Source of the DNA: Amycolatopsis jejuensis
Lineage (GTDB): Bacteria; Actinomycetota; Actinomycetes; Mycobacteriales; Pseudonocardiaceae
Reading direction: 5' to 3'
Length of the DNA stretch: 64,000 nucleotides
NCBI RefSeq assembly: GCF_000717335.1
Contig: NZ_JNYZ01000015.1
Location: 1-64,000, forward strand
Program-made: the position numbers and the translations under genes
Notes under the pieces: generated by a model
What the model was told of the DNA's origin: nothing
Seen by the model: only the letters and a program-made list of their open reading frames with translations
Database searches by the model: none
In this document: positions 1-64,000 of the stretch, piece after piece
How the letters are laid out: every line of letters starts with the position of its first letter
Position numbering within the stretch: the first letter of the stretch is position 1

Positions 1-2
1 TC

Positions 3-248
3 GACACGCTCCACCGCGAGCGGCAAACGGCGTGCTGCATTGCGATCGACGAGCTCGAAGCAGGTCACATGTCGATCGCTGCACCCGTCCGCGATTCCAT
101 GAACTGCATCATCGCGTCGGTGAATGTCGCCGGCCCGAAGTTCCGGCTCGCCGAGCGGGTCGAGACCCTCTCGGCCACCGTGAAGGTCGCCGCCCGCCGC
201 TTGAGTTCCATCATGGCCGGCGGACCAAGCGGATTCCGGCCGCGGTGA
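3..248 (+). CDS. IclR-family transcriptional regulator, C-terminal fragment (cut by window start)
   Basis: The frame is open from the first codon of the window and ends at TGA 246-248, giving about 81 residues. The fragment carries the end of the IclR effector-binding domain: the stretch with CCIAIDELEAG, then GHMSIAAPVRD and IIASVNVAG, is the usual C-terminal pattern in this family, followed by a helix ending near SSIMAG. The N-terminal helix-turn-helix lies outside the window, so the operator and targets cannot be judged. It converges with the GntR gene that follows, with only 21 bases between the two stops and no clear terminator. The family call is good; the role is unknown. Confidence 0.8.
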   Translation, partial: DTLHRERQTACCIAIDELEAGHMSIAAPVRDSMNCIIASVNVAGPKFRLAERVETLSATVKVAARRLSSIMAGGPSGFRPR

Positions 249-269
249 CGGCGCGTCCCCGCGGAGTGG

Positions 270-1043
270 TCAGCCGTTGCGGCGCAACACCATCAGCCGC
301 ATCGGCTTGGCCAGGCAGTCGATGAACGAGAAGCCCAGCAGGTTGCCACTGACGCCGTAATGGGTTTCTTTGAGGCGGATGAGGGGGGTTCCGGACGCGA
401 TCCGCAAGTGCTCGGACAAATCCTCGTCGGCGAGCGAGATCTCGATTTCCGCCATCGCGTAGTCGATCGGTTCGACGCAGTGCCGTTCGGCGAACGTGAA
501 TGTCGACCCGGGGACCGGCACCTGCGGATCCAGCGCCGCGGTGAGGGAGGATTCGGGAAACACGTCGCGAACGCGGGCACACGCGACCTTGTCCGCATGA
601 AATGTCTTGTCCACCAAGACGCAGGACTGTGCCGGGTCGAGCCCCGCGCTCGCCAGCACCTCGGGCGCCGTCTCGACCGCCACCCGGGTGACCGTCACCG
701 TCGCCACCGCGCCGGCCTCCTGGATCAGCTGCTCGAATCCGGCGAGCCGGTTGAGCGGGATGGGCGAAGAAAGCACGTCGAAATTGATGAACGTGCCGAT
801 GCCGTGCCTGCGCGACACGACGCCGTCCCGTTCCAGTGACTGCAAGACGGCGCGGATCGTGGTGCGGCTGACCCGCTGCTCCTTCGCCAGGTCGTCCTCA
901 CGCGGCAGCCGGCCGTCGGCATACGCGCCGCTTTTCATCCGCTCGATCAGCCCGTCGCGGGCCACCTCGACCCGGGAGGCCAAGGGATACCGCAGCTGCC
1001 GGTCGTCCGGCCGGTCAACCTCAGCACTCATGTCGGACATCAT
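270..1043 (-). CDS. GntR-family regulator, HutC/UTRA subfamily
   Basis: About 257 residues. The N-terminal third is a GntR winged helix with the hallmark order GRLPREDDLA, then VSRTTIRAVLQSLERDGVVSR and a GIGTFI turn. The rest is a UTRA effector domain that typically binds a small catabolite. It is divergent from the amidohydrolase operon at 1306 and probably controls that operon and itself. Start choice is uncertain: ATG codons lie at 1043, 1040 and 1031. A TATGAT box overlaps the first two, so a leaderless start at 1031 is possible. An inverted pair of 15-mers (separate entry) sits over this region. Confidence 0.85.
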   Translation of the reverse strand: MMSDMSAEVDRPDDRQLRYPLASRVEVARDGLIERMKSGAYADGRLPREDDLAKEQRVSRTTIRAVLQSLERDGVVSRRHGIGTFINFDVLSSPIPLNRLAGFEQLIQEAGAVATVTVTRVAVETAPEVLASAGLDPAQSCVLVDKTFHADKVACARVRDVFPESSLTAALDPQVPVPGSTFTFAERHCVEPIDYAMAEIEISLADEDLSEHLRIASGTPLIRLKETHYGVSGNLLGFSFIDCLAKPMRLMVLRRNG

Positions 1044-1108
1044 ACCCACAAGCCCCCGGTCATGATTCGCTGCTTGACGCACCTCCCTGGAAAGGTATGA
1101 TGTCCAAC
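1032..1108. promoter_or_regulatory. Inverted pair of 15-bp operator-like sequences in a divergent promoter region
   Basis: The arm at 1094-1108 reads GGTATGATGTCCAAC. The arm at 1032-1046 is its reverse complement with one mismatch (14 of 15). They lie 47 bases apart, one over the amidohydrolase promoter and one over the start of the GntR gene. Placement suggests binding sites for the neighbouring GntR/UTRA protein, giving joint control of both directions. Binding is inferred from position and symmetry only. Confidence 0.55.
1074..1101 (+). promoter_or_regulatory. Sigma-70-type promoter for the amidohydrolase operon
   Basis: TTGACG at 1074-1079 and TATGAT at 1096-1101 are separated by 16 bases, close to the housekeeping consensus. 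Transcription would start near 1108, leaving a leader of almost 200 bases before the ATG at 1306. The -10 box lies inside the right operator-like arm, so a repressor there would block the polymerase. Confidence 0.6.
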
Positions 1109-1236
1109 GTCAATGAGCTTGGCGGGCACCCCCGGACCAAGCCGCAGGAGGAAGTCGTACTCGCGACCCCGAGGCCCTCCTGCCGAGCACGGAAGCCGGT
1201 CTGGCCGGCACCCACTCGCGAATACGGTCACGTCCC

Positions 1237-1279
1237 CCGGTTCCGGTAAGGAACCGGTCCTCTCACCGGCGTTCGCCGG
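1237..1279 (+). promoter_or_regulatory. Two consecutive hairpins in the 5' leader of the amidohydrolase operon
   Basis: CCGGTTCC (1237-1244) pairs perfectly with GGAACCGG (1250-1257) around a five-base loop. A second stem, CCGGC/GCCGG (1266-1270 with 1275-1279), closes a four-base loop. They end about 26 bases before the start codon and just upstream of the ribosome binding site GCAGGAG. No T-run follows, so a simple terminator is unlikely. The leader may be structured for regulation, but it matches no riboswitch family I can recognise. Confidence 0.35.
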
Positions 1280-1305
1280 CATACCCTGGGCAGGAGACGC
1301 ACCCC

Positions 1306-2772
1306 ATGATCGAAACGCATCCCGATCGCGGCCTTGCCGTCACCGGTGGTCTGGTCCTCGTGCGCGCCGACGGCGCCTTCGTCGCACGCCGTGCCTGCGA
1401 CATCGCCGTGTCGAACGGGCGGATCCAGTCCCTGCACGACAGCGGCACCTGGCAGATTCCGGAGAGCTGGGAACGCATCGATGCTTCGGGCCACCTCGTG
1501 ACGCCCGGTTTCGTGAACCTCCATTCCCACGGAACCGACACGCCCTACACGCGAGGCGTGCTGGAGGATGCCGGATCACCCTCGCTCGGCGAGAGCCCGC
1601 TTTACGAGCACCTGCCTGCCGTCCGGGCGGCAATCAGGCCCGCGGACGAACTCGCGGCGACCGAGCTCAGCTTCGTGGAGCGAATCCGCTCCGGCATCAC
1701 CACCAGCGTCGAAATGACCTACTTCACGGAAGTGCAAAGCCGCGGGTCCCTCGATGTGGTCGAAGAAATCGTGAAAACGGCCCGATCCCGCGGATGGCGG
1801 ATGATCATCGCCCCACGCTACAAGTCGGCCGACTGGGTCACCGACGGCCGTTCCCTGGACTACCGGTGGTATTCCGACGAAGGGTTCACCAGGTTCTCCG
1901 AATGCCTCGATTTCCTCGACTCGCTGAACACCGGGGAAAACGACCTCGTCCAGCCGATGCTGGCACCGGCACAGATCGACACCTGCACCGAGCGGTTGCT
2001 GCAGACGACGACGGAGGAAGCACGGCGACGCGGCTGGAAGGTACAGCTGCACGCCGGGCAGTCGGAAAAGGAATTCTTCAGCATGCTCGAGCGAAACGGG
2101 AAAACCCCGCTCGAATGGCTGGACCACATCGGCTGCCTGACCCCGGACATGATCCTCGGGCATGGCGTGCACCTGTCCCACCATTCCCGTGTGCAGCACG
2201 ACGACGGATCCGATCTCGGACGGATCGGCGCCGCCGGTGCTGCAGTGGCGCATTGCCCGGTCGTGAACGGGAGGAAAGGGCGGCTGCTCGAGTCCCTGCC
2301 GCGCTATCTGGACGCCGGGATACGCGTCGGGCTGGGCACCGACACGTACCCGCAGGACATGCTCAACGAGATGCGGATCGCAGCCATGTTCGGAAAAGCT
2401 GCCTCCCAGACGTCCCGCCGGCCGACCGCCGCGGACGTCCTTTCGGCCGCGACGTGGGCAGGCGCCGACATCCTCGGCAGGCCGGACCTCGGCCGGATCG
2501 AGGAAGGCTGCCGGGCCGACCTCGTCTTGTGGAAGCTGTCGGCGGCGGCCAATGTACCGACGCGCGACGTCGTCAAGTCGCTCGTCTACTCCCAGCCGCA
2601 TGCCTCCGCCGACACCGTCCTGATCGACGGCAGGGCGGTGCTGCGGAACGGCCGGATGGCCGGTGTGGACGAGGACGCCCTCGCCGCCCGGATCCAGGAG
2701 CTCGCCGAAGGCGTGTGGGCACGAATGGGTGAGCTGGGACGGCTCGCGCCACTCGAAGCCGAGGTGGTCTGA
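1306..2772 (+). CDS. Metal-dependent amidohydrolase, cytosine deaminase/TRZ-ATZ family
   Basis: 488 residues. The amidohydrolase barrel is recognised by the metal-binding NLHSHG near residue 67, a histidine in LHAGQS around residue 249, GHGVHLS around residue 285 and the metal/catalytic aspartate in LGTDTYPQD around residue 345. The C-terminal LGRIEEGCRADLVLW is typical of this superfamily. These enzymes deaminate or hydrolyse ring amidines and amides (purines, pyrimidines, s-triazines, hydroxyatrazine-like compounds); the substrate cannot be read from sequence. The start is supported by GCAGGAG about nine bases upstream. It heads an operon with a TSUP permease, an MFS transporter and a PuuE-like deacetylase, suggesting degradation of an N-heterocycle or imide. 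Confidence 0.85.
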   Translation: MIETHPDRGLAVTGGLVLVRADGAFVARRACDIAVSNGRIQSLHDSGTWQIPESWERIDASGHLVTPGFVNLHSHGTDTPYTRGVLEDAGSPSLGESPLYEHLPAVRAAIRPADELAATELSFVERIRSGITTSVEMTYFTEVQSRGSLDVVEEIVKTARSRGWRMIIAPRYKSADWVTDGRSLDYRWYSDEGFTRFSECLDFLDSLNTGENDLVQPMLAPAQIDTCTERLLQTTTEEARRRGWKVQLHAGQSEKEFFSMLERNGKTPLEWLDHIGCLTPDMILGHGVHLSHHSRVQHDDGSDLGRIGAAGAAVAHCPVVNGRKGRLLESLPRYLDAGIRVGLGTDTYPQDMLNEMRIAAMFGKAASQTSRRPTAADVLSAATWAGADILGRPDLGRIEEGCRADLVLWKLSAAANVPTRDVVKSLVYSQPHASADTVLIDGRAVLRNGRMAGVDEDALAARIQELAEGVWARMGELGRLAPLEAEVV

Positions 2773-2844
2773 ATGCCCGGCACGAACCCGGACGGAAAAG
2801 CCTCGAGCGCCGGCAGCTTCCGCGTGCGGCACGTGCCGACGTGA
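2773..2844 (+). CDS. Possible 23-residue leader or linker peptide
   Basis: An ATG follows the amidohydrolase stop without a gap (TGAATG) and opens a 23-codon frame that ends in TGA overlapping the GTG start of the next gene (GTGA). The arrangement would let ribosomes pass from the amidohydrolase to the permease by termination-reinitiation. The peptide is basic near its end (FRVRHVP) and matches nothing I recognise. It may be only a coupling device or a remnant of a lost gene. Confidence 0.3.
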   Translation: MPGTNPDGKASSAGSFRVRHVPT

Positions 2845-3581
2845 GCACTGCGCTGATCCTGCTGGTCGTGCTGGCCGCCGCCGCGGCGCAGCGCGTCACC
2901 GGCATGGGATTCGCGCTCATCTCCGCACCCCTGCTCGTCCTCCTCCTCGGCGGGTTCACGGGCGTGCTCGTGGTCAACGTGTGTGCCGCGTTCACCAGTG
3001 CGGTGATTCTCACCCGGCTGTGGCGCGACATCCAATGGCGGCGCTGGCGGATGCTGGCCGGTGGAGCCACGCTCGGCGTGGTCCCCGGGGTGTGGATCGT
3101 GCGGATCGTGCCGCCGGGCTGGCTGGAACTGACCGTGGGGATCCTCGTCGCGCTCGGTCTATTCGCGGCCAAGCTCGTGCGGACGCCGCGAACCGGTGCG
3201 GGGCGCCTCGCAGTGGTGGCGTCCGGGGCCGTGAGCGGCCTGATGAACACGTCCGCCGGGGTCGGCGGGCCGGCGCTGACCGTGTACGCCGTGGCGACCG
3301 CTTGGGACCAACGGAGTTTCGTCGCCACCGTGCAGCCTTATTTCCTGACGGTGGGGGCGATGTCGGTCGCCGCACTGCTCATCACGCATCGCCCGGCGGA
3401 AGGTCTCGCCCCGGGGCTGTGGGCAGCGATCTTCGGGGCCTGCGCAGCCGGTCTGGTGATCGGCGAATGGCTGAGCGGGAGGGTGAGCGAACTCGCCTCG
3501 TACCGAATGCTCCTTGCGCTCGCTCTGCTCGGGGCCGCGGCCGCAGCCACCCGCGGTGGCCTGTCCATCGCCGGTGGGTAG
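2841..3581 (+). CDS. TSUP (TauE/SafE) family membrane permease
   Basis: 246 residues, almost entirely hydrophobic, with about seven to eight predicted membrane segments and the duplicated layout of the TauE/SafE family. The first repeat contains RVTGMGFALISAPLL and the second contains SGLMNTSAGVGGPALTVY, the glycine/proline pattern of the family. Members export sulfite, sulfoacetate or other organic anions across the cytoplasmic membrane. Here the neighbours are an amidohydrolase and an MFS carrier, so export or uptake of an organic acid is equally possible. The GTG start overlaps the stop of the small frame before it. Confidence 0.8.
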   Translation: MSTALILLVVLAAAAAQRVTGMGFALISAPLLVLLLGGFTGVLVVNVCAAFTSAVILTRLWRDIQWRRWRMLAGGATLGVVPGVWIVRIVPPGWLELTVGILVALGLFAAKLVRTPRTGAGRLAVVASGAVSGLMNTSAGVGGPALTVYAVATAWDQRSFVATVQPYFLTVGAMSVAALLITHRPAEGLAPGLWAAIFGACAAGLVIGEWLSGRVSELASYRMLLALALLGAAAAATRGGLSIAGG

Positions 3582-3636
3582 GGGAAGAAACGTCTGTCCG
3601 CTCCCAGGGGACGTCAGTCACGTGGAGGTCAACCCG

Positions 3637-4986
3637 ATGTCAACGACCAATCAGCCTGCCGCCCATGGCAAAGCGCAGCTGCGCCGTATCGCCTTCAGCG
3701 GTTTTCTCGGCACCACCTTGGAATGGTACGACTTCTTCATCTTCGGCTCGATGGCCGCACTTGTCTTCAACAAAGTCTTCTTCCCCAATTTCTCTTCTGC
3801 CACCGGAACGCTGGCCGCCTTCGCCACGTTCGGCGCAGGATTCGTCGCCCGGCCACTGGGCGGGATCGTCTTCGGGCATCTCGGTGACCGGGTCGGCCGC
3901 AAAGTGTCCCTCGTCGTGACGCTGACCTTGATGGGCGGCGCGACGTTCTGCATGGGAGTGCTCCCCGGCTATGCGAGTATCGGTGCCGCGGCTCCGATCA
4001 TCCTGGTGGTGCTGCGCTTGCTCCAAGGTGTGGCACTGGGTGGCGAATGGTCGGGTGCCGCCTCGCTGGCGATCGAACACGCACCCGAAGGACGCCGCGG
4101 TTACTACGGGGGCTGGGTCCAGTACGGCGGGGTTTTCGGCCCTGCGCTGGCCACGGTGACCGTCCTGGTGCTGAATGCGGGTCTCAGCGATGCGGCGCTC
4201 TTTTCCTGGGGCTGGCGGATTCCGTTCCTGCTGAGCGGGCTCCTGGTCGTCATCGGGCTCTTCGTGCGGCTCAAGATCGACGAGACGCCGGTGTTCCGGA
4301 CCATCAAGGCAGCGCAGGAAACGGTCCGGTTCCCGTTCCTGGTGGCCATCCGCACGCAGTGGCGCAGCATCCTGGCCGTCGCCGGAATGCATCTCACGAA
4401 CTCCACGATCGCCTACACGGTGGAGGTGTTCCTCCTCTCGTACGCGACCAAGGACGTCGGGCTCGACCGCACGACGGTCCTCCTGGCGATGTTCATCATG
4501 CAGGCGATCGCGTCCGTGTCGGCACTTCCGCTGGGAGCGCTCGCGGACCGGGTGCGCCCGGCCTCCATCTACCTCGTCGGCACGATCGGGCTCTTCGTCG
4601 TCGCCGCACCGATGTTCTGGCTCATCGGCACCGGGACGTTCGTGCTGATCGTCGCCGGGTTCGTCCTCGGGAAGACCATCGCGATCACCACGTACATGGT
4701 CCAGGCCAAGCTGTTCACCGAACTCTTCCCCGCCGACGTGCGGTGTTCCGGTACCGCGATCGGCCTGCAGGGGGCCACGGTCCTCGCCGGCGCCACCGCA
4801 CCCCTCGTCGCCGCGGCCCTCATGACCTGGTCCGGGGGCAACCCGATGTCGGTCGCGAGCTATCTCATGGTGATCGCGCTCATCTCCACGGCCGCCACCC
4901 TGTACGCGCGGCGGAAGTCACGGGTGAACCGCGCGGCGACGGGCAGCTCGCAGGAGCCGGCCACGGCGAGCGGTGCCTCCTCATGA
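3637..4986 (+). CDS. MFS transporter, metabolite:H+ symporter (MHS) type
   Basis: 449 residues with twelve expected membrane segments. The first segment contains GTTLEWYDFFIFGS and the cytoplasmic loop between segments 2 and 3 carries GHLGDRVGRK, both characteristic of the MHS group that includes the ShiA, ProP and KgtP carriers. These proteins import carboxylates, betaines or amino acids with protons. The start at 3637 is preferred over upstream codons because GGAGG lies at 3624-3628, and the protein then begins with a normal short cytoplasmic tail. It overlaps the next gene by ATGA. The substrate is likely the compound processed by the operon's hydrolases. Confidence 0.88.
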   Translation: MSTTNQPAAHGKAQLRRIAFSGFLGTTLEWYDFFIFGSMAALVFNKVFFPNFSSATGTLAAFATFGAGFVARPLGGIVFGHLGDRVGRKVSLVVTLTLMGGATFCMGVLPGYASIGAAAPIILVVLRLLQGVALGGEWSGAASLAIEHAPEGRRGYYGGWVQYGGVFGPALATVTVLVLNAGLSDAALFSWGWRIPFLLSGLLVVIGLFVRLKIDETPVFRTIKAAQETVRFPFLVAIRTQWRSILAVAGMHLTNSTIAYTVEVFLLSYATKDVGLDRTTVLLAMFIMQAIASVSALPLGALADRVRPASIYLVGTIGLFVVAAPMFWLIGTGTFVLIVAGFVLGKTIAITTYMVQAKLFTELFPADVRCSGTAIGLQGATVLAGATAPLVAAALMTWSGGNPMSVASYLMVIALISTAATLYARRKSRVNRAATGSSQEPATASGASS

Positions 4987-5819
4987 CGTCCGGCACCGTC
5001 TGCCTCACCTTCGACTTCGACGCGCTCAGCCGCTGGATCGCGTGGGGGCTCGCGTCGCCGGGACCGTTGTCCCGCGGGGAGTTCGGCGCAGTCGCCGTGC
5101 CGCGGATTCTCCGGTTGCTGTCCGGCCACGACATCCCGGCCACCTTCTACACCCCGGGGCACACCGCCGAAACCTACCCGGACCTCGTGCGGCAGATCGC
5201 CGACGCCGGCCACGAACTGGCGCTGCACGGCTACTGCCACGAACCCGTGTCGGAGCTGAGCGAAGCGCAGGAACGGGAGGTGCTGTTGCGCTCGGCCGAC
5301 ATCCTCGAAAAACTGACCGGGCAGCGGCCGAGCGGGTGCCGGACCCCGAGCTGGGATTTCACCGAGCACACCGTCGGCCTGATGGCGGAACTCGGTCTCT
5401 CGCACGATTCCAGCCTGATGGGCCACGACTACCTCCCCTACCCGGCGCGCACGGGCGACCGGTGGCCGGCCGGCGAGCCGTACCGGTTCGGGTCCCCGAC
5501 CGGCATCGTCGAGGTCCCGGTGAGCTGGACCCTCGACGACTTCCCGGCGTTCGAGTTCATCCGGACCGAGCAGCTCGTGATGCCCGGGCTCCGCCGTCCC
5601 GGCGAGGTGTTCGCCAACTGGCTCGACGATGTGCGGTACATGCTCACCGAGTATCAGGACGGCGTCTGTGTCCTGACCTTCCATCCCCAGGCGATCGGGC
5701 GGGGGCACCGGATGATCGCGCTGCGGCAGCTCATCGCCGAGCTGAAGGACCTGGGCGTCCGGTTCGCCCGGGTGGATACCGTCGCCGAGGCTTGGCGCCA
5801 GGGACGGCACCGCCGCTGA
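4983..5819 (+). CDS. Polysaccharide-deacetylase-fold amidohydrolase (PuuE/cyclic imidase type)
   Basis: 278 residues, NodB-type deacetylase fold. Motif 1 is TFDFDA near residue 9, the second motif is HGYCHEP near residue 80, and CRTPSWDF supplies the third. The HGY-x-H form and the absence of a signal peptide fit the cytoplasmic PuuE allantoinase/cyclic imide hydrolase branch rather than a cell-wall chitin deacetylase. The start ATG overlaps the transporter stop (ATGA). In this operon it may open a cyclic imide or ureide produced after the amidohydrolase step. The family is clear; the substrate is inferred from context. Confidence 0.78.
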   Translation: MTSGTVCLTFDFDALSRWIAWGLASPGPLSRGEFGAVAVPRILRLLSGHDIPATFYTPGHTAETYPDLVRQIADAGHELALHGYCHEPVSELSEAQEREVLLRSADILEKLTGQRPSGCRTPSWDFTEHTVGLMAELGLSHDSSLMGHDYLPYPARTGDRWPAGEPYRFGSPTGIVEVPVSWTLDDFPAFEFIRTEQLVMPGLRRPGEVFANWLDDVRYMLTEYQDGVCVLTFHPQAIGRGHRMIALRQLIAELKDLGVRFARVDTVAEAWRQGRHRR

Positions 5820-5838
5820 CCGCCCCCGTGAGCTCGGC

Positions 5839-7164
5839 TCAGTCAGCTGTCTCGACCGCAGCCGGGCGCATCCCGGCAACCCCGGCTTCCTCAGCGGAAG
5901 GCCGGGACCTGCTTGCCCAGCAACCGGCGGCACTGACCAGAGCGACAATGGCGAGCAGCCCGGCCACGCTCCACACACTGTGGAAGACCGACAGCAGATA
6001 CGTGGCGATGAACGGAGTGAACCCGCCGATCATCGCGGATCCCTGCAGGCTCAGGGAGATTCCGGTGTAGCGCAGGTGGACCGGGAACTGCGCCGCCAGC
6101 AGTGAAGGGAGAACCGCCCACAGCCCGGTCTGGAACACCGTCGCCACGGCTTGGCCGAGCCAGATGGCGACGGGCGCGCCCGTCTGCATCAGGCCGTAGA
6201 AGGGAAAGGCCCATGCCGCGACCAGCAACGCCGCTGCCGTGGCCAGCAACCGCGGTGAGCGGCGCATCGACCATGCCCCGACGACCAGGATCAGGGACGC
6301 CTGCACGATCGAGGTGACGATCTGCCCGATCAGCCCGACCTGCTGGGGCAACCCGAGCTCCTGCGTCGCATAGGTGATCGTGAAGGTGTTCACCAGGAAG
6401 TAGCCGCCGGTGGTCAGGAAGGTCGCGGCCAGTCCGGCGAGGAGCGGCTTCGGGCACGTGCGCAGCGTGTCCAGCAGCGGCACCTTGACCTGCCGGGACG
6501 TTTCCCTCGCCGCTTCGAACTGCGGTGACTCCGGAACGCGCGCCCGGATGAGGAACCCGATCACCAGCAGCACGCTGGAAAAGAGGAACGGGATCCGCCA
6601 TCCCCACGAGAGGAATGCCGGGTGCGGCATCAGGCCGACCAGCAGGATCATCGCGGTGGAGAGCAGCAATCCCAGCGGGGACCCGAGCTGGGGAAAGGAA
6701 CCGTAGAAACCGTCCTTGCCGCGAGGCGCATGTTCGACGGACAGCAGGGTTGCGCCGCCCCATTCGCCGCCGACGCAGATTCCCTGGACGAACCGCAGCA
6801 CGACCAGCGCGATGGGCGCGATGACACCGGCTTGGCCGTAGACGGGCAAGACGCCGACCAGGCAGGTCGCCAGTCCCATTCCCCACAGGGTGATCACCAG
6901 TGTCTTCTTGCGGCCGACCCGGTCGCCGAGATGGCCGAAGAGGATCGCCCCGAGAGGCCTCGCCAGGAAGCCGACCCCGAACGTCGCGAACGCGGTCAGC
7001 GTCGACACCAGATGGTTGGCGCTGGGGAAGAACAAGGGGCCCAGCACGAAAGCGGAGACGGTGCCGTAGATGTAGAAGTCGTAGTACTCGATGGTCTGAC
7101 CGCTCATCGCGGCCAGTGCGACGGCGCGCGGGCTGGGCGGAGCGGGGGTCGCCGATGTGGTCAT
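5839..7164 (-). CDS. MFS transporter, metabolite:H+ symporter type
   Basis: 441 residues, twelve membrane segments. It shares the MHS signatures of the gene at 3637: QTIEYYDFYIYG in segment 1 and GHLGDRVGRKK in the first cytoplasmic loop. It is the last gene of a minus-strand operon, 38 bases after the ureohydrolase, so it most likely imports that enzyme's guanidino substrate. The start at 7164 gives a conventional N-terminus with an AGGA sequence upstream. It converges on the preceding deacetylase gene with 19 bases between the stops. Confidence 0.87.
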   Translation of the reverse strand: MTTSATPAPPSPRAVALAAMSGQTIEYYDFYIYGTVSAFVLGPLFFPSANHLVSTLTAFATFGVGFLARPLGAILFGHLGDRVGRKKTLVITLWGMGLATCLVGVLPVYGQAGVIAPIALVVLRFVQGICVGGEWGGATLLSVEHAPRGKDGFYGSFPQLGSPLGLLLSTAMILLVGLMPHPAFLSWGWRIPFLFSSVLLVIGFLIRARVPESPQFEAARETSRQVKVPLLDTLRTCPKPLLAGLAATFLTTGGYFLVNTFTITYATQELGLPQQVGLIGQIVTSIVQASLILVVGAWSMRRSPRLLATAAALLVAAWAFPFYGLMQTGAPVAIWLGQAVATVFQTGLWAVLPSLLAAQFPVHLRYTGISLSLQGSAMIGGFTPFIATYLLSVFHSVWSVAGLLAIVALVSAAGCWASRSRPSAEEAGVAGMRPAAVETAD

Positions 7165-7202
7165 GGGCCTGATTCCTGTCTCGCCGGTACGGAAGGGACG
7201 GG

Positions 7203-8144
7203 TCAGCGGTGGGCAGCCCGGTCGATGAGGTAGAGGAATTCGAGAACGATTCGCGCGGCGAGGGTCCCGGTGAGATTGCCGAGATCGTGCGGCGGGCTCA
7301 CCGTGTTGACGTCGACGGTGATCGGCCGGATCCCGGTCAGCGCGCGGATGAAGGCAATCCCTTCCGCGGCGGTCAGCCCTCCCCATTCCGGGGTGCACAC
7401 GCCGGGAGCCACGGCCGGGTCGAAGATGTCCATGTCCCAGCACACGTACACCGGCGCGCCGGCGAACCGCTCCGCCAGGGCGGACGCGACGTCCTCGACC
7501 CGGCTCCGGCGCAGGCTCTCCATCGTGACGACCTCGAAGCCGTGCCCGCGGGCCAGCCCGACCGGATCCGGCACCGGAGACGTTCCCCTGACCCCGAGGT
7601 GCACACACCGCTGCGGGTCGATCAACCCCTCTTCCGCGGCACGGACGAAGGTCGTGGCGTTGGTGTAGGGCTCATCGGCCGAGCCCGGAAGCGCATCGGT
7701 GTGCGCGTCCAGATGGATGACCGCCAGCTCGCCGGGCCCGTATCGCCGCGCGGCCGCTCGCAGCTGCGGGAGTGTCACCGCGCCGTCGCCGCCCAGCGTG
7801 AGCGGGACCGCGTCCATGTCCAGCACCATCCGGCTGACTTGTTCGATCGCCCGGTACGCCGGCTCCACCCGCCCCGGCGTGACGACGACGTTGCCGCCGT
7901 CGACGATCGTCAGTGATGCGAACGGATCCCCGTCGAGCTCGACCAGGTGGGGCCGGAGCTGGGCCGACAGGTAGCGGACATGGTCCGGGCCGAGCCGCGA
8001 CCCCACTCGCTGCGGATGCGTTCCGATGTCGAACGGGATCCCGAGGACGACCACGTCGGCAGGCCCGCCCGGTGAGGCGGCCGGAACGCCCATGAACGTG
8101 CCTGCCGAAGGACCGGTCAGGTCCCCGAATGCCGATCCGGTCAT
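7203..8144 (-). CDS. Ureohydrolase (agmatinase/guanidinobutyrase-like)
   Basis: 313 residues, arginase/agmatinase fold. Seen: LGIPFDIGT near the N-terminus, the metal-binding VIHLDAHTDA in the middle and the CWDMDIFDPAVAPG motif near the C-terminus, which together supply most of the dinuclear-metal ligands. The first ligand motif reads GGDGAV instead of the usual GGDHS, so one metal-binding histidine is missing. The family releases urea from guanidino compounds (agmatine, guanidinobutyrate and others). The start ATG overlaps the stop of the upstream GntR gene by ATGA. The missing histidine makes the exact activity uncertain. Confidence 0.82.
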   Translation of the reverse strand: MTGSAFGDLTGPSAGTFMGVPAASPGGPADVVVLGIPFDIGTHPQRVGSRLGPDHVRYLSAQLRPHLVELDGDPFASLTIVDGGNVVVTPGRVEPAYRAIEQVSRMVLDMDAVPLTLGGDGAVTLPQLRAAARRYGPGELAVIHLDAHTDALPGSADEPYTNATTFVRAAEEGLIDPQRCVHLGVRGTSPVPDPVGLARGHGFEVVTMESLRRSRVEDVASALAERFAGAPVYVCWDMDIFDPAVAPGVCTPEWGGLTAAEGIAFIRALTGIRPITVDVNTVSPPHDLGNLTGTLAARIVLEFLYLIDRAAHR

Positions 8145-8884
8145 TGCGCACCGTCCTTCCCCGGGGCGTCCCCGGACCGGGCACCGCACGTGGCCGCCAC
8201 GCCCAGCGTCGACACGAGCTGGAGATGTTCGGTCATGGCCGCTCGCGCTTCCGCCGCCGCACCGCGGGAAATCGCCTCGAAGACCTGCCAATGACCGGAC
8301 AACGATCGCCGCCGCCCCTCCGCCGTGCGATGGGACGCCTCCCGCGCCTCGGCGATCCAGCCGGCCATGGTGCCGACCACCGCGCCGAGCAAGGGATTCT
8401 GCGTCGCCCCGGCGACCGCGTCGTGGAACCGGCGATCCAGCTCGGCCGATCGCTGCCAGGTCAGCTCGCCTGCCGAGGAGTCCAGCAGCTGCCGCATGCG
8501 CACCAGGTCGGCCGGCGTCGCCCGGACCGACGCCCGCGCCGCGACCTCGGGCTCGACGACCGTGCGCAGGTCGTGCATCTCGAGAAAGGTGCGGCGCTGC
8601 GGGTGCAGTGCCCCGAGAAGCTGGACCTGGGACCGGCTGACCGGGCGTACCCGCGTCCCGCGCCCTTGCCGCCGCTCCACGAGCCCCTTCAGCTCGAGCT
8701 CGTGGAAGGCCTCCCGGATCGTCGAACGGCTCAGCGACAACCGCCCGGCCAGCTCCCGCTCCGGTGGCAGCCGATCACCCGGGCCCAGTACTCCCTCGTC
8801 CAGCAGCGTCTCGATGGCAGCCGTCACGTCCTCGGGCGACGTCCCGTCCAGTCCCGGCAGCCTCGACCACACGCCGATCTCCAT
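8141..8884 (-). CDS. GntR-family regulator, FadR/FCD subfamily
   Basis: 247 residues. The winged helix at the N-terminus has DRLPPERELA and LSRSTIREAFHELELKGLVERR. The C-terminal all-helical FCD domain has the metal/effector histidine pattern (RRFHDAVAG, then EHLQLV). ATG at 8884 is preferred over GTG at 8890 because GGAGG lies five bases upstream of it. It is the first gene of the regulator-ureohydrolase-transporter operon and is divergent from the MocR gene. A TTGGT-N3-ACCAA palindrome directly upstream fits the FCD consensus, implying autoregulation. Confidence 0.88.
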   Translation of the reverse strand: MEIGVWSRLPGLDGTSPEDVTAAIETLLDEGVLGPGDRLPPERELAGRLSLSRSTIREAFHELELKGLVERRQGRGTRVRPVSRSQVQLLGALHPQRRTFLEMHDLRTVVEPEVAARASVRATPADLVRMRQLLDSSAGELTWQRSAELDRRFHDAVAGATQNPLLGAVVGTMAGWIAEAREASHRTAEGRRRSLSGHWQVFEAISRGAAAEARAAMTEHLQLVSTLGVAATCGARSGDAPGKDGAQ

Positions 8885-8896
8885 CTGCACCTCCGC

Positions 8897-8909
8897 TTGG
8901 TCCTACCAA
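8897..8909. promoter_or_regulatory. FadR-type operator palindrome upstream of the GntR/FCD gene
   Basis: TTGGT-CCT-ACCAA is a perfect 5-3-5 palindrome and matches the TNGT-N3-ACNA pattern bound by FCD-type GntR proteins. It lies 12 bases before the start codon, just above the ribosome binding site, where a bound regulator would block expression of its own operon. Confidence 0.65.
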
Positions 8910-9016
8910 TCCAGGAAGTGTCCGGTCGCGAGGCACCTCGCAGTAGGCCCAGATCCGTCCGGAACTGTGGTGCCAGTCACGCACCCCGCTCCGTCTGGTC
9001 CCCTCGAAAAGGCGCC

Positions 9017-9042
9017 TTCTGGCCCTTCCGACCGGGCCAGAA
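9017..9042. promoter_or_regulatory. Inverted repeat upstream of the MocR/TauR-like gene
   Basis: TTCTGGCCC at 9017-9025 is the exact reverse complement of GGGCCAGAA at 9034-9042, with eight bases between. It sits 50 bases before the GTG-type start of the MocR gene. It may be an operator for that regulator; a TTCTGGC half-site recurs before the aminotransferase at 10579. Alternatively it is just an RNA hairpin. Confidence 0.45.
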
Positions 9043-9091
9043 ATCGGCGACGCTGAGCTGAGCGCGCCTCCGACGGCAGCAAGGAGCAACG

Positions 9092-10552
9092 GTGCCCCAC
9101 CCGCTGATCGAACTCGACCGGTCGTCGCCGGAGCCGCTCTATCGCCAGGTGCGGCGCGCGATCGAGCACGGCATCGCGGCAGGCACGTTCGACCCGGGAC
9201 ACCGCTTGCCCAGCTCCCGGGAGCTCTCGGCCGAGCTCGGCGTCTCCCGCAACACCATCAATCTCGCGTACCAGGAGCTGGTGGCCGAGGGCTTCGTGGA
9301 AAGCCGGGAACGCAGCGGCCTCTTCGTCAATGCGGAAATGCGGTCACCGTGCCCGGCGCCGGAACAGCGAGCCCGGCCCCGCATCGACTGGAGCGACCGG
9401 GTACGCCGCTTCCCCGACGCGGGTGTGCCACACCTCGAAAAGCGCACCGACTGGCATACCTACCCCTACCCGTTCGTGGCCGGGCAGATGGACGTGAGCG
9501 CGTTCCCGGCCCGGTCCTGGACCCGCTGCCTGCGCGACGCGCTGTACCGCCCGCATCTCTTCCCGGCCCTGCAGGACAGTGTCGGGGCAGACGATCCGAT
9601 GCTGGTCGACCTGGTGTGCCGGCACCTGCTCACCGCCCGCGGCATCGAAGCCGACCCGGCCGAGGTGCTGATCACCGTCGGCTCGCAGCAGGGCCTCGAC
9701 CTGCTCGGACGCGCGCTGCTCGGACCGGAGCACCTGGTGGCGATGGAAAATCCCGGCTATCTCGACGCCCGGCACATCTTCCTGCGCACCGGCGCCGGGG
9801 TGCGCGGGCTCCCCGTCGACCAGGGCGGCCTGCTCCCGCCGGACGACCTCGCCGACATCGACCTGCTGTATCTGACGCCGAGCCACCAGCACCCGACCAA
9901 TGTCACGCTCAGCATCGGCCGCCGCCGTCGGCTGCTGGAGCTGGCCGCGGCGGCCGGCACCGTGGTCGTCGAGGACGACTACGACAGCGAGTTCCGCTAC
10001 CAGGGCAGCCCCACCCCGGCGCTCAAGGCCCTCGACGGCTCCGGCGACGTCGTCTACCTCGGCACCTTCTCGAAGTTCCTCTCCCCCGGACTACGGCTGG
10101 GATATCTGGCCGCGCCGCGGGAGCTGGTCCGGGAGCTGCGCGAGATCCGCCGTTACGTACTGCGCCACCCGCCCGGCCACCTCCAGCGCGCGATGGCGCT
10201 GCTCATCGACAGCGGGGAGTACCAGCGATCGCTGCGCCGCTATCGCACGAAGCTGATGCGCAAGTGGGAAGCGACCTGCGCGGCAGTCGCGGAACACCTG
10301 CCGTGGCCGCAGGGGCCGTACCCGCCGGGCGGGGTGAGCCTCTGGATGACTGGACCGTCCACATTGGACTGCCGTCGCCTCGCCGAACGCGCGGAACGCG
10401 ACGGCGTTCTCATCGAGGGCGGGGACCTCTTCTTCCTCGGCGGCGAGCCACCCCGCAACCACTTCCGGGTGGGCTTCGCCGCCATCCCGCCCCGGGCGAT
10501 CGAACCGGGGATCCGCCTGCTCGGCCAGGTCTGCCGGGAGCTGCTCGGCTGA
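9092..10552 (+). CDS. tauR: MocR/PdxR-type regulator, TauR-like (GntR helix-turn-helix fused to aminotransferase fold)
   Basis: 486 residues. Residues 1-75 form a GntR winged helix (HRLPSSRELSAEL, VSRNTINLAYQEL). After a linker, the remainder is a class I aminotransferase fold that binds PLP but acts as a sensor; the PLP lysine is in GTFSKFLSPG near residue 326 and VEDDYDSEF lies before it. In Rhodobacter a protein of this type, TauR, activates taurine genes. Here the very next gene is a taurine-type aminotransferase and the xsc pathway follows, so the TauR role is a good inference from context. A 9-bp inverted repeat lies upstream. Confidence 0.8.
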   Translation: MPHPLIELDRSSPEPLYRQVRRAIEHGIAAGTFDPGHRLPSSRELSAELGVSRNTINLAYQELVAEGFVESRERSGLFVNAEMRSPCPAPEQRARPRIDWSDRVRRFPDAGVPHLEKRTDWHTYPYPFVAGQMDVSAFPARSWTRCLRDALYRPHLFPALQDSVGADDPMLVDLVCRHLLTARGIEADPAEVLITVGSQQGLDLLGRALLGPEHLVAMENPGYLDARHIFLRTGAGVRGLPVDQGGLLPPDDLADIDLLYLTPSHQHPTNVTLSIGRRRRLLELAAAAGTVVVEDDYDSEFRYQGSPTPALKALDGSGDVVYLGTFSKFLSPGLRLGYLAAPRELVRELREIRRYVLRHPPGHLQRAMALLIDSGEYQRSLRRYRTKLMRKWEATCAAVAEHLPWPQGPYPPGGVSLWMTGPSTLDCRRLAERAERDGVLIEGGDLFFLGGEPPRNHFRVGFAAIPPRAIEPGIRLLGQVCRELLG

Positions 10553-10583
10553 CCGGCTGGACCCATCGGAACGCGCGTTTCTG

Positions 10584-10604
10584 GCGCTGGGCCGGGACCA
10601 GCGC
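10584..10604. repeat. GC-rich inverted repeat between tauR and the aminotransferase gene
   Basis: GCGCTGG (10584-10590) pairs perfectly with CCAGCGC (10598-10604) across seven bases. It could end tauR transcription, although no T-run follows, or form part of an operator: TTCTGGC at 10579-10585 repeats the half-site seen before tauR. Confidence 0.4.
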
Positions 10605-10652
10605 GGCTGCGAGAGTCGACGCACATCACTCGCGCCTTGAAGGAGGTTCCCG

Positions 10653-12017
10653 GTGGAGGTCACCCAGCTGCGAGCGCAGGCTCGCCGGCATCTCGGCCCG
10701 CATTTCACCCGCAAGGACACCTGGGACAGCGACTTCCCGGTCTTCGTCCGCGGCGAGGGCTGTCACCTCGTCGACACCGAAGGACGCCGCCATCTCGACG
10801 GGCTCGCCGGGCTGTTCTGCGTGAACCTCGGGCACGGGCGGGCCGACGTCGCGAAGGCCGTCGCCGGGCAGGTGGCCACCCTCGGCTACGCCAGCAACTG
10901 GGGCTCGGCGCACCCGCCCGCGATCGAGGCGGCCGCACTGATCGCCGAGCTGGCCCCCGGCGACCTCGGCACCACGTTCTTCGTCAACTCCGGGTCCGAG
11001 GCCGTCGAATCGGCAGTGAAGTTCGCCCGGCAGTACCACCGCAGCCAGGGGCAGCCGGAACGGACGAAGATCATCGCCCGCGAGATGGCCTACCACGGCA
11101 CCACGCTCGGCGCGCTGTCGGTGACCGGGCTGCCGAAGATCAAGGAGCCGTTCGGCCCGCTGCTGCCCGGCGTCCGGCACGTGCCGAACACTCTGGGACT
11201 GATCGGCGACTGCGGGCCCGCCGCGGAACTGGCCTGTGTCAAGGCGATCGAGGACGTGATCCTCGAGGAAGGCCCGGAGACGATCGCCGCGCTGTTCGCC
11301 GAGCCGGTGCAGAACGGGCGCGGCGCGCTGGTCCCGCCCGACGGGTACTGGCCGGCTTTGCGGGCGCTGTGCGACAAGTACGGCATCCTGCTGGTCTCGG
11401 ACGAGGTGATCTGCTCGTTCGGCAGGCTCGGGCACTGGTTCGGCCACGGCCTGACCGGCGTCGTCCCGGACCTGATCACCTTCGCCAAGGGTTCGACGTC
11501 GGGGTACGCACCGCTCGGCGGGCTGATCGTGCGCGAGCGGCTGGCCGCCGAGCTGTACGACTCGCCGCGCGGTGGGGTCTTCACGCACGGCGCCACCTGG
11601 GGCGGACATCCGGTGGCGACCGCCGCAGCGGTGGCGAACCTGACCGCGATGCGCGACGAAGGCGTGCTCGGCCACGTCCGGGCGGCGGCACCACGGCTCT
11701 CTGCCGCCCTGCACGCGCTGAAGGACGCACACCGCTGCGTCAAGGACGTTCGCGGGACCGGGTTCTTCTACGCGATCGAACTGACCGCCGACCATCGCAG
11801 CGGGCGCGAACTCACCGAGGCCGAGTCGCTCAAGGTCCTGCGCGAGGTCCTGCCCGAGGCGTTCCGCCGGACCGGCGTGCTCCTGCGCGGCGACGATCGC
11901 GGGGCCACGATGCTGATGATCTCGCCCCCGCTCGTGGCAGGCGAGAGCGAGCTCAGCGAGCTGCTGCACGGCATCGACGCCATGCTCACCGACGTGGAGA
12001 AGGCCGTCCAGCCCTGA
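10653..12017 (+). CDS. tpa: Class III aminotransferase, probable taurine:pyruvate aminotransferase
   Basis: 454 residues of the omega-amino-acid aminotransferase group. Seen: GLFCVNLGHGR near the N-terminus, VNSGSEAVE binding the PLP phosphate, EMAYHGTTLG, VSDEVICSFGR with the PLP-contacting aspartate and the lysine in ITFAKGSTSGYAPLGG. Expected reaction: taurine + pyruvate to sulfoacetaldehyde + alanine. The family alone allows other omega-amino acids; the taurine call rests on the neighbouring tauR-like gene and on xsc and pta, which process sulfoacetaldehyde. The GTG start at 10653 has AAGGAGG eight bases upstream. Confidence 0.8.
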   Translation: MEVTQLRAQARRHLGPHFTRKDTWDSDFPVFVRGEGCHLVDTEGRRHLDGLAGLFCVNLGHGRADVAKAVAGQVATLGYASNWGSAHPPAIEAAALIAELAPGDLGTTFFVNSGSEAVESAVKFARQYHRSQGQPERTKIIAREMAYHGTTLGALSVTGLPKIKEPFGPLLPGVRHVPNTLGLIGDCGPAAELACVKAIEDVILEEGPETIAALFAEPVQNGRGALVPPDGYWPALRALCDKYGILLVSDEVICSFGRLGHWFGHGLTGVVPDLITFAKGSTSGYAPLGGLIVRERLAAELYDSPRGGVFTHGATWGGHPVATAAAVANLTAMRDEGVLGHVRAAAPRLSAALHALKDAHRCVKDVRGTGFFYAIELTADHRSGRELTEAESLKVLREVLPEAFRRTGVLLRGDDRGATMLMISPPLVAGESELSELLHGIDAMLTDVEKAVQP

Positions 12018-12049
12018 CCGCCTGTCGGTGATCCCGGTCAGTATGGTCG

Positions 12050-12370
12050 GGCCGCTGCCAGTGATCTTGACACCACCGCTTCCGAGTGGTCGTTGCTGCC
12101 GCGCCCGGCGTGCACGGGCCCGGCGGGCGGCCGTCCGGAGAAACATCAGCGGCGTGCAATCACCGACGAGTTGCGATATGTCGCGGACAACGGCGCTCTG
12201 CCGACGGATTTCCCGCCGTGGCGGACGGTGCACGGATTCTTCACCTACCGGCCGCGTGCTGGGGTTGTTCGAGAAGATCCGCGACCGGTTGCGGGAGCAC
12301 TCCGCAGCATTCAGGCGCCCGACCCGCCAAAAGCGGACCATCACCTGGACAGGTTCAAAGACAGGCACTG
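12050..12370 (+). pseudogene. IS5-type transposase remnant
   Basis: The translation shows the N-terminal DUF4096 pattern of IS5-family transposases: SEWSLLPRP, then RRAITDELRYVADNG, then FPPWRTVHGFF and a following frame with LGLFEKIRDRLRE. The reading frame is broken at least twice and the catalytic domain is gone, so it cannot be active. It fills the space between the convergent aminotransferase and TSUP genes. No terminal inverted repeats were found by eye. Confidence 0.75.
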
Positions 12371-12390
12371 AGGCGGGGTTGGTCACCGCG

Positions 12391-13116
12391 CTACGAAACC
12401 GCGGTGACCAACCCGCACACCACCACGAGTCCGGCGACCACGTATTTGAACGCCTTCTGCGGAACGCGCGCCGACGCGGCCGTGCCGAGCTGATTGCCTG
12501 CGATTGCCGCCACGAGCAGGACCGGGAGCGCGGGCAGGAGGCCGTGGTGCGGGATTCCGCCGGTCATCGCCAGCACCGCAAGGGAAATCAGGTTCGTGGA
12601 GATGAAGTAGCACGCCAGATTCGCGATGAACGCCCGCACCGGCAGGTTCGCCGCGCTCAGCAGCGCGGCGACCGGCGGCCCGTTGAGCGACACCGAGGTG
12701 GCGAGATACCCGCTCGCCAGCCCGGTCGCAACATGCCCGGCGGAGCTGGGCCCGGTTGTACTCCGCGCCGCTGCCGGGAGGAGCAGGAGCAGCCCGAGCA
12801 GCGTGACCACGATGCCGGCGAAGATTCGCAACGTGTGCACCGGTATCGCACCGACGGTCAGCGCGCCCAGCACCGCCCCTGGTGCACTGCCGGCGACGAG
12901 CAGGCCGATCCGCCTCGGTTCGATCACCTGCCAGGACTGGCACACCACCACGATCCGCGACACGAGCGTCGCCGCGAGGTTGACCGTGACCACGAACGGC
13001 ACGTCGTACCCGAGCAGCAGCAACGCCGGTGTGGTCAGCAGCGACGCCGCAAATCCCGCTGCACCACCGATCAGCGCCGAGGTGCCCATTGCGAGTGCGG
13101 CGAAGAGCAGGTCCAT
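12391..13116 (-). CDS. TSUP/TauE-SafE family permease, probable sulfite exporter of the taurine pathway
   Basis: 241 residues with seven to eight hydrophobic segments. The family duplication is visible in GGAAGFAASLLTTPALLLLG in the first half and ATSVSLNGPPVAALLS in the second. In taurine degraders, Xsc releases sulfite, and TauE/SafE proteins encoded next to xsc are thought to export it. This gene starts directly after the pta stop codon (TAG then ATG, no gap), so it is part of the xsc-pta operon. Export of sulfite is inferred from that context. It converges on the aminotransferase gene with an IS5-type remnant between. Confidence 0.82.
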   Translation of the reverse strand: MDLLFAALAMGTSALIGGAAGFAASLLTTPALLLLGYDVPFVVTVNLAATLVSRIVVVCQSWQVIEPRRIGLLVAGSAPGAVLGALTVGAIPVHTLRIFAGIVVTLLGLLLLLPAAARSTTGPSSAGHVATGLASGYLATSVSLNGPPVAALLSAANLPVRAFIANLACYFISTNLISLAVLAMTGGIPHHGLLPALPVLLVAAIAGNQLGTAASARVPQKAFKYVVAGLVVVCGLVTAVS

Positions 13117-14124
13117 CTAACTCCCTTCGACCGACTGGACCGCGGTGAGCAGCGCGGTCGCCCGGATGTCCCCGGCACTGCATCCGCGGGACAGATCGTT
13201 CACCGGCGCAGCCAATCCTTGCAGGATCGGGCCGAACGCGCGGGCGCGGCCGAGCCGTTCGGCGATCTTGTAGCCGATGTTGCCCGCGTCGAGGTTCGGG
13301 AAGACGAGCACCGTCGCTTTGCCCGCGACCGGCGAGCCCGGCGCTTTGCGCAGCCCGGCGCTCGTTTCGACGGCGGTGTCGAACTGCATCTCGCCGTCCA
13401 CCCGGTACCCCGGGTTGCGCTCCCGCAGCAGGCTGGTCGCGCGGCGCACCCGCTCGACGCGTTCGTGAGCTGCACTGCCGAGGGTGGAGAACGACAGCAT
13501 CGCGATCACCGGCTCCTCCCCGGTCAGTGCGTGGTGGGTGCGCGCCGACGCCAGCGCGATCTCGGCCAGTTCCTCCGCCGACGGATCGGGTACCACGGCA
13601 CAGTCGGCGAACGTCAAGAACCGTTCGCCGGGAAGGGCGAGCAGGAAACAACTGCTCAGCGTCTTCTCGTCGGGGACGAGCCGAACGTACCGAAGACAGG
13701 CTCGCAGCACCTCGGCGGTCGGCCGGTTCGCGCCCGCGACGCACGCGTCGAAGGCCCGGGTGGCCACGCCGGCGACGGCGAGGTCGACCGGATCGGCCAG
13801 CGCTGCCGGAATGCGGTCGGGCGCTTTTCCGAGGCGGGTCGAGATCAGGGCACGAATCGCCGGGTCAGCAGCGAGGTCCCGGGGATCGGCCAGCACGTCG
13901 TCCGGCAGCCGGGCGCCGGTTTCCCGGCACACCCGGCGGATCGCCGCCGGATCGCCGACGAGACGGGGTTCCACGCCGTCGGATTCGCGAAGCCGGACGG
14001 CCGCCTGCACCACCCGTGGATCGTCGCCGTCGGCCAGCGCGACGACGGGCCGGTGCCCGGCCAGTGCTGCGCGCCAGCGACCGTGCAGCGGAAAGGGCTC
14101 GGCGACGGCAGGAGAAATCGGCAC
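13117..14124 (-). CDS. pta: Phosphate acetyltransferase
   Basis: 335 residues, the short catalytic form without the DRTGG/CobB N-terminal extension. Recognisable elements are [16 protein letters not shown] at the start, the conserved [11 protein letters not shown] around residue 210, VDGEMQFD and [20 protein letters not shown] near the C-terminus. It converts acetyl phosphate made by Xsc, with CoA, to acetyl-CoA and phosphate, linking taurine carbon to central metabolism. It lies 63 bases after xsc and abuts the permease gene. The xsc-pta pairing is standard in sulfonate degraders. Confidence 0.92.
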
Positions 14125-14187
14125 AGGACACCGCTTTCCGGGCTCAGCGGCAGGGCGGCCCCGCGCGGAGCCGCCCTGCCGAGGTGA

Positions 14188-15960
14188 TCAGACGTAGTCG
14201 CGGTACTTCTCGAGCAGCCGCACCGGTTTGCGCAGCGCGTCGCGGCGGAACGGGTCGCCGAGCTCGCGCGAGCACATCACCTCGATGACCGTCGTACGGC
14301 CGTCGTTCATCTGCGCGTCGACCGCTTTGCGCAGCGCCGGTCCGACCTCGTCGAGCGAGTCGGCCACGATGCCCTCGGCACCCATGGCCTGTGCGATCCC
14401 GGCGAAGCTCTCGCTCTCCAGTTCGCCCGCGACGAACCTGCGGTTGTAGAAGTCGACCTGGTTCTTCTTTTCCGCGCCCCATTGGCGGTTGTGGAACACG
14501 ACCGCGGTCACCGGGATGTCGTGGCGCACCGCGGTCATGACCTCGACCATGCTCATCCCCCACGCGCCGTCACCGGCGTAGGCGATCGCGGGCCGGTCCG
14601 GCGCCGCGACCTTCGCGCCGATGATCGCCGGCAGCGCGTACCCGCAGTTGCCGAAGCTCATCGGCGCGAAGAAGCTGCGCGGCTCTTCGAACCGCAGGTA
14701 ACTGTGCGCGACGGAGTTGATGTTGCCGATGTCGGTGGACACCATCACCCGCTCCGGCAGCGCGTTTTCCAGTTCGCGGAGCACCTGGCGGGGATGCAGC
14801 CAGCTGTCGGCTTCCTTCTCGTGCTCGGCGATCATGTCGAGGCTGTACGGGTCGGTCTCGTGGATCCAGCCGCCGAGTTCCTTTTCCCACGCCGCTTTCT
14901 CGTCGCGGATCTCGCCTGCCCGCCGGTCGCGGGTCGCGTCGCAGGCGAGGGTCCGCGTGCGCAGCCGCTCGGTGAGCGCGGCGGCGGCTTCCCGCGCATC
15001 CCCGCAGATGCCGACGTCGATCTTCTTGACCAGGCCCAGCATCGTGTTGTCGGCGTCGACCTGGATGATCTTCGCGGTGGCCGGCCAGTAGTCCATTCCG
15101 TGCTGGGGAAGGGTGCCGAACGGGCCGAGCCGGGTACCGAGGGCGAGGACGACGTCGGCCTTCGCGATGAGCCGCATGGCCGCCTTCGAACCCTGGTAGC
15201 CGAGCGGGCCGCACCACTGCGGATGGCTCGCCGGGAACGAGTCGTTGTGCTGGTAGCTGTTCACCACGGGCGCGCCGAGCCGCTCGGCGAGTTCCCGGCA
15301 CTGCGCCACTCCGCCGGAGAAGACCACTCCGCCGCCCGCGACGATCACCGGGAACTCGGCGGCGGCAAGCAGCGCGGCGGCCTCATCGAGGCTGCGGGTG
15401 CCGCCGGGGCCGCGGTCGAGCCGTTGCGGTACCGGGATCTCCGTCTCGATCTCGCCGTAGAAGTGGTCGCGCGGGATGTTGAGCTGGGCCGGGCCCATCT
15501 CCGACATCGCCCGGTCGAACGCCCGCCCGGTCAGCTCCGCCATCCGGGCCGGGTTGTTCACGTGTGCCTGGTACTTGGTGAACTCCTGGAACATGGGCAG
15601 CTGGTTGGCCTCCTGGAAGCCGCCGAGGCCGATGCCCGTGGTCCCCGCCTCCGGCGTGATCATCACGACCGGGCTGTGCGCCCAGAACGCGGCAGCGATC
15701 GCGGTGACGCAGTTGCTGATGCCGGGACCGTTCTGGCCGATCACCACGCCGTGGCGGCCGCTGGCACGGGCGTAGCCGTCGGCCATGTGTGCCGCGCCCT
15801 GCTCGTGCACGACCGGGATCAGCTTGATCCCCGCGGGCGCGAAGATGTCCATGGCGTCCATGAAGGCCGAGCCCATGATGCCGAAAATCTCGGTGACCCC
15901 GTTGGCCGCCAGCGTCTCGACGAACGCCTCCGAGGGGGTCATCTTCCGCGGCTCGCTCAT
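14188..15960 (-). CDS. xsc: Sulfoacetaldehyde acetyltransferase
   Basis: 590 residues, thiamine-diphosphate enzyme. The N-terminal domain begins TPSEAFVETLAANGVTEIFG and has VVHEQGAAHMADGYAR with the catalytic glutamate. The C-terminal cofactor domain has AYAGDGAWGMSMVEVMTAVR followed by FHNRQWGAEKKNQ, the Xsc form of the GDG-N motif. The length and the stretch FMDAMDIFAPAG match Xsc rather than acetolactate synthase. It converts sulfoacetaldehyde and phosphate to acetyl phosphate and sulfite. The start at 15960 follows GGAGGGAGCAGG. It is the first gene of the xsc-pta-permease operon, divergent from an IclR regulator whose likely operator lies 26 bases upstream. Confidence 0.94.
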   Translation of the reverse strand: MSEPRKMTPSEAFVETLAANGVTEIFGIMGSAFMDAMDIFAPAGIKLIPVVHEQGAAHMADGYARASGRHGVVIGQNGPGISNCVTAIAAAFWAHSPVVMITPEAGTTGIGLGGFQEANQLPMFQEFTKYQAHVNNPARMAELTGRAFDRAMSEMGPAQLNIPRDHFYGEIETEIPVPQRLDRGPGGTRSLDEAAALLAAAEFPVIVAGGGVVFSGGVAQCRELAERLGAPVVNSYQHNDSFPASHPQWCGPLGYQGSKAAMRLIAKADVVLALGTRLGPFGTLPQHGMDYWPATAKIIQVDADNTMLGLVKKIDVGICGDAREAAAALTERLRTRTLACDATRDRRAGEIRDEKAAWEKELGGWIHETDPYSLDMIAEHEKEADSWLHPRQVLRELENALPERVMVSTDIGNINSVAHSYLRFEEPRSFFAPMSFGNCGYALPAIIGAKVAAPDRPAIAYAGDGAWGMSMVEVMTAVRHDIPVTAVVFHNRQWGAEKKNQVDFYNRRFVAGELESESFAGIAQAMGAEGIVADSLDEVGPALRKAVDAQMNDGRTTVIEVMCSRELGDPFRRDALRKPVRLLEKYRDYV

Positions 15961-15985
15961 TACCTGCTCCCTCCGTTTCACAAAA

Positions 15986-16006
15986 TTTGGAACAAATCAT
16001 TCCGAA
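15986..16006. promoter_or_regulatory. IclR-type operator palindrome upstream of xsc
   Basis: TTTGGAA (15986-15992) and TTCCGAA (16000-16006) form an inverted repeat with one mismatch across seven A/T-rich bases. The TGGAA...TTCCR symmetry resembles operators of IclR-family proteins. It lies between xsc and the divergent IclR gene. A CTGGACTGTA at 16020-16029 resembles the CTGGACTTAA repeat reported for TauR, but only once and with two mismatches. Confidence 0.55.
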
Positions 16007-16113
16007 AAGTTGCACTCGGCTGGACTGTAGGAGACTCCGGCGCGTCGCGTCAACGGGTTGTCTTCAAGACCGAGACGAGGTGTACTGTTTTCCGAGACGC
16101 GATAGGAGGCAGC

Positions 16114-16914
16114 GTGGACCATGCGGAGCTGATCCAGGAGCCGGACGGGCCGCTCTCCGGCGACACCCCGGCGCTGCGGTTGTTCGCCTTGCTCGAATTG
16201 ATCGCGGCCAGTGACCACCAAGTGTCACTGCCTGCCCTGGTCGCCGAGACCGGGCTGCCGAAGCCGACCTTGCACCGCATGCTGCAGCAGCTGGAATCGG
16301 CGGGGCTGCTGCTGCGCGAGCCCGGCGGGCGCAGCTACACGACCGGCGCCCGGCTGCACCGGCTCGCGGAACGGCTGCTGCTCAACGACTCCCGCAACGG
16401 CGGGCGGCACGTGATCCTCCGGCACCTGGTCGACGAGCTCGGCGAAAGCTGCAACATCACGACGCTTTCCCGCGGCGAGGTCGTCTACCTCGACCGCGTG
16501 GAGACCCCCGAACCACTGCGGTTCTACCTCCGCCCCGGTTCCCGCGTCCCGGTGCACTGCACCGCCACCGGCAAGCTGTTCCTCGCGCAGATGTCCGCGC
16601 AGCAGCGCCACAAGCTCATCGGGCACGCACCGCTCAAGCGCTACACCGACACCACGATCACCGATCTCGACGCGCTGGAGGTCGAGTTCGAACGGATTTC
16701 CGCGCAGGGCTACGCCGTCGACGACGAGGAGTACCTGCCCGGCCTGGTGTGCGTTGCCGTGACCGTGCCCCGCGCGGACGGAAGCCCGCCGGTGCTCGCA
16801 GTCGCGGTGCAGGCACCGGTGATGCGGCTGTCTCTCGACGACGTCACCACCACGCTGCCCGCACTTCGCAGTGCCGCCGAGGCAATCGGCCGCCACGGAG
16901 AGGAACAGCCGTGA
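16114..16914 (+). CDS. IclR-family transcriptional regulator
   Basis: 266 residues. The N-terminal winged helix covers ALRLFALLELI through LPKPTLHRMLQQLESAGLL. The effector domain has the usual LHRLAERLLL linker helix, RVPVHCTATGKLFLA and the GYAVDDEEYLPGLVCVAVTV segment. GTG at 16114 is chosen because AGGAGG lies five bases upstream. It is divergent from xsc and probably controls it through the palindrome at 15986. Its stop overlaps the start of the AAA+ gene that follows (GTGA), so regulator and ATPase are made together. Confidence 0.88.
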   Translation: MDHAELIQEPDGPLSGDTPALRLFALLELIAASDHQVSLPALVAETGLPKPTLHRMLQQLESAGLLLREPGGRSYTTGARLHRLAERLLLNDSRNGGRHVILRHLVDELGESCNITTLSRGEVVYLDRVETPEPLRFYLRPGSRVPVHCTATGKLFLAQMSAQQRHKLIGHAPLKRYTDTTITDLDALEVEFERISAQGYAVDDEEYLPGLVCVAVTVPRADGSPPVLAVAVQAPVMRLSLDDVTTTLPALRSAAEAIGRHGEEQP

Positions 16915-17858
16915 CCACCGGGACGCCGGACGCGATCGTGGATGCTCGGGACGTGTTCGGCATCGGCGGGGCGCTGAAGGTCCCGGCGTTCTCCGATCCC
17001 GGCGAGCACACCCCCGCCCGCGACGACGCCTACTGTTTCTCCCCGGAGGCCACCCTCGCCGTGCTCCTCGGCTTCGCACACAACCGCCGGGTGCTGCTGC
17101 ACGGCCGCCACGGCTCCGGCAAATCGACCCTCGTCGAGCAGGTCGCCGCCCGGCTCAACTGGGGCTGCCTGCGCGTGAACCTCGACGGGCACGTCGGCCG
17201 GCTGGAGCTCGTCGGCCGCGACGCGGTGACCCTGCAGGACGGCAAGCAGGTCACCGAATTCCGCGAGGGAATCCTGCCGTGGGCGGTCCGCCGCCCGATC
17301 GCGCTCGTGCTGGACGAATACGACGCCGGCCGCCCCGAGGTGCTGTTCGTCATCCAGCGCCTGCTCGAAAAAGACGGGCGATTCACGCTCCTCGAACGCA
17401 ACGAGGTCGTGACGGCTCACCCCGGCTTCCGGCTCTTCGCCACGGCCAACACGAGCGGCCTCGGCGACGAAGACGGGCTCTACCACGGCGTGCGCCGGCT
17501 CAACCACGCCCAGCTGGACCGGTGGAACGTCGTCGCCAAGCTCGACTACCTGCCCGCCGGAACCGAGACCGGCATCGTCCGCGGCCAAGTGCCCACACTC
17601 GCCCCGGCGACCGCGACCGCCATGGTCGCACTCGCCCGCCTCACCCGCGAGGGCCACCACGCCGGAGACCTCAGCACGCTCATGTCCACCCGAACCGTGG
17701 TGACCTGGGCCGAGAACACCCGCTACCTCGGTGACCCCGCGCTCGCGCTGCGCATCACTTTCACCAACAAATGCGCCGAGCACGAACGAGAAATCGTCGG
17801 CGAGTACTTCCAGCGGTGCTTCGGGTACGAGCCCCGCGAGTTGCCCGCCAGCGGCTGA
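16911..17858 (+). CDS. AAA+ ATPase, CobS-like (MoxR clade)
   Basis: 315 residues, close to the usual length of CobS. It follows the CobS plan: a short VFGIGGALKVPAF N-terminus, Walker A GRHGSGKST near residue 67, then RVNLDGHVGRLELVGRDAV, Walker B ALVLDEYDAGRP near residue 128, and FATANTSGLGD as sensor 1. In cobalt chelatase CobS drives metal insertion together with CobN and CobT. No CobN is present here, and the gene is tied to an IclR regulator of a sulfonate locus by a GTGA overlap. A role as ATP-driven activator of some metalloenzyme is a plausible inference, not shown. Confidence 0.85.
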   Translation: MTTGTPDAIVDARDVFGIGGALKVPAFSDPGEHTPARDDAYCFSPEATLAVLLGFAHNRRVLLHGRHGSGKSTLVEQVAARLNWGCLRVNLDGHVGRLELVGRDAVTLQDGKQVTEFREGILPWAVRRPIALVLDEYDAGRPEVLFVIQRLLEKDGRFTLLERNEVVTAHPGFRLFATANTSGLGDEDGLYHGVRRLNHAQLDRWNVVAKLDYLPAGTETGIVRGQVPTLAPATATAMVALARLTREGHHAGDLSTLMSTRTVVTWAENTRYLGDPALALRITFTNKCAEHEREIVGEYFQRCFGYEPRELPASG

Positions 17859-17861
17859 GCA

Positions 17862-19559
17862 ATGAACGCGCTCACCGATCGCGCTGCCGCCCGCGCGGCG
17901 CACCGGCTCGATGTCTTGCGGGCCACCACGGTCCGGGCGATCGGGCAGGATCCCGAGGTGCGTTTCCGCGCCGGGGCGCCGTATCGCGGCGGCACCCCGC
18001 TCACCATGCTGGCCCCGCACCTGCGCGTCGATGCGCACGACGATCTTCCATGCCTGCGCGGGGCAGCGGACGGACTGGCGTTGCGGCTGCGGCACACCGA
18101 CCTCGCGGTACACCGGGAGCACCGCCCCGACGACGTCGTCGGCGGCCTCGTTTTCGACCAGCTCGAGCAATACCGAGTCGAATCCCTTGTGCCACAATGG
18201 CTACCCGGCGCCGCCGCCAATCTGGCGCGCCGGATGGAACACTGGCTCGGCGCCGCTGACGACCTCATCCAGACAACCACCGGCCTTCTGCTGCACTCCA
18301 CCGCCGCCATGGCCTGGTCACACCTCACCCGATGCCGGGTACCCGCGCTCGTCCAAGAAGTCACCGAGCCGATGCGGGCCGCGCTCGCCACCGAATTCGG
18401 GCCCCGCATCTCCCAGCTCGCCGCAGTACGCCGCGAACAACCCCTCTTCGCACCACTGGCCGCGGAATTCGCCGCCGGGATCGCGGGCCTGCTCGGCACC
18501 CCGGCCGGACGCCCGCGCCGCGCCCGGTCCGCCGGGCAACGCGCGCTCGCCTCGTTGCTCCACGGCTCCGCAACGGAGGACACCGGGATGTCCACGGCAG
18601 ACGCCGGCCTTCCCGAGTCCGAAGTGGACGAATACCGGATCTTCACCACCGCCCACGACCGGGAGCAGGAAGCGGTTGATCTCGTCCGGCCCGCACAGCG
18701 GAACGAATTCCGGCATCGGCTCGACAACCTGGTCCACCGCGCCCGGATGAATCGCGCCAAACTGCGCCGCGATCTCGCCGTCGCGCTCGCGATCCCGGCC
18801 ACCGGAGGATGGGACCACGGTCTGGAAAGCGGTCACCTCGACGGCAGGCGCCTCACCAGTCTGATCACTTCTCCTGCCGAGACGCGTCTCTTCCGCGCCG
18901 AAGCCACCACCGCGAAGGTCGACGTCTCGGTCACGTTCCTGCTCGACTGCTCCGGCTCGATGAAGCAGCACGTTCCGGTGACCGCAGTCCTCGTCGACTC
19001 GCTGACCCGGGTACTGGACGAACTCGGGGTCAGCACCGAGGTGCTCGGCTTCTCCACCGGCGGCTGGAACGGCGGCCGCGCGGCGCGCGACTGGGCCGGG
19101 GCAGGCCGGCCCGCCGACCCCGGGCGGCTCAACGACCGGCTGCACCTGGTCTTCAAAAGCCAGAACCAGTCGTGGCGGCGGTCCCGGTATGGTCTCGCCT
19201 GCTTGTTCAAAGCCGACCTGTTCCGGGAAGGCCTTGGCGGGGAGGCCGTCCGATGGGCTGCGTCGCGCGCTCACGCGAGCGGCGCCCAGCGCCGGATCAT
19301 GCTGGTGCTTTCCGACGGCAGCCCGGCCGACAGCGCCACCGCCGCCCACAACGCGACCGGATTCCTGGAAACCGACCTGCGCCGCGCCGCGGATCACGCC
19401 GAATTCGACGGAATCGAAATCCGCGCATTCAGCCTCGGCGTCGACCTGGGGGACTTTTTTCCGCGGTCACTCGTACTGCCCGCGCAGGACGCGGCAAGGC
19501 CGATGGCCGACGAAATCATTGCGGCCCTCTGTCCCGCTCGTCGAGCTGCGGCGCAGTAA
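17862..19559 (+). CDS. CobT-like VWA-domain protein, partner of the AAA+ ATPase
   Basis: 565 residues. The N-terminal half is helical and weakly conserved. The C-terminal half is a von Willebrand A domain with the metal-ion site TFLLDCSGSMKQH near residue 365 and LVLSDGSPADS near residue 480. The layout matches CobT of the aerobic cobaltochelatase but lacks the long acidic linker of classical CobT. It starts three bases after the ATPase stop. AAA+/VWA pairs act as insertases or activators of metal enzymes; the client here is unknown. Confidence 0.82.
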   Translation: MNALTDRAAARAAHRLDVLRATTVRAIGQDPEVRFRAGAPYRGGTPLTMLAPHLRVDAHDDLPCLRGAADGLALRLRHTDLAVHREHRPDDVVGGLVFDQLEQYRVESLVPQWLPGAAANLARRMEHWLGAADDLIQTTTGLLLHSTAAMAWSHLTRCRVPALVQEVTEPMRAALATEFGPRISQLAAVRREQPLFAPLAAEFAAGIAGLLGTPAGRPRRARSAGQRALASLLHGSATEDTGMSTADAGLPESEVDEYRIFTTAHDREQEAVDLVRPAQRNEFRHRLDNLVHRARMNRAKLRRDLAVALAIPATGGWDHGLESGHLDGRRLTSLITSPAETRLFRAEATTAKVDVSVTFLLDCSGSMKQHVPVTAVLVDSLTRVLDELGVSTEVLGFSTGGWNGGRAARDWAGAGRPADPGRLNDRLHLVFKSQNQSWRRSRYGLACLFKADLFREGLGGEAVRWAASRAHASGAQRRIMLVLSDGSPADSATAAHNATGFLETDLRRAADHAEFDGIEIRAFSLGVDLGDFFPRSLVLPAQDAARPMADEIIAALCPARRAAAQ

Positions 19560-20248
19560 TGCGCCGCGGCTCTATTGCCCGAGTTCGTCGACCGCCGAGT
19601 GGGCCGCACGAGTATGTCGTTGTCTTGTGATCGGCAGGTCGAGAAGGCACAAACAGGCGCGTACCGACGGCAGGGCGGCAACTCTCGTTGTGGTCCTGAT
19701 CGCGGGCTGCTCGGCCACCGGTGGCCCTGCTCCAGATGCCGGATCCCGGCTCGAAGACCGGCCAAACTATTCGATCTGGAAGCCCTGCAGGACGCGCATC
19801 GTACTGCCGATCCCGGACGAGCACTGTTTGTTTTGCGGCACGGTGGCAGCATGATCAGCAAGAAGGTGCCGGTCTGTGGCTCGAGTGCGGCCGGGCTCGC
19901 CCTCGCGTACTTCCTTCGCCGCGGCGGAGCTTGCTGGCCACCAGTCGATGGGCGCGGCGACGACGACCATGGCCTCTCGCCATCCGCCAGCCACAATTCA
20001 CCATGCGCGAGTCTGCTGCGCGCGGCTGGCGGCGACATCTTCATCGGCTTCTCGCCGCGTCGGGCCACGGCGACGCCGCCGTCACGGAAGCACGGGGGCA
20101 GAGGTCGGTTACCGACGCACCCTGTCCGGTGAGGCCGCAGCTCCACCGGCGAAGTATCACCCGAACCCCTGCGCAGGCCGTACTTTCGAAGATCAGCGTC
20201 GACGCGCCTGGGCAGCCGCAATGGCGAGGACGAATCCACCGGCGCTGG
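19560..20248. other. Degenerate non-coding stretch with a flavoprotein gene fragment
   Basis: No intact gene is visible between the CobT-like gene and the LysR gene. The only recognisable piece is 19851-19928 on the plus strand, which would encode an N-terminal dinucleotide-binding fold (VCGSSAAGLALAYFLRRGG) like that of FAD-dependent monooxygenases; after about 26 codons the similarity stops. The rest is open in several frames without family resemblance. It looks like eroded DNA at the edge of an acquired segment. Confidence 0.45.
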
Positions 20249-21136
20249 TTACGCCTCGCCGACCTCTCGAAAGCATTTCAGCAAGGCAGAGACCGCACGG
20301 GTCTCTTCACCTCTGCGCCATACGAGAAGCACGTCGGACAACACCGGCTTGCCGGCGATATCCAGGAACTGCACGCCCGGCCTGGGGATGATCGACAGAG
20401 CTTTGGAGATGACTGCGACGCCCTCACCTGCCGCCACCAGCGCGAGCAGCATCGGCGTACTGGTCGCCTCTTGGCCAATCTCGGGTGTGAAGCCAGCGTG
20501 CTCACAAGCATCAAGGGTGGCTTTGAGCAAACCGGTTCCAGTTCTCGCCGCGTAGACGATGAACCGCCGGTCGGCTACTTCCGTCAGGGAGACGGCCTTG
20601 GACTCGACGACATAGTTCGACGAAACAGCTAGTACGCACCGGTCAATGTGCACCCGCGCGTGGCACAGTTCGGGGTCGTCGACGGGGGCACGAAGGACGG
20701 CGCAGTCGAGTTCTCCACGGCGCAGTGCTGCGAGTTGTTCACGGGCATGCATCTCGTACAGCTCTAGTTCGACGTCCGGCATCTCCTTTCGAAACGCCGC
20801 CAGCGCGCCGGGAAGCAGGTCAAAGGCGGCTGGTTCGATGTAGCCCACCGACAGGATGCTTCCTGCGCCGGTAGCGAGACGACCAGCGTGTCTCTGCGCC
20901 CGGTCCAACGACTCCAGACATCGCCGGATGTCGGCTGCGTAGGCCTCGCCTGCGGTCGTCAGCGACACGCGCCGAGTGGTGCGGTCGAGAAGGACGAAAC
21001 CAACGTTCGCCTCAAGTTTCTTGAGCATGTGCGACAGCGAAGGCTGCGAGGTGTGCAACCGTGCCGCAGCCTTGCCCAAGTGGAGCTCCTCCGCCAGGCA
21101 CACAAACGCGCGGAGCTGCGAGAACGTGGGGTCCAT
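20249..21136 (-). CDS. LysR-family transcriptional regulator
   Basis: 295 residues. The first 60 residues are the LysR helix-turn-helix (FSQLRAFVCLAEELHLGKAAARLHTSQ, then LSHMLKKLEANVG). The remainder is the periplasmic-binding-protein-like effector domain. ATG at 21136 starts the conserved domain; a TTG at 21157 would add seven residues but lies inside the palindrome. It reads in the same direction as the ABC-importer operon at 21981-30001, from which it is separated by an IS21-type remnant. Control of that operon is inferred from proximity and from a related sequence at 30088. Confidence 0.88.
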   Translation of the reverse strand: MDPTFSQLRAFVCLAEELHLGKAAARLHTSQPSLSHMLKKLEANVGFVLLDRTTRRVSLTTAGEAYAADIRRCLESLDRAQRHAGRLATGAGSILSVGYIEPAAFDLLPGALAAFRKEMPDVELELYEMHAREQLAALRRGELDCAVLRAPVDDPELCHARVHIDRCVLAVSSNYVVESKAVSLTEVADRRFIVYAARTGTGLLKATLDACEHAGFTPEIGQEATSTPMLLALVAAGEGVAVISKALSIIPRPGVQFLDIAGKPVLSDVLLVWRRGEETRAVSALLKCFREVGEA

Positions 21137-21138
21137 AG

Positions 21139-21161
21139 ATGATTGGACAGTAGTCAATCAT
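21139..21161. promoter_or_regulatory. Perfect palindrome at the LysR gene start, probable autoregulatory site
   Basis: ATGATTG (21139-21145) and CAATCAT (21155-21161) are exact inverted repeats across nine bases and contain the T-N11-A pattern of LysR boxes. The repeat ends three bases before the ATG, so bound protein would cover the start region. A leaderless or very short-leader message would be needed if transcription starts inside it. Confidence 0.6.
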
Positions 21162-21356
21162 CTCCGGGACCGCAACGGCCGATGGGGGCTGCAGCGCCTG
21201 ACGAGATCACCGCTGTCACGATCCCACGTCGTCCGCGGCTGGTGTCAGCGGCCAGGTTGAGGTTCCGGCTAGCCGAGCTGACTTGTCGGCGGACGTATGC
21301 GTTGACAGAAACGAAAAAACGGCGGCAGTCGGCCCATCGCCTCGATCACGGTCCGC

Positions 21357-21890
21357 GACCAGGGCGACGCGGAGGCGTCGGTGCGGATCGCGAAGGCGGG
21401 ATCTGACCCAACCGACACCAACCTGCTCGACGCCCACGACAGCTTCGGCGATCTGAAGGCCGCCTGCCGCGAGTTCTGCGAGCAGGTCGACAACCGGCCG
21501 TATCGAGAGACCCACCTCCGCCCGGTCGAGGCGCTCGTCGAGGAACGGCTGCAACCGTTGCCCCGCAACCCGTTCCGCTGCGGCGACTGGGACAGCCCCG
21601 TCTCGGTCAAAAGGGGGTGTGGCAATTCGATGCCACCCCCGCTGGTCGATTCCCGCATCCTGGGTCTGGTCCCACGGCGACGATCTGATGGTGACCGCGG
21701 TCGACGAGAACGGTCCGGCCGAGGTCGCCTGGCACGTCCGCTCGGCACGGGGAAATCCGTCGATCCAGGACGAGCACTGCCCGCGGCGGCGCAATGACAC
21801 GGCTACCGCGCTCAGCTGGCCCCTCCCCGATCGGAAGCCGCGTTCCTCGCCCCGGGTATCGGGGCGGCCGCCTGGTTGACCGAGCGACCG
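21357..21890 (+). pseudogene. IS21-type transposase (istA) remnant
   Basis: Pieces of the C-terminal half of an IstA-like transposase appear in three frames: VRIAKAGSDP..., KAACREFCEQVDNR and RPVEALVEER in the first, HGDDLMVTAVDENGPAEVAW with RGNPSIQDEHCPRR in the second, and SEAAFLAPGIGAAAWL in the third. At least two frameshifts and the loss of the N-terminal DDE domain make it inactive. The companion istB ATPase is absent. It sits between the LysR regulator and the ABC-importer operon. Confidence 0.8.
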
Positions 21891-21980
21891 CGGGTGCGAC
21901 CACCAGCTCGACCAGGTGCGGAACTATCCGGCGACGGTAAGGGAATCCGACTTGCCGCCCACGGCGAGAACAACTGGCCG

Positions 21981-23042
21981 TCAGCCAGACTTCGTTGCCC
22001 TGCCAAGTTCCTGCATGGCCTGCACATCCACGAAGTCCGCAATCGACGGCACCGACTTCAACTGCCCGAACCCGACCTGAACCTCGGCCAGTTCTGTCAG
22101 GCTGCGCACGAGATTCGAGTCAGCGGCAGCCCCCGGCCCGAACGAGTAGAACTTCTCCGCCGACAAGAGCTGGGGGACTGACGGAAACTCGACCGCGCGG
22201 GCGAGTGTGCGCGCCTTCTCCACGGTCGTTTCCAACTCCCCGGCGACAGCCGCAAGGACGCCGTCCACATCGCGATCGCCTTGCTCCCACATGGCGCGCC
22301 CACGCTCATTCGCCTGCAGGAAGGCGGCAAGCCCACGGGGATTCGATTTCACGAACTCGTTCCTGGCAATCCAGACGGTGGTCGACGCCATCTCTGCAGG
22401 AACCGAACCGATGTCAGCCGTCGTGGTCAACATCCTGCCGCCGTCCTCGATCAACCGGGCCCGATAGGGTTCGGGGATGAATGCGGCGTCGATGTCACCA
22501 CTGCTGAATGCCGGAACCGTCTGAGCGAATCCGATATTGACGACCGTGACATCTTCGATGGTCATTCCGTTTGCTTCAAGAAGATTTATCAGCCCCAGGT
22601 AACCACTGGAGCCGACTGTCACACCAATCTTCTTTCCCCGCAGTCCACGAGCATCCGCAATCCCTGAATCAGGCCGCGTAACCAGTCCCTCATTGGCGGA
22701 GATCACCTGACTCACTCCCACGATGCTCACCTCCAGACCGTTTGACATGGCCGTGATGGCCGCCCCCGCTCCCATCATCGCCACGTCGATGTCCCCATTG
22801 GACAACGCCGGAAAGATCGCCGGACCACTCTCGAAACGAGTCCATGAAACGACGCCGTCTTTGGGATCGACGAGGTTCAGCTTTCGGACCAGGTTGAGTG
22901 GCATGTCATAGGTATACTGCCATCCTGCTCGGATCTCCGGCGACTCACCCGCATCATTCCCGCCGGAACAGCCGGCAACAACGACAACCAAAGCCATTGC
23001 GGTCAACGCACCACAAAACCTGCGGATTCTACCCGAACTCAT
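21981..23042 (-). CDS. ABC transporter substrate-binding lipoprotein (taurine/nitrate/sulfonate family), second copy
   Basis: 353 residues with a lipoprotein signal: hydrophobic segment ALVVVVAG followed by CSGG, the cysteine near residue 25 being the lipid site. The mature part has the NMT1/SsuA pattern (GDIDVAMMGAGAAITA, KKIGVTVGSSGYLGL, YRARLIEDGG). It is clearly paralogous along its length to the binding protein at 28937. It is the last gene of the operon, 66 bases after the SnoaL gene. ATG at 23042 is preferred over the upstream TTG. Its substrate is unknown; sulfonate-like or amidine-type compounds are possible. Confidence 0.85.
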   Translation of the reverse strand: MSSGRIRRFCGALTAMALVVVVAGCSGGNDAGESPEIRAGWQYTYDMPLNLVRKLNLVDPKDGVVSWTRFESGPAIFPALSNGDIDVAMMGAGAAITAMSNGLEVSIVGVSQVISANEGLVTRPDSGIADARGLRGKKIGVTVGSSGYLGLINLLEANGMTIEDVTVVNIGFAQTVPAFSSGDIDAAFIPEPYRARLIEDGGRMLTTTADIGSVPAEMASTTVWIARNEFVKSNPRGLAAFLQANERGRAMWEQGDRDVDGVLAAVAGELETTVEKARTLARAVEFPSVPQLLSAEKFYSFGPGAAADSNLVRSLTELAEVQVGFGQLKSVPSIADFVDVQAMQELGRATKSG

Positions 23043-23108
23043 GTTCTCCAACCCTTCAGAGTAGCAGCACCGTCTCCAGCAGATTGATGGTTCAGCCCCG
23101 AGAGCTAC

Positions 23109-23561
23109 CTACAATGCAGTTCCATACCGTGTTGCATTGACCTCGAGGATCGAGTCCACACGCAAGTAGAGCTTTCGAATCTTCCAGCCACTCGTGGAGC
23201 AACGGAAACCGACCAGGTAACTTCCGTGTGCGACGGTAAACAGGTCATCTTTTCGCATCCGGGAGTGCTGGAGGAGCAGCCACTTCCCGGTCGCCTGGCC
23301 GGGGGCGGTGAACTCGACGGCACCATTGGAGAGGTGATGGGCCGCCCATGCGAAGCGCTCCAGACCAGACATCGTAATGTGAGCGGCAATCTCGGCCCGG
23401 CCACGCAGATGAAACCCTCTGGAGCTCACCCATTCGCCGTCAGCTTCGAAGAGCGACGCAACGACGTCTCCATGGTATCCCGTATCGCATGCGGCAGCAT
23501 ACTCATACATCACCTTGCCAATCGCGGCTTCAGCCGACAACCGCTCGACAACAGACATCAT
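23109..23561 (-). CDS. SnoaL-like (NTF2-fold) protein A
   Basis: 150 residues with the SnoaL_4/scytalone-dehydratase-type NTF2 fold: EAAIGKVMYEYAAACDTG, then VASLFEADGEWVSS and GRAEIAAHI. Such proteins act as cyclases, dehydratases, isomerases or small subunits of ring-hydroxylating enzymes. The start ATG overlaps the stop of the preceding SnoaL gene, which it resembles in layout, so the two may form a heteromer. No catalytic residue can be assigned with confidence. Confidence 0.72.
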   Translation of the reverse strand: MMSVVERLSAEAAIGKVMYEYAAACDTGYHGDVVASLFEADGEWVSSRGFHLRGRAEIAAHITMSGLERFAWAAHHLSNGAVEFTAPGQATGKWLLLQHSRMRKDDLFTVAHGSYLVGFRCSTSGWKIRKLYLRVDSILEVNATRYGTAL

Positions 23562-24112
23562 CGGCGATCCGGATCCGCGCCAGATTTGCCGACCTGCAGC
23601 CTTGGCCCAGGCGCATCCAGCAAGGAGAATCGATGCTGTGCCCAATCGGCCGAATTAGGTGCCATCAGCTCAAAGGTAATTCGAAGGCGTTCGAACATCC
23701 AGCAACCGTCAATCCGAACGAAGTCGTTGTGGTACTTGCCGACGTAGAGTCCCCCAGCGAGCCCCTCTGCCGTCATTTGTGCACACGGCATGATCAGGAA
23801 CCACTCACCCGTGGCAAAATCACCGGAATCGTCTACTTCCACCCAGCGGGGCACGTTGATGTGCACGGCCCAGGGGAATCGCTGCGACCCATCCGAGAAA
23901 TGCTCGGCGATGGCCCTTCGCCCTTCAAAGGCCTGTCCATTGGGATGATTCTCCCAGATGCCATCGGCCACGAAGAGGTCGGCGATCAGGGTTCCGGGGT
24001 ATCCCTCATCACAAAGATCCGAGTAGCGCCGCTGAAGCGCCTCGATCTCCTCCTCGGGCGTGCGCCCGGCGCGTCGCGCGGCCGGTTCGACCATCTCATC
24101 CGCCTCGCTCAT
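23558..24112 (-). CDS. SnoaL-like (NTF2-fold) protein B
   Basis: 184 residues, NTF2 fold with a charged N-terminal extension (about 20 residues). The core has EEEIEALQRRYSDLCDEGYPG, then IADLFVADGIWENHP and GRRAIAEHF, parallel to protein A. It is overlapped by four bases at both ends, with the PLP decarboxylase upstream and SnoaL A downstream. A dehydratase or isomerase role in the operon's pathway is plausible. The tandem arrangement of two different SnoaL genes suggests a heterodimer. Confidence 0.72.
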   Translation of the reverse strand: MSEADEMVEPAARRAGRTPEEEIEALQRRYSDLCDEGYPGTLIADLFVADGIWENHPNGQAFEGRRAIAEHFSDGSQRFPWAVHINVPRWVEVDDSGDFATGEWFLIMPCAQMTAEGLAGGLYVGKYHNDFVRIDGCWMFERLRITFELMAPNSADWAQHRFSLLDAPGPRLQVGKSGADPDRR

Positions 24113-25320
24113 GCGTACGTCGCGCTCGTCGAGGAGACCGCGCCGGAACTGCGTACGGCGGCCACCGATTCAGCCAGATCGCGCAGGTAGTCGTCGGTCA
24201 CGGCCAGATGTGGTGGATTGACTGCGATCTGGATCGAGCGGGGCGCTTGCTGGCGACCTACCTGCCATCCACGGGCCTGTAGTTCGTCACCGACAGCCAT
24301 CGTATCCAGACCAGTCGCGCGGTAGGCGAAAATCGATCCCGGCGGCTGTCCGAGGATTTCCAAGCCACCGATCTCGCCAATGCCACGCTGCCATGCGCGA
24401 GAGGCCGCCATCGTCTTCGCCGCCAGGGCACGGAACCCGTCGTGCTCCAATGCCTCCACGACTGCCCAGGCGGACGCGATGGGACCACCCGGCCGAGTTC
24501 CCGCCAGCGTCGGCGTCCGGTAGGCACCACCGGGCCAGCCTGACGAAGGCAGGGAGAAAGGCTGGAAACTTGCGTACTCGACGTCGTTGTACAGGATGGT
24601 GGAGACGCCCTTCCCGGCATAACCGTACTTGTGGAGATCCGCCGAGATCGAAGCCACCCCCGGCACTTCCAGCCCCCACCTGCACTCACTCAGCTCGTCG
24701 ACGAAGGGCAGCAAGAAGCCGCCCGCGCATGCGTCGACGTGCAACGGGACATCAGCATCAAGAGCCAGCCGCCCGAGTTCCACGATCGGATCAATGGTCC
24801 CGAACGGCCAGCACATCGCGGAGCCCACCACCAGGATGCAGTCGTCCTTGACTGCATCAGTCATCGAAGCGACATCCGCTCGGAATCCGGCGGTGAGTGG
24901 CACCCGCTCGGCTCGGAGGCCCAGCAGATGCGCGGCCTTGTCGAATGCCGGATGCGCCGAGTACGGCAAAACGATCGATCCGTTCTCGATCGCGCGCGTC
25001 TTCCGTGCCCAGTCCCGTGCTGTCTTGACGGCCAGAATGATGGACTCGGTGCCACCCGAACTTACCGAGCCGACAGCTTCCGCATTTCCGAGCAGCCGGC
25101 CGGCAAAGCGGAGCAGCTGTGCCTCGAACTCCGCGACGCTCGGGAATGCCGTCGCGCTCAACGCATTGTGGGACATGAACTCGCCGTACGCCTGCCGGGC
25201 GATCTCTTCGAGCTCGTCGTCGGCAAAGTAGATGTAGCGAGTGGTCCTGCCATTGCGCCAGTCGACGTCCCCGCTTGCGATCCGGCGCCACTTGTTCACT
25301 ACCTCGTCGAGCGGTCTCAC
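24109..25320 (-). CDS. PLP-dependent decarboxylase/lyase (group II decarboxylase, sphingosine-phosphate lyase-like)
   Basis: 403 residues, fold type I. Seen: SSGGTESIILAVK near residue 87 for phosphate binding, LHVDACAGGFLLPF with the PLP-contacting aspartate near residue 195 and the lysine in SADLHKYGYAGKG near residue 228. This HKYG form occurs in sphingosine-1-phosphate lyase, glutamate and tyrosine/aspartate decarboxylases. It is shorter than eukaryotic relatives. With a sulfonate-type importer in the operon, decarboxylation of an acidic amino acid or its sulfur analogue is conceivable but unproven. The GTG start overlaps the upstream stop. Confidence 0.82.
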   Translation of the reverse strand: MRPLDEVVNKWRRIASGDVDWRNGRTTRYIYFADDELEEIARQAYGEFMSHNALSATAFPSVAEFEAQLLRFAGRLLGNAEAVGSVSSGGTESIILAVKTARDWARKTRAIENGSIVLPYSAHPAFDKAAHLLGLRAERVPLTAGFRADVASMTDAVKDDCILVVGSAMCWPFGTIDPIVELGRLALDADVPLHVDACAGGFLLPFVDELSECRWGLEVPGVASISADLHKYGYAGKGVSTILYNDVEYASFQPFSLPSSGWPGGAYRTPTLAGTRPGGPIASAWAVVEALEHDGFRALAAKTMAASRAWQRGIGEIGGLEILGQPPGSIFAYRATGLDTMAVGDELQARGWQVGRQQAPRSIQIAVNPPHLAVTDDYLRDLAESVAAVRSSGAVSSTSATYA

Positions 25321-26309
25321 TGGTGGTTCTCCATGTCATTCGGAAGGTCATCAGCAGGGGCGAACGCGCCCGCCCGGTCGACCGGACCTCTTGCCAGCGC
25401 GCGGGCCGGGTTCTCGACCGTGAGAGTTCGCAGGTCGTCTTCAGTGAGCCCCCGGTCACGCAACCTGGGCAAAAAGTGAGTGAACAGGAAGCCGTATCCG
25501 TTGCCGCCGTACGCCGTCAGATGGCTCCGAAGACAGACGTCCTGAGAAAGAAGCACCTGGTTCAGGAATCCGTCTTCGGCAAGGCGCAGGACGTAGTCCG
25601 CGGTGTTTCCATCGTCGAAGTCACTGAGTCCGCGCACCGTGTCGAACTGGACGAAGCAACCTGCTTCGGCAAGCTCCCGGTGGTAGCTGACGTCGTGGAC
25701 GGTGCTGCAATGGCCGATGATCACCCTCCCTGGTCTCACGCCTTCCTGCCGGAACAGCCGGAGTTGCTCGAAGCCGACCGGATGCCGCGCCGCGTGGGTG
25801 GTGATCGTCGTATCAGTGGTCAGCGCCGCCAACGCTGCAGCGCGGAGCGCCCGCTCCTCGACCGCGGTCGGAACCGCTCCCTCGCACCCGACCTCGCCGA
25901 TCACGCCGGGCCGGATTCCAGTATCACGCACCCCGTCGCGCAGCTCGGCGACCATCTCGTCGGCAAGGTCGCGGGCAGTCAGGGCGTTGACCCGGTAGTT
26001 CTCGATGTACGGCTCGCGATAATGCCCCGTGCCCATCACCACGTGGACACCTGCTGCATCCGACAGCCGCTTGAGTACCCGGGGATCACGCCCGATCTGC
26101 GCAGTCGTGCAGTCCACGACTGTCCGGCAACCAGCGGACCTGGCCGCGTTCAACTCGCCCACAGCGAGATCGAAGTTGTTCACCGCGCCATTGCCGCGCC
26201 ATTCCTTGACAAGATCGATCTGGAGATGCTCATGCGGCAGAACGGCGCCGAGAGCCTCGACCGGGACCGGGCCATTGACCGTCTCCACGTACGGGGCGGA
26301 GCTCGCCAT
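25317..26309 (-). CDS. Phosphotriesterase-family metal hydrolase
   Basis: 330 residues, TIM-barrel amidohydrolase superfamily, PTE branch. Metal ligands are visible in order: HEH near residue 27, glutamate in GVIGEVGCEG at the position of the carboxylated lysine, histidines in ITTHAARH and IIGHC, and aspartate in LSQDVCLRS. Characterised relatives are phosphotriesterases, lactonases and the E. coli PHP protein. The glutamate bridge points to the PHP-like branch, so lactone, amide or ester cleavage is more likely than phosphotriester hydrolysis. ATG at 26309 is used; a GTG three bases earlier is possible. Confidence 0.83.
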   Translation of the reverse strand: MASSAPYVETVNGPVPVEALGAVLPHEHLQIDLVKEWRGNGAVNNFDLAVGELNAARSAGCRTVVDCTTAQIGRDPRVLKRLSDAAGVHVVMGTGHYREPYIENYRVNALTARDLADEMVAELRDGVRDTGIRPGVIGEVGCEGAVPTAVEERALRAAALAALTTDTTITTHAARHPVGFEQLRLFRQEGVRPGRVIIGHCSTVHDVSYHRELAEAGCFVQFDTVRGLSDFDDGNTADYVLRLAEDGFLNQVLLSQDVCLRSHLTAYGGNGYGFLFTHFLPRLRDRGLTEDDLRTLTVENPARALARGPVDRAGAFAPADDLPNDMENHQ

Positions 26310-27157
26310 CACGGAGCCACCTCGCCGCGAACTCCCAGCCGGTGATCTGCATAGAGTTCAGGTCGTCGGTCGCGGCGTGGATCAATCTCCACTTTGCCCG
26401 GCTCGACCACGATTCGTGCGCCATCTGCCTGTGACAGGTCGATCAGCGCCTCCCACAGTCCCTCACCGTTCCCGGCATCGGCGAGCACCTCTCCGTCGGG
26501 AGCGACGATCTGCGAGCGACCGACGAACTCGGTACCGCGCTCCGCGTCGTTCCTGTTGGCGACGGCCAGATAGACCTGATTCTCATAGGCTCTGCAACGA
26601 GGAAGGATCTCCGGCGCCGCAGCCCCCGTGGCCGGCCAGTTCGTCGGGAAGGCAAGCAACTGCGCGCCGCCGAGGGCCAGCGACCTCGACCACTCCGGAA
26701 AGCGCAGGTCGTAGCAGATCCCGATGCCGACCCGCACTCCGGACAGCTCCACCACAGACGGGGGCTCCGTTCCACGAGCAACGAATCGGTCAGCGCCGAG
26801 GTAGGGCAGGTGAGCCTTTCGGTAGACCGTGGCCAGATCGCCGTTCTCGATACCCACCACGGAATTGAAGTACTGGTCCGCTGAAGACTCGATCAGTCCC
26901 ACCAGGATCGATGGGCCTGCGCTCCTCGTCGCCGCGATCAACCGGCGTAGCGGATCCGCGTCGAGCGACAGCCCGATCGACGAAAGCTCCTCGGCCCGGT
27001 CCACCACGTATCCGGTCAACATCGCCTCTGGAAAGACCAGCAGATCGACACCACGTGATCGGGCCGACTCCAGATAGGACAAGCACTTGCCGGCATTCTC
27101 TTGAGGTTCCCCCAAGGTCACTCCGGTCTGAACAACGGCAACTCGCTTCTTAGGCAT
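26309..27157 (-). CDS. Carbon-nitrogen hydrolase (nitrilase/amidase superfamily)
   Basis: 282 residues with the complete catalytic set: glutamate in VFPEAMLTGY near residue 48, lysine in RKAHLPYLG near residue 115 and cysteine in GIGICYDLRFPEW near residue 150. The fold hydrolyses nitriles, amides, carbamoyl groups or ureides to acid and ammonia. The N-terminus VAVVQTG directly after the chosen ATG matches the family; an ATG at 27178 would add seven residues. It overlaps the phosphotriesterase-like gene by one base (TGATG), indicating joint function. Substrate specificity is not visible. Confidence 0.86.
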   Translation of the reverse strand: MPKKRVAVVQTGVTLGEPQENAGKCLSYLESARSRGVDLLVFPEAMLTGYVVDRAEELSSIGLSLDADPLRRLIAATRSAGPSILVGLIESSADQYFNSVVGIENGDLATVYRKAHLPYLGADRFVARGTEPPSVVELSGVRVGIGICYDLRFPEWSRSLALGGAQLLAFPTNWPATGAAAPEILPRCRAYENQVYLAVANRNDAERGTEFVGRSQIVAPDGEVLADAGNGEGLWEALIDLSQADGARIVVEPGKVEIDPRRDRRPELYADHRLGVRGEVAP

Positions 27158-27262
27158 CTCGCGGTGATTCACTTCCATTTGGTGGGCGGTAACGCTCCGG
27201 AGGGGCAATACGTCGGCGACGAAACACGTCCGCTGTTGCGGAAAGCGGAGGAGCGAACCTTC

Positions 27263-28138
27263 CTACGCCTTACCTGCCCAATGCAGAATCCGCCGTTCGG
27301 CGATGCTGATCATCAGCTGGAGCAAGAATCCGATCAGCCCGATCAGCGCGACGCCGACATACACGTCGGAAACACGATAGAAGGTCGCCGCATCCATCAC
27401 CATGCTTCCGAGGCCTGAGCGAGCGGCAATCAATTCGGCCGCGACGACCGCGGACCAGCTGATGGTTGCTCCGATCTTGAGACCGGTCATGATGAACGGC
27501 ATGGACCCCGGGAGGTAAACGTGCCGGATGAGCTGGCGCCGGGAGGCACCCAGGCTCTGGCAGGCGTGCACCCACTCGACCCGGAGCTGGCGGGCACCAT
27601 CCGCCACCGTCGGGGTGATGTAGAGAAAGCTTGCAGAGAAGATCACCAGCACCTTGCTCAGCTCGCCGATCCCGCTGAACAAGATGATGATCGGGATCAG
27701 AGCGATGGCCGGGATCGGTCGTAGGATCGCGAAGTACGGATAGACTGCGGAGCCGAAAACCCGGCTTTGCCCGATGACCAGCCCGAGGGGAATGCCGAGA
27801 CCCGCACCCAGCATGAAGCCGATCGTGGTTCGGCGCAGTGACATGCCGACGTGCTCTGCCAGCGGAATGCTGTTGTACCCGTTCTTCACCAGGTACACGA
27901 ACTCCTCGAGGATCTCCCCAGGAGACGGAACCCAGCGTCCGGGCAAGACCTCCAGATGGCTCAGCAGGCTCCACACCACCAGACCGATGATCACCGAGGA
28001 CAGGCCAATGCCGATACCGGGGCGCCGCGCTATGCGCCGGCCGAGGCGGGAGGCCGCGGAACGCCGGCCACTTCCGCTTCGCCGGCCGAGATCGTCGCCG
28101 CCCGCAGCCGCTCGGCGCTCGAGCTGACCACTACTCAT
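27263..28138 (-). CDS. ABC transporter permease (SsuC/TauC type)
   Basis: 291 residues with an arginine-rich cytoplasmic N-terminus of about 45 residues and six hydrophobic segments. The cytoplasmic EAA-like loop contains ACQSLGASRRQLIRHVYLPGSMP, which docks the ATPase. The family imports sulfonates, nitrate, taurine or thiamine precursors. The start at 28138 has AAGGTGG six bases upstream and lies within the end of the ATPase gene. It forms one importer with the ATPase and the two binding lipoproteins of this operon. Confidence 0.92.
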   Translation of the reverse strand: MSSGQLERRAAAGGDDLGRRSGSGRRSAASRLGRRIARRPGIGIGLSSVIIGLVVWSLLSHLEVLPGRWVPSPGEILEEFVYLVKNGYNSIPLAEHVGMSLRRTTIGFMLGAGLGIPLGLVIGQSRVFGSAVYPYFAILRPIPAIALIPIIILFSGIGELSKVLVIFSASFLYITPTVADGARQLRVEWVHACQSLGASRRQLIRHVYLPGSMPFIMTGLKIGATISWSAVVAAELIAARSGLGSMVMDAATFYRVSDVYVGVALIGLIGFLLQLMISIAERRILHWAGKA

Positions 28139-28937
28139 CAACGCCACCTTCTACGCTCGCCTTGATCATGGGTAGCAGGTGCGCCACCTGCTCGAAGAAC
28201 TCCGGAGCTTCTCTCCCCAACCTGTCGATGCCGCCACGTTCGACCTTGACGATGCTCTCCAGGCGCCCGGGGTTTGCCCCCATCACACATATCCGGTCGG
28301 ACAAGAGGACTGACTCATCAACAGAATGGGTCACGAATACAACCGTCCGCTTCGCCTCTCGAGTAATCCGCAGCAATTCGTCCTGCAAAGAACTTCGGGT
28401 CAACGCGTCCAGCGCTCCGAAAGGCTCATCCATCAGCAGGATCGGAGCCTTGGTCGCGATCGCGCGCGCGATCGCGATCCGCTGCTTCATGCCACCCGAG
28501 AGCTCGTGGGGATACTTGCCCGCGGCGTGGTGGAGATGCACCATCTCCAGGCAATCCAACGCCGCCGCTCTCCTGGAATTTCGATCGGCCCCTTGAAACC
28601 GGAGACCCAGCTCCACGTTTTCCACTGCCGTATACCACGGAAGGAGTGCATAACTCTGGAAAACCACGGCACGGTCGGCACCCGGCTCCTCGACTCGCTT
28701 CTTGCCAGCGACGACCTCGCCCTCCGTCGGCCGGACGAATCCGCCGATGATGTTCAGCAGGGTCGTCTTCCCACATCCGCTCGGACCGAGCAAGCTGACG
28801 AACTCGCCCGGCTCGATATCGAGGTCGATTCGCTGGAGGACCGGTCGCGGATCTCCCCCGCGCTCCCGATAACTGTGACTCACTCCGGCTATCCGAATTC
28901 CCGCGGTCTGCTTCTCGAGTGCTGAATCGGCAGCCAT
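28131..28937 (-). CDS. ABC transporter ATPase (SsuB/TauB type)
   Basis: 268 residues. Walker A is LGPSGCGKTT near residue 53, the Q-loop is VFQSYALLPW, the signature is LSGGMKQR near residue 148, and Walker B is ILLMDEPFGALD; the switch histidine is in FVTHSVDE. These features place it with the taurine/nitrate/sulfonate importers. It overlaps the binding-protein gene before it and the permease after it, so the three are made together. It powers uptake at the inner face of the membrane. Confidence 0.94.
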   Translation of the reverse strand: MAADSALEKQTAGIRIAGVSHSYRERGGDPRPVLQRIDLDIEPGEFVSLLGPSGCGKTTLLNIIGGFVRPTEGEVVAGKKRVEEPGADRAVVFQSYALLPWYTAVENVELGLRFQGADRNSRRAAALDCLEMVHLHHAAGKYPHELSGGMKQRIAIARAIATKAPILLMDEPFGALDALTRSSLQDELLRITREAKRTVVFVTHSVDESVLLSDRICVMGANPGRLESIVKVERGGIDRLGREAPEFFEQVAHLLPMIKASVEGGVDE

Positions 28938-30001
28938 CACTGGTTGCCTGCCTTGCCCGGAGCATGAGACGCAGCCTCGATCACGCTTCCATCCACCCGC
29001 CCCGCGACATCGGGGACCGCCTTGAGCGAACCGAAATCGACCTGCAACTTGGCGAGGCGCGTCAGGGATTCCACGTACGGCGATGCCTTCGAGCCGGCGA
29101 CCGCGAAGAAGTTGCTCTTGTCCGACTGGTCCGCAAGGCTGGGGAAGACCGCAAACGAGGCGATGGTCTTGACCTGATCGGCCGTCATGTTCAGTTCGGA
29201 AGCAACCTTCTCATTGACGCGAGTCGCAATTTCGGCGTCCGACTCATATTTCTGGCGGGCCGACTCGTTGAGCCGGATGAACTCTGCGACCGCGCCCGGA
29301 TGCTCGGCCAAGAACGACGTACGGACGACCCACGGGCTGGTGTCGGCCGTGGACACTGCCACGTCATCGAGGTCGGCGGTCGAGAGCAACTGGGTGCCAC
29401 CCGCTGCCAAGATGCGGGAGCGGTACGGTTCCGCCACGTAGACCGCGTCCACGTCACCGGCCTCGAACGCAGGGACCATCTGCGCGAACTGCATGTTGAC
29501 GACCTTGACGTCATCGATCTTGAGGCTCTCGGACTCCAGCACCTTCGTGAGGCCGAAGTAGCCGCTCGAGCCGGCGACCACCCCGACCCTCTTGCCCTTC
29601 AGTCCGCCGGTCGACGAGATCCCCGAGCCGCTTCGGGCGATGAGACCTTCGGCCTTCGTGAACTCCTGTCCGACGCCGATGATCGTGACATCCAACCCGT
29701 TCTCGATCGCCGTGATCGCAGCGCCTGCGCCCATATGGGCAATGTCCACGTCGCCGCGGGCCAGAGCGGGAAAGGTCGCCGGACCGTTGTCGAAACGCGT
29801 CCACTCGATCGACAGCCCGGACTTCCCTTCCAAGCCCAGGATCCGTACTGCCATCAAGGGCATCTGGGTGCTGTACTGCCAGCCGACCTTGATCTTCTCA
29901 TCGCCTGCCTTGCTGCCGGTGCCGTCACCACAGGCGGTGAGCCCCACCGCGATGGCCAGCGCCACCACGACAACGCGGAACGATCGCTTGATCGCCGTCA
30001 T
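28937..30001 (-). CDS. ABC transporter substrate-binding lipoprotein (taurine/nitrate/sulfonate family), first copy
   Basis: 354 residues. A lipoprotein signal runs through VVVVALAIAVGLTAC, with the cysteine near residue 24. The mature domain shows the NMT1/SsuA pattern: WTRFDNGPATFPALARGDVDIAHMGAGAA, KRVGVVAGSSGYFGL and AVYVAEPYRSRIL. ATG at 30001 is preceded by GAAGGAG. It is the first gene of the nine-gene operon and is paralogous to the last one, so the importer may use two receptors. A LysR-like sequence lies about 90 bases upstream. Confidence 0.9.
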   Translation of the reverse strand: MTAIKRSFRVVVVALAIAVGLTACGDGTGSKAGDEKIKVGWQYSTQMPLMAVRILGLEGKSGLSIEWTRFDNGPATFPALARGDVDIAHMGAGAAITAIENGLDVTIIGVGQEFTKAEGLIARSGSGISSTGGLKGKRVGVVAGSSGYFGLTKVLESESLKIDDVKVVNMQFAQMVPAFEAGDVDAVYVAEPYRSRILAAGGTQLLSTADLDDVAVSTADTSPWVVRTSFLAEHPGAVAEFIRLNESARQKYESDAEIATRVNEKVASELNMTADQVKTIASFAVFPSLADQSDKSNFFAVAGSKASPYVESLTRLAKLQVDFGSLKAVPDVAGRVDGSVIEAASHAPGKAGNQ

Positions 30002-30087
30002 TCTGCATCTCCTTCGCCAAGGTGGCACTAGGCCGCTCCAGCAGCCGCGGAACGGTGCAGTTCTTCGTCTGGGGAACTTACGGCGTC

Positions 30088-30106
30088 GATTGATATCAGT
30101 CCATTA
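30088..30106. promoter_or_regulatory. Possible LysR site upstream of the importer operon
   Basis: GATTG at 30088-30092 and CATTA at 30102-30106 keep the spacing of the palindrome at the LysR gene (GATTG-N9-CAATC), with the second arm matching in three of five bases. The core ATATCAGTC differs from the nine bases between the arms at the LysR gene. It is upstream of the first operon gene, where an activator would bind. The match is weak. Confidence 0.3.
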
Positions 30107-30339
30107 CATCTTTGATACCGATTCATGTCTCTGCGAGCATAAATAAGGCCGGCCACCAGAGGTCACCAGAGCGAGGCTCTCGATTGCCTGCTCCACACAG
30201 TGAGTGACGCGAGGCGGGGACTGCTTCAGCATCGGTGTTTCCGGCCCGGCGCGCCGGGCTGGGGTCTGGCGAGATGGGCACTGTGGGTGATGACGTGGTA
30301 GCTGGTGAATCCACGCAAGCGTGACGGGAGCAGTCTCCG

Positions 30340-31420
30340 GAGCAGGCCACTGCGGCGCCGATGGTGGCCGGGGCGAAGGCACGGGGTTGGCGTTGCCTGC
30401 CCGGATGGTCTGCTGAAGTTGTTCACGAAGAGTGTGCTGGAAACGGGTGTTGAACGAGGAAACGACCGAGCATCTCGGTCATGAGAAGAACCAGGCTTGC
30501 CTGGATCGGGAATCGACCGATGTCCGGAACGGGATGTGGTCGAAGGTGGTGGTCTCGGACGTGGCCGGTGAGGCGCGGGTTGAGGTGCCGCGGGAGCGGG
30601 AAACCATGTTCGGGCCCGGATCGTGAAGAAGCGGCAGTGGCGGTTTGCCGAGGTGGACCGGATCGTGCTGGCATGGTGTGCGAAAGGGGATGACGACCGG
30701 GGAGATCTCCGCGCATGTCGGTGAGATGTATGGGGCCGTCGGCGAGCAGGGAGACGATCTCGCGGATCACCGGCAACGTTGTCGCTGAGATGCAGGAATG
30801 GGTCAGCCGCCCGCTCGGCCCGATCCACGTGGCGGGTGTTCGTCGATGCCGTCAAGGTCCACGGGCGGCCGGGTGCCAATCGCCCGGTCTGCCGTGGACG
30901 GTGGTAAAGACGTGTTGGGCCTGTGGATGGGTGTCGGCGGCGAGGATGCGAAGTTTCAGGGCGTCCCGGTCGGCCGGAAGTACCCTGGGGTACGGGACGT
31001 GTTCTTCCTGGTGTGCGATGGCATCGAGGGCCCGCAGGAAACGGTGGCGAACGGGTGGACGTACACCATTGTCCAACCCTGCATTGTTCACCTTGTCAGG
31101 AATACGCTCCGGTTCGCGGCTCGGCATCATGGGGATGCGATCAAACGGGATATCAGACCCATCCATATTGCGCCCAACCCCATGCGACAGCCGTCGCGTT
31201 GGGCGACCGCGACGAGAAATTGGGGGAAGACGGCGCGTAATCTGTTCGACGAAAGCGATCGAATCACTGAACGCCCGCTATCGGCGGGCGATCCGCGCGC
31301 GTGGGCATTTCCCCACCGAGCTAGCCGCGATGAAGTGCCTGTATCTTGTGACCCGCAGCCTGGACCCCACCGGGTGGGGCGCGTCCGGGGGAACGATGCG
31401 TACTTCGGCGCGCGTGAAAG
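30340..31420 (+). pseudogene. IS256-type (mutator) transposase remnant
   Basis: Pieces of one transposase occur in all three plus-strand frames in the right order: LNEETTEHLGH, TTGEISAHVGEMYG, then DGGKDVLGLWMGVGGEDAKF, VRDVFFLVCDGIEG and PCIVHLVRNTLRFAARHH, and finally AIESLNARYRRAIRARGHFPTE with LYLVTRSLDPTG. That order matches full-length IS256-family enzymes. Several frameshifts make it inactive. Inverted ends were not recognised. It marks the boundary between the importer island and the next operon. Confidence 0.85.
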
Positions 31421-31554
31421 CCGTAGTACGGCTTGCCAATGTCGTACAGCCGTTGCATTTCCACCCGCGGCATCCGACAGTCTGTGGCGAGCAGGCGAAC
31501 GGGGACGAACTTTTCGTACGCACGGCGGGATCCCGGGGGGGAAGCACACACGAT

Positions 31555-33015
31555 TCATCCGGCGCGGATCGGCTGTCCGGGGAGGACGCCGGGATCCAAC
31601 TGCCCGTCGGTGACGACCGGTGTTCCGGCGACGAGCAGGTGGCGGATGCCCGACGACGGGCGCGTGGGGTCGGTGACCGTGGCCCGGTCGGTGATCGTCG
31701 CCGGGTCCAGGACGACGATGTCGGCGTCGGCGCCGACCCCGAGATGGCCCTTGCGCCTGGCCGCTGCGCAGATCCCGTCGAGGACCCTCGCCGGCAAGTA
31801 GGAACAGCGCCGGAACGCCTCCAGCCAACTCCACCGCTTCTGTTCACGGACCATCAGCCGCCACGCCTTCGCGAACGTCCCCGCCGTGCGCGGATGGGTC
31901 CGCGCACCCGGCGGCAACGGCCACTCATCACTCTCGTGCGACCCGTCCGGCCAGGTCAGCCACATCGCATCACTGGCGACAATGCTGTCCGGGAACGCCA
32001 GCGCACGAAGCAACCTCGCGTTGTCGGCCTCGTCCCGCTCATCCAGAAAATGCACCAGACACTGCGTGGCCGGATCCTGCACACGGATCTCCCGCAACCG
32101 GGACACATCGGCGATACGTTCCCCAGTGTCCACGACAACCAGGTCGGACGGAGCCAAACCGGACACGGCCAGCCGTTCCGGAGCAAGGAAAAACGCGCCG
32201 ATCGCGGTGGAACCGAAACCGTACGGATACGCCTCCACCGTGACCTGCAACCCGTCACGACGGGCCTCATCGAGCGCACCGAGCACCCGGTCGACATAAC
32301 GACGTGACGTGCTGTTGACGTGACAATGATGCATCGCCGCACCCGCCTCCACCGCCGCACGAACGACCTCACCCGACCCGTCGATCGGCGTAGTCGGATC
32401 GGCCTCGACCAGCTCACGGACATGGGTGAACACCGGCACGCCGGCCCGGGCGGCCAGCCGGGCGACGTCCAGGAACTCACCAGGGTCGGTCCGCGGCGCA
32501 TACCCCTGCAAAACCCCGATCCCCAGCCCACCCACGGCCAGCTCGTCCTCCAGCAGCGACAACCACCGGCGACGCTCGGCACCGGTGGACGAGCGCTGCC
32601 ACCGCGACTCACCCACCAGCGCCAATGTCCCCGACGGCTCGACCCCGGTGTGCGCCAGGAACCGGGCACTCCCCCACGACGCCGAATACCCGTAATGCAA
32701 CGGCCGCCCACTCGCCGCCGCCGCGGAGTAGGCTCGCTCGACCCGCATCGCGCCGGCTTCGAGCTCCAGCGCGGTACACACCCCGTCCATCGCCTGCAAC
32801 CGATGCCCGGCCACCGAATCCACATGACTGTGCACATCGACGAACCCAGGCCCGACCACCAGCCCGGACACATCCACCACCACACTGTCTTCGGGCACCA
32901 CAAGATCTGCGCCGACTGCCCCCACCCGACCGCCACTGACCAGAACATCGGCGACCTCAAACAACCCAGTACCCGGATCACAGACGGTACCGCCCCGGAA
33001 CACCAAACCAGTCAA
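31555..33015 (-). CDS. N-acyl-D-amino-acid deacylase family amidohydrolase
   Basis: 486 residues. The N-terminal part has the beta-sandwich start of D-aminoacylases (LVFRGGTVCDPGTG) and the metal-binding VDVHSHVDS near residue 59. Further zinc-site histidines appear in FTHVRE and HHCHVNSTS, and the active-site aspartate in VASDAMWLTWPDGS. The C-terminus ends with the usual KGHLGVGADADIVVLDP. Relatives hydrolyse N-acyl-D-amino acids or dihydropyrimidine-like amides. A TTG start at 33015 is chosen for its AGGGGA upstream and correct N-terminus. It is the last gene of the PaaX-headed unit. Confidence 0.8.
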   Translation of the reverse strand: MTGLVFRGGTVCDPGTGLFEVADVLVSGGRVGAVGADLVVPEDSVVVDVSGLVVGPGFVDVHSHVDSVAGHRLQAMDGVCTALELEAGAMRVERAYSAAAASGRPLHYGYSASWGSARFLAHTGVEPSGTLALVGESRWQRSSTGAERRRWLSLLEDELAVGGLGIGVLQGYAPRTDPGEFLDVARLAARAGVPVFTHVRELVEADPTTPIDGSGEVVRAAVEAGAAMHHCHVNSTSRRYVDRVLGALDEARRDGLQVTVEAYPYGFGSTAIGAFFLAPERLAVSGLAPSDLVVVDTGERIADVSRLREIRVQDPATQCLVHFLDERDEADNARLLRALAFPDSIVASDAMWLTWPDGSHESDEWPLPPGARTHPRTAGTFAKAWRLMVREQKRWSWLEAFRRCSYLPARVLDGICAAARRKGHLGVGADADIVVLDPATITDRATVTDPTRPSSGIRHLLVAGTPVVTDGQLDPGVLPGQPIRAG

Positions 33016-33075
33016 CAGTCTTCCCCTTCGGCAATTTCGCGACAATGGCGACGCTGTCGGCTGCGGCGAAGGAGG

Positions 33076-33834
33076 CTACCTGGTTGCCGGATCCGGGTAC
33101 GGCTGCTCCAGCCGTTCGAGCACGGCGCGGGCGGCATCGTTGAATGCCGATCGAAGTCCGCGACGCTCCAGCATCGCGACCCCGCGCACAGTCGACTCTC
33201 CGGGCGAAGCGACCTCGCGCCGGGCTGCGATGGTGTCGCCTCCTCGCGACAGAAGGAGTTCTGCGGTGCCCGCCAGAGTGTGCAGGAACATTTCGGTGGC
33301 TTCCCGCTCCGGCAGTCCGTAACACATCGATGCATCGATTGCCGCCTCGGCAACCAGCGCGATATACGCGGGCATCACGCCACTTGTTGCGGTGGCGAGG
33401 TTCATCTGGTGCTCCGGCAGGACGACGACCCGCCCGAGACCGGACAGCAGCTCGGTCGCCGCCTCGCCGCCCTCGGCAACCGCGATCACGCCGCGGCGCA
33501 TTTGCACGGCCGTATTCGGCATGGTCCGCACCACGGTGGATTCCGGATACGCCGCCCGCAGTTCGCCGGTGGTGGTCGGCCCCAGTACCGAAATCACCAT
33601 TTTTCCGGCGGCATCCACCGAAGCGGCGATCTCCCGGAGCTGCCCTGGCCGATGTGCGAGCACGAGCACCTCGGCCGCCGCGGCCAGTGCGGCATTGTCC
33701 CGGAACGCCTCTCCCCCGAGCTCTTCGACGAGCGCCGCCGCTCGCCCGGAACCACTGTCGCTGGCGAGCACGGGTCCGCCCCATCCCCGTGCCATCGCCG
33801 TCGCCATACTTCCCGCACCGATGAAACCGATCAT
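33076..33834 (-). CDS. proC: Pyrroline-5-carboxylate reductase family protein
   Basis: 252 residues, close to the ProC length of about 270. The N-terminus is the NAD(P)-binding GFIGAGSMATAMARG. The middle has VVRTMPNTAVQMRRGV, and the C-terminal dimer domain has TATSGVMPAYIALVAEAAIDA followed by SPGESTVRGVAMLE, matching the family's proline-binding loop. It reduces P5C or a similar cyclic imine to the cyclic amino acid. Being buried in a peptide-catabolic operon, it may be a dedicated imine reductase rather than the housekeeping enzyme. It starts 30 bases after the peptidase. Confidence 0.82.
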   Translation of the reverse strand: MIGFIGAGSMATAMARGWGGPVLASDSGSGRAAALVEELGGEAFRDNAALAAAAEVLVLAHRPGQLREIAASVDAAGKMVISVLGPTTTGELRAAYPESTVVRTMPNTAVQMRRGVIAVAEGGEAATELLSGLGRVVVLPEHQMNLATATSGVMPAYIALVAEAAIDASMCYGLPEREATEMFLHTLAGTAELLLSRGGDTIAARREVASPGESTVRGVAMLERRGLRSAFNDAARAVLERLEQPYPDPATR

Positions 33835-33864
33835 TGCCGACTCCAGACATTCAATTCAGGGAAC

Positions 33865-36138
33865 TCACCGAGATTCGCCGTACAGCACTTCCATCGCAGC
33901 GTCACGCAACGGCCGTTTCGAGCTCATCACATGACCCGGCGGAGATTCCTTCCGCAGATTCCGGACGAAGTAGTCCCACCTCCTGCGCACCCAATAGTCT
34001 TCGGTTTCGAGCAGCGAATGATCAGTGTTGGGCAGGAGAAGGAAATCGAAGTCCTTGCCTGCGTCGATCAGGGCCTTCACGAACCTCATCGTGAGATCCG
34101 GGTACACGTTGTCGTCCATTTCGCCGTGCACCAGCAGCAGCCGCCCCTGCAACCGGCTCGCCAGCGCCGCATTGCTTCGCGCGAAGTAGTCCACTGTTCC
34201 GGGGCTGCCCACGAAACGCTCACCCCAGAGCGCATTGTAATAGCGCTCATCGTGATTGCCCGCAATGGACACGGCGGCGTGATAGGTGTCCGGATATTCC
34301 AGGATCGCGCGCGCCGCCGCATAACCGCCGCCGGAGACACCGTGGATTCCGACGTTGCCGAGGTCCAACCGGGGATAGCGGCCGGCCAGCTGCCGCAAAG
34401 CAGCGACGTGGTCGCTCAGGTGGGGTTCCGCTGCCGCCAGCCCCCGGCCGGCCCGCTGCATCGCCCGCGATCGCAACGGCGTACCGCGGGCATCGACCAC
34501 CATCACGGCGAAACCCAGCGCCGCCATCGAGGCAGCGTGAGCACTGGGCCACCGCGCTGTCGCGCTCGGGAATCGGTACGGCGCGGCGAGATGTTGCGGA
34601 CCGGGGTAGATGTCGTCGAGCACCGGCAACTTCTCCGCGCCCTCGCCGGGGAGGTACAGCAGCCCGTACAGTTTCGTCTCGCCATCAGCCGCCATGACGC
34701 TGAACCGCTCGGGTGGTGACCAGCCGGCCGCGCGCAGCGCCGTGACGTCGGCCGTCGCGAGGTCGAGCGTGTCCCGCCCGTTTTCGTCGAGCAGCCGGGT
34801 CGCCGGTGGCGTCTTCCAGTCCGATCGGACGTCGATGAAGAAACGGCCGGACGGGGCGGCGATCACGTCGTGGTCGAGGGTGTCGTGCGTCAGCCGGTCG
34901 ACGACCCCGGTGGCCAGGTGCACCCGGTAGAACTGCCGGGCATAGGGGTCGAGGCCGTTTTCCCGGCCCGCGCCGGTGAAATAGACGTGCTGACGTGTCT
35001 CGTCGACTCCGACGAGGTCTCGCACCAGCCAGGCGCCGGCCGTGACCGCGCGCTCCACCCGGCCGTCGCGCACCAGATACAGCTGACCCCATCCGCTTCG
35101 TTCGGACCACCACAGCACGTCTCCATTGGCCAAGACGTGCACATTGGGGCGATGGCAGAACTCGGGATGCGTCTGGACGTAATCTTCGGACGTCTCTTCG
35201 AAGAGAGTGGTCACCGCACCCGTGTCCGGGTCGATGGCCAGCAACGTCGCGCGATCGCCGCTTCGTGATTGGTCGACGTGGTAAACGCTGTCCCGGCCTG
35301 GCTGGCGCCACAGGCTGCCGGTCTGCAGCGGGGTCGCCCAGGGGCAGTCGATCGGCGCTCGCGACACCGGGGTCGTGGCACCGGTTGCCATGTCGACGAC
35401 GAGAAGTTCCGCTCGGGCCACCACCGCGTCGCCGGGATGTGCGTAGCGGTAGTGGTGCCGGCGCGGCCCTGACCCGTCCGGAGGCGATGACTGGCTCAGG
35501 TACGCATCCCGCATCCCGTCTTGGTGCAGGCGGTGGGTGACGACCCGGCGGGAGTCCGGCAACCAGAGCAGGACGGGTGGCAGCGGCAGGGCGTGCCGCT
35601 GGGCCAATGCGTTCGGCGTCGACGCGTCCGGGCCGATGGCGTAAGGCACCTCCGCGGTGCCGTCAAAGGTCACTTGCCGTCCGGTATCAGTGCGCGTGTC
35701 CCGGACCCACAGGTTGTGATCGTCGACGTAGGCAGCCAGCGTCCGATCCGGAGACAGCAGCTCACCCGGCCGGCGTACCTCGGGAGCAGGGCGATCCTGC
35801 AGCGCGGCGGTCGCGGGATTCCAGCGAAAACGCCGACCGCCCACTGTGAACGCGATCGTCGCGCCATCGCAGACGACATCGCCGATCCGCGGCGGAGCGC
35901 CCGGTGCGGTCCCTTCCGGACGGGGCAGCTGACCGGGCAGCAGCACGCCGGTCCGCTGCCGCGTCCGTGAATCGACGCGATAGACCGCGTCACCCGCTGC
36001 TTCGCGCACGGTGTAGCAGAAGTCGTCCGTACCGGACAGCCAGACGGGCTGCACGGTGTCGGAGAAAATGAGGTTGCGAAAATTCCGGGGCAGCAGCGAT
36101 TCGGCACGCCGGTAGGCACCGGCCGGCCCTTCATCCAT
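33865..36138 (-). CDS. S9-family serine peptidase (dipeptidyl-peptidase IV-like)
   Basis: 757 residues. The N-terminal ~500 residues form the DPP4-type beta-propeller (repeated WLPDSRRV, LLAIDPDTG and YFTGAGREN blades). The C-terminal alpha/beta hydrolase domain has the serine in GIHGVSGGGYAA near residue 616, the aspartate in HGEMDDNVYP and the histidine in NTDHSLLE. No signal peptide is visible, so it acts on imported peptides, removing N-terminal dipeptides or cleaving small oligopeptides. ATG at 36138 is used because GGGGG lies just upstream. It overlaps the SDR gene. Confidence 0.85.
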   Translation of the reverse strand: MDEGPAGAYRRAESLLPRNFRNLIFSDTVQPVWLSGTDDFCYTVREAAGDAVYRVDSRTRQRTGVLLPGQLPRPEGTAPGAPPRIGDVVCDGATIAFTVGGRRFRWNPATAALQDRPAPEVRRPGELLSPDRTLAAYVDDHNLWVRDTRTDTGRQVTFDGTAEVPYAIGPDASTPNALAQRHALPLPPVLLWLPDSRRVVTHRLHQDGMRDAYLSQSSPPDGSGPRRHHYRYAHPGDAVVARAELLVVDMATGATTPVSRAPIDCPWATPLQTGSLWRQPGRDSVYHVDQSRSGDRATLLAIDPDTGAVTTLFEETSEDYVQTHPEFCHRPNVHVLANGDVLWWSERSGWGQLYLVRDGRVERAVTAGAWLVRDLVGVDETRQHVYFTGAGRENGLDPYARQFYRVHLATGVVDRLTHDTLDHDVIAAPSGRFFIDVRSDWKTPPATRLLDENGRDTLDLATADVTALRAAGWSPPERFSVMAADGETKLYGLLYLPGEGAEKLPVLDDIYPGPQHLAAPYRFPSATARWPSAHAASMAALGFAVMVVDARGTPLRSRAMQRAGRGLAAAEPHLSDHVAALRQLAGRYPRLDLGNVGIHGVSGGGYAAARAILEYPDTYHAAVSIAGNHDERYYNALWGERFVGSPGTVDYFARSNAALASRLQGRLLLVHGEMDDNVYPDLTMRFVKALIDAGKDFDFLLLPNTDHSLLETEDYWVRRRWDYFVRNLRKESPPGHVMSSKRPLRDAAMEVLYGESR

Positions 36139-37069
36139 GGTCACCCCCGCCGTCCGGCGTGAACCAGTCCGTCATCACGGACGGCGCGATCAGCTTGCCG
36201 GGAAGCTCGGCATCGAGGCGGTCGAGATCCCAGCGTCCGGCCGCCGTGAGCCGGTGCCTCGGAACCGGCAGCGACGTGACGGCAAGTTCCCGCCCGACCA
36301 CCTGATACACCTGACCTTGTGCCGGGCACCGCGCATCGGCGAGCCAGGCGATCAGCGGGGACACATTCGCCGGGTCGTACTGGTCGAACTTCCCGGGCTC
36401 CGGCCGCATCGCGTCCTCGGCACCCTGCACGGTGGCGGCGATGCGGGTGCGCCCGGCCGGCGAGACTGTGTTCGACCGGACCCCGTAGCGCTCCCCCTCG
36501 ATCGCGACCGCATGGGACAACCCCAGTACGGCCAGCTTCGCGGAAGAGTAGTTCGCCTGCCCGAAATTCCCGACGAAGGCCGCCAGCGAACTGGTCATCA
36601 CGACGCTGCGGTCCTGCCTCCGGTTGTTCTTGGCCTGCTCGCGCCAATAGTTCATCGCGTGGTGGGTGGGCGCTGCGTGCCCCTTGAGATGGACGCGCAC
36701 CACCTCGTCCCAGTCCGATTCGGCCATGGTCACGAGCGCACGATCACGCACGATGCCGGCATTGTTCACCAGCACGTGCAGATCGCCGAACTCGTGCACC
36801 GCCAGGTCGATCATCTCGAGCGCCTGCGGCCAGTCCGCGACGTCATGTCCGCTCAACGCCGCCCGGCCGCCGTTGCGGCGGATTTCCTCCACGACCTGTG
36901 CCCCCGCCGCCGGAGCTGCGTCGTCCCGGGTGCCGTCGACGGCCGCTTCCACATCGTTGACGACGACGGCGGCGCCGTGCCGGGCCAGTTCCAGTGCGTG
37001 CGCGCGCCCCAGCCCCCGGCCGCTGCCGGTCACGATCGCCACCCGGCCGGCCAGCCTGCCGCCGCTCAT
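36131..37069 (-). CDS. Short-chain dehydrogenase/reductase
   Basis: 312 residues. Cofactor motif TGSGRGLGRAH near residue 14, NNAGIVRD near residue 94, and catalytic serine and YxxxK in MTSSLAAFVGNFGQANYSSAK. The sequence resembles the hydroxyacyl-CoA dehydrogenases of the MFE-2 group, including the insertion NDVEAAVDGTRDDAAPA. A C-terminal extension beyond the core follows the nucleotide fold. It likely oxidises a 3-hydroxyacyl-CoA in the acyl-chain steps of this operon, next to the acyl-CoA synthetase. The start overlaps the synthetase stop by ATGA. Confidence 0.85.
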   Translation of the reverse strand: MSGGRLAGRVAIVTGSGRGLGRAHALELARHGAAVVVNDVEAAVDGTRDDAAPAAGAQVVEEIRRNGGRAALSGHDVADWPQALEMIDLAVHEFGDLHVLVNNAGIVRDRALVTMAESDWDEVVRVHLKGHAAPTHHAMNYWREQAKNNRRQDRSVVMTSSLAAFVGNFGQANYSSAKLAVLGLSHAVAIEGERYGVRSNTVSPAGRTRIAATVQGAEDAMRPEPGKFDQYDPANVSPLIAWLADARCPAQGQVYQVVGRELAVTSLPVPRHRLTAAGRWDLDRLDAELPGKLIAPSVMTDWFTPDGGGDHG

Positions 37070-38526
37070 GACGTCCTCCCCTCGGCAACGGCCCCGCGGC
37101 GGATCTTCCCCGCGCCGTCCCGCGGCAGCGACGCACGGAACTCGAAAGTCTTCGGTACCTTGTGTTTCGACAGCCGCTCCCGGCACCACGCGATCAGCTC
37201 CGTGGCGGACGGACGGGCGTCGCCCGGTGCCGCTTCGACGACCGCGTGCACCCGGCTCCCCCATTCCTCGTCGGCAACACCGACCACCACGACGTCGGCA
37301 ACCGACGGATGCTCACTCAGCACTGCTTCGACCTCGGATGGGTACACGTTGATTCCTCCGGTGATGATCAGGTCGACGCGGCGGTCGGCGATGAACAGGT
37401 AGCCGTCGCCGTCCAGCCAGCCGAGGTCGCCGAGCGTGGTGTAACCGCTCCGGGACTGTTCGGTGGAAGCGCCGAGGTACTCGAAGGGTGGCGAGTCACC
37501 CGTGCGCGCGTGGATCGTGCCCACCGTCCCCGGCGGGCAGGGCCTGCCGTCGTGATCGAGGACGAGGAGCTGCCCTGGCGCCGGTTTGCCGACGCTTCCC
37601 TGGTGCTGCAACCATTCGTCGCCGCGGATGATGCTCCCGGCGAGCCCTTCGGTCGAGCCGAATGCCTCGAACACCTTCTCCGGTCCGACGAGCTGCAGCC
37701 AGCCGTGCTTGACCCAGTCCGGGCACTTCGCCCCCGAATGCACGACCGCGCGCAGCGAGGACAGATCACGTCCGGCCGCCTGGGGGCAGCGCAGGACCCG
37801 CTGCATCATGGTCGGCACCATGGTGATGAACTCGAGGTGGTCCCGCTCGATCAGGTCGAGCACCTGCAGGGGACTGAACTTCTTCATGACCGTGACGGCC
37901 TGGCCGGCGAACAAGGCGAGGTGGGTCCACGCGAATCCGAGGTTGTGCTGCAGCGGGCCGGGCACCAGCGACGACTTCGCGACATCGAAGTGAATGCGTG
38001 GTCCGAGCGGGCCGAGCGGGCCGGCCGGGTCGAACGCCCACGGTGTCGTGTCGACGATCAGCTTCGGAGCTCCGGTGGAGCCACCCGACATGATGGCCTT
38101 GCCAGTGCAGGGGGCCGGTTCGGGCAGGCCTTCGAGATCGGAACGAGCGGCGGCAATGGCGGTCCGGGGAATGGCGTTGTCCACCGGCCAGTCGGCGAGG
38201 ACGGCGCGCGGAGCGGCAAGGCCGAGGATCCGGGCGCGCTCCGGGACCGTGAGGTCCGGGTTCGCCGGCAACGCCACCGCTCCCAGCGACCAGGTCGCCC
38301 AGGCCGCTGCGATGGATTCGGCACAGTTGCCCAGCCCGATCACCACGAAGGACCCTTCGCGAACGCCGGACCCGCTGAGCAGCCGGCTCACCCCGCTGAC
38401 CTGCTGCCCGAATTCGTTCCACGTCAAGGTTTCCCGCGCGCCGCCGGCATCCACGACGGTCACCGCCCGGTCACTCGGCCGGTCGCGAGCGAGTTGCTTG
38501 AGCCGCGACGGAAAGCTGGTAAGCAT
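37066..38526 (-). CDS. AMP-forming acyl-CoA synthetase
   Basis: 486 residues. The adenylation P-loop is IMSGGSTGAPKLIV near residue 145, A5 is FEAFGSTEG, A7 is GYTTLGDLGWLDGDGYLFIADR, and A8 is GGINVYPSEVEAV; the catalytic lysine is in PRDGAGKIRRG at the C-terminus. It activates a carboxylic acid as CoA thioester. The chain type cannot be read; with a PaaX-type regulator upstream, an arylacetic or short acyl acid is possible. It lies six bases after the DUF35 gene. Confidence 0.88.
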   Translation of the reverse strand: MLTSFPSRLKQLARDRPSDRAVTVVDAGGARETLTWNEFGQQVSGVSRLLSGSGVREGSFVVIGLGNCAESIAAAWATWSLGAVALPANPDLTVPERARILGLAAPRAVLADWPVDNAIPRTAIAAARSDLEGLPEPAPCTGKAIMSGGSTGAPKLIVDTTPWAFDPAGPLGPLGPRIHFDVAKSSLVPGPLQHNLGFAWTHLALFAGQAVTVMKKFSPLQVLDLIERDHLEFITMVPTMMQRVLRCPQAAGRDLSSLRAVVHSGAKCPDWVKHGWLQLVGPEKVFEAFGSTEGLAGSIIRGDEWLQHQGSVGKPAPGQLLVLDHDGRPCPPGTVGTIHARTGDSPPFEYLGASTEQSRSGYTTLGDLGWLDGDGYLFIADRRVDLIITGGINVYPSEVEAVLSEHPSVADVVVVGVADEEWGSRVHAVVEAAPGDARPSATELIAWCRERLSKHKVPKTFEFRASLPRDGAGKIRRGAVAEGRTS

Positions 38527-38532
38527 CTGCAG

Positions 38533-38949
38533 TCACCTCTGCGTGGGTTCGGGGGGAAGTGGCTCGAAAACCGGGACCGGCGGACCAGCCGGACGGTGCC
38601 GCCAGGCCACGCGGACGCGGTCTCCGATACTTACGGGCACAGATCCGGCGATGTTCGTCAGGATCCGTGGCCCTTCGGTCAGTTCGACCAGCGCCACCAC
38701 GTAAGGCGGGTCGAGGTGCTCGACGGTACGGAGGTGGACGGTCGTCTTCGAGTAGACGCGGCCGGATCCCGCCGCCTCGACCCACTCCAGATCGCCGGCG
38801 CCGCACTGAAGGCAGAACGGCCTCGGGTACAGCTGAAAGTTGCCGCAGCGCAAGCATTGTTGCAGCAACAAGCGCTGCGCGCGAGCGCCGTCCCAGTACG
38901 GTTTTGTCGTCGGGTCTTCGAATCGCTCGTCGAGCGCCGGCTCAGTCAC
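38533..38949 (-). CDS. Zn-ribbon OB-fold protein (DUF35)
   Basis: 138 residues. A zinc ribbon near the N-terminus has CLRCGN and CLQCGAG, followed by an OB fold (SGRVYSKTTVH, PPYVVALVELTEGPR, GDRVRVAWR). Proteins of this family are stable partners of thiolase-like enzymes; ChsH2 with Ltp2 in steroid side-chain degradation is the best known case. It overlaps the thiolase gene by eight bases, supporting a complex. No catalytic role of its own is expected. Confidence 0.88.
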   Translation of the reverse strand: MTEPALDERFEDPTTKPYWDGARAQRLLLQQCLRCGNFQLYPRPFCLQCGAGDLEWVEAAGSGRVYSKTTVHLRTVEHLDPPYVVALVELTEGPRILTNIAGSVPVSIGDRVRVAWRHRPAGPPVPVFEPLPPEPTQR

Positions 38950-40096
38950 GGGCCAGCACCACCGTTGCGGCGACCGAACCCAGCCCGCCGATCCCGTGGA
39001 CCACCCCGACTTGCGCGCCGGGGACCTGCCGGGCGGCAGCGTCTCCGCGAAGCTGACGTGTCGCCTCGATCAGCAGCTGTACCCCGAATGCGCCGGGATG
39101 GTTGTAGGAAAGCCCGCCACCGGAGGTCATCGAGGGAAGCGCTCCGCCGGGGGCCAGCCGTCCGTCGCGGACGAACTCTCCGCCCTCGCCTTTCGCACAG
39201 AAACCGAGATCCTCCAAGGCCATCAGGACGTTGATGGTCGTCGCGTCGTAGGGTTCGAAGACATCGACATCGCCGGGGACGATGCCGGCCATGGCGAAAG
39301 CGGCGCGTCCGGTCCTGACGCCGGGAGTTTCGGTGAGACTTGCGTGCTGGGAGATGTGCCAGGCGGTGTGATGTTCCGTGGCGGCAAGGACTCTGATCGG
39401 AGTGCGCGCCGCATCACGGGCTCGATCACGGGTCGTGAGGACGACAGCTCCGCCACCGTCGAGGAGCAGGCAGCAATCGAGCTTGGTCAGCGGCTCGCAC
39501 ACCGGTGGCGAATTCAGCACGTCGTCGACGGTGAGTGGTTCCCGGCGCCACGCTTGCGGGTTCAGCGCGGCCCAGCCACGCGCGGCCACCGCGATTTCGG
39601 CTAGCTGTTCCCGGGTCGTGCCGAACTCGTGCATGTGCCGCGCGGCGAACAGGGCGAACTGCCCCAGCGGAGCCGGAATCCCGTACGGCGCCTCGAACTG
39701 GGCCATCAGCGAGCCCGGCGCGCCGGCGTCACGTGATCGGATGCGTTTGCTCCGTTGCCGTGAGGCGAAAGCGATCAAGGCCACCGAGCAGTGCCCGGCA
39801 GCGAGGGCGAGCATCGCGTGGTGCACGTAGGCATCGAACGCGGCGCCGCCGAGGTCGCTGGAATCCGCGTAGTCGGGGCAAATGCCGAGATACTCACCCA
39901 GCTGCACAGTCCCCTCGTCACCCATGTAGTTGGTGAACAGCCCGTCGACGTCACGGAAGCTCAGCCCGGCCTCGTCGAGGGCGGCCCGGCTTGCCAGCGC
40001 AGCCATCGACAGCTCGGAGTGATCGGTGACGATGCCCAGTGGAGCTTCCGCGACACCCGCGATGCAGATCTCGTCCCTGCGAGCGGAGGTGGACAT
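38942..40096 (-). CDS. Thiolase-fold lipid-transfer-type protein (possible Ltp2-like aldolase)
   Basis: 384 residues with the SCP-x/Ltp thiolase fold: ICIAGVAEAPLG at the start, DSSDLGGAAFDAYVHHAMLALAAG at the nucleophile region, DVDVFEPYDATTINVLMALEDLGF and the terminal HGIGGLGSVAATVVLARD. The usual nucleophile cysteine of degradative thiolases is not in place, which is typical of the Ltp group that performs retro-aldol cleavage. It is paired with a DUF35 gene. It probably shortens an acyl-CoA chain. Whether it cleaves by thiolysis or by retro-aldol reaction is not settled. Confidence 0.82.
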   Translation of the reverse strand: MSTSARRDEICIAGVAEAPLGIVTDHSELSMAALASRAALDEAGLSFRDVDGLFTNYMGDEGTVQLGEYLGICPDYADSSDLGGAAFDAYVHHAMLALAAGHCSVALIAFASRQRSKRIRSRDAGAPGSLMAQFEAPYGIPAPLGQFALFAARHMHEFGTTREQLAEIAVAARGWAALNPQAWRREPLTVDDVLNSPPVCEPLTKLDCCLLLDGGGAVVLTTRDRARDAARTPIRVLAATEHHTAWHISQHASLTETPGVRTGRAAFAMAGIVPGDVDVFEPYDATTINVLMALEDLGFCAKGEGGEFVRDGRLAPGGALPSMTSGGGLSYNHPGAFGVQLLIEATRQLRGDAAARQVPGAQVGVVHGIGGLGSVAATVVLARD

Positions 40097-41451
40097 CAGC
40101 GTTCCTTACCGAGAAGCAGTTTGAGGCTCTGCCCGGCGATCTCGTCGACCCCGTGCCAGTCGTGTGCCGTGATCGCCACCACCGTGGCGAGGCCGGGCAG
40201 CACGTGGAGGACTTGGCCGCCGTGGCCGAGCGCGCTCGCACTCGCCACCGTGCAGTCCTCGCCGACGACCGTCGAGAGCAACCACCATTGATACCCGTAC
40301 GCGACACATCCACGCGGGATGACTGCGGTCGAGTCGGCTTCGACGCGTGCCTGCGGCGAGACGCAGCGGTCGACCCAGTCCTCCGGCAGCACCTGCCGAC
40401 CGTGCCATCGCCCGTGATCAGCGACGAGCCAGCCGATTTTCGCGAAGTCACGCGGGGTGAGCCACAGCCCGCCGCCGGTGTGGGTCGTCCCGCTTTCGTT
40501 GGTCATCCAGTGGTATCTCTCGATGCCAAGCGGTTCGAACAGCAGCTCGCGCGCCGCTTCGGAAACCGGCTGCCCGGTGACCGACCGGATGACTTCGCCG
40601 GCCAGTAGCGTGAGCCCGGTCTGATACTCGAACACGCCCTCGGGGAACGCCGACCGGACTTCCTTCGCCAGCACGTAGCCGACCCAGTCGGCGGCCTGGT
40701 TCATCCGGACCACGTCGTTGCCCGGATCCTGGTAACTGGTCTGCGTTTCGTTCCACTCGAGACCCACCGACATCGACAGGACCTCGTGCAGGGTGATCTG
40801 CTTGCCCGCACGGACCAGCCGCGAACCGGCCTGCCCACGGAGGTACTGGGCGACCGGCGCGGCGACATCGATCTCGCCCCGCGCCACCAAGGCACCCATC
40901 AGCAGGCTGGTGACCGACTTGGTCGCCGATTGGAGAGACCGCAGGCTCGCGTGGGACTTTCCGTAGCTGCCGGCGAGCAGGACACTGCCGTCCTGCACGA
41001 CCGTCAGACTGTCCACCCATGGCAGGACACCGTCGGCCACCGCGCGCTCCAGGCGTTCCGGATCGATGTCGTGGGCGCCGGACGGGATGGTTCCGGCTTG
41101 GTGCGTCCCCCATCGCCGGCGGAGGCACCGGGCCTCGAGAGACGGGAGCACCGGACTGGTCATCCCCACGACGAGCGCGGGTCCTTCCCGGCGCAGGATG
41201 AGCGTCAACGGGCCGGCGACGGCATGGCAGGCCGCGCCGTCGACGTGAATGTCCGACAGCGGGATGCTGGTGCCCAGCGAATCGACCTCGACCGAGCCTG
41301 CCGCCGGTTCGCCCGGGGCGGGGCGGAACAGGATCAGGTGCACGACCCCCTCGATGGGCAGGGCGCTGGAACCCAGCCAGGTACCCAGGTAAGGCGAAAG
41401 AGGGTCGTCATCATGCGTGTGCACGAGCAGCTCCAGGGTGCGGGCGGGCAT
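40096..41451 (-). CDS. Beta-lactamase-fold serine hydrolase A
   Basis: 451 residues. The first ~125 residues form an extra N-terminal domain. The hydrolase domain carries the nucleophile SATKSVTS near residue 170, a FEYQTGLT motif where class C enzymes have YxN, and LGHGGQV as the third motif. No signal peptide is seen, so it should act in the cytoplasm. Relatives are esterases, D-aminopeptidases and 6-aminohexanoate-dimer hydrolases. It overlaps its upstream neighbour by 41 bases and the thiolase by one. A cytoplasmic amide or ester bond is the likely target. Confidence 0.8.
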   Translation of the reverse strand: MPARTLELLVHTHDDDPLSPYLGTWLGSSALPIEGVVHLILFRPAPGEPAAGSVEVDSLGTSIPLSDIHVDGAACHAVAGPLTLILRREGPALVVGMTSPVLPSLEARCLRRRWGTHQAGTIPSGAHDIDPERLERAVADGVLPWVDSLTVVQDGSVLLAGSYGKSHASLRSLQSATKSVTSLLMGALVARGEIDVAAPVAQYLRGQAGSRLVRAGKQITLHEVLSMSVGLEWNETQTSYQDPGNDVVRMNQAADWVGYVLAKEVRSAFPEGVFEYQTGLTLLAGEVIRSVTGQPVSEAARELLFEPLGIERYHWMTNESGTTHTGGGLWLTPRDFAKIGWLVADHGRWHGRQVLPEDWVDRCVSPQARVEADSTAVIPRGCVAYGYQWWLLSTVVGEDCTVASASALGHGGQVLHVLPGLATVVAITAHDWHGVDEIAGQSLKLLLGKER

Positions 41452-42106
41452 AGCCGGTCACGTAGTCCGGTGGCGGCGCGGGATCCGTGGATTGCGGCGG
41501 GCCGAAAGCCAGGTTGACGGGGACGACACCGGACCAGGCACCGGCGGGCTCGGTGCCGTCGGTGTCGCCGGTGTCCTTCTCGATCGGCATTCCGGTGCGT
41601 TCCTTGAACGACGACTGGGCAAGGCTGAGCCGGTGGATTCCGGTGGCGGCGAGCTCCCGGCGGCTCGGCGGTTCGCAGTCACGCGCCCGTCCGGGGGCGA
41701 TGTGCTCGAGGAGAGCATCGAGTACCCGCAGTTTTTCCTCGGTGCCGGTGACCGCGCCCAGTTCTCCGTGGACGACCACACTGCGGAAGTTCACCGAGTG
41801 GGTGAAGTAGCGCCGCCCCAGTACGATGCCGTCCAGCACGGTGACGGTCAAGCAGACGTTCGCCGGCGCGCGCTCCAGACCGCGGAACGGACCGGCCCCC
41901 GGGGAACCGTGCAGATACACGTCATCGCCGATCCGGACGTGCGTCATCGGAAGCACCACCGGCCGGTGATCGACCTCGAAGGCGAGATGGGAGACGAGCG
42001 CCTCGTCGACCAGGCGGTGAATCCGGTGCTTGTCGTAGCTGAACCGTTCGGGCCGCCGCGTCGGCCGGGTCAAGGGGGTCTGCGGGTATTCCGGCCGCGC
42101 GCTCAT
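41411..42106 (-). CDS. Pyridoxamine 5'-phosphate oxidase-fold FMN protein
   Basis: 231 residues with the split-barrel flavin fold: YDKHRIHRLVDEALVSHLAFE, then VVLPMTHVRIGDDVYLHG and SVVVHGELGAVTG. The branch resembles nitroreductase-like F420/FMN proteins rather than PdxH. It may reduce or oxidise an intermediate, or act as a flavin-dependent protein of unknown purpose. It starts within the end of the beta-lactamase-fold gene B (ATGA overlap). Functional assignment is weak. Confidence 0.78.
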   Translation of the reverse strand: MSARPEYPQTPLTRPTRRPERFSYDKHRIHRLVDEALVSHLAFEVDHRPVVLPMTHVRIGDDVYLHGSPGAGPFRGLERAPANVCLTVTVLDGIVLGRRYFTHSVNFRSVVVHGELGAVTGTEEKLRVLDALLEHIAPGRARDCEPPSRRELAATGIHRLSLAQSSFKERTGMPIEKDTGDTDGTEPAGAWSGVVPVNLAFGPPQSTDPAPPPDYVTGYARPHPGAARAHA

Positions 42107-43478
42107 CGCGCCACCCGCCGTGCCGCGAACGCGCCGTTGAGCAGATATTCGGCACGTCCGTCAGGGCCGAGGACGAAGGCGAGCTCCCACCGATGGTCGT
42201 CGGTCAGCTCGTCGGCGTCGGGCAGGAAGCGATGGTCCCCCAGTGCCTCGAGCGAAGCCTCGATGACGCGGCCGGCCGAGCCGGGTTCGAAGTTGTCGGC
42301 GGTGAGGTGGTGCCGCCGGGCCAGCAGCCGGCCGTCCGGGCGTTCCCGGATCTCCCATTCCTGACCGTAGCTGCGGTAGATACCCCGGTATACGTCGGGA
42401 TCGACCTCGCCGGCTTGCCGCCCGGTGGCCGGGCCCGGCCCGCCCATGCCAAGGTGAGCGGCCACGCCCTGCAAGATCTGTGCGGCAAAAGGGTATCCCG
42501 CCTGCGGCACGTTGACGGTGGTCGCGATGGTCACGTCGTGTTCGGGGATCCACAGCAGCGTCGACGAGCCACCGAGGTTGGTTCCCGAATGCCCGTAGAG
42601 GTCCGTCCCGTTCCACTTCCGGTGGTATGCGCCGACTCCCCAGTCGTCTGCGAACAGCTTGGCCGGCACGGCTACCTGGGGTTCCTGCATGAGCGCGACG
42701 GCGCGGGGAGAAAGAACCTGGTGCCCGCCAGGGCCCTTGCCTTCGCGCAGCATCATCTGCCCGAACCGGGTCAGCTCGCTCGCCGATGCGCAGAGCGTCG
42801 TACCGGCCGGTCCCATGCCCCGGCTCAGAATCCACGGGCGCCGGAACTCCGGCGGGTCGGCACGCGGAACGTGCCCTACGGCGACCGAGAAGTAGACCTG
42901 GTCCTCCGGCCTGGTGCAGGAATGCCGCATGTCGAGCGGGCCGAGGAGCTCCAGCCGGAGCAGGTCGTCCCAGCTGCGGCCGGTGAGCGTTTCGAGCAGG
43001 TGACCGAGGACGATCGTCGACGCGTTGCTGTAGCCGAACTGCTTGCCGGGCGGGGAAATCAGCGGGATGTCGGCGAGGATCCGGACGTATTCGGCGATGG
43101 CGTCCGCCCCGCACCCGGTGTCCCGGTACGGCCCGTTGTCCATTCCGCTGCTCATGGACATCAGGTGCCGTGGCGTTATCTCTTGCGCGGCGCTGTCCTC
43201 GGCGAACCTGGCGGCCGGCAGGTAACGGGCCACGGGAACGTCGATGTCGAGTTCGTTCCGATCCGCGAGCCGCAGCGCCAGTGCGGCGGTGAAGAGCTTC
43301 GTGGTCGAACCGACCTGGAAGATCGTATGGCCGGTGACCGGAGCCCGGGTGCCGAGGTTGGCGTATCCGCACTGCGCTTCCCGCAGCTGGTCTCCCTGCC
43401 GCACCGCCGCTTGCGCGCCGACGATGTCGAGGGCTTCGGCACTGGTCCGGACAAGATCGCACAGGTCGTGGTGGGTGA

Positions 43479-43482
<4 letters not shown>
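42103..43482 (-). CDS. Beta-lactamase-fold serine hydrolase B
   Basis: 459 residues starting at TTG 43482, which overlaps the stop of the ATPase gene (TTGA). The three class C-type motifs are complete: VGSTTKLF (S-x-x-K) near residue 58, FGYSNAST (YxN) near residue 145 and YGHSGTN in the third position. A C-terminal lipocalin-like extension of about 100 residues follows. No signal peptide is visible. Candidates are an esterase, a D-stereospecific aminopeptidase or a beta-lactam hydrolase; the context of imported peptides favours the second. The long open frame extending upstream is only chance. Confidence 0.82.
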
Positions 43483-44272
<790 letters not shown>

Positions 44273-44276
<4 letters not shown>

Positions 44277-46153
44277 GCCACACCGCCGCGCCGGGTGAGC
44301 GGGGCGGACTTCTCCGCTACCCGCAAGCAGGCGCTCGAATGGTCCGGCGTGACGGGGAGCGGCCGGGGCTCCCACGAGGCGCAGTCCGGCATCGCTACCG
44401 GACAGGCGTGCCGGAACGGGCAGCCGTGGCTGTCGAGGTCCGGCGTCGGCTCGGCTTGCTCGAGGTCCTCGGCGGCACCCAATGGCGTGTCGATCGCGGG
44501 CGCGCTGCTGATCAATTGCCGGGTGTAGGGGTGGGCGGGAGCCGACAGCACCGTCTCGGCCGGTCCCTGTTCGACGACCGTCCCGCGATACATCACCAGT
44601 ACGCGACGGCAGACCTGGGCAATCACGCTGATGTCGTGGGAAATGAGCAGCAGTGTGAGGTTCCGCTCCTCGTTGAGATCCACGAGCAGCTCGAGAATGC
44701 TCGCTTGCACCGTGACGTCGAGCGCCGTCGTCGGTTCGTCGGCAATGAGCAGTTCGGGATCTCCGGCCAGCGCCATCGCCAGGAGAGCACGCTGGCGCAT
44801 CCCGCCCGACAGCTCATGGGGTCGTTGCCGCATCCGCTGCTGCGGCGCATCGAGAGCGACCCGGCCGAGCTCGCTCGTCGCCCGCGCGACCGCGGCCCGC
44901 CTGCCGAGGTGCCGGTGCCGCCGGAGTCCTTCGGTCAGCTGGGTGCCGACCCGCAGCATCGGGTTGAACGAGGTGCTCGGGTCCTGCGGCACATAGGCGA
45001 CCCGGAAGAACCGGGGGTCGTCCTTGCGGGAGCAGCCGAGCGCGCTCCGGCCCCGGAACGTCAACGCGCTCGCGCTGAGGCCGGCGCGGGCAGGCAGCAG
45101 TCCGGCGAGCGCAAGAGCCAGCGTGCTCTTGCCACTGCCCGATTCCCCGACGATCCCGCAGCGCTCCCCCGGCGTCAGCCCCACGGTGACGTCCGCAACC
45201 GCAACAGCGCGACCGTAGGTCACGCGCAGATTCGCGGCGGCGATCTGGGTGTTCGCGTCGGCAGGCCCGGTGAGCTGCCGCACGGGACGCGCGTCCGGCT
45301 CGGTTCGGCGGCTGGGTCCCCGCCGCCGGGGGTCGGCCATCGCAGCGAGACGTTCGCCGAGCGCGTTCAGTGCCAGCCCGGTGATGACGATGCCGGCTGC
45401 CGGACCGACCGGGGCGATCGGGTTGCCGAACATCTCCGCAATCCCGGCGGTCAGCATGGTGCCCCAGTCACCGGCGCCGGTGGTGGCAGGCGAACCGAGC
45501 CCGAGAAAGCTCAGCCCGGCCAAGGCAATCAGGCTCCCGCTCGCGGTGACCGACGTCAGGATGATCAGGGTCGCGCTCATGTTGGGCACGAGGTGCCGGG
45601 CAATGAGCCTGCCTCGCGGCACGGTCAGCAACCGCAGTGCGACCATGAATTCCCGGCCGCCCAGCGAGGCGGAGATGGTGGCGACGGTGCGCGCGAACTC
45701 GGGAGCGATCGCCAGCGCGACCGCGATGACCGCACTGGTCGTGCCGACCCCGAGGATCGCGATCAGCAGCACCGCGAGGATGAGCGGCGGGAACGAAACC
45801 GCCAGATCGATGCCGCGCATCAGCAGGCCGCGTAACGCCGGGGGAAGCACGCTGACCACAGCGCCGGCAACGGTGCCCAGCACCGCGCCGAGGGCGGTGG
45901 CCAGCAGGGCGAACGCAATGCTGTTGCGCCCCGCAGCGATGGTCCGGATCAGAATGTCCCGCCCGAAGGTGTCGGTGCCCAGCGGGTGCTGCACCGACGG
46001 GCCGAGCCGGGCTTGTGCCGGGTCCAGGTGGGTGGCCATGCTGCCGAGCACTTCGGGTGCGACGGCAAGAAACAGCAGCCATCCGAAGACCAGGAACAGC
46101 AGGAACACCTGCCGGGGACCGAGAGAACCGATCCGCGCTCGAAAAGTGGTCAT
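44273..46153 (-). CDS. Peptide ABC transporter permease-ATPase fusion (DppC-DppD)
   Basis: 626 residues in one frame. Residues 1 to about 285 form a DppC-type permease with a hydrophobic segment after the N-terminal tail, five further segments and the GTDTFGRDILIR start of the transmembrane domain. Residues from about 305 form a DppD-type ATPase: Walker A GESGSGKST, signature LSGGMRQR, Walker B LLIADEPTTALD, and an oligo_HPY tail with CPFRHACPVAMPDC. In most bacteria these are separate genes. The join lies in a proline/arginine-rich linker with no stop or internal break. The start at 46153 overlaps the DppB stop. Confidence 0.9.
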
Positions 46154-47136
46154 GACCGGCCCACCAGTGATTTCGGGTCCAGGATGCCGAGCACGACGTC
46201 GACCAGCGTGTTGATCACGATGACCCCGGCGCCGAGCACGAGCACAATCCCCTGGACAGTGGGGTAATCCCGGTTCAGCACCGCCGTGACGACGGCATTT
46301 CCGAGACCGGGCCAGGCGAACAAGCTCTCGATGATGATGGTCCCGCCGAGCATCGAACCGAACAGCAGGCCGGCGATGGTCAGGCTGCCGGTGATGACGT
46401 TGGGCAGGAGATGACGGAGGTAGAGAATGCGGTTCGGGAGCCATTTCGACCGCGCGACCCGCAGATAGTCCTCGTCGAATGCGGCGAGTCCCTCCGTGCG
46501 CACGATCCGCGTGAGGAGCGCGATCGGCCGCAGTGCCAATGCCAGTGCAGGCAGCACGAATGCGGCGGCGGAAGCGTTGCCTCCGGCGGGAAGTACACGC
46601 GTGGTCACGGCCAGCAGCAAGACGAGGTAGGTGCCGACGACGTAGTCGGGGATCGACGCGACCAGCCCGGTCACCGCGGTGAACGAGCGTTCCCACCGCC
46701 TGCCGAGCCGCCTGGTGAGCGCAATGCTCGCCAGGCCGAGTACGACACTCGCCACGACGATCAGCAGGAGCGACACCCCGGCCAGCGAGACCGTGATCGG
46801 CAGGCGTTGCGCGATCAAGGCCCGGACCGGCTGGTTCGTGCTGAACGAGGTACCGAGGTCGCCGTGCACCAGACCGGAAAGGTAGCCGGTGTACTGGCTC
46901 CACAGCGGCTGGTCGAGACCGAGGGACCGGCGGATCTGCTCCACCTGCGGTCCGGTTGCGGAAATGCCCGCGACGTTGCGTGCCGGGTCGCCCGGAGCCA
47001 CCCGGAGGGCAAGGAACACCACCCCGGACAGGATGACCAGGCTCACGACGAGGGTGCACAGCCGCCGGGCGACGGAAACGACGACCGGGGTGAGCCGGGC
47101 TCCGGGGGAAACCGGCGCCAGTGTGGTGGTCGTCAT
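46150..47136 (-). CDS. Peptide ABC transporter permease (DppB type)
   Basis: 328 residues, six membrane segments. The N-terminal helix is followed by the periplasmic portion with GDPARNVAGISATGPQVEQIRRSLGLDQPLW, a hallmark of DppB/OppB. The EAA-type loop contains YLRHLLPNVITGSLTI, and FAWPGLGNAVVTAVLNRDYP is conserved near the C-terminus. It forms the channel with the permease half of the fusion protein. It overlaps the binding-protein gene by one base. Confidence 0.92.
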   Translation of the reverse strand: MTTTTLAPVSPGARLTPVVVSVARRLCTLVVSLVILSGVVFLALRVAPGDPARNVAGISATGPQVEQIRRSLGLDQPLWSQYTGYLSGLVHGDLGTSFSTNQPVRALIAQRLPITVSLAGVSLLLIVVASVVLGLASIALTRRLGRRWERSFTAVTGLVASIPDYVVGTYLVLLLAVTTRVLPAGGNASAAAFVLPALALALRPIALLTRIVRTEGLAAFDEDYLRVARSKWLPNRILYLRHLLPNVITGSLTIAGLLFGSMLGGTIIIESLFAWPGLGNAVVTAVLNRDYPTVQGIVLVLGAGVIVINTLVDVVLGILDPKSLVGRS

Positions 47137-48719
47137 CAGCCGCTCACCAGGAAGCCGGTCGGCACGAGGGAGGTTCCGGTTTCGGTGCCGACCTCGAAGG
47201 ACACGTTCTTGCCGAAATACTCGGCAGTGTCGTAGTACAACGGGATTTCGTTGACCTGGTTGTTCAGTTTCTCTTCGGCCGCGCGCCAGTGCGCGCAGCT
47301 GGTGCCGGCCGGGCCGGTCAGTGCTTGCTTGGCGAGCGAGTCGTACTCCGCATTGGAGATCGAGCTGAAGTTGGTCCCGGCCGGCGGTGCGTCGCCGGAA
47401 TGGTAGGGCAGCAACAGGTTCGGTGAGGACACGCCCAGCTGCGCAAGGATGGCGACGTCCCAGTTGCCACCGCTGAAAAGGGTCTGGACCACGCTGGTGC
47501 CGCTCGGCGTGTTCACCGTGACGTCGACACCGGCCTTCCGCCAGGCGTCGGCAAGGAATTGCACCGTGTCCGATTCACCGGAGACACCGTCACCGGACGC
47601 CAGCAGATTCACGTGGAGGTTCTTTCCGCGCAGCGCCGCCGCCGCTGCCTGCGGGTCGTATTTCGCGATCGTGTTGCCGGCAGCCAGGTCATAGCAGTCG
47701 GCGCTGTCCAGAATCGTGCTGGGCGCCGGCTTCGCGTAGCCCTCCTGGACCACTTTGGGGAGCGTGGTCCGGTCGATCGCCTCGGCCAACGCCCTTCGCA
47801 CGGCGGCGTCGGCCACCGGAGAACCGTGCTTCTGGTTGAAGTAGAGCATCATGTTCGATCGGCTGAACGCCTGCGAGCTGGTCGCGACTGCCTTCGCGCG
47901 TTGCCGGTTCGAGCCGGTCAGAGCCGTGACGTCGAGTTGCCCGCTGGTCAGGAGGTTCGCGGCGGTGGTGTCACTGCCGACCACCTTGAGCATGATCGAC
48001 TTCGGCGACTCCGTGTACCACTGCGTATGGCCGCCGGGACCCCAGGAGTAGCCGGGCCGCGCGGTCAGTTCATATTCGTTGCCCGGGACGGCTTTGGTGA
48101 GCGTGTACGGGCCGGTCCCGTGCGCTTCGTGACTGAGCTTGCCCGGGTTCGCCAGCCCGGCCGGGCAGACGATCCCGGGATACGTCGCAAGGCCCTGCAG
48201 GAATTCACTGTTGGGCGAGGGCAAGGTCAGCGTGAGAGTTCCGGCGGAGTCGTCCGCGGCCGCCTTGACGTTGTTCGTGCCCAGGTAGACGCCCGCGAAC
48301 GGCGCGACCGTCTTGGGGTCGGCAATGCGAGTGAAGTTGGCCGCCACGTCACTCGCGGTCAGGGTGGTTCCGTCCGAGCAGGTCACTCCTGGCGTGACCG
48401 TGAATTGGTAGCTCGTCGGGGAAAGCTGTTTCCACGCCGAAGCGATGCCGCTGACGATCCGGTGGTCGTCGCCCATGGCGAGCAACGTGTCGTACAAGTA
48501 GAAGCCGACCTCCCTTGCCACCGCTTGGTTGGTGGTGTGCGGGTCCAGGTTGCCCGGGTCAGCGGTCAGCCTGACCGCGATCGGCCTTCCGGCAGGCTCG
48601 CCGGGGTGACCACTCGGCGGCGCCGCCTTGCTTTCCGGGGCCGCGGCTCCGGCGCACCCGGTCAGCCCGAGGGCGACCGCCAGCAGGACCGCAACGCTCC
48701 ATTTACCGCGTCTGCTCAC
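47136..48719 (-). CDS. Peptide ABC transporter substrate-binding lipoprotein (family 5)
   Basis: 527 residues with a lipoprotein signal: SVAVLLAVALGLTGC, the cysteine near residue 22. The mature protein has the family-5 pattern: LDPHTTNQAVAREVGFYLYDTLL, the LTASDVAANFTRI segment, and AVRRALAEAIDRTTLPKV in the middle lobe. It captures peptides or similar ligands outside the membrane for the DppBCDF-type importer. GTG at 48719 overlaps the regulator's stop (GTGA). Confidence 0.9.
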   Translation of the reverse strand: MSRRGKWSVAVLLAVALGLTGCAGAAAPESKAAPPSGHPGEPAGRPIAVRLTADPGNLDPHTTNQAVAREVGFYLYDTLLAMGDDHRIVSGIASAWKQLSPTSYQFTVTPGVTCSDGTTLTASDVAANFTRIADPKTVAPFAGVYLGTNNVKAAADDSAGTLTLTLPSPNSEFLQGLATYPGIVCPAGLANPGKLSHEAHGTGPYTLTKAVPGNEYELTARPGYSWGPGGHTQWYTESPKSIMLKVVGSDTTAANLLTSGQLDVTALTGSNRQRAKAVATSSQAFSRSNMMLYFNQKHGSPVADAAVRRALAEAIDRTTLPKVVQEGYAKPAPSTILDSADCYDLAAGNTIAKYDPQAAAAALRGKNLHVNLLASGDGVSGESDTVQFLADAWRKAGVDVTVNTPSGTSVVQTLFSGGNWDVAILAQLGVSSPNLLLPYHSGDAPPAGTNFSSISNAEYDSLAKQALTGPAGTSCAHWRAAEEKLNNQVNEIPLYYDTAEYFGKNVSFEVGTETGTSLVPTGFLVSG

Positions 48720-49615
48720 GAGGCATCGCCTTTCTTCCGTCCGGCGGTCGCCGGACGATCGTCGAGAACGCTCAGTACGTGGTGGCCGGCAGGCTCTTTC
48801 AGCTCGGCGATGAGGTCGGTCACCCGGTCCCGGACGCGGTGGCCCACCCACCCGCGGGGAAGCACCGAGGCAGGCAAACGAGGGTCGCCCTGCACGATGA
48901 GCCGCCACTTGTTGTGCACCAGGGTCAGCCGGGCGAACGCCTCCCGCGGGGTCAAGGGTTTCGTTCCGGTGGTGCTTTCGTCCAGGTCCGTCAGGAATTC
49001 CCGGTACTGGGCTTCGAGGGCAGGCAGGTCCCAGCAGCGCGCGGCGAGATCACTGTCCCCGATGTAGTTCGCGGTGAACAGATCGACCTCGTCGGCCACC
49101 CCGAGCTGGTCCACGAGGCGGTTCACCCGGGTACCGTCGCTCGGCGCAATCCACAGTCCCGGCGCGAGACTGCCGAAACCCAGTCTCGTCAACGTCTTCC
49201 GGAGCAAGTGCCGGTCCGCGCGCCGCGATTCGGGGATGGAGAAGCTGACCAGGGTCCACGAGACCGGATCCGTGTCGTTCGCGGCGTGGAACAGCTCGGG
49301 GTAGCGCATCCGCATGAACTCTTCCCACTGCCGCGTGACCGCATACCCGTTCGCCTTCCCTTCCCGCCGCGATTCCACGAACCCGCCCCGGCTCAGCCGA
49401 TGCAGGCCGGTGCGTGCACTGCTCGGCACCACGTCGAGGTCACCCAGCAGGGAGACGTACGCGGCCGTCGGCAGCCAGCCGCCGCGATCGAGCACGTAGA
49501 GCAGGCACAGGTCGGTGATCAGGCTGTTCTGCGGGGTCGACGGCGTGAGCCAGTCGATCGGGGGCGTGTCCCGGCGGGCACCATCTCCGTGGCTCAGATT
49601 CGTGACGTCCGTCAT
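48716..49615 (-). CDS. PaaX-family transcriptional regulator
   Basis: 299 residues in the PaaX plan: N-terminal winged helix (SLITDLCLLYVLDRGGWLPTAAYVSLLGDL, SSARTGLHRLSRGGFVESRREG), the middle domain with SIPESRRADRHLLRKTLTRLGFGSLAPGLWIAP, and the C-terminal domain ending in FARLTLVHNKWRLIVQGDPRLPASVLP. The best known member represses phenylacetate genes and responds to phenylacetyl-CoA. It is the first gene of a co-directional unit down to 31555 and is divergent from the D-serine-dehydratase-like gene, 94 bases apart. An acyl-CoA signal made by the operon's synthetase is a likely inducer. Confidence 0.88.
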   Translation of the reverse strand: MTDVTNLSHGDGARRDTPPIDWLTPSTPQNSLITDLCLLYVLDRGGWLPTAAYVSLLGDLDVVPSSARTGLHRLSRGGFVESRREGKANGYAVTRQWEEFMRMRYPELFHAANDTDPVSWTLVSFSIPESRRADRHLLRKTLTRLGFGSLAPGLWIAPSDGTRVNRLVDQLGVADEVDLFTANYIGDSDLAARCWDLPALEAQYREFLTDLDESTTGTKPLTPREAFARLTLVHNKWRLIVQGDPRLPASVLPRGWVGHRVRDRVTDLIAELKEPAGHHVLSVLDDRPATAGRKKGDAS

Positions 49616-49709
49616 GAGATGCGAACGTAGCACTGGTACGGTGCCGTGACAAGGAACTCCCCGCGCCCGCTGCCTCAGCCGGTGCGTCCGAGAACGAAGG
49701 AGATTGCCC

Positions 49710-50942
49710 GTGTCCGGTTCGATCGCCGAAGAGTCTCCGCCGCACGGACGGCGATTCGTCACGCGCGCTGCGGGCCGCACCGTATTCACCGATGGTCACC
49801 CATCGCCCATTGCGGTCGTACTGGCGTCCGCGCTGGAGAACAACGTCGCACTCATGGCCGATTACTGCGCACGACGTGACGTCCGGCTGGCCCCGCACAG
49901 CAAGACGGCACTTTCCCCGGAGGTCGCGCGGCTCCAGATCTCGTCCGGGGCATGGGGCCTGACTGCCGCCAATGCCTGGCAAGCAAGCAGGCTCCGGGAA
50001 TGGCAGACCGAACGCATCCTCCTCGCCTCGATCGTCGCCGACGGCTCCGGGCTGCAGTGGATCGCCGACGTTCTCGCCGACGGCGACCGGCAAACGGACC
50101 TCTACGTGTTCGTCGACTCGATCGAGAGCGTGGATCTCCTGCACCGGGCCCTGCCCCGCCACCGTCCGCTGAAGGTCTTGCTCGAAGTGGGGTACGACGG
50201 AGGCCGGTGCGGAGTCCGCAGCCCGGACAACGCTCGAAAACTCGCCGCACTGATCGCCTCGCACGACTGCTGCCGGCTGGTGGGGCTGGCCACCTTCGAG
50301 GGCCTCATCGGGCCGGCCCGGAGCGCCGGCGTCGTTCAGGAGGTCGGCCGCCTCGCCGGCGGCATCATGGAACTGGCCCGGGAACTCTTCGCCGCCGGCC
50401 TCCTGCCCGCCGAGCGGATCGTGTCCGCAGGCGGAAGCGCATTCTTCGACCTCATCGTCGACGCCTTCGACTCGGCGGGCCTGCGCGACGAAGGATTCGA
50501 GCTGGTCCTGCGCAGTGGTGGATACTTGTTCCACGACCACGGGCTGTACCGCGGCGTATCCCCGCTGGACCTGCCGGACGCCGGCCCGCCCCGGCTCAGA
50601 CCGGCCCTGGAGGTCTGGACCACGGTCGTCTCCCGGCCGGAACCGGCACTGGCGATCTGCGACTTCGGCCGCCGCGACGCCGGTACGGATGCCGGACTCC
50701 CGATCGTCGTTTCGCGACGCCACGCAAACGGCGAGCCGGCCGCCCTTGCCGACGGGATCCGGATCAGTCACCTCAACGATCACCATGGCTTCGTCCACGT
50801 GCCACCGAACGCTCCGCTGCTGGTCGGCGACCGTCTCGGCATGGGAATCAAGCACCCCTGCTCGACGCTCGACCGATGGAGAGCGATGCCACTGGTGAAC
50901 GACGAATACCAGGTACAGGACCATCTCGACATCGAGCTCTAG
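49710..50942 (+). CDS. D-serine dehydratase-like (DSD1) PLP enzyme
   Basis: 410 residues, alanine-racemase N-terminal barrel. The PLP lysine is in APHSKTALSP near residue 58, and the C-terminal domain ends with the zinc-binding HPCSTLD after HGFVHVPPNAPLLVGDR. Enzymes of this group are D-serine or D-threo-3-hydroxyaspartate dehydratases and D-threonine aldolases; they need PLP plus a metal. GTG at 49710 is preferred, with AAGGAG seven bases upstream. It is divergent from the PaaX gene, so it probably belongs to the same regulon and would consume a released D-amino acid. Confidence 0.84.
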   Translation: MSGSIAEESPPHGRRFVTRAAGRTVFTDGHPSPIAVVLASALENNVALMADYCARRDVRLAPHSKTALSPEVARLQISSGAWGLTAANAWQASRLREWQTERILLASIVADGSGLQWIADVLADGDRQTDLYVFVDSIESVDLLHRALPRHRPLKVLLEVGYDGGRCGVRSPDNARKLAALIASHDCCRLVGLATFEGLIGPARSAGVVQEVGRLAGGIMELARELFAAGLLPAERIVSAGGSAFFDLIVDAFDSAGLRDEGFELVLRSGGYLFHDHGLYRGVSPLDLPDAGPPRLRPALEVWTTVVSRPEPALAICDFGRRDAGTDAGLPIVVSRRHANGEPAALADGIRISHLNDHHGFVHVPPNAPLLVGDRLGMGIKHPCSTLDRWRAMPLVNDEYQVQDHLDIEL

Positions 50943-51024
50943 CTGTTTCGGAAACGCGAAACTCGTCCGCGCGGAAGGGCACGGCACGCTCGGTTCGGTT
51001 CGGCGGCCGGCCCTCCCGAAAGCG

Positions 51025-51880
51025 TCAAGCCGGCCCGGATGGCGACAACCGGGGGCGCGCGCCGAACGCACGCATTGCCGCCGCGCTGTGTAACGGCCCC
51101 GGAGCCAGCAACAGAAACGCATAGCGCCAACCGGCCAGCCCTGCCAGCAGGGGGACCAGCTGGATACTCACGACGGTCAGCGCGAACCCGATGGCCGTCG
51201 GTGCCGTCAGCGCGGTTCCGATGCATCGGGCTGCCCCCAGACGATGCAGAACGCCGCGCGCAACCCAGGCTGCGCGGCAAAGCCCGGGGAGACAGCAGAC
51301 AGCACAGGCCGCTGGCCAGAAGGGCCGCCATGGCCGTCGGTGCGCGGCCGAAGCGGTCTGCGGGAAGACGAAGATTCCTACCGCGCCCGTCTCATCGGCG
51401 GCCAGCGGGAACGCCGGGAGCCAGGTCCAGAGCGTGTAAAGCTCCCACATGTGCCCGAAATAGCCGAGATTCGCCAGCCGTGGACTGCGATCGGAGAACA
51501 TCGCGATTGCGTACCGCGGGTTCCGCGCCGGTGCCGCCGCGGCCCGGTGGGGACCCCGGCCGGACGACGGTCAGTGCAATCAGGGCCCCGCGATCCCCAC
51601 CCCGGATGCGGTGAACAGCACCGCCCGCCATCCCGGTCACCCATCCCGCCAGTACCGTCGTGCAGCAGGCCGCCGCGGCCGCCGAAATCCCCCGCTCCGC
51701 GCGCAGGCACGGCACCACGGCAGACACCGAAAACACACTGCCAGGCCGAAAACCTGCACGAGCGGGATTGCGCTGCGGTGCACCCTGCCGTCCGCCTGCC
51801 ACTCCTCACCCGGCATCGGCAACCGGAAAGCGGCCGCCGTCGGAACCGGTCGCCGGGCAGGTCTCCCTGCACGGTGAACC
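51025..51880 (-). pseudogene. Degraded MFS transporter gene
   Basis: The frame reading up to 51501 shows PRYAIAMFSDRSPRLANLGYFG and HMWELYTLWTWL, a pattern of one MFS branch, then IGFALTVVSIQLVPLLAG and GWRYAFLLLAPGP near the C-terminus. Several segments between them are missing, and the N-terminal half appears only as scattered pieces in another frame (51540-51800). It cannot make a full twelve-helix carrier. It probably once served the neighbouring amino-acid gene. The remaining intergenic DNA (50943-51024, 51881-52027) holds nothing I recognise. Confidence 0.65.
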
Positions 51881-52027
51881 ATTGTGCCGCGGTGAACGCC
51901 TCGATGATGCCCGCACCTCCGAGCGGGGCAGCTTCGTCGTCGACGGTCGGTGGGTCAAGATGCCCAGCGGCAGCCGCCCACCCGGACCGGCCGATCGAGG
52001 CCGCCCAACCCGCGTGCGGAGCCGCTG

Positions 52028-53260
<1,233 letters not shown>

Positions 53261-53341
53261 CGTGACCACCTTTCGGGCAGGTCGACGCTAGGCCACCCCC
53301 GGCCCCGAAATCTTGAACAGGATGTGCACCGCTCCCGCGGC

Positions 53342-54145
53342 TCAGCGGCCTGCCGCCGGGGATCCCCGGTACCCGCCCCGCGACAGCGCTCCCGGCGGCA
53401 CGCCGAACACCTTCTTGAACTCGCGGGTGAGGTGTGGCTGATCGCAGAAGTTCACCATCTGCGCGACCTCGTTCAGCCCGAACCCGGCGCAGATGAGTTC
53501 CCGGGCCCTGGCGACGCGGACCTGGCGAACGTAGGTCTGCGGCGGGATCCCGATCGTTTTCGTGAAGGAGCGGACGAGGTGGCTGGGATGGACTCCGATC
53601 TCGCGCGCGAGGTCGTCCGTGCGAGTCGAGCGCAGGCCGTCCCGCCTGATGAGCTGGCACGTCCTTCGCGCGATCGACATCGGCGTCGATGCGGGAGCCT
53701 CCACCGAGAAACTGCATTCCTGCAGCACCCGGCGGAGAGATTCCTCGACCGGCGCATCGTCGACGACCGGCGCGGACAGCGCATCGACCAGCGCACGGGT
53801 GCTCCGGCTTCGTGCCACCACGTCGGTGCGGATGGTTCGGACCTCGCCGGGCCCGACCGTGGCGGTACAGCTCTCGAGAAACGCCTCCGATGGGTAGAGA
53901 ACGCAGTACTGCGCGGAACCACCCGCACTCCGGCCCGCGTGCACCTCGAACGGGTTGAAGAAGAACACCTCACCGGCACGGACGATCCCGCTCCACCGGC
54001 GGGACCAGATGTGCGCGCTTCCGTGCGTGACGACCACGACCGAATACGTGCCGTGCAGATGCGGGTCGAAATCCACCGCCGTCGCCCGCGCACGGAGCAG
54101 ATCCGCGTGCTGGAACGCGAACGTCATCGAGTCGACTCGGGTCAC
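53342..54145 (-). CDS. AraC-family transcriptional regulator
   Basis: 267 residues from GTG 54145 (ATG 54127 is the alternative). The N-terminal cupin has DFDPHLHGTYSVVVVTHG and EVFFFNPFEVHAG, the small-molecule pocket. The C-terminal double helix-turn-helix has RTDDLAREIGVHPSHLVRSFTKTIGIPPQTYVRQVRVARARELI and LNEVAQMVNFCDQPHLTREFKKVFGVPPG. It stands between the orphan trpB and the RidA-dipeptidase-hydantoinase operon on the same strand and may control either. No operator was recognised. Confidence 0.86.
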   Translation of the reverse strand: MTRVDSMTFAFQHADLLRARATAVDFDPHLHGTYSVVVVTHGSAHIWSRRWSGIVRAGEVFFFNPFEVHAGRSAGGSAQYCVLYPSEAFLESCTATVGPGEVRTIRTDVVARSRSTRALVDALSAPVVDDAPVEESLRRVLQECSFSVEAPASTPMSIARRTCQLIRRDGLRSTRTDDLAREIGVHPSHLVRSFTKTIGIPPQTYVRQVRVARARELICAGFGLNEVAQMVNFCDQPHLTREFKKVFGVPPGALSRGGYRGSPAAGR

Positions 54146-54241
54146 GGCGAGGAACCTACCCCGCGACCACCTCGCCTCCGGGAGAGCCTTCCGGTCTCGA
54201 GATGGCCGGGGGTGGTCCTTTCTCCGTGGTGGCACAGCCTG

Positions 54242-54628
54242 CTACCCAGGTATCGGCGGCCGGCGTGCCCATGCCTCCACCTCGGCCCTGATCCCCCACA
54301 AGCCCGCTTCGACGGTCGTGCGGGCGGGCAGTGGTGCGGTGAAGTATTCGAGGTAGACCTCGTTGTACACCGCGAAATCGTCGAGGCTGGCCAGGTAGCC
54401 GTTCACCTTGAACACGTCCGCCAGCGTGCAGCCGGCGGCGGACAGACCGGCCTGCAGGTTGACGAACACCTGGTGCGCTTGGGCGCGGAAGTCGCCGTCG
54501 ACGACCTCACCCGCCGGGGTCAGCGGTCCGTGGCCGGCGGTCACCACCAGGTCGCCGGTGATGACGACGGGTGTGTAGGGCACCGGCGGCGGCGCGTAGC
54601 CGTCGGGTTCCACCGGAATGAATGTCAT
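54242..54628 (-). CDS. RidA/YjgF family protein
   Basis: 128 residues, the normal size. VVTAGHGPLTPAGEVVDGDFRAQAHQVFVNLQ and the later LASLDDFAVYNEVYLEYF match the family, and RTTVEA carries the conserved arginine of the deaminase site. RidA-type proteins hydrolyse reactive enamines or imines released by PLP or hydrolytic enzymes. The start overlaps the dipeptidase stop by ATGA, so it is the last gene of the P450-hydantoinase operon. A housekeeping of an imine from the pathway is likely. Confidence 0.85.
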   Translation of the reverse strand: MTFIPVEPDGYAPPPVPYTPVVITGDLVVTAGHGPLTPAGEVVDGDFRAQAHQVFVNLQAGLSAAGCTLADVFKVNGYLASLDDFAVYNEVYLEYFTAPLPARTTVEAGLWGIRAEVEAWARRPPIPG

Positions 54629-55662
54629 GCCATCCCTCCTCGAGCCGGGAGCGCGTCGTGCATCAGGCGCGCGAAATTGCCGAGCAGAAGCCCGTCGAGC
54701 CGATTGCCGTGCCAGCCGCGCCGTTGCAGAGCTTCGACCAGGTTGCCGAAGTCGGCCGGGCCGGCGAGGTCCTCGACGCTCGCGTCCGGCGCCATGGTGG
54801 CCGCGCGCTGGTTGGCCGGCAGCCATTCCGAGATCTTCGGGGCCGGCCCCATGGCACCGCTGCGGACGACCTGGGCAATGAAGTCACTGCCGATGCCGAC
54901 GTGGTCGTCGCCGGCGATCGCGGCGACGTGGCCGGCGTGGTCGGCGACCCGGTCGAGGGTCGGGCCGTCGAGATCGACGGTCAGCGGGAGCAGCATGATC
55001 CCGATGACTCCGCCGACCTCGGCGAGTGCGCGCAGCTGATCGTCGTCGTAGTTGCGCGGCGTGTCGAAGACCGCGCGGCAGCCGCCGTGCGACAGCACCG
55101 GCGGGCGGGTGGTGCTGAGCTCGACGATGTCGTCGTAGGTCTTCGGCGAGGTGTGCGCGAGGTCGAGGACGTAGCCGAGATCCTGCATCCGCCAGACGAG
55201 TTCGCGGCCGGCCGGCGTGAGGCCGGTGTCGGTGTCGTCGCTGCCGCCTCCGGTGGCGAACCGGTTGCTCGCGTTCCAGGTGAGCCCGGCCATCCGGACT
55301 CCGAGGTCCCACAGCAGGTCGACCGCGGCCTCGTCCTCCTCGAACGCCTCGACGCCTTCCATCGCCAGCACCATGCCGATCCGGTCACCGGCGAGCACCT
55401 CGGCCAGGTCCTCCCTGGTCCGCACCCAGGTGAGCACGTCCGGGTGATCGGCGACGGCGCGGTGGAACGCGGCGGCCTGGAACAACGTCCAGCGCAGCCG
55501 CTCCCCCGGCGGCAGGTGCGCCGAGAACATCGGGCACACCTGCACCTTGACACCGCCCTTCACCAGCTGGTCGAGCCAGTACCTGCCGAACGGACGAGGT
55601 TCCGCCCGCCGGTAGGTGACCTCCGCGAGCAGGTCGTTGTGCGCGTCGAAGATGCCGGTCAT
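54625..55662 (-). CDS. Membrane dipeptidase family (M19) metallopeptidase
   Basis: 345 residues. The dinuclear zinc site is outlined by FDAHNDLL at the start, AMEGVEAF near residue 115, VLDLAHTSPKTYDD and VLSHGG, with VGIGSDF near the C-terminus. Bacterial members cleave dipeptides, often with a D-residue at the second position. No signal peptide is present, so it is cytoplasmic. ATG at 55662, four bases after GGAGG, is favoured over GTG 55665. It could cut a carbamoyl- or amino-acyl dipeptide left by the hydantoinase. Confidence 0.86.
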   Translation of the reverse strand: MTGIFDAHNDLLAEVTYRRAEPRPFGRYWLDQLVKGGVKVQVCPMFSAHLPPGERLRWTLFQAAAFHRAVADHPDVLTWVRTREDLAEVLAGDRIGMVLAMEGVEAFEEDEAAVDLLWDLGVRMAGLTWNASNRFATGGGSDDTDTGLTPAGRELVWRMQDLGYVLDLAHTSPKTYDDIVELSTTRPPVLSHGGCRAVFDTPRNYDDDQLRALAEVGGVIGIMLLPLTVDLDGPTLDRVADHAGHVAAIAGDDHVGIGSDFIAQVVRSGAMGPAPKISEWLPANQRAATMAPDASVEDLAGPADFGNLVEALQRRGWHGNRLDGLLLGNFARLMHDALPARGGMA

Positions 55663-57392
55663 CACGCCTCCATCGCATGCGGATAGTGCTCGCGGGCATA
55701 GGACTCGGTGATGTACCCGGCTTCCAGGTCACGCCGGACGGCGTCCGGATCGCGGCCGGCCGGGTCGCCGTAACCGCCACCGCCGCCGGATTCGATGCGG
55801 ACCAGCGTGCCTTCGGGCAGCGGGTACGACGTCACCTTGCGCACGGCGGCCCGCTCGCCGCCCGGCGGCGTGACATAGATGCGGTTCGGCCGTGCCTCCG
55901 CCCCGCCGTGGACTCCCAGCGGCGGCACGTCCGCGCCTTCCAGGCTGATGGTGGAGGCGGCGTCGGCCCGCAACCGGTACTCGCAGTCGATGCCGAGGCC
56001 GCCGGCGAACTCTCCGGCACCGCCCGAATCCGGTGCGAGCGCGCAGCGTTCGATCACCACCGGATAGCGCTGTTCGACGACCTCGGCAGGCGAATTGCGC
56101 ACGCCGGAGATGGCAATGTGCATCAGCGGACCACCGCCGTCGTACCCGGGCCCGGCGCCCTGGCCGATCAGGTGGTCGAACCCGATCACCCACGGCTCGC
56201 TGCCGACGCCGCCCCAGAACATCAGCGGCAGTGCGTCGCCGCCGCTGCTCGCCCGGCCGAACCCGGGCACCGCTTGCGCCAGCACCGCGTGGACGGCCTC
56301 GACCATCCGCAGCCCGGTGAAGCCGTAGAGGAAGATCGGGGCAGGCGGCAGCGGGTGCAGCAGGGTCCCCGGCCGGGTCAGCAGGCTGATCGGGCGCAGG
56401 AACCCCTCGTTCACCGGTTCGCCGTTGCCGACCAGCGACAGCACGGCCAGCCGCGCCTGCGAGACGGTGCTCGGCAGCGGGCTGTTCACCGGACCGGGAC
56501 ACTGCGGCGCGCAGTCGGTGACGTCCACCTCGATGTCGCTGCCCGAAACGGTGATCGCCACGGTGAATTCGACCGGCTCGTCGGTCAGGCCGTTGCCGTC
56601 GATCTGCCACGCCCGCTCCCACCGGCCGTCCGGGAGGTCCGCCAGTGCCTTCCGGACCACCGCTTCGCCGTGGTCGAACATGTGCTCCACCGACGCGTCG
56701 AACGTCTCGCGGCCGTACTTCCGCACGACTTCGGCGAATGCCCTGGCGCCGGCCCGCGCCGCGGCCACCTGTGCGCTCAGGTCACCGGCCGCGAACTTCG
56801 GCATCCGCGAGTTCGCGACGAAGGTGCGGAACAGGTCGTCGTCGCGCTTTCCCGCCTTGAACAGCTTGACACCGGGGAAGATCATGCCTTCCTGGTACAC
56901 GTCGGTGGTGTCCGTGCAGTACGGCGCCTGCGCACCGATGTCGGTGTGGTGGCCCTTCTGCGCCGTGTAACCGACCAGCTCACCGTCGACGAACACCGGC
57001 ATCACCACGGCCACGTCCTGTGAGTGCGAACCGGTGTCGTACGCCCACGTGGTGACCAGGATGTCGCCGGGCTCGAGTACCCCGGCGCCGCCGACCGCCC
57101 GCACGGCACCCTCGACGCAGAAGTTCATCGTGCCGAGGAAGGCGGGCATCGCATCGGCTTGGGCCAGCAGCCGCACGCGGTCGTCGTAGATGCTGCAGCA
57201 GAAGTCGATGATCTCGTAGATCGTCGGCGAAAACGCGGTGCGCCGCAGCGTGATCTTCATCGTCTCCGCCGCCGACTTGAGCGCGTGGCGGACGACCTCG
57301 GTGGTCACCGGGTCCGCGGCGGCGGAGCTGCCGGACGTGGAGGTGGACGTGGTCCAGACGACGTCGGCGGGGGCCAGTTCAGTCGAGGTCAT
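55662..57392 (-). CDS. hyuB: Hydantoinase B/5-oxoprolinase family protein
   Basis: 576 residues, standard for HyuB. The N-terminal conserved part has DPVTTEVVRHALKSAAETMKITLRRTAFSP and IYEIIDFCCSIYD, the middle has GHHTDIGA and GEPVNEGFLRP, and the C-terminus ends in a glycine-rich ESGGGGGYGDP loop. It works with HyuA in ATP-dependent ring opening of hydantoins, N-methylhydantoin, oxoproline or acetone-like carboxylation. It overlaps hyuA by 14 bases and the dipeptidase by one. Confidence 0.92.
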   Translation of the reverse strand: MTSTELAPADVVWTTSTSTSGSSAAADPVTTEVVRHALKSAAETMKITLRRTAFSPTIYEIIDFCCSIYDDRVRLLAQADAMPAFLGTMNFCVEGAVRAVGGAGVLEPGDILVTTWAYDTGSHSQDVAVVMPVFVDGELVGYTAQKGHHTDIGAQAPYCTDTTDVYQEGMIFPGVKLFKAGKRDDDLFRTFVANSRMPKFAAGDLSAQVAAARAGARAFAEVVRKYGRETFDASVEHMFDHGEAVVRKALADLPDGRWERAWQIDGNGLTDEPVEFTVAITVSGSDIEVDVTDCAPQCPGPVNSPLPSTVSQARLAVLSLVGNGEPVNEGFLRPISLLTRPGTLLHPLPPAPIFLYGFTGLRMVEAVHAVLAQAVPGFGRASSGGDALPLMFWGGVGSEPWVIGFDHLIGQGAGPGYDGGGPLMHIAISGVRNSPAEVVEQRYPVVIERCALAPDSGGAGEFAGGLGIDCEYRLRADAASTISLEGADVPPLGVHGGAEARPNRIYVTPPGGERAAVRKVTSYPLPEGTLVRIESGGGGGYGDPAGRDPDAVRRDLEAGYITESYAREHYPHAMEA

Positions 57393-59388
57393 GGGTGATC
57401 ACCATCGTTCCGTCGGGATGGATTTCCGCGTGGTGGCCGGCATCGAGATAGGTCGTCGCCGTCTCCTCGGTGACGATCGCCGGACCGGCGAGCCGCTCGC
57501 CGGGCGCCAGCGTGTTCCTCGCCACCACCGCGAATTCGATGTTCTCGTTCCGGTGGAAGGAGAACGCGTCGGCCGTTCCCGGCCGCGGACCGCCGGTCAC
57601 CGCGTGCGCACCGGGAATCCGAGGCGGGAGCAGGCACCGGCGTACCTGGCGGACAGCCACCGTCTCCACCGGGTCGTCGAGCGAATGGCCGAACGCCGTG
57701 GCGTAGGCGTTGTCGAACGCCGCGCGCACCACGGCGGGGTCGCCGGTATCGGGGAACGGGACGGTGAGCGAATGCTCCTGACCGACGTAGCGGGCATCGA
57801 CCAGCCGCTCGGTGATGACGGTCTCGTCGCCGGTGCCCTGCCCGGACAACCGATCGGTCAAGCCGTCCAAAGTGGACCGCAATACCGGCATGCCGTGCTC
57901 GTCGAGCCGCGTGACGATCGTCTGCGAAGCGGCGTACACGCGGTCCTGGCCCAGCAGGCCCCACGCCGAGAAATTGCCTGCATGCACCGGGACGAGCACG
58001 TGCGAGCAACCGAGCTCGTCGGCGATCAGGCTGCCGAACAACGGCCCGGCGCCGCCGAACGCCACGAGAACGTGCTCGCGCGGGTCGTGTCCACGTTGCA
58101 GCGACATCTCCCGCACCGCGTTCGCCATCGCGGCGTTGGCGATCGTGATGATGCCGCGGGCAGTGTCCGCTGTGGACATCCCCATCTCGTTCGCGAGCTT
58201 GCCGACGGCGCGTTCGGCCGCAGCGACATCGAGGTCGAGGTTGCCGGCGAGACTGCCCGCGGCCAGCAGGCCCAGCGTCGCGGCGGCATCGGTGACCGTC
58301 GGCTCGGTGCCGCCGCGGCCGTAGCACGCCGGCCCCGGCTGGGCACCTGCGCTGCGCGGACCGACCCGCAACAGCCCACCGGCGTCGCGGTACGCGAGCG
58401 AACCACCGCCGGCACCGATCGACCGCACATCGACGAACGGTGCCTGCAGCGGCATCCCGGCGATGTGCGTCTCGTAAGTCATCGCCGGCTTGCCGTCGGC
58501 GACCAGGCACGTGTCGAAGCTGGTGCCACCGACATCAGCCGCGATCCCGCGGGGGAATCCGAGCTGTGCACACAGTTCCGCAGTCGCGACCGCACCGGCG
58601 ACCGGACCCGACTGGATGGTCAGGTACGACCGCGTCTCGCCCTCGGTGAAGCTCATCGCCCCGCCGCCGGAGTTCGTGATCAAGGCCTCGCCCGCCATGC
58701 CGAGGTCGCGCAGCCCCGCCGACAACCTCTTCAGATAGCCGGCCATGATCGGGCGGATCGACGCGTCGACGACCGTCGTGGACGTGCGTTCGTACTCCTT
58801 GAACTCGCGCGAGATCGCGTGCGAGAGCACGATGTCGCCGGTGAATCCGAGGGCCCGCAACCGTTCCCCGGTGGCCACCTCGTGCTCGGGGTTGGCGTAA
58901 GCGTTGAGGTAGACGACCGCGATGACCTCCACTCCGGCGGCCGTGCACGCGGCGAAGGCGGCATCGACGTCGCCGAGACCGAGCGGGGTCGCCGCGGTGC
59001 CGTCGACGAGCATCCGCTCACGGACGTCGAACCGCAACTGGCGCGGCACCAGCGGCTCCGGCGGTCGCCAGCGGTAGTCGGTCATCCGCGCCCGGTCGCC
59101 GCGGCGCAGCTCCAGGGTGTCGCGGAACCCCGCCGTCGACAGCAGCCCCACGGTGACGCCTTTGCGTTCGAGCAATGCGTTCAGCGCGACGGTCGATCCG
59201 TGGAGGAAGTACCGGGTACGCGCGATCGCATCGGGGTCGAGCGTGTCGCCGACCACGTGCAGCACCCCCCGGTCGGGTGCGTCCGATGTGGACGGTCCCT
59301 TGGCGATCCGGACCTCACCGGTGTCACCGTCGTAGAAGACGAGGTCGGTGAACGTCCCACCGACGTCGACCCCCATCCGTGTGGCCAT
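57379..59388 (-). CDS. hyuA: Hydantoinase A/5-oxoprolinase family protein
   Basis: 669 residues. The ASKHA-type ATP fold starts with MGVDVGGTFTDLVFYD; further signatures are HGSTVALNALLERKG, SGPVAGAVATAEL, IAADVGGTSFDTCLV and SIGAGGGSLAYRD, with FGGAGPLFGSLIADELG near residue 450. With HyuB it forms the ATP-dependent hydrolase. It is placed 22 bases after the P450 fusion, so oxidation may precede ring opening. Substrate class (hydantoin, N-methylated imide, lactam) is not fixed by sequence. Confidence 0.92.
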   Translation of the reverse strand: MATRMGVDVGGTFTDLVFYDGDTGEVRIAKGPSTSDAPDRGVLHVVGDTLDPDAIARTRYFLHGSTVALNALLERKGVTVGLLSTAGFRDTLELRRGDRARMTDYRWRPPEPLVPRQLRFDVRERMLVDGTAATPLGLGDVDAAFAACTAAGVEVIAVVYLNAYANPEHEVATGERLRALGFTGDIVLSHAISREFKEYERTSTTVVDASIRPIMAGYLKRLSAGLRDLGMAGEALITNSGGGAMSFTEGETRSYLTIQSGPVAGAVATAELCAQLGFPRGIAADVGGTSFDTCLVADGKPAMTYETHIAGMPLQAPFVDVRSIGAGGGSLAYRDAGGLLRVGPRSAGAQPGPACYGRGGTEPTVTDAAATLGLLAAGSLAGNLDLDVAAAERAVGKLANEMGMSTADTARGIITIANAAMANAVREMSLQRGHDPREHVLVAFGGAGPLFGSLIADELGCSHVLVPVHAGNFSAWGLLGQDRVYAASQTIVTRLDEHGMPVLRSTLDGLTDRLSGQGTGDETVITERLVDARYVGQEHSLTVPFPDTGDPAVVRAAFDNAYATAFGHSLDDPVETVAVRQVRRCLLPPRIPGAHAVTGGPRPGTADAFSFHRNENIEFAVVARNTLAPGERLAGPAIVTEETATTYLDAGHHAEIHPDGTMVITHDLD

Positions 59389-59410
59389 TTCTGCTCCTTC
59401 CGATGTTCGG

Positions 59411-61540
59411 TCACAAGTCGAGGACGAGCGCCGGCGTGCGGGCTCGGGAGACGCACACCATCAGCACCTCGCCCGCAGCGCGTTCCTCGTGGCTGAGAAC
59501 GCTGTCGCGATGGTCCGGCTCGCCGTCGAGCACCGCGGTCTCGCACGATCCGCAGGTGCCCTGCCGGCAGGTGGACGGCACCAGAACCTCCGCGCGCTCC
59601 AGTGCCTGCAGGACGGTTTCGTCCGCGCCGACCCGCAGCCGCCGTCCGGATTCGTGCAGCACCACGTCGAAGCTCCGCTCGCCGGCGCGCAGCACGTTCT
59701 CCGCGCCGCCAGGAAGCGCGAAGCGCTCGACCCGCACCGGCGGCAAGCCGCGCGCGGCAGCGAACGCTTCGACCGCGCTCACCAGCGACGGCGGGCCACA
59801 GCAGTACACGGCGGTGCCGTCCGCCGTCACCAGCTCCTCATGCAGGTCGGGCCTGCCCCGCTCACCGGTCAGCCACACCCGCGCGTGTTCGCCGTACGCG
59901 CGCAGCTCGTCGGCGAACGGCATGCCCGACTCCCGCCCGACATACAGCAGCTGCCACGGCACACCGCGCGCGTCGGCAGCGGCGACCATCGCCCGGATCG
60001 GGGTGATGCCGATACCACCGGCGACGAACAGGTAAGCAGGGGCGTCGCCGAGCCCGAGGTGGTTGCGCGGCCCGGTAATCTCGAGGTGGTCGCCGACCCG
60101 GAGCGAGGCGTGGAGCCACGCGGAGACGCCCTTTCCGTTGTCCAGCACGGCGATGCGCCACCCACCGGCGTCCTCGGGGTCACCGCACAGTGAGTACTGC
60201 CGTACCCCGGCCGGGGTGTGGACGTCGATGTGCGCGCCCGGCGCCCATTCCGGCAACGCGGCGCCGTCCGCGGGCACCAGCCGCAAGCCGAGCACGGTCG
60301 CGCATTCGCTGGTGCGCTCGGCAACGACCATCGCGCGCGTGGCCGCAACCGGCTTCCGCTGCCGCCGAACCAGCGTCGTGGGTGGCCATCGAACAGGCAA
60401 CGCCGCGCGACCGCGGAATTCCCAGCCGTGCGCCGCGCCGTCGCCGGCGAGTTCCATGTCCGGCGCCATCCGCAGCAGCGCCGCCACCGCGGTCGTCGCC
60501 TCCAGCCGGGCGAGCGGAGCGCCGACGCACGCGTGGAATCCGCCGCCGAAAGCGAGATGCCGCAGATCCTGCCGCAGTGGGTCGAACCGGTCCGGATCCA
60601 CCCAGCGAGCCTCATCCCGGTTCGCCGATGCCAGCACCGCCGCCACCACCGTGCCCGGGGCCAGTTCGGTGCCGCCGATCTCGACCGGCTCGGTCACCCG
60701 CCGCGTCGCGGTGCCCACGGGCGAACCCCAGCGCAGCGCCTCCTCCACCAGATGCGCTTCGGTGGCGCTGCCGTCCGCGACGGCCGCCCGTACCCGGGAA
60801 TCGGTGCAGTACGCGTACATCGCCTGCCCGATCAGGTCCCGCGGCTCCTGCATGCCGCCGACGATCAGCAGCTTGACGGTCGCGGAAATCTCGGCGCCGG
60901 TCAGTTTCCTGCCCTCGACCTCGACGCCGGGGAGGGCGGCGAGCAGGCTGTCCGGCGGCGCACCCCGGCGCAGCTGCGCGGACACCAGGTCGTCGATCTC
61001 CCCGCTCGCGGCGTCGGCCACGGCCTGTTTCCCGGCGTCCCGGTCGAAGTTCGCCGCACCCACCGCGATCGCGGTGAACCAGCCCCGCATCGTCTCGGCC
61101 GGGAGCGGCGGCAGGCCGGTGATTTCGCACAGCGCGCCGACGGAAAGCCGTTCGGCGAACTCACCGACCAGGTCGGCCTCGCCCCGTTTGCGCAGCCCGC
61201 CTGCCAGCTCCCCGGCCAGTTCCCCCACCAGCCCGGCCATCGTCTTCCGCACCCGCGACGGACGCAACGCGGCGGCCAGCGGCGCCCGGACCGCGGCATG
61301 GTAATCGCCATCGCTGTGCAGGAGATTCCTGCCGATCGTCATCGACAGCGGTGAGCCGGCCAGCTCGGCGCTGAAAACCCGGTCGTCGCCGATCACCCGG
61401 ACGACGTCCGCCCAGCGGGTGACGAACACCGCGCGGGCAACCGGCACCCAGCACACCGGCTCGCCGCGCCGCAGCCTGGCGTACCAGGGATAGGGATCGG
61501 TCTCCAGATCCTCGAGGGTGATCGAACCGCCGAGCGACAT
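59411..61540 (-). CDS. Self-sufficient cytochrome P450 fused to phthalate-dioxygenase-reductase-type domains
   Basis: 709 residues. Residues 1 to about 390 form a soluble P450: the ExxR-like EEALRWGSP, and the haem-cysteine loop FGGGFHACVGAPLARLE near residue 335. From about 395 there is an FMN reductase domain (RQYSLCGDP), an NAD(H) domain (FVAGGIGITPIRAM) and a plant-type [2Fe-2S] domain with STCRQGTCGSCET and a last cysteine in VCVSRAR. This is the class VII (P450RhF/CYP116B) order in one chain. The I-helix reads GGMQEPRD instead of the common GxET. CAGGAG precedes the start. It likely hydroxylates or N-dealkylates the operon's substrate. Confidence 0.9.
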   Translation of the reverse strand: MSLGGSITLEDLETDPYPWYARLRRGEPVCWVPVARAVFVTRWADVVRVIGDDRVFSAELAGSPLSMTIGRNLLHSDGDYHAAVRAPLAAALRPSRVRKTMAGLVGELAGELAGGLRKRGEADLVGEFAERLSVGALCEITGLPPLPAETMRGWFTAIAVGAANFDRDAGKQAVADAASGEIDDLVSAQLRRGAPPDSLLAALPGVEVEGRKLTGAEISATVKLLIVGGMQEPRDLIGQAMYAYCTDSRVRAAVADGSATEAHLVEEALRWGSPVGTATRRVTEPVEIGGTELAPGTVVAAVLASANRDEARWVDPDRFDPLRQDLRHLAFGGGFHACVGAPLARLEATTAVAALLRMAPDMELAGDGAAHGWEFRGRAALPVRWPPTTLVRRQRKPVAATRAMVVAERTSECATVLGLRLVPADGAALPEWAPGAHIDVHTPAGVRQYSLCGDPEDAGGWRIAVLDNGKGVSAWLHASLRVGDHLEITGPRNHLGLGDAPAYLFVAGGIGITPIRAMVAAADARGVPWQLLYVGRESGMPFADELRAYGEHARVWLTGERGRPDLHEELVTADGTAVYCCGPPSLVSAVEAFAAARGLPPVRVERFALPGGAENVLRAGERSFDVVLHESGRRLRVGADETVLQALERAEVLVPSTCRQGTCGSCETAVLDGEPDHRDSVLSHEERAAGEVLMVCVSRARTPALVLDL

Positions 61541-61687
61541 CGCGGGCTCCTGTCCGGCCAGGTGACGAGATGCGAACAGCATCAGCGAGCACTGCTCCAG
61601 GTGTACAGTTCTCCGGGCGAAGTCCAGACTCAGTTCCGGAAACTTCTTCGATCGGCAGAATTCAGCCCACCAAAAGAGGACAGCGCG

Positions 61688-62137
61688 ATGAAATTGGACG
61701 ACATCGACCTCCGGCTGCTGCGTGCCCTCGAGGGCAACGGCAGGGCAACCGGCGCCGAACTCGCCGAAGAAGTCGGCATTTCCCGCGCCACCGCGTACAC
61801 CCGGGTAGACCGGCTCACCCGCGAAGGCGTCATCGACACGACCACGATCCGGGTACGCCCGGAAAAACTCGGCCTCCCGCTGACCGCCCTGATCCTGTTG
61901 TCCGGCGGGCAGCAAAGCTCGGGCGACCTTCGCGAGATGCTGCCGCACATCCCCGAGATCCAGTACGCGGCCTACCTGGCAGGCTCGTTCGACATCATGG
62001 TGGTGATCAGAGCCAGGGACATGGACCACATCCGCGACCTCTGCCTGGAACGCTTCCGCGCCCTGCCCGGCATCCGCGCGACACAGACGATGTTCGTGAT
62101 CGAGGAAGTGGTCAACCGGCCGAATGTCTGGCTCTGA
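61688..62137 (+). CDS. Lrp/AsnC-family transcriptional regulator
   Basis: 149 residues. The helix-turn-helix covers LDDIDLRLLRALEGNGRATGAELAEEVGISRATAYTRVDRL, and the C-terminal RAM domain has LGLPLTALILLSGG and YLAGSFDIMVVIRARD. AGAGGA precedes the ATG. It is divergent from the P450-hydantoinase operon and is the likely regulator of it, with an amino acid or pathway intermediate as ligand. The 147-base intergenic space contains TTCCGGAA at 61634-61641 but no convincing Lrp repeat. Confidence 0.88.
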   Translation: MKLDDIDLRLLRALEGNGRATGAELAEEVGISRATAYTRVDRLTREGVIDTTTIRVRPEKLGLPLTALILLSGGQQSSGDLREMLPHIPEIQYAAYLAGSFDIMVVIRARDMDHIRDLCLERFRALPGIRATQTMFVIEEVVNRPNVWL

Positions 62138-62249
62138 CCGGGCTCACCCATCAGCACCCCGGTGAAGCATCCGCCGCAGCCGACGATACCTGCCGGGCTG
62201 CCGTCACGCGCGAAGCCACGACGCTCACAAGCTACCTCGCCGGCGGGCA

Positions 62250-63120
62250 GGTCAGGCCGGATTGCCCACGGTGAACTCAGTGGCCAATTCGAACGGGTTG
62301 GTCCCGTGGGTGTCGGCGAGGGCGGAGAGGGACGGGTGGCGGAGGCGGGCAAGCGCTGCATCCCCCTGCCCTCGTTCATCCAGGGTCGCGGCCAGCATGG
62401 TCGACGACGCGGTGTCGGGATGGACGTCGTGGCGTACCTCGATTCCCATCGGCGCTGGCCCGGTCGAGCATCTCCAGCACCTGTGGCATCGAGCCCCGCT
62501 GTTGCCGTCCGGCGACCTTGAGGTGGGAGGCATGGACCGCGCCCGCTGCGAGGGCGTCCGCCAGGGCATCCATCAGCAAAGCACCTTCGCTGCACACGTG
62601 ACGGATGTACGGCCGGTCCGCAGGCAGACGCCGGGCCGATGCAGCCAGCTCGCCGGAGCCGGAGAAGATTCCCGGCGGGTAAGCCAGTCCGGTGGAGAGA
62701 CCAAAGGCACCGGTGTCGAGCGCTTCCTCCATCAGCGCACCCACCGCCTCGACCTCGCCGGTGAAGGTCGACATCTCGTCCGCCACCGGGCTCGCCCTCG
62801 CGCCTGCCCGAACCGGGTACCGCCCCGTGCAGCCGCAGGGTCTCGTCCACGCCGAGTTCGCGCAGTTCTGCCAGCATGCAGCCGAGTTCGGCGTCGCTCA
62901 GGCCGATCCGCAGTGTCGCTCCGAAGCACCCGGTCCGAGGCGAGCGCGGCGAGTTCGGCTGCTCCGTCGATGGAGCCACCGGCGAAATGAGCCCGGTGCA
63001 CCCCGAGATTCACCGGGTGCAGCAAGAGTGCGGAAGCATCGTCGTCCGGATTGCTCCACACCAAAGCAGAAAGCCGACCGGCCCGGCGACCGATTCGCGC
63101 GCCGGTTTTCGTTCTGTCAT
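62250..63120 (-). pseudogene. Broken N-acyl-D-amino-acid deacylase (D-aminoacylase) gene
   Basis: On the minus strand, parts of one D-aminoacylase appear in successive frames: HPVNLGVHRAHFAGGSIDGAAELAALA, then LSDAELGCMLAELRELG, then STFTGEVEAVGALMEEALD with TGAFGLSTGLAYPPGIFSG, and finally IEVRHDVHPDTASSTMLAATLDERG in another frame. Three or more frameshifts and loss of both ends make it non-functional. The intact relative is encoded at 31555. The 62138-62249 stretch is its eroded end and shows no other gene. Confidence 0.75.
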
Positions 63121-63196
63121 CAGCAGCGCCTCGTTAGATACCCGGCCGCACGAGGTTCCGCCCGGCGGGAGCTGCATCGTGGAGGTCGCGTAGCAA

Positions 63197-64000
63197 CTAC
63201 GTATGCGTCGGGTGCCTCAGTGCGCCGCGGGCCAGGGCGGGCCACAGGGCATCAGCGCCGCTGTCGATCAGGTACTCGCCCAGGCGTACCGACCACATCC
63301 GGTCGCCGCCGTACTCGTCTCGCCATGACCACAGCCGTCTGGTCAGCCGGCCGAGTTCGTATTCCCGGGTCATCCCCATCGCGCCGGTTGCCTGGTGGGC
63401 GGCCGCCGCGATCAGGCCCGCCGCTTCCGACGCGACCGTCTTTGCTGCCGCAACGTCCGAAATGGACGGTTCACCGGTACCTGCATTGGCTGCGGCGGTC
63501 CGGCAGGCCATCGCGGCCGTCTCGGCGGCTTCGGCGATCCGGACCAGATGTGCCGCCACCGCCTGGAACTTCCCGATCGGACGTCCGAACTGGACTCGTT
63601 CCCCGGTGTACCGGACGGTGATCTCCCGGATCCGCGCCGCCGCACCGGCGATCAGTGCGGCCCGGCTCAACGCGCCGCGCACGAACAGGTCGTCCTCGGT
63701 GACGTCCACTGTGGACACCGCGGACGGAACGACCCCGTCGAGGACGAGCGTGTCCCGCGGCTCACCGGCCAGGTTCGCGCCTGGCCGGATGGGCACCGTC
63801 TTCGGGTCGACGGTGACGACCTGGTCACCGGTCAGCATCACGAGCTGCCCGGCTGCGCGCGCCCAGGGAACCCGGTGGACGACCCCGCGCAACCGTCCGG
63901 CCTGCAGCGTCACGCCGGGCGCGGGCGCGGTGGTCACCGGTTCCGGCGGCACGGGCAATCCCGCGGCGGCGAGGAGCCAGCCGCCCAGCAGGCCCGCTTC
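63197..64000 (-). CDS. Acyl-CoA dehydrogenase, C-terminal part (cut by window end)
   Basis: 268 residues are present; the start lies beyond the window. The flavin-fold elements are AGLLGGWLLAAAG at the visible edge, a short beta domain, then the helical bundle: VRYTGERVQFGRPIGKFQAVAAHLVRI, where GRPIGKFQAV is the family hallmark, and AAHQATGAMGMTREYELGRLTRRLWSWRDEYGG near the C-terminus. The C-terminal helix bundle suggests one of the shorter, often heterodimeric acyl-CoA dehydrogenases of steroid or aromatic side-chain degradation. It ends 77 bases from the pseudogene. Its operon lies outside the window. Confidence 0.86.
   Translation of the reverse strand, partial: EAGLLGGWLLAAAGLPVPPEPVTTAPAPGVTLQAGRLRGVVHRVPWARAAGQLVMLTGDQVVTVDPKTVPIRPGANLAGEPRDTLVLDGVVPSAVSTVDVTEDDLFVRGALSRAALIAGAAARIREITVRYTGERVQFGRPIGKFQAVAAHLVRIAEAAETAAMACRTAAANAGTGEPSISDVAAAKTVASEAAGLIAAAAHQATGAMGMTREYELGRLTRRLWSWRDEYGGDRMWSVRLGEYLIDSGADALWPALARGALRHPTHT

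What the first reader, a model, noticed from the sequence alone, without database searches (positions are those of the whole stretch)
31555..49615. Fifteen-gene PaaX-headed operon combining peptide import, serine amide hydrolases, D-amino-acid deacylase and acyl-CoA chain cleavage
Seen: from the PaaX gene down to the N-acyl-D-amino-acid deacylase all genes share one strand, mostly with 1-41 base overlaps and with gaps of 6, 30 and 60 bases. The set is a DppBCDF-type importer, two cytoplasmic beta-lactamase-fold hydrolases, an S9 peptidase, a D-aminoacylase, a P5C-type reductase, an FMN-fold protein, and an acyl arm (acyl-CoA synthetase, SDR, thiolase with DUF35). A D-serine-dehydratase-like gene is divergent. 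Inference: an acylated D-residue-containing peptide, lipopeptide or beta-lactam-type amide is imported, de-acylated and cut, the acyl part is taken through CoA thioesters, and PaaX senses one of these. I know of no described pathway with this composition.
Basis: partly seen in the sequence, partly recalled or inferred. Interest (0 to 1): 0.78.

Follow-up and report, generated by a model that had tools for sequence, protein, structure and literature searches.

The report
Peptide-uptake operon with CoA-linked aldolase arm
A soil actinomycete carries a tightly packed fifteen-gene operon that appears to import blocked peptides and take them apart; it is a diverged relative of a common operon in the same genus that holds a well-known racemase whose natural job is debated, which makes that job easy to test.

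Summary
In detail: fifteen minus-strand genes run from a PaaX-family regulator (49615) to an amidohydrolase (AMH, 31555), overlapping by 1-41 bases with gaps of 6, 30 and 60. The full set was found in no other genome searched: its second CubicO hydrolase occurs in 1 of 390 family and 1 of 394 class genomes. The importer/hydrolase core is not private. In the genus (Amycolatopsis) the order AMH > M20 > N-acylamino-acid racemase > CubicO > SBP > DppB > DppCD > DppF > S9::CubicO recurs. AMH and racemase lie within 5 kb in 57 of 80 genomes; the order held in the eight such loci fetched from other genomes, two cut short. The racemase is of the T-1-60 NAAAR/OSBS type; a separate MenC-type gene exists in 80 of 80. 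The window is a diverged sibling without racemase and M20 but with CoA ligase, SDR, DUF35 and a 'thiolase' lacking the nucleophilic Cys, probably a Sal/Ltp2-like retro-aldolase. Best reading: import of N-acylated, D-residue peptides, deacylation, then CoA-dependent cleavage of the acyl part. Substrate unknown; no biochemistry done.

The parts
49710..50942 (+). divergent PLP enzyme, D-serine dehydratase / D-threonine aldolase-like (fold III)
   Evidence: PF14031 + PF01168; best PDB match 3gwq D-serine deaminase E 3e-58, then D-threonine and D-3-hydroxyaspartate aldolases; KHPC motif seen in the sequence (its zinc role is recalled)
48716..49615 (-). PaaX-family regulator, first gene
   Evidence: PaaX, PaaX_M, PaaX_C; TIGR02277 121.5 bits against a cut-off of 264.55, so not PaaX proper
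47136..48719 (-). SBP_bac_5 substrate-binding lipoprotein
   Evidence: PF00496; LTGC lipobox; 32-37% to the genus operon SBP
46150..47136 (-). DppB-type permease
   Evidence: 42-53% to the genus operon
44273..46153 (-). fused DppC-DppD (permease + ATPase), 626 aa
   Evidence: PF00528, PF00005, oligo_HPY in one frame; 41-47% to the genus operon, one frame there too
43479..44276 (-). DppF-type ATPase
   Evidence: 45-49% to the genus operon
42103..43482 (-). CubicO-1 serine hydrolase (beta-lactamase fold)
   Evidence: PF00144; SxxK 59, YxN 151, HSG 298; nearest genus relatives (49-50%) lie beside an S9 gene in G034 and G044
41411..42106 (-). FMN split-barrel protein (Pyridox_ox_2)
   Evidence: PF12900
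40096..41451 (-). CubicO-2 serine hydrolase with N-terminal beta domain
   Evidence: PF00144; AF2 model pLDDT 73; structural neighbours include 6-aminohexanoate-dimer hydrolase; four homologs of 43-48% over >=93% of the length, the next at 33%
38942..40096 (-). thiolase-fold protein, predicted retro-aldolase
   Evidence: NF004811 over cut-off; Cys->Gly, YDAT, NHP
38533..38949 (-). DUF35 / ChsH2 zinc-ribbon OB partner
   Evidence: PF01796 + PF12172
37066..38526 (-). acyl-CoA ligase
   Evidence: PF00501/PF13193; best PDB match bile acid-CoA ligase 4lgc, E 6e-72
36131..37069 (-). SDR, (3R)-hydroxyacyl-CoA dehydrogenase / MFE-2 type
   Evidence: PF00106; best PDB match 2et6, E 1.5e-81
33865..36144 (-). 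S9 / DPPIV_N serine peptidase
   Evidence: triad kept, both substrate N-terminus-binding Glu absent
33076..33834 (-). pyrroline-5-carboxylate reductase-like NAD(P) reductase
   Evidence: PF14748 + PF03807; all 15 PDB matches are pyrroline carboxylate reductases
31555..33015 (-). N-acyl-D-amino-acid deacylase-like amidohydrolase (AMH, PRK09061 group), last gene
   Evidence: NF006560 597 bits over cut-off 340; ligands; relatives of 61-68% across the genus, more distant paralogs at 50-58%

Best explanation
An inducible catabolic operon, diverged from the genus-wide Amycolatopsis N-acylamino-acid-racemase operon, for N-acylated peptides or amides that contain D residues. Inferred steps: (1) the SBP/DppB/DppCD/DppF importer brings the compound in. 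(2) The S9 enzyme, which lacks the residues that need a free N-terminus, and the two CubicO hydrolases, all apparently cytoplasmic, cut its amide (or ester) bonds. (3) The amidohydrolase frees the acyl group from a (D-)amino acid; the P5CR-like and FMN proteins handle an imine or other redox-altered residue; the divergent PLP enzyme removes a D-hydroxy-amino acid such as D-Ser. (4) The freed acid, probably already beta-hydroxylated since no acyl-CoA dehydrogenase or hydratase is among the genes, is made into a CoA thioester, is oxidised or reduced by the SDR, and is split by the Cys-less thiolase-fold/DUF35 pair by retro-aldol cleavage. (5) The PaaX-family protein represses the operon until a CoA thioester of this route appears. 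Shown: gene content, packing, relatedness to the genus operon, active-site residue changes. Inferred: every reaction, the substrate, the inducer.
For: Tight single-strand packing. Shared gene set with the genus operon: AMH 63-67%, SBP 32-37%, DppB 42-53%, fused DppCD 41-47%, DppF 45-49%, CubicO 32-38%. That operon also carries a T-1-60-type NAAAR/OSBS and an M20 hydrolase; AMH and NAAAR within 5 kb in 57 of 80 genomes. S9 and CubicO are in one open frame in six fetched genus loci and at own C5 (1125 aa), a sign that they act together. Another genus member (G001) has SBP-DppB-DppC-ATPase-M19-M19-S10-S9-CubicO on one strand. The Cys->Gly and YDxx signature is in the window protein and all 23 homologs aligned; DUF35 lies in the same stretch in 18 of 20 other thiolase loci. 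A second THIO-DUF35-SDR-ligase set sits beside an amino acid permease in the same genome (L124).
Against: The window lacks both the racemase and the M20 hydrolase. The amidohydrolase has Ala where D-aminoacylase has its Cys zinc ligand; so do 17 of 18 genus relatives aligned, the other having Ile. In the thiolase-like protein the general acids of the known aldolases are not kept: Ala for Cys304 of CtSal, and His at the place of CtSal Gln352, which PMC12329534 equates with Tyr344 of TcLtp2; MAFFT alone puts a window Tyr opposite Tyr344, so this point depends on the alignment and the reaction is not settled. Seven more distant AMH paralogs (48-59%) have no SBP, DppB or CubicO hit nearby. In this genome the AMH-M20-NAAAR trio (C27) and the CubicO-SBP-Dpp-S9::CubicO half (C5) lie on different contigs. 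In 17 of the 57 genomes no CubicO-1 relative (E <= 1e-60) lies within 20 kb of AMH. No promoter or operator was found. No enzymology.
Confidence: 0.5

Rival explanations
1. The substrate is a peptidomimetic or antibiotic-type amide rather than an acyl peptide, for example a beta-lactam or a beta-hydroxy-gamma-amino-acid inhibitor of the statine type, and the operon detoxifies and eats it.
For: Two beta-lactamase-fold enzymes; structural neighbours of CubicO-2 include amide hydrolases and penicillin-binding-protein-type esterases. A beta-hydroxy-gamma-amino acid would need a CoA ligase and a retro-aldolase. Neighbouring genes also cut unusual amides: M19 dipeptidase and hydantoinase/oxoprolinase at 54625-59388.
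Against: CubicO-1 scores far below every class C beta-lactamase cut-off listed (25 of 43 families shown) and CubicO-2 matches none of them. No signal-like N-terminus was seen by eye (no predictor run), and CubicO proteins act on many esters and amides. No direct hint of the compound.
Confidence: 0.2
2. A composite: a genus-type importer/hydrolase core into which an unrelated acyl-CoA module was inserted. The two halves share transcription but serve different substrates.
For: The acyl module alone recurs without importer or hydrolases: all four genes in 6 of 20 other loci, with no SBP, CubicO, S9 or AMH hit in any of the 20, and in the same genome at C43 with 41-61% identity. The full set was found nowhere else.
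Against: The acyl module sits in the middle of the operon with overlaps of 1 and 14 bases (8 from the ATG) at its two ends, between CubicO-2 and S9, which suggests selection for joint expression.
Confidence: 0.25
3. A biosynthetic or tailoring operon: the thiolase-fold/DUF35 pair makes a C-C bond (aldol or acyl transfer), and the hydrolases and P5CR-like enzyme trim or release a product.
For: Thiolase-fold/DUF35 pairs also do acyl transfer in PhlABC (named in PMC12329534, passage; a PhlC chain is among the weaker PDB matches). The P5CR-like and FMN proteins fit tailoring.
Against: A binding-protein-dependent importer with its own lipoprotein, a D-amino-acid-directed PLP enzyme and a PaaX-type regulator point to uptake and breakdown. 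No carrier protein, NRPS or PKS among the fifteen genes.
Confidence: 0.1
4. General scavenging of D-amino-acid peptides from cell walls (muropeptides), with the acyl arm dealing with the lactyl or another small acid.
For: D-peptidases and DD-peptidases are among the PDB matches of CubicO-1, behind an esterase; D-serine dehydratase-like gene; D-Glu deacylase is the best PDB match of the amidohydrolase.
Against: No amino-sugar or murein enzyme was recognised among the fifteen genes; the CoA arm has no known role in murein recycling.
Confidence: 0.1

Closest known systems
Genus-wide Amycolatopsis operon AMH > M20 > NAAAR/OSBS > CubicO > class A-type hydrolase > SBP > DppB > DppCD > DppF > S9::CubicO (found here)
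   Same: Same amidohydrolase group (63-67%), same importer with fused DppCD, same order SBP-B-CD-F followed by a CubicO-bearing hydrolase gene, S9 and CubicO partners
   Different: Window lacks NAAAR, M20, PucR and the class A-type hydrolase; has PaaX, a second CubicO of another kind, the FMN and P5CR-like proteins and the CoA-ligase/SDR/aldolase/DUF35 arm; S9 and CubicO are separate genes
NSAR D-to-L amino acid conversion pathway (Geobacillus type; recalled, not read)
   Same: N-acyl amino acids as intermediates
   Different: No racemase, succinyltransferase or L-desuccinylase among the fifteen genes
Steroid side-chain aldolases CtSal-CtShy(DUF35) and TcLtp2-ChsH2(DUF35) (PMC12329534, abstract and passages)
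   Same: Thiolase fold with DUF35 partner, Gly at the nucleophilic Cys place, Tyr of the YDxx motif
   Different: YDAT rather than YDCY/YDHF; His of NHP at the place of CtSal Gln352; no steroid genes recognised among the fifteen
Own-genome acyl module at C43 (L124)
   Same: THIO 61%, DUF35 60%, SDR 49%, ligase 41%, same strand
   Different: Next to an amino acid permease and a GNAT-like gene; no hit to importer or hydrolase genes in the stretch
PaaX repressor of the paa operons
   Same: All three PaaX domains
   Different: 121.5 bits against an equivalog cut-off of 264.55; no phenylacetate genes in the operon

Membership tests
Amycolatopsis NAAAR-type operon | AMH of the PRK09061 group together with SBP-DppB-DppCD-DppF and CubicO/S9 hydrolases | tested here: met
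Amycolatopsis NAAAR-type operon | N-acylamino-acid racemase and M20 hydrolase next to AMH | tested here: not met
   AMH in the window has no NAAAR within 5 kb; neither family among the fifteen genes
Thiolase (3-ketoacyl-CoA thiolysis) | nucleophilic Cys in the N-terminal half | tested here: not met
   Gly in the window protein; Cys present in 7yvy and BbsB in the same alignment
Sal/Ltp2-type aldolase | Gly at the Cys place, Tyr of YDxx, DUF35 partner | tested here: met
   residue roles from PMC12329534 (passages)
Sal/Ltp2-type aldolase | general acid: Cys of YDCY (Sal) | tested here: not met
   Ala in YDAT
Sal/Ltp2-type aldolase | general acid: Tyr344 (Ltp2) | tested here: inconclusive
   phmmer and the CtSal Gln352 correspondence give His; MAFFT puts a window Tyr there
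Sal/Ltp2-type aldolase | aldolase activity on a beta-hydroxyacyl-CoA | not testable with these tools
   needs enzymology
D-aminoacylase / N-acyl-D-amino-acid deacylase | HxH, His220, His250, Asp366 | tested here: met
   (numbering and roles recalled)
D-aminoacylase / N-acyl-D-amino-acid deacylase | Cys96 zinc ligand | tested here: not met
   Ala in window (LEAG for GNCG); Cys in none of 18 genus relatives aligned
DPP IV / prolyl tripeptidyl peptidase (S9) | Ser-Asp-His triad | tested here: met
DPP IV / prolyl tripeptidyl peptidase (S9) | two Glu that bind the free N-terminus (Glu205, Glu636 of PTP; role recalled) | tested here: not met
   absent in window and in 14 of 14 homologs; at Glu205 phmmer gives His and MAFFT Arg in the window, at Glu636 both give Asn
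Class C beta-lactamase | curated NCBIfam cut-offs | tested here: not met
   CubicO-1 55.1 bits against 415 for bla_class_C; none of the four families matched by CubicO-2 is a class C beta-lactamase
PaaX equivalog | TIGR02277 cut-off | tested here: not met
   121.5 against 264.55 bits
Dpp/Opp peptide importer | SBP_bac_5, two permease domains, two ATPases | tested here: met
Dpp/Opp peptide importer | peptide as the bound ligand (nickel, opines and others use the same families) | not testable with these tools
   needs binding assay

The most novel reading that the evidence does not exclude
The window operon and the genus NAAAR operon are two branches of one undescribed actinomycete system for importing and dismantling N-acylated peptides of mixed D/L configuration. 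In the common branch the T-1-60-type NAAAR/OSBS acts in vivo as a racemase of N-acyl amino acids, not as a menaquinone enzyme. In the window branch that racemase route has been replaced by direct deacylation plus a CoA ligase and a Cys-less, YDAT-type retro-aldolase with DUF35, a use of the Sal/Ltp2 kind of aldolase outside steroid breakdown.
Probability: 0.35. Interest if true: 0.75.

Novelty: new variant of a known kind. Interest (0 to 1): 0.58.

Why it matters
The Amycolatopsis N-acylamino-acid racemase is a much-cited case of enzyme promiscuity, whose biological role was stated to be o-succinylbenzoate synthesis (PMC4215206, passage). Its genomic setting in most of the genus genomes held (57 of 80 with AMH beside it; in the eight such loci fetched from other genomes also an M20 hydrolase, a peptide importer and serine hydrolases), with a separate MenC-type gene in all 80 genomes, points to the racemase role and gives a direct knock-out test. 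The window adds a diverged branch that couples peptide uptake to a Cys-less thiolase-fold enzyme, which would widen the known use of DUF35 aldolases.

Tried and rejected
Chain-shortening by a true thiolase: rejected on the missing Cys. A DPP-type aminopeptidase for the S9 gene: rejected on the missing Glu pair. Class C beta-lactamase: rejected on cut-offs. Acyl-module loci elsewhere carry no importer-SBP, DppB or hydrolase hits; ABC ATPase-like hits in 3 of 20. Operator search in the divergent gap: nothing. Rfam at gathering scores: nothing. Literature searches, judged by their listings and a few passages, showed no paper on this operon; only openly licensed papers are searchable and one NAAAR-family paper asked for was not held.

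Full report
WHAT IS THERE. Frame-specific GC and Pfam/NCBIfam scans confirm fifteen minus-strand genes between 49615 and 31555. 5' to 3': PaaX-family regulator; SBP_bac_5 lipoprotein; DppB; fused DppCD; DppF; CubicO-1; Pyridox_ox_2 FMN protein; CubicO-2; thiolase-fold protein; DUF35; acyl-CoA ligase; SDR; S9/DPPIV_N peptidase; P5CR-like reductase; PRK09061-group amidohydrolase (AMH). Eleven of the fourteen junctions are overlaps (1-14 bases, one of 41); the gaps are 6, 30 and 60. A D-serine-dehydratase-like PLP gene is divergent at 49710. No Rfam match at gathering scores and no tRNA in the window.

WHERE IT COMES FROM. The own genome is 10.1 Mb in 136 contigs.

HOW RARE. CubicO-2 has four relatives of 43-48% identity over at least 93% of its length, two of them named Streptomyces; the next full-length one is at 33% (215 proteins at E <= 0.001 of 7999 candidates scored from 5.8 billion). 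A profile of these finds only the own genome in 394 class genomes (E <= 1e-70) and 390 family genomes (46 genera, E <= 1e-60). The thiolase-fold protein has close relatives in 2 of 80 genus genomes (own, twice; G052; E <= 1e-85) and in 19 of 394 class genomes, own included (E <= 1e-95). All 20 places outside the own genome were fetched and compared: DUF35 is in the same stretch in 18, all four acyl genes in 6, and SBP, DppB, CubicO, S9, AMH, P5CR-like, FMN or PaaX hits in none; ABC ATPase-like hits in 3 (three stretches were cut short by contig ends).

THE CORE IS A GENUS-WIDE OPERON. AMH relatives (E <= 1e-70) occur in 60 of 80 genus genomes, CubicO-1 relatives (E <= 1e-60) in 49 of 80, the enolase-type racemase (E <= 1e-100) in 63 of 80. 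In 57 of 80 an AMH gene lies within 5 kb of the racemase gene, and in 40 of 80 (own window included) within 20 kb of a CubicO-1 relative; 17 of the 57 are not among the 40. Of 69 AMH hits, 11 have no racemase hit within 5 kb, the window's among them; one of the 11 (L234) has racemase pieces beside it. In the eight AMH-racemase loci fetched from other genomes the order is AMH > M20 > racemase > (PucR and a class A-type hydrolase in two) > CubicO > class A-type hydrolase > SBP > DppB > DppCD > DppF > S9::CubicO, one strand; two of the eight stretches end before the last genes. S9 and CubicO share one open frame of 1102-1449 aa in six of these loci (Pfam on one). Own genome: AMH > M20 > racemase on C27, without the importer, and CubicO > SBP > DppB > DppCD > DppF > S9::CubicO (open frame 1125 aa) on C5. 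G009 (L222) and G008 (L233) show AMH with the importer but without the racemase. Seven more distant AMH paralogs (L226-L232, 48-59%) have no SBP, DppB or CubicO hit nearby, two of them an ABC ATPase-like hit. So the window looks like a further, diverged copy of the importer/hydrolase core.

THE RACEMASE. The enolase-type protein of G042 passes TIGR01928 (302 against 200.65 bits). Its 97% match P0121 was folded (pLDDT 80.6) and is 98% identical to 1SJA/1SJB, the T-1-60 NAAAR/OSBS; the own C27 copy is 91% identical to that of G042. PMC4215206 (two passages read) says its biologically relevant function was found to be OSBS. Yet all 80 genomes have another MenC-type match (TIGR01927, best E 4e-31 to 4e-26, none over that model's cut-off), none at a racemase place, 67 of 80 in open frames of 312-322 aa. 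In the two genomes tested it passes the MenC equivalog NF002782 (437 and 439 against 288 bits) and lies by groEL and an AfsR-type gene. The setting therefore favours N-acyl-amino-acid racemisation. Against it: the listed kcat/KM on N-acetylmethionine is low (1111 and 350 M-1 s-1; PMC8142540, passages), though the native acyl group is unknown; and the M20 protein scores below the NCBIfam cut-offs listed, so L-deacylase is only a family guess. This is inference from context.

ACTIVE SITES. Thiolase-fold protein: Gly at the nucleophilic Cys place and Tyr in YDxx in the window protein and all 23 homologs aligned. In CtSal the Gly was taken to exclude thiolysis and the Tyr is the retro-aldol base (PMC12329534, abstract and 12 passages). 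The window has YDAT; its NHP His aligns with CtSal Gln352 (spacing from YDCY checked), while MAFFT puts a window Tyr opposite Tyr344 of TcLtp2; the general acid is open. SDR: best PDB match (3R)-hydroxyacyl-CoA dehydrogenase 2et6. Ligase: bile acid-CoA ligase 4lgc first. S9: triad kept, both N-terminus-binding Glu of prolyl tripeptidyl peptidase missing in the window and 14 of 14 homologs (the role of these Glu is recalled). AMH: HxH, two His and Asp kept; the Cys ligand is Ala in the window and absent in 18 of 18 genus relatives aligned (17 Ala, 1 Ile; L232 and the AMH loci L190-L208 were not used). CubicO-2 model (pLDDT 73): PBP-type esterase, PIB-1 and 6-aminohexanoate-dimer hydrolase fill the first 24 structural matches, 22-30% identity.

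OTHER S9 SETTINGS. S9 relatives are common (84 of 100 relatives at E <= 0.001), but the best outside the own genome is 42%. Fourteen S9 neighbourhoods were fetched: importer genes beside S9 in two (L107, own L118), a CubicO-1 relative beside S9 in two (L108, L109), and in L107 also M19, M19, S10 and CubicO. Of the other ten, L112 has a ligase-like hit and L113 ABC ATPase-like hits; the rest show only S9 above 60 bits.

HOW IT MOST LIKELY WORKS. Import, cleavage of blocked peptide bonds, deacylation, CoA activation and aldol cleavage of the acyl part, D-hydroxy-amino-acid removal, with PaaX-type derepression by a CoA thioester. All reactions are inferred from families and residues. I give 0.5 to this outline and less to any named substrate.

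NOVELTY. Gene kinds are known; the composition is new as far as I could search, and the core is a recurring operon for which the listings of my paper searches showed no description.

Noticed in passing
L209-L224 (genus loci); L238:9022-9960 and L239:8343-9281: The T-1-60-type NAAAR/OSBS gene sits beside AMH in 57 of 80 genus genomes, in a peptide-uptake operon in the eight other-genome loci fetched, while a separate MenC-type match exists in 80 of 80: an argument about the enzyme's disputed native role.
   Followed up: yes
L215:352-3660 and relatives in L210, L212, L214, L218, L224; L225:15131-18505: S9 peptidase fused to a CubicO beta-lactamase-fold domain in one open frame.
   Followed up: partly
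window 21981-30028 (-): Second amide-type cluster downstream: SsuA-like binding protein, ATPase, permease, carbon-nitrogen hydrolase, PTE-family hydrolase, PLP decarboxylase-like, SnoaL-like, another binding protein; lower GC (0.595-0.65).
   Followed up: partly
window 52028-62029 (-): Upstream cluster: PALP-family PLP enzyme, AraC regulator, M19 dipeptidase, hydantoinase/oxoprolinase A and B, P450-ferredoxin fusion; the long + strand ORF 51950-55039 over it has no Pfam or NCBIfam match and looks spurious.
   Followed up: partly
window 30432-30626 (+): Fragment of a Mutator-family transposase between the operon end and the downstream cluster.
   Followed up: no
L124 (own C43:58000-77900): Paralogous THIO-DUF35-SDR-(GNAT-like)-CoA ligase set next to an amino acid permease.
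   Followed up: partly
L107 (G001 C1:1227000-1246900): Another one-strand peptide set: SBP-DppB-DppC-ATPase-M19-M19-S10-S9-CubicO.
   Followed up: partly
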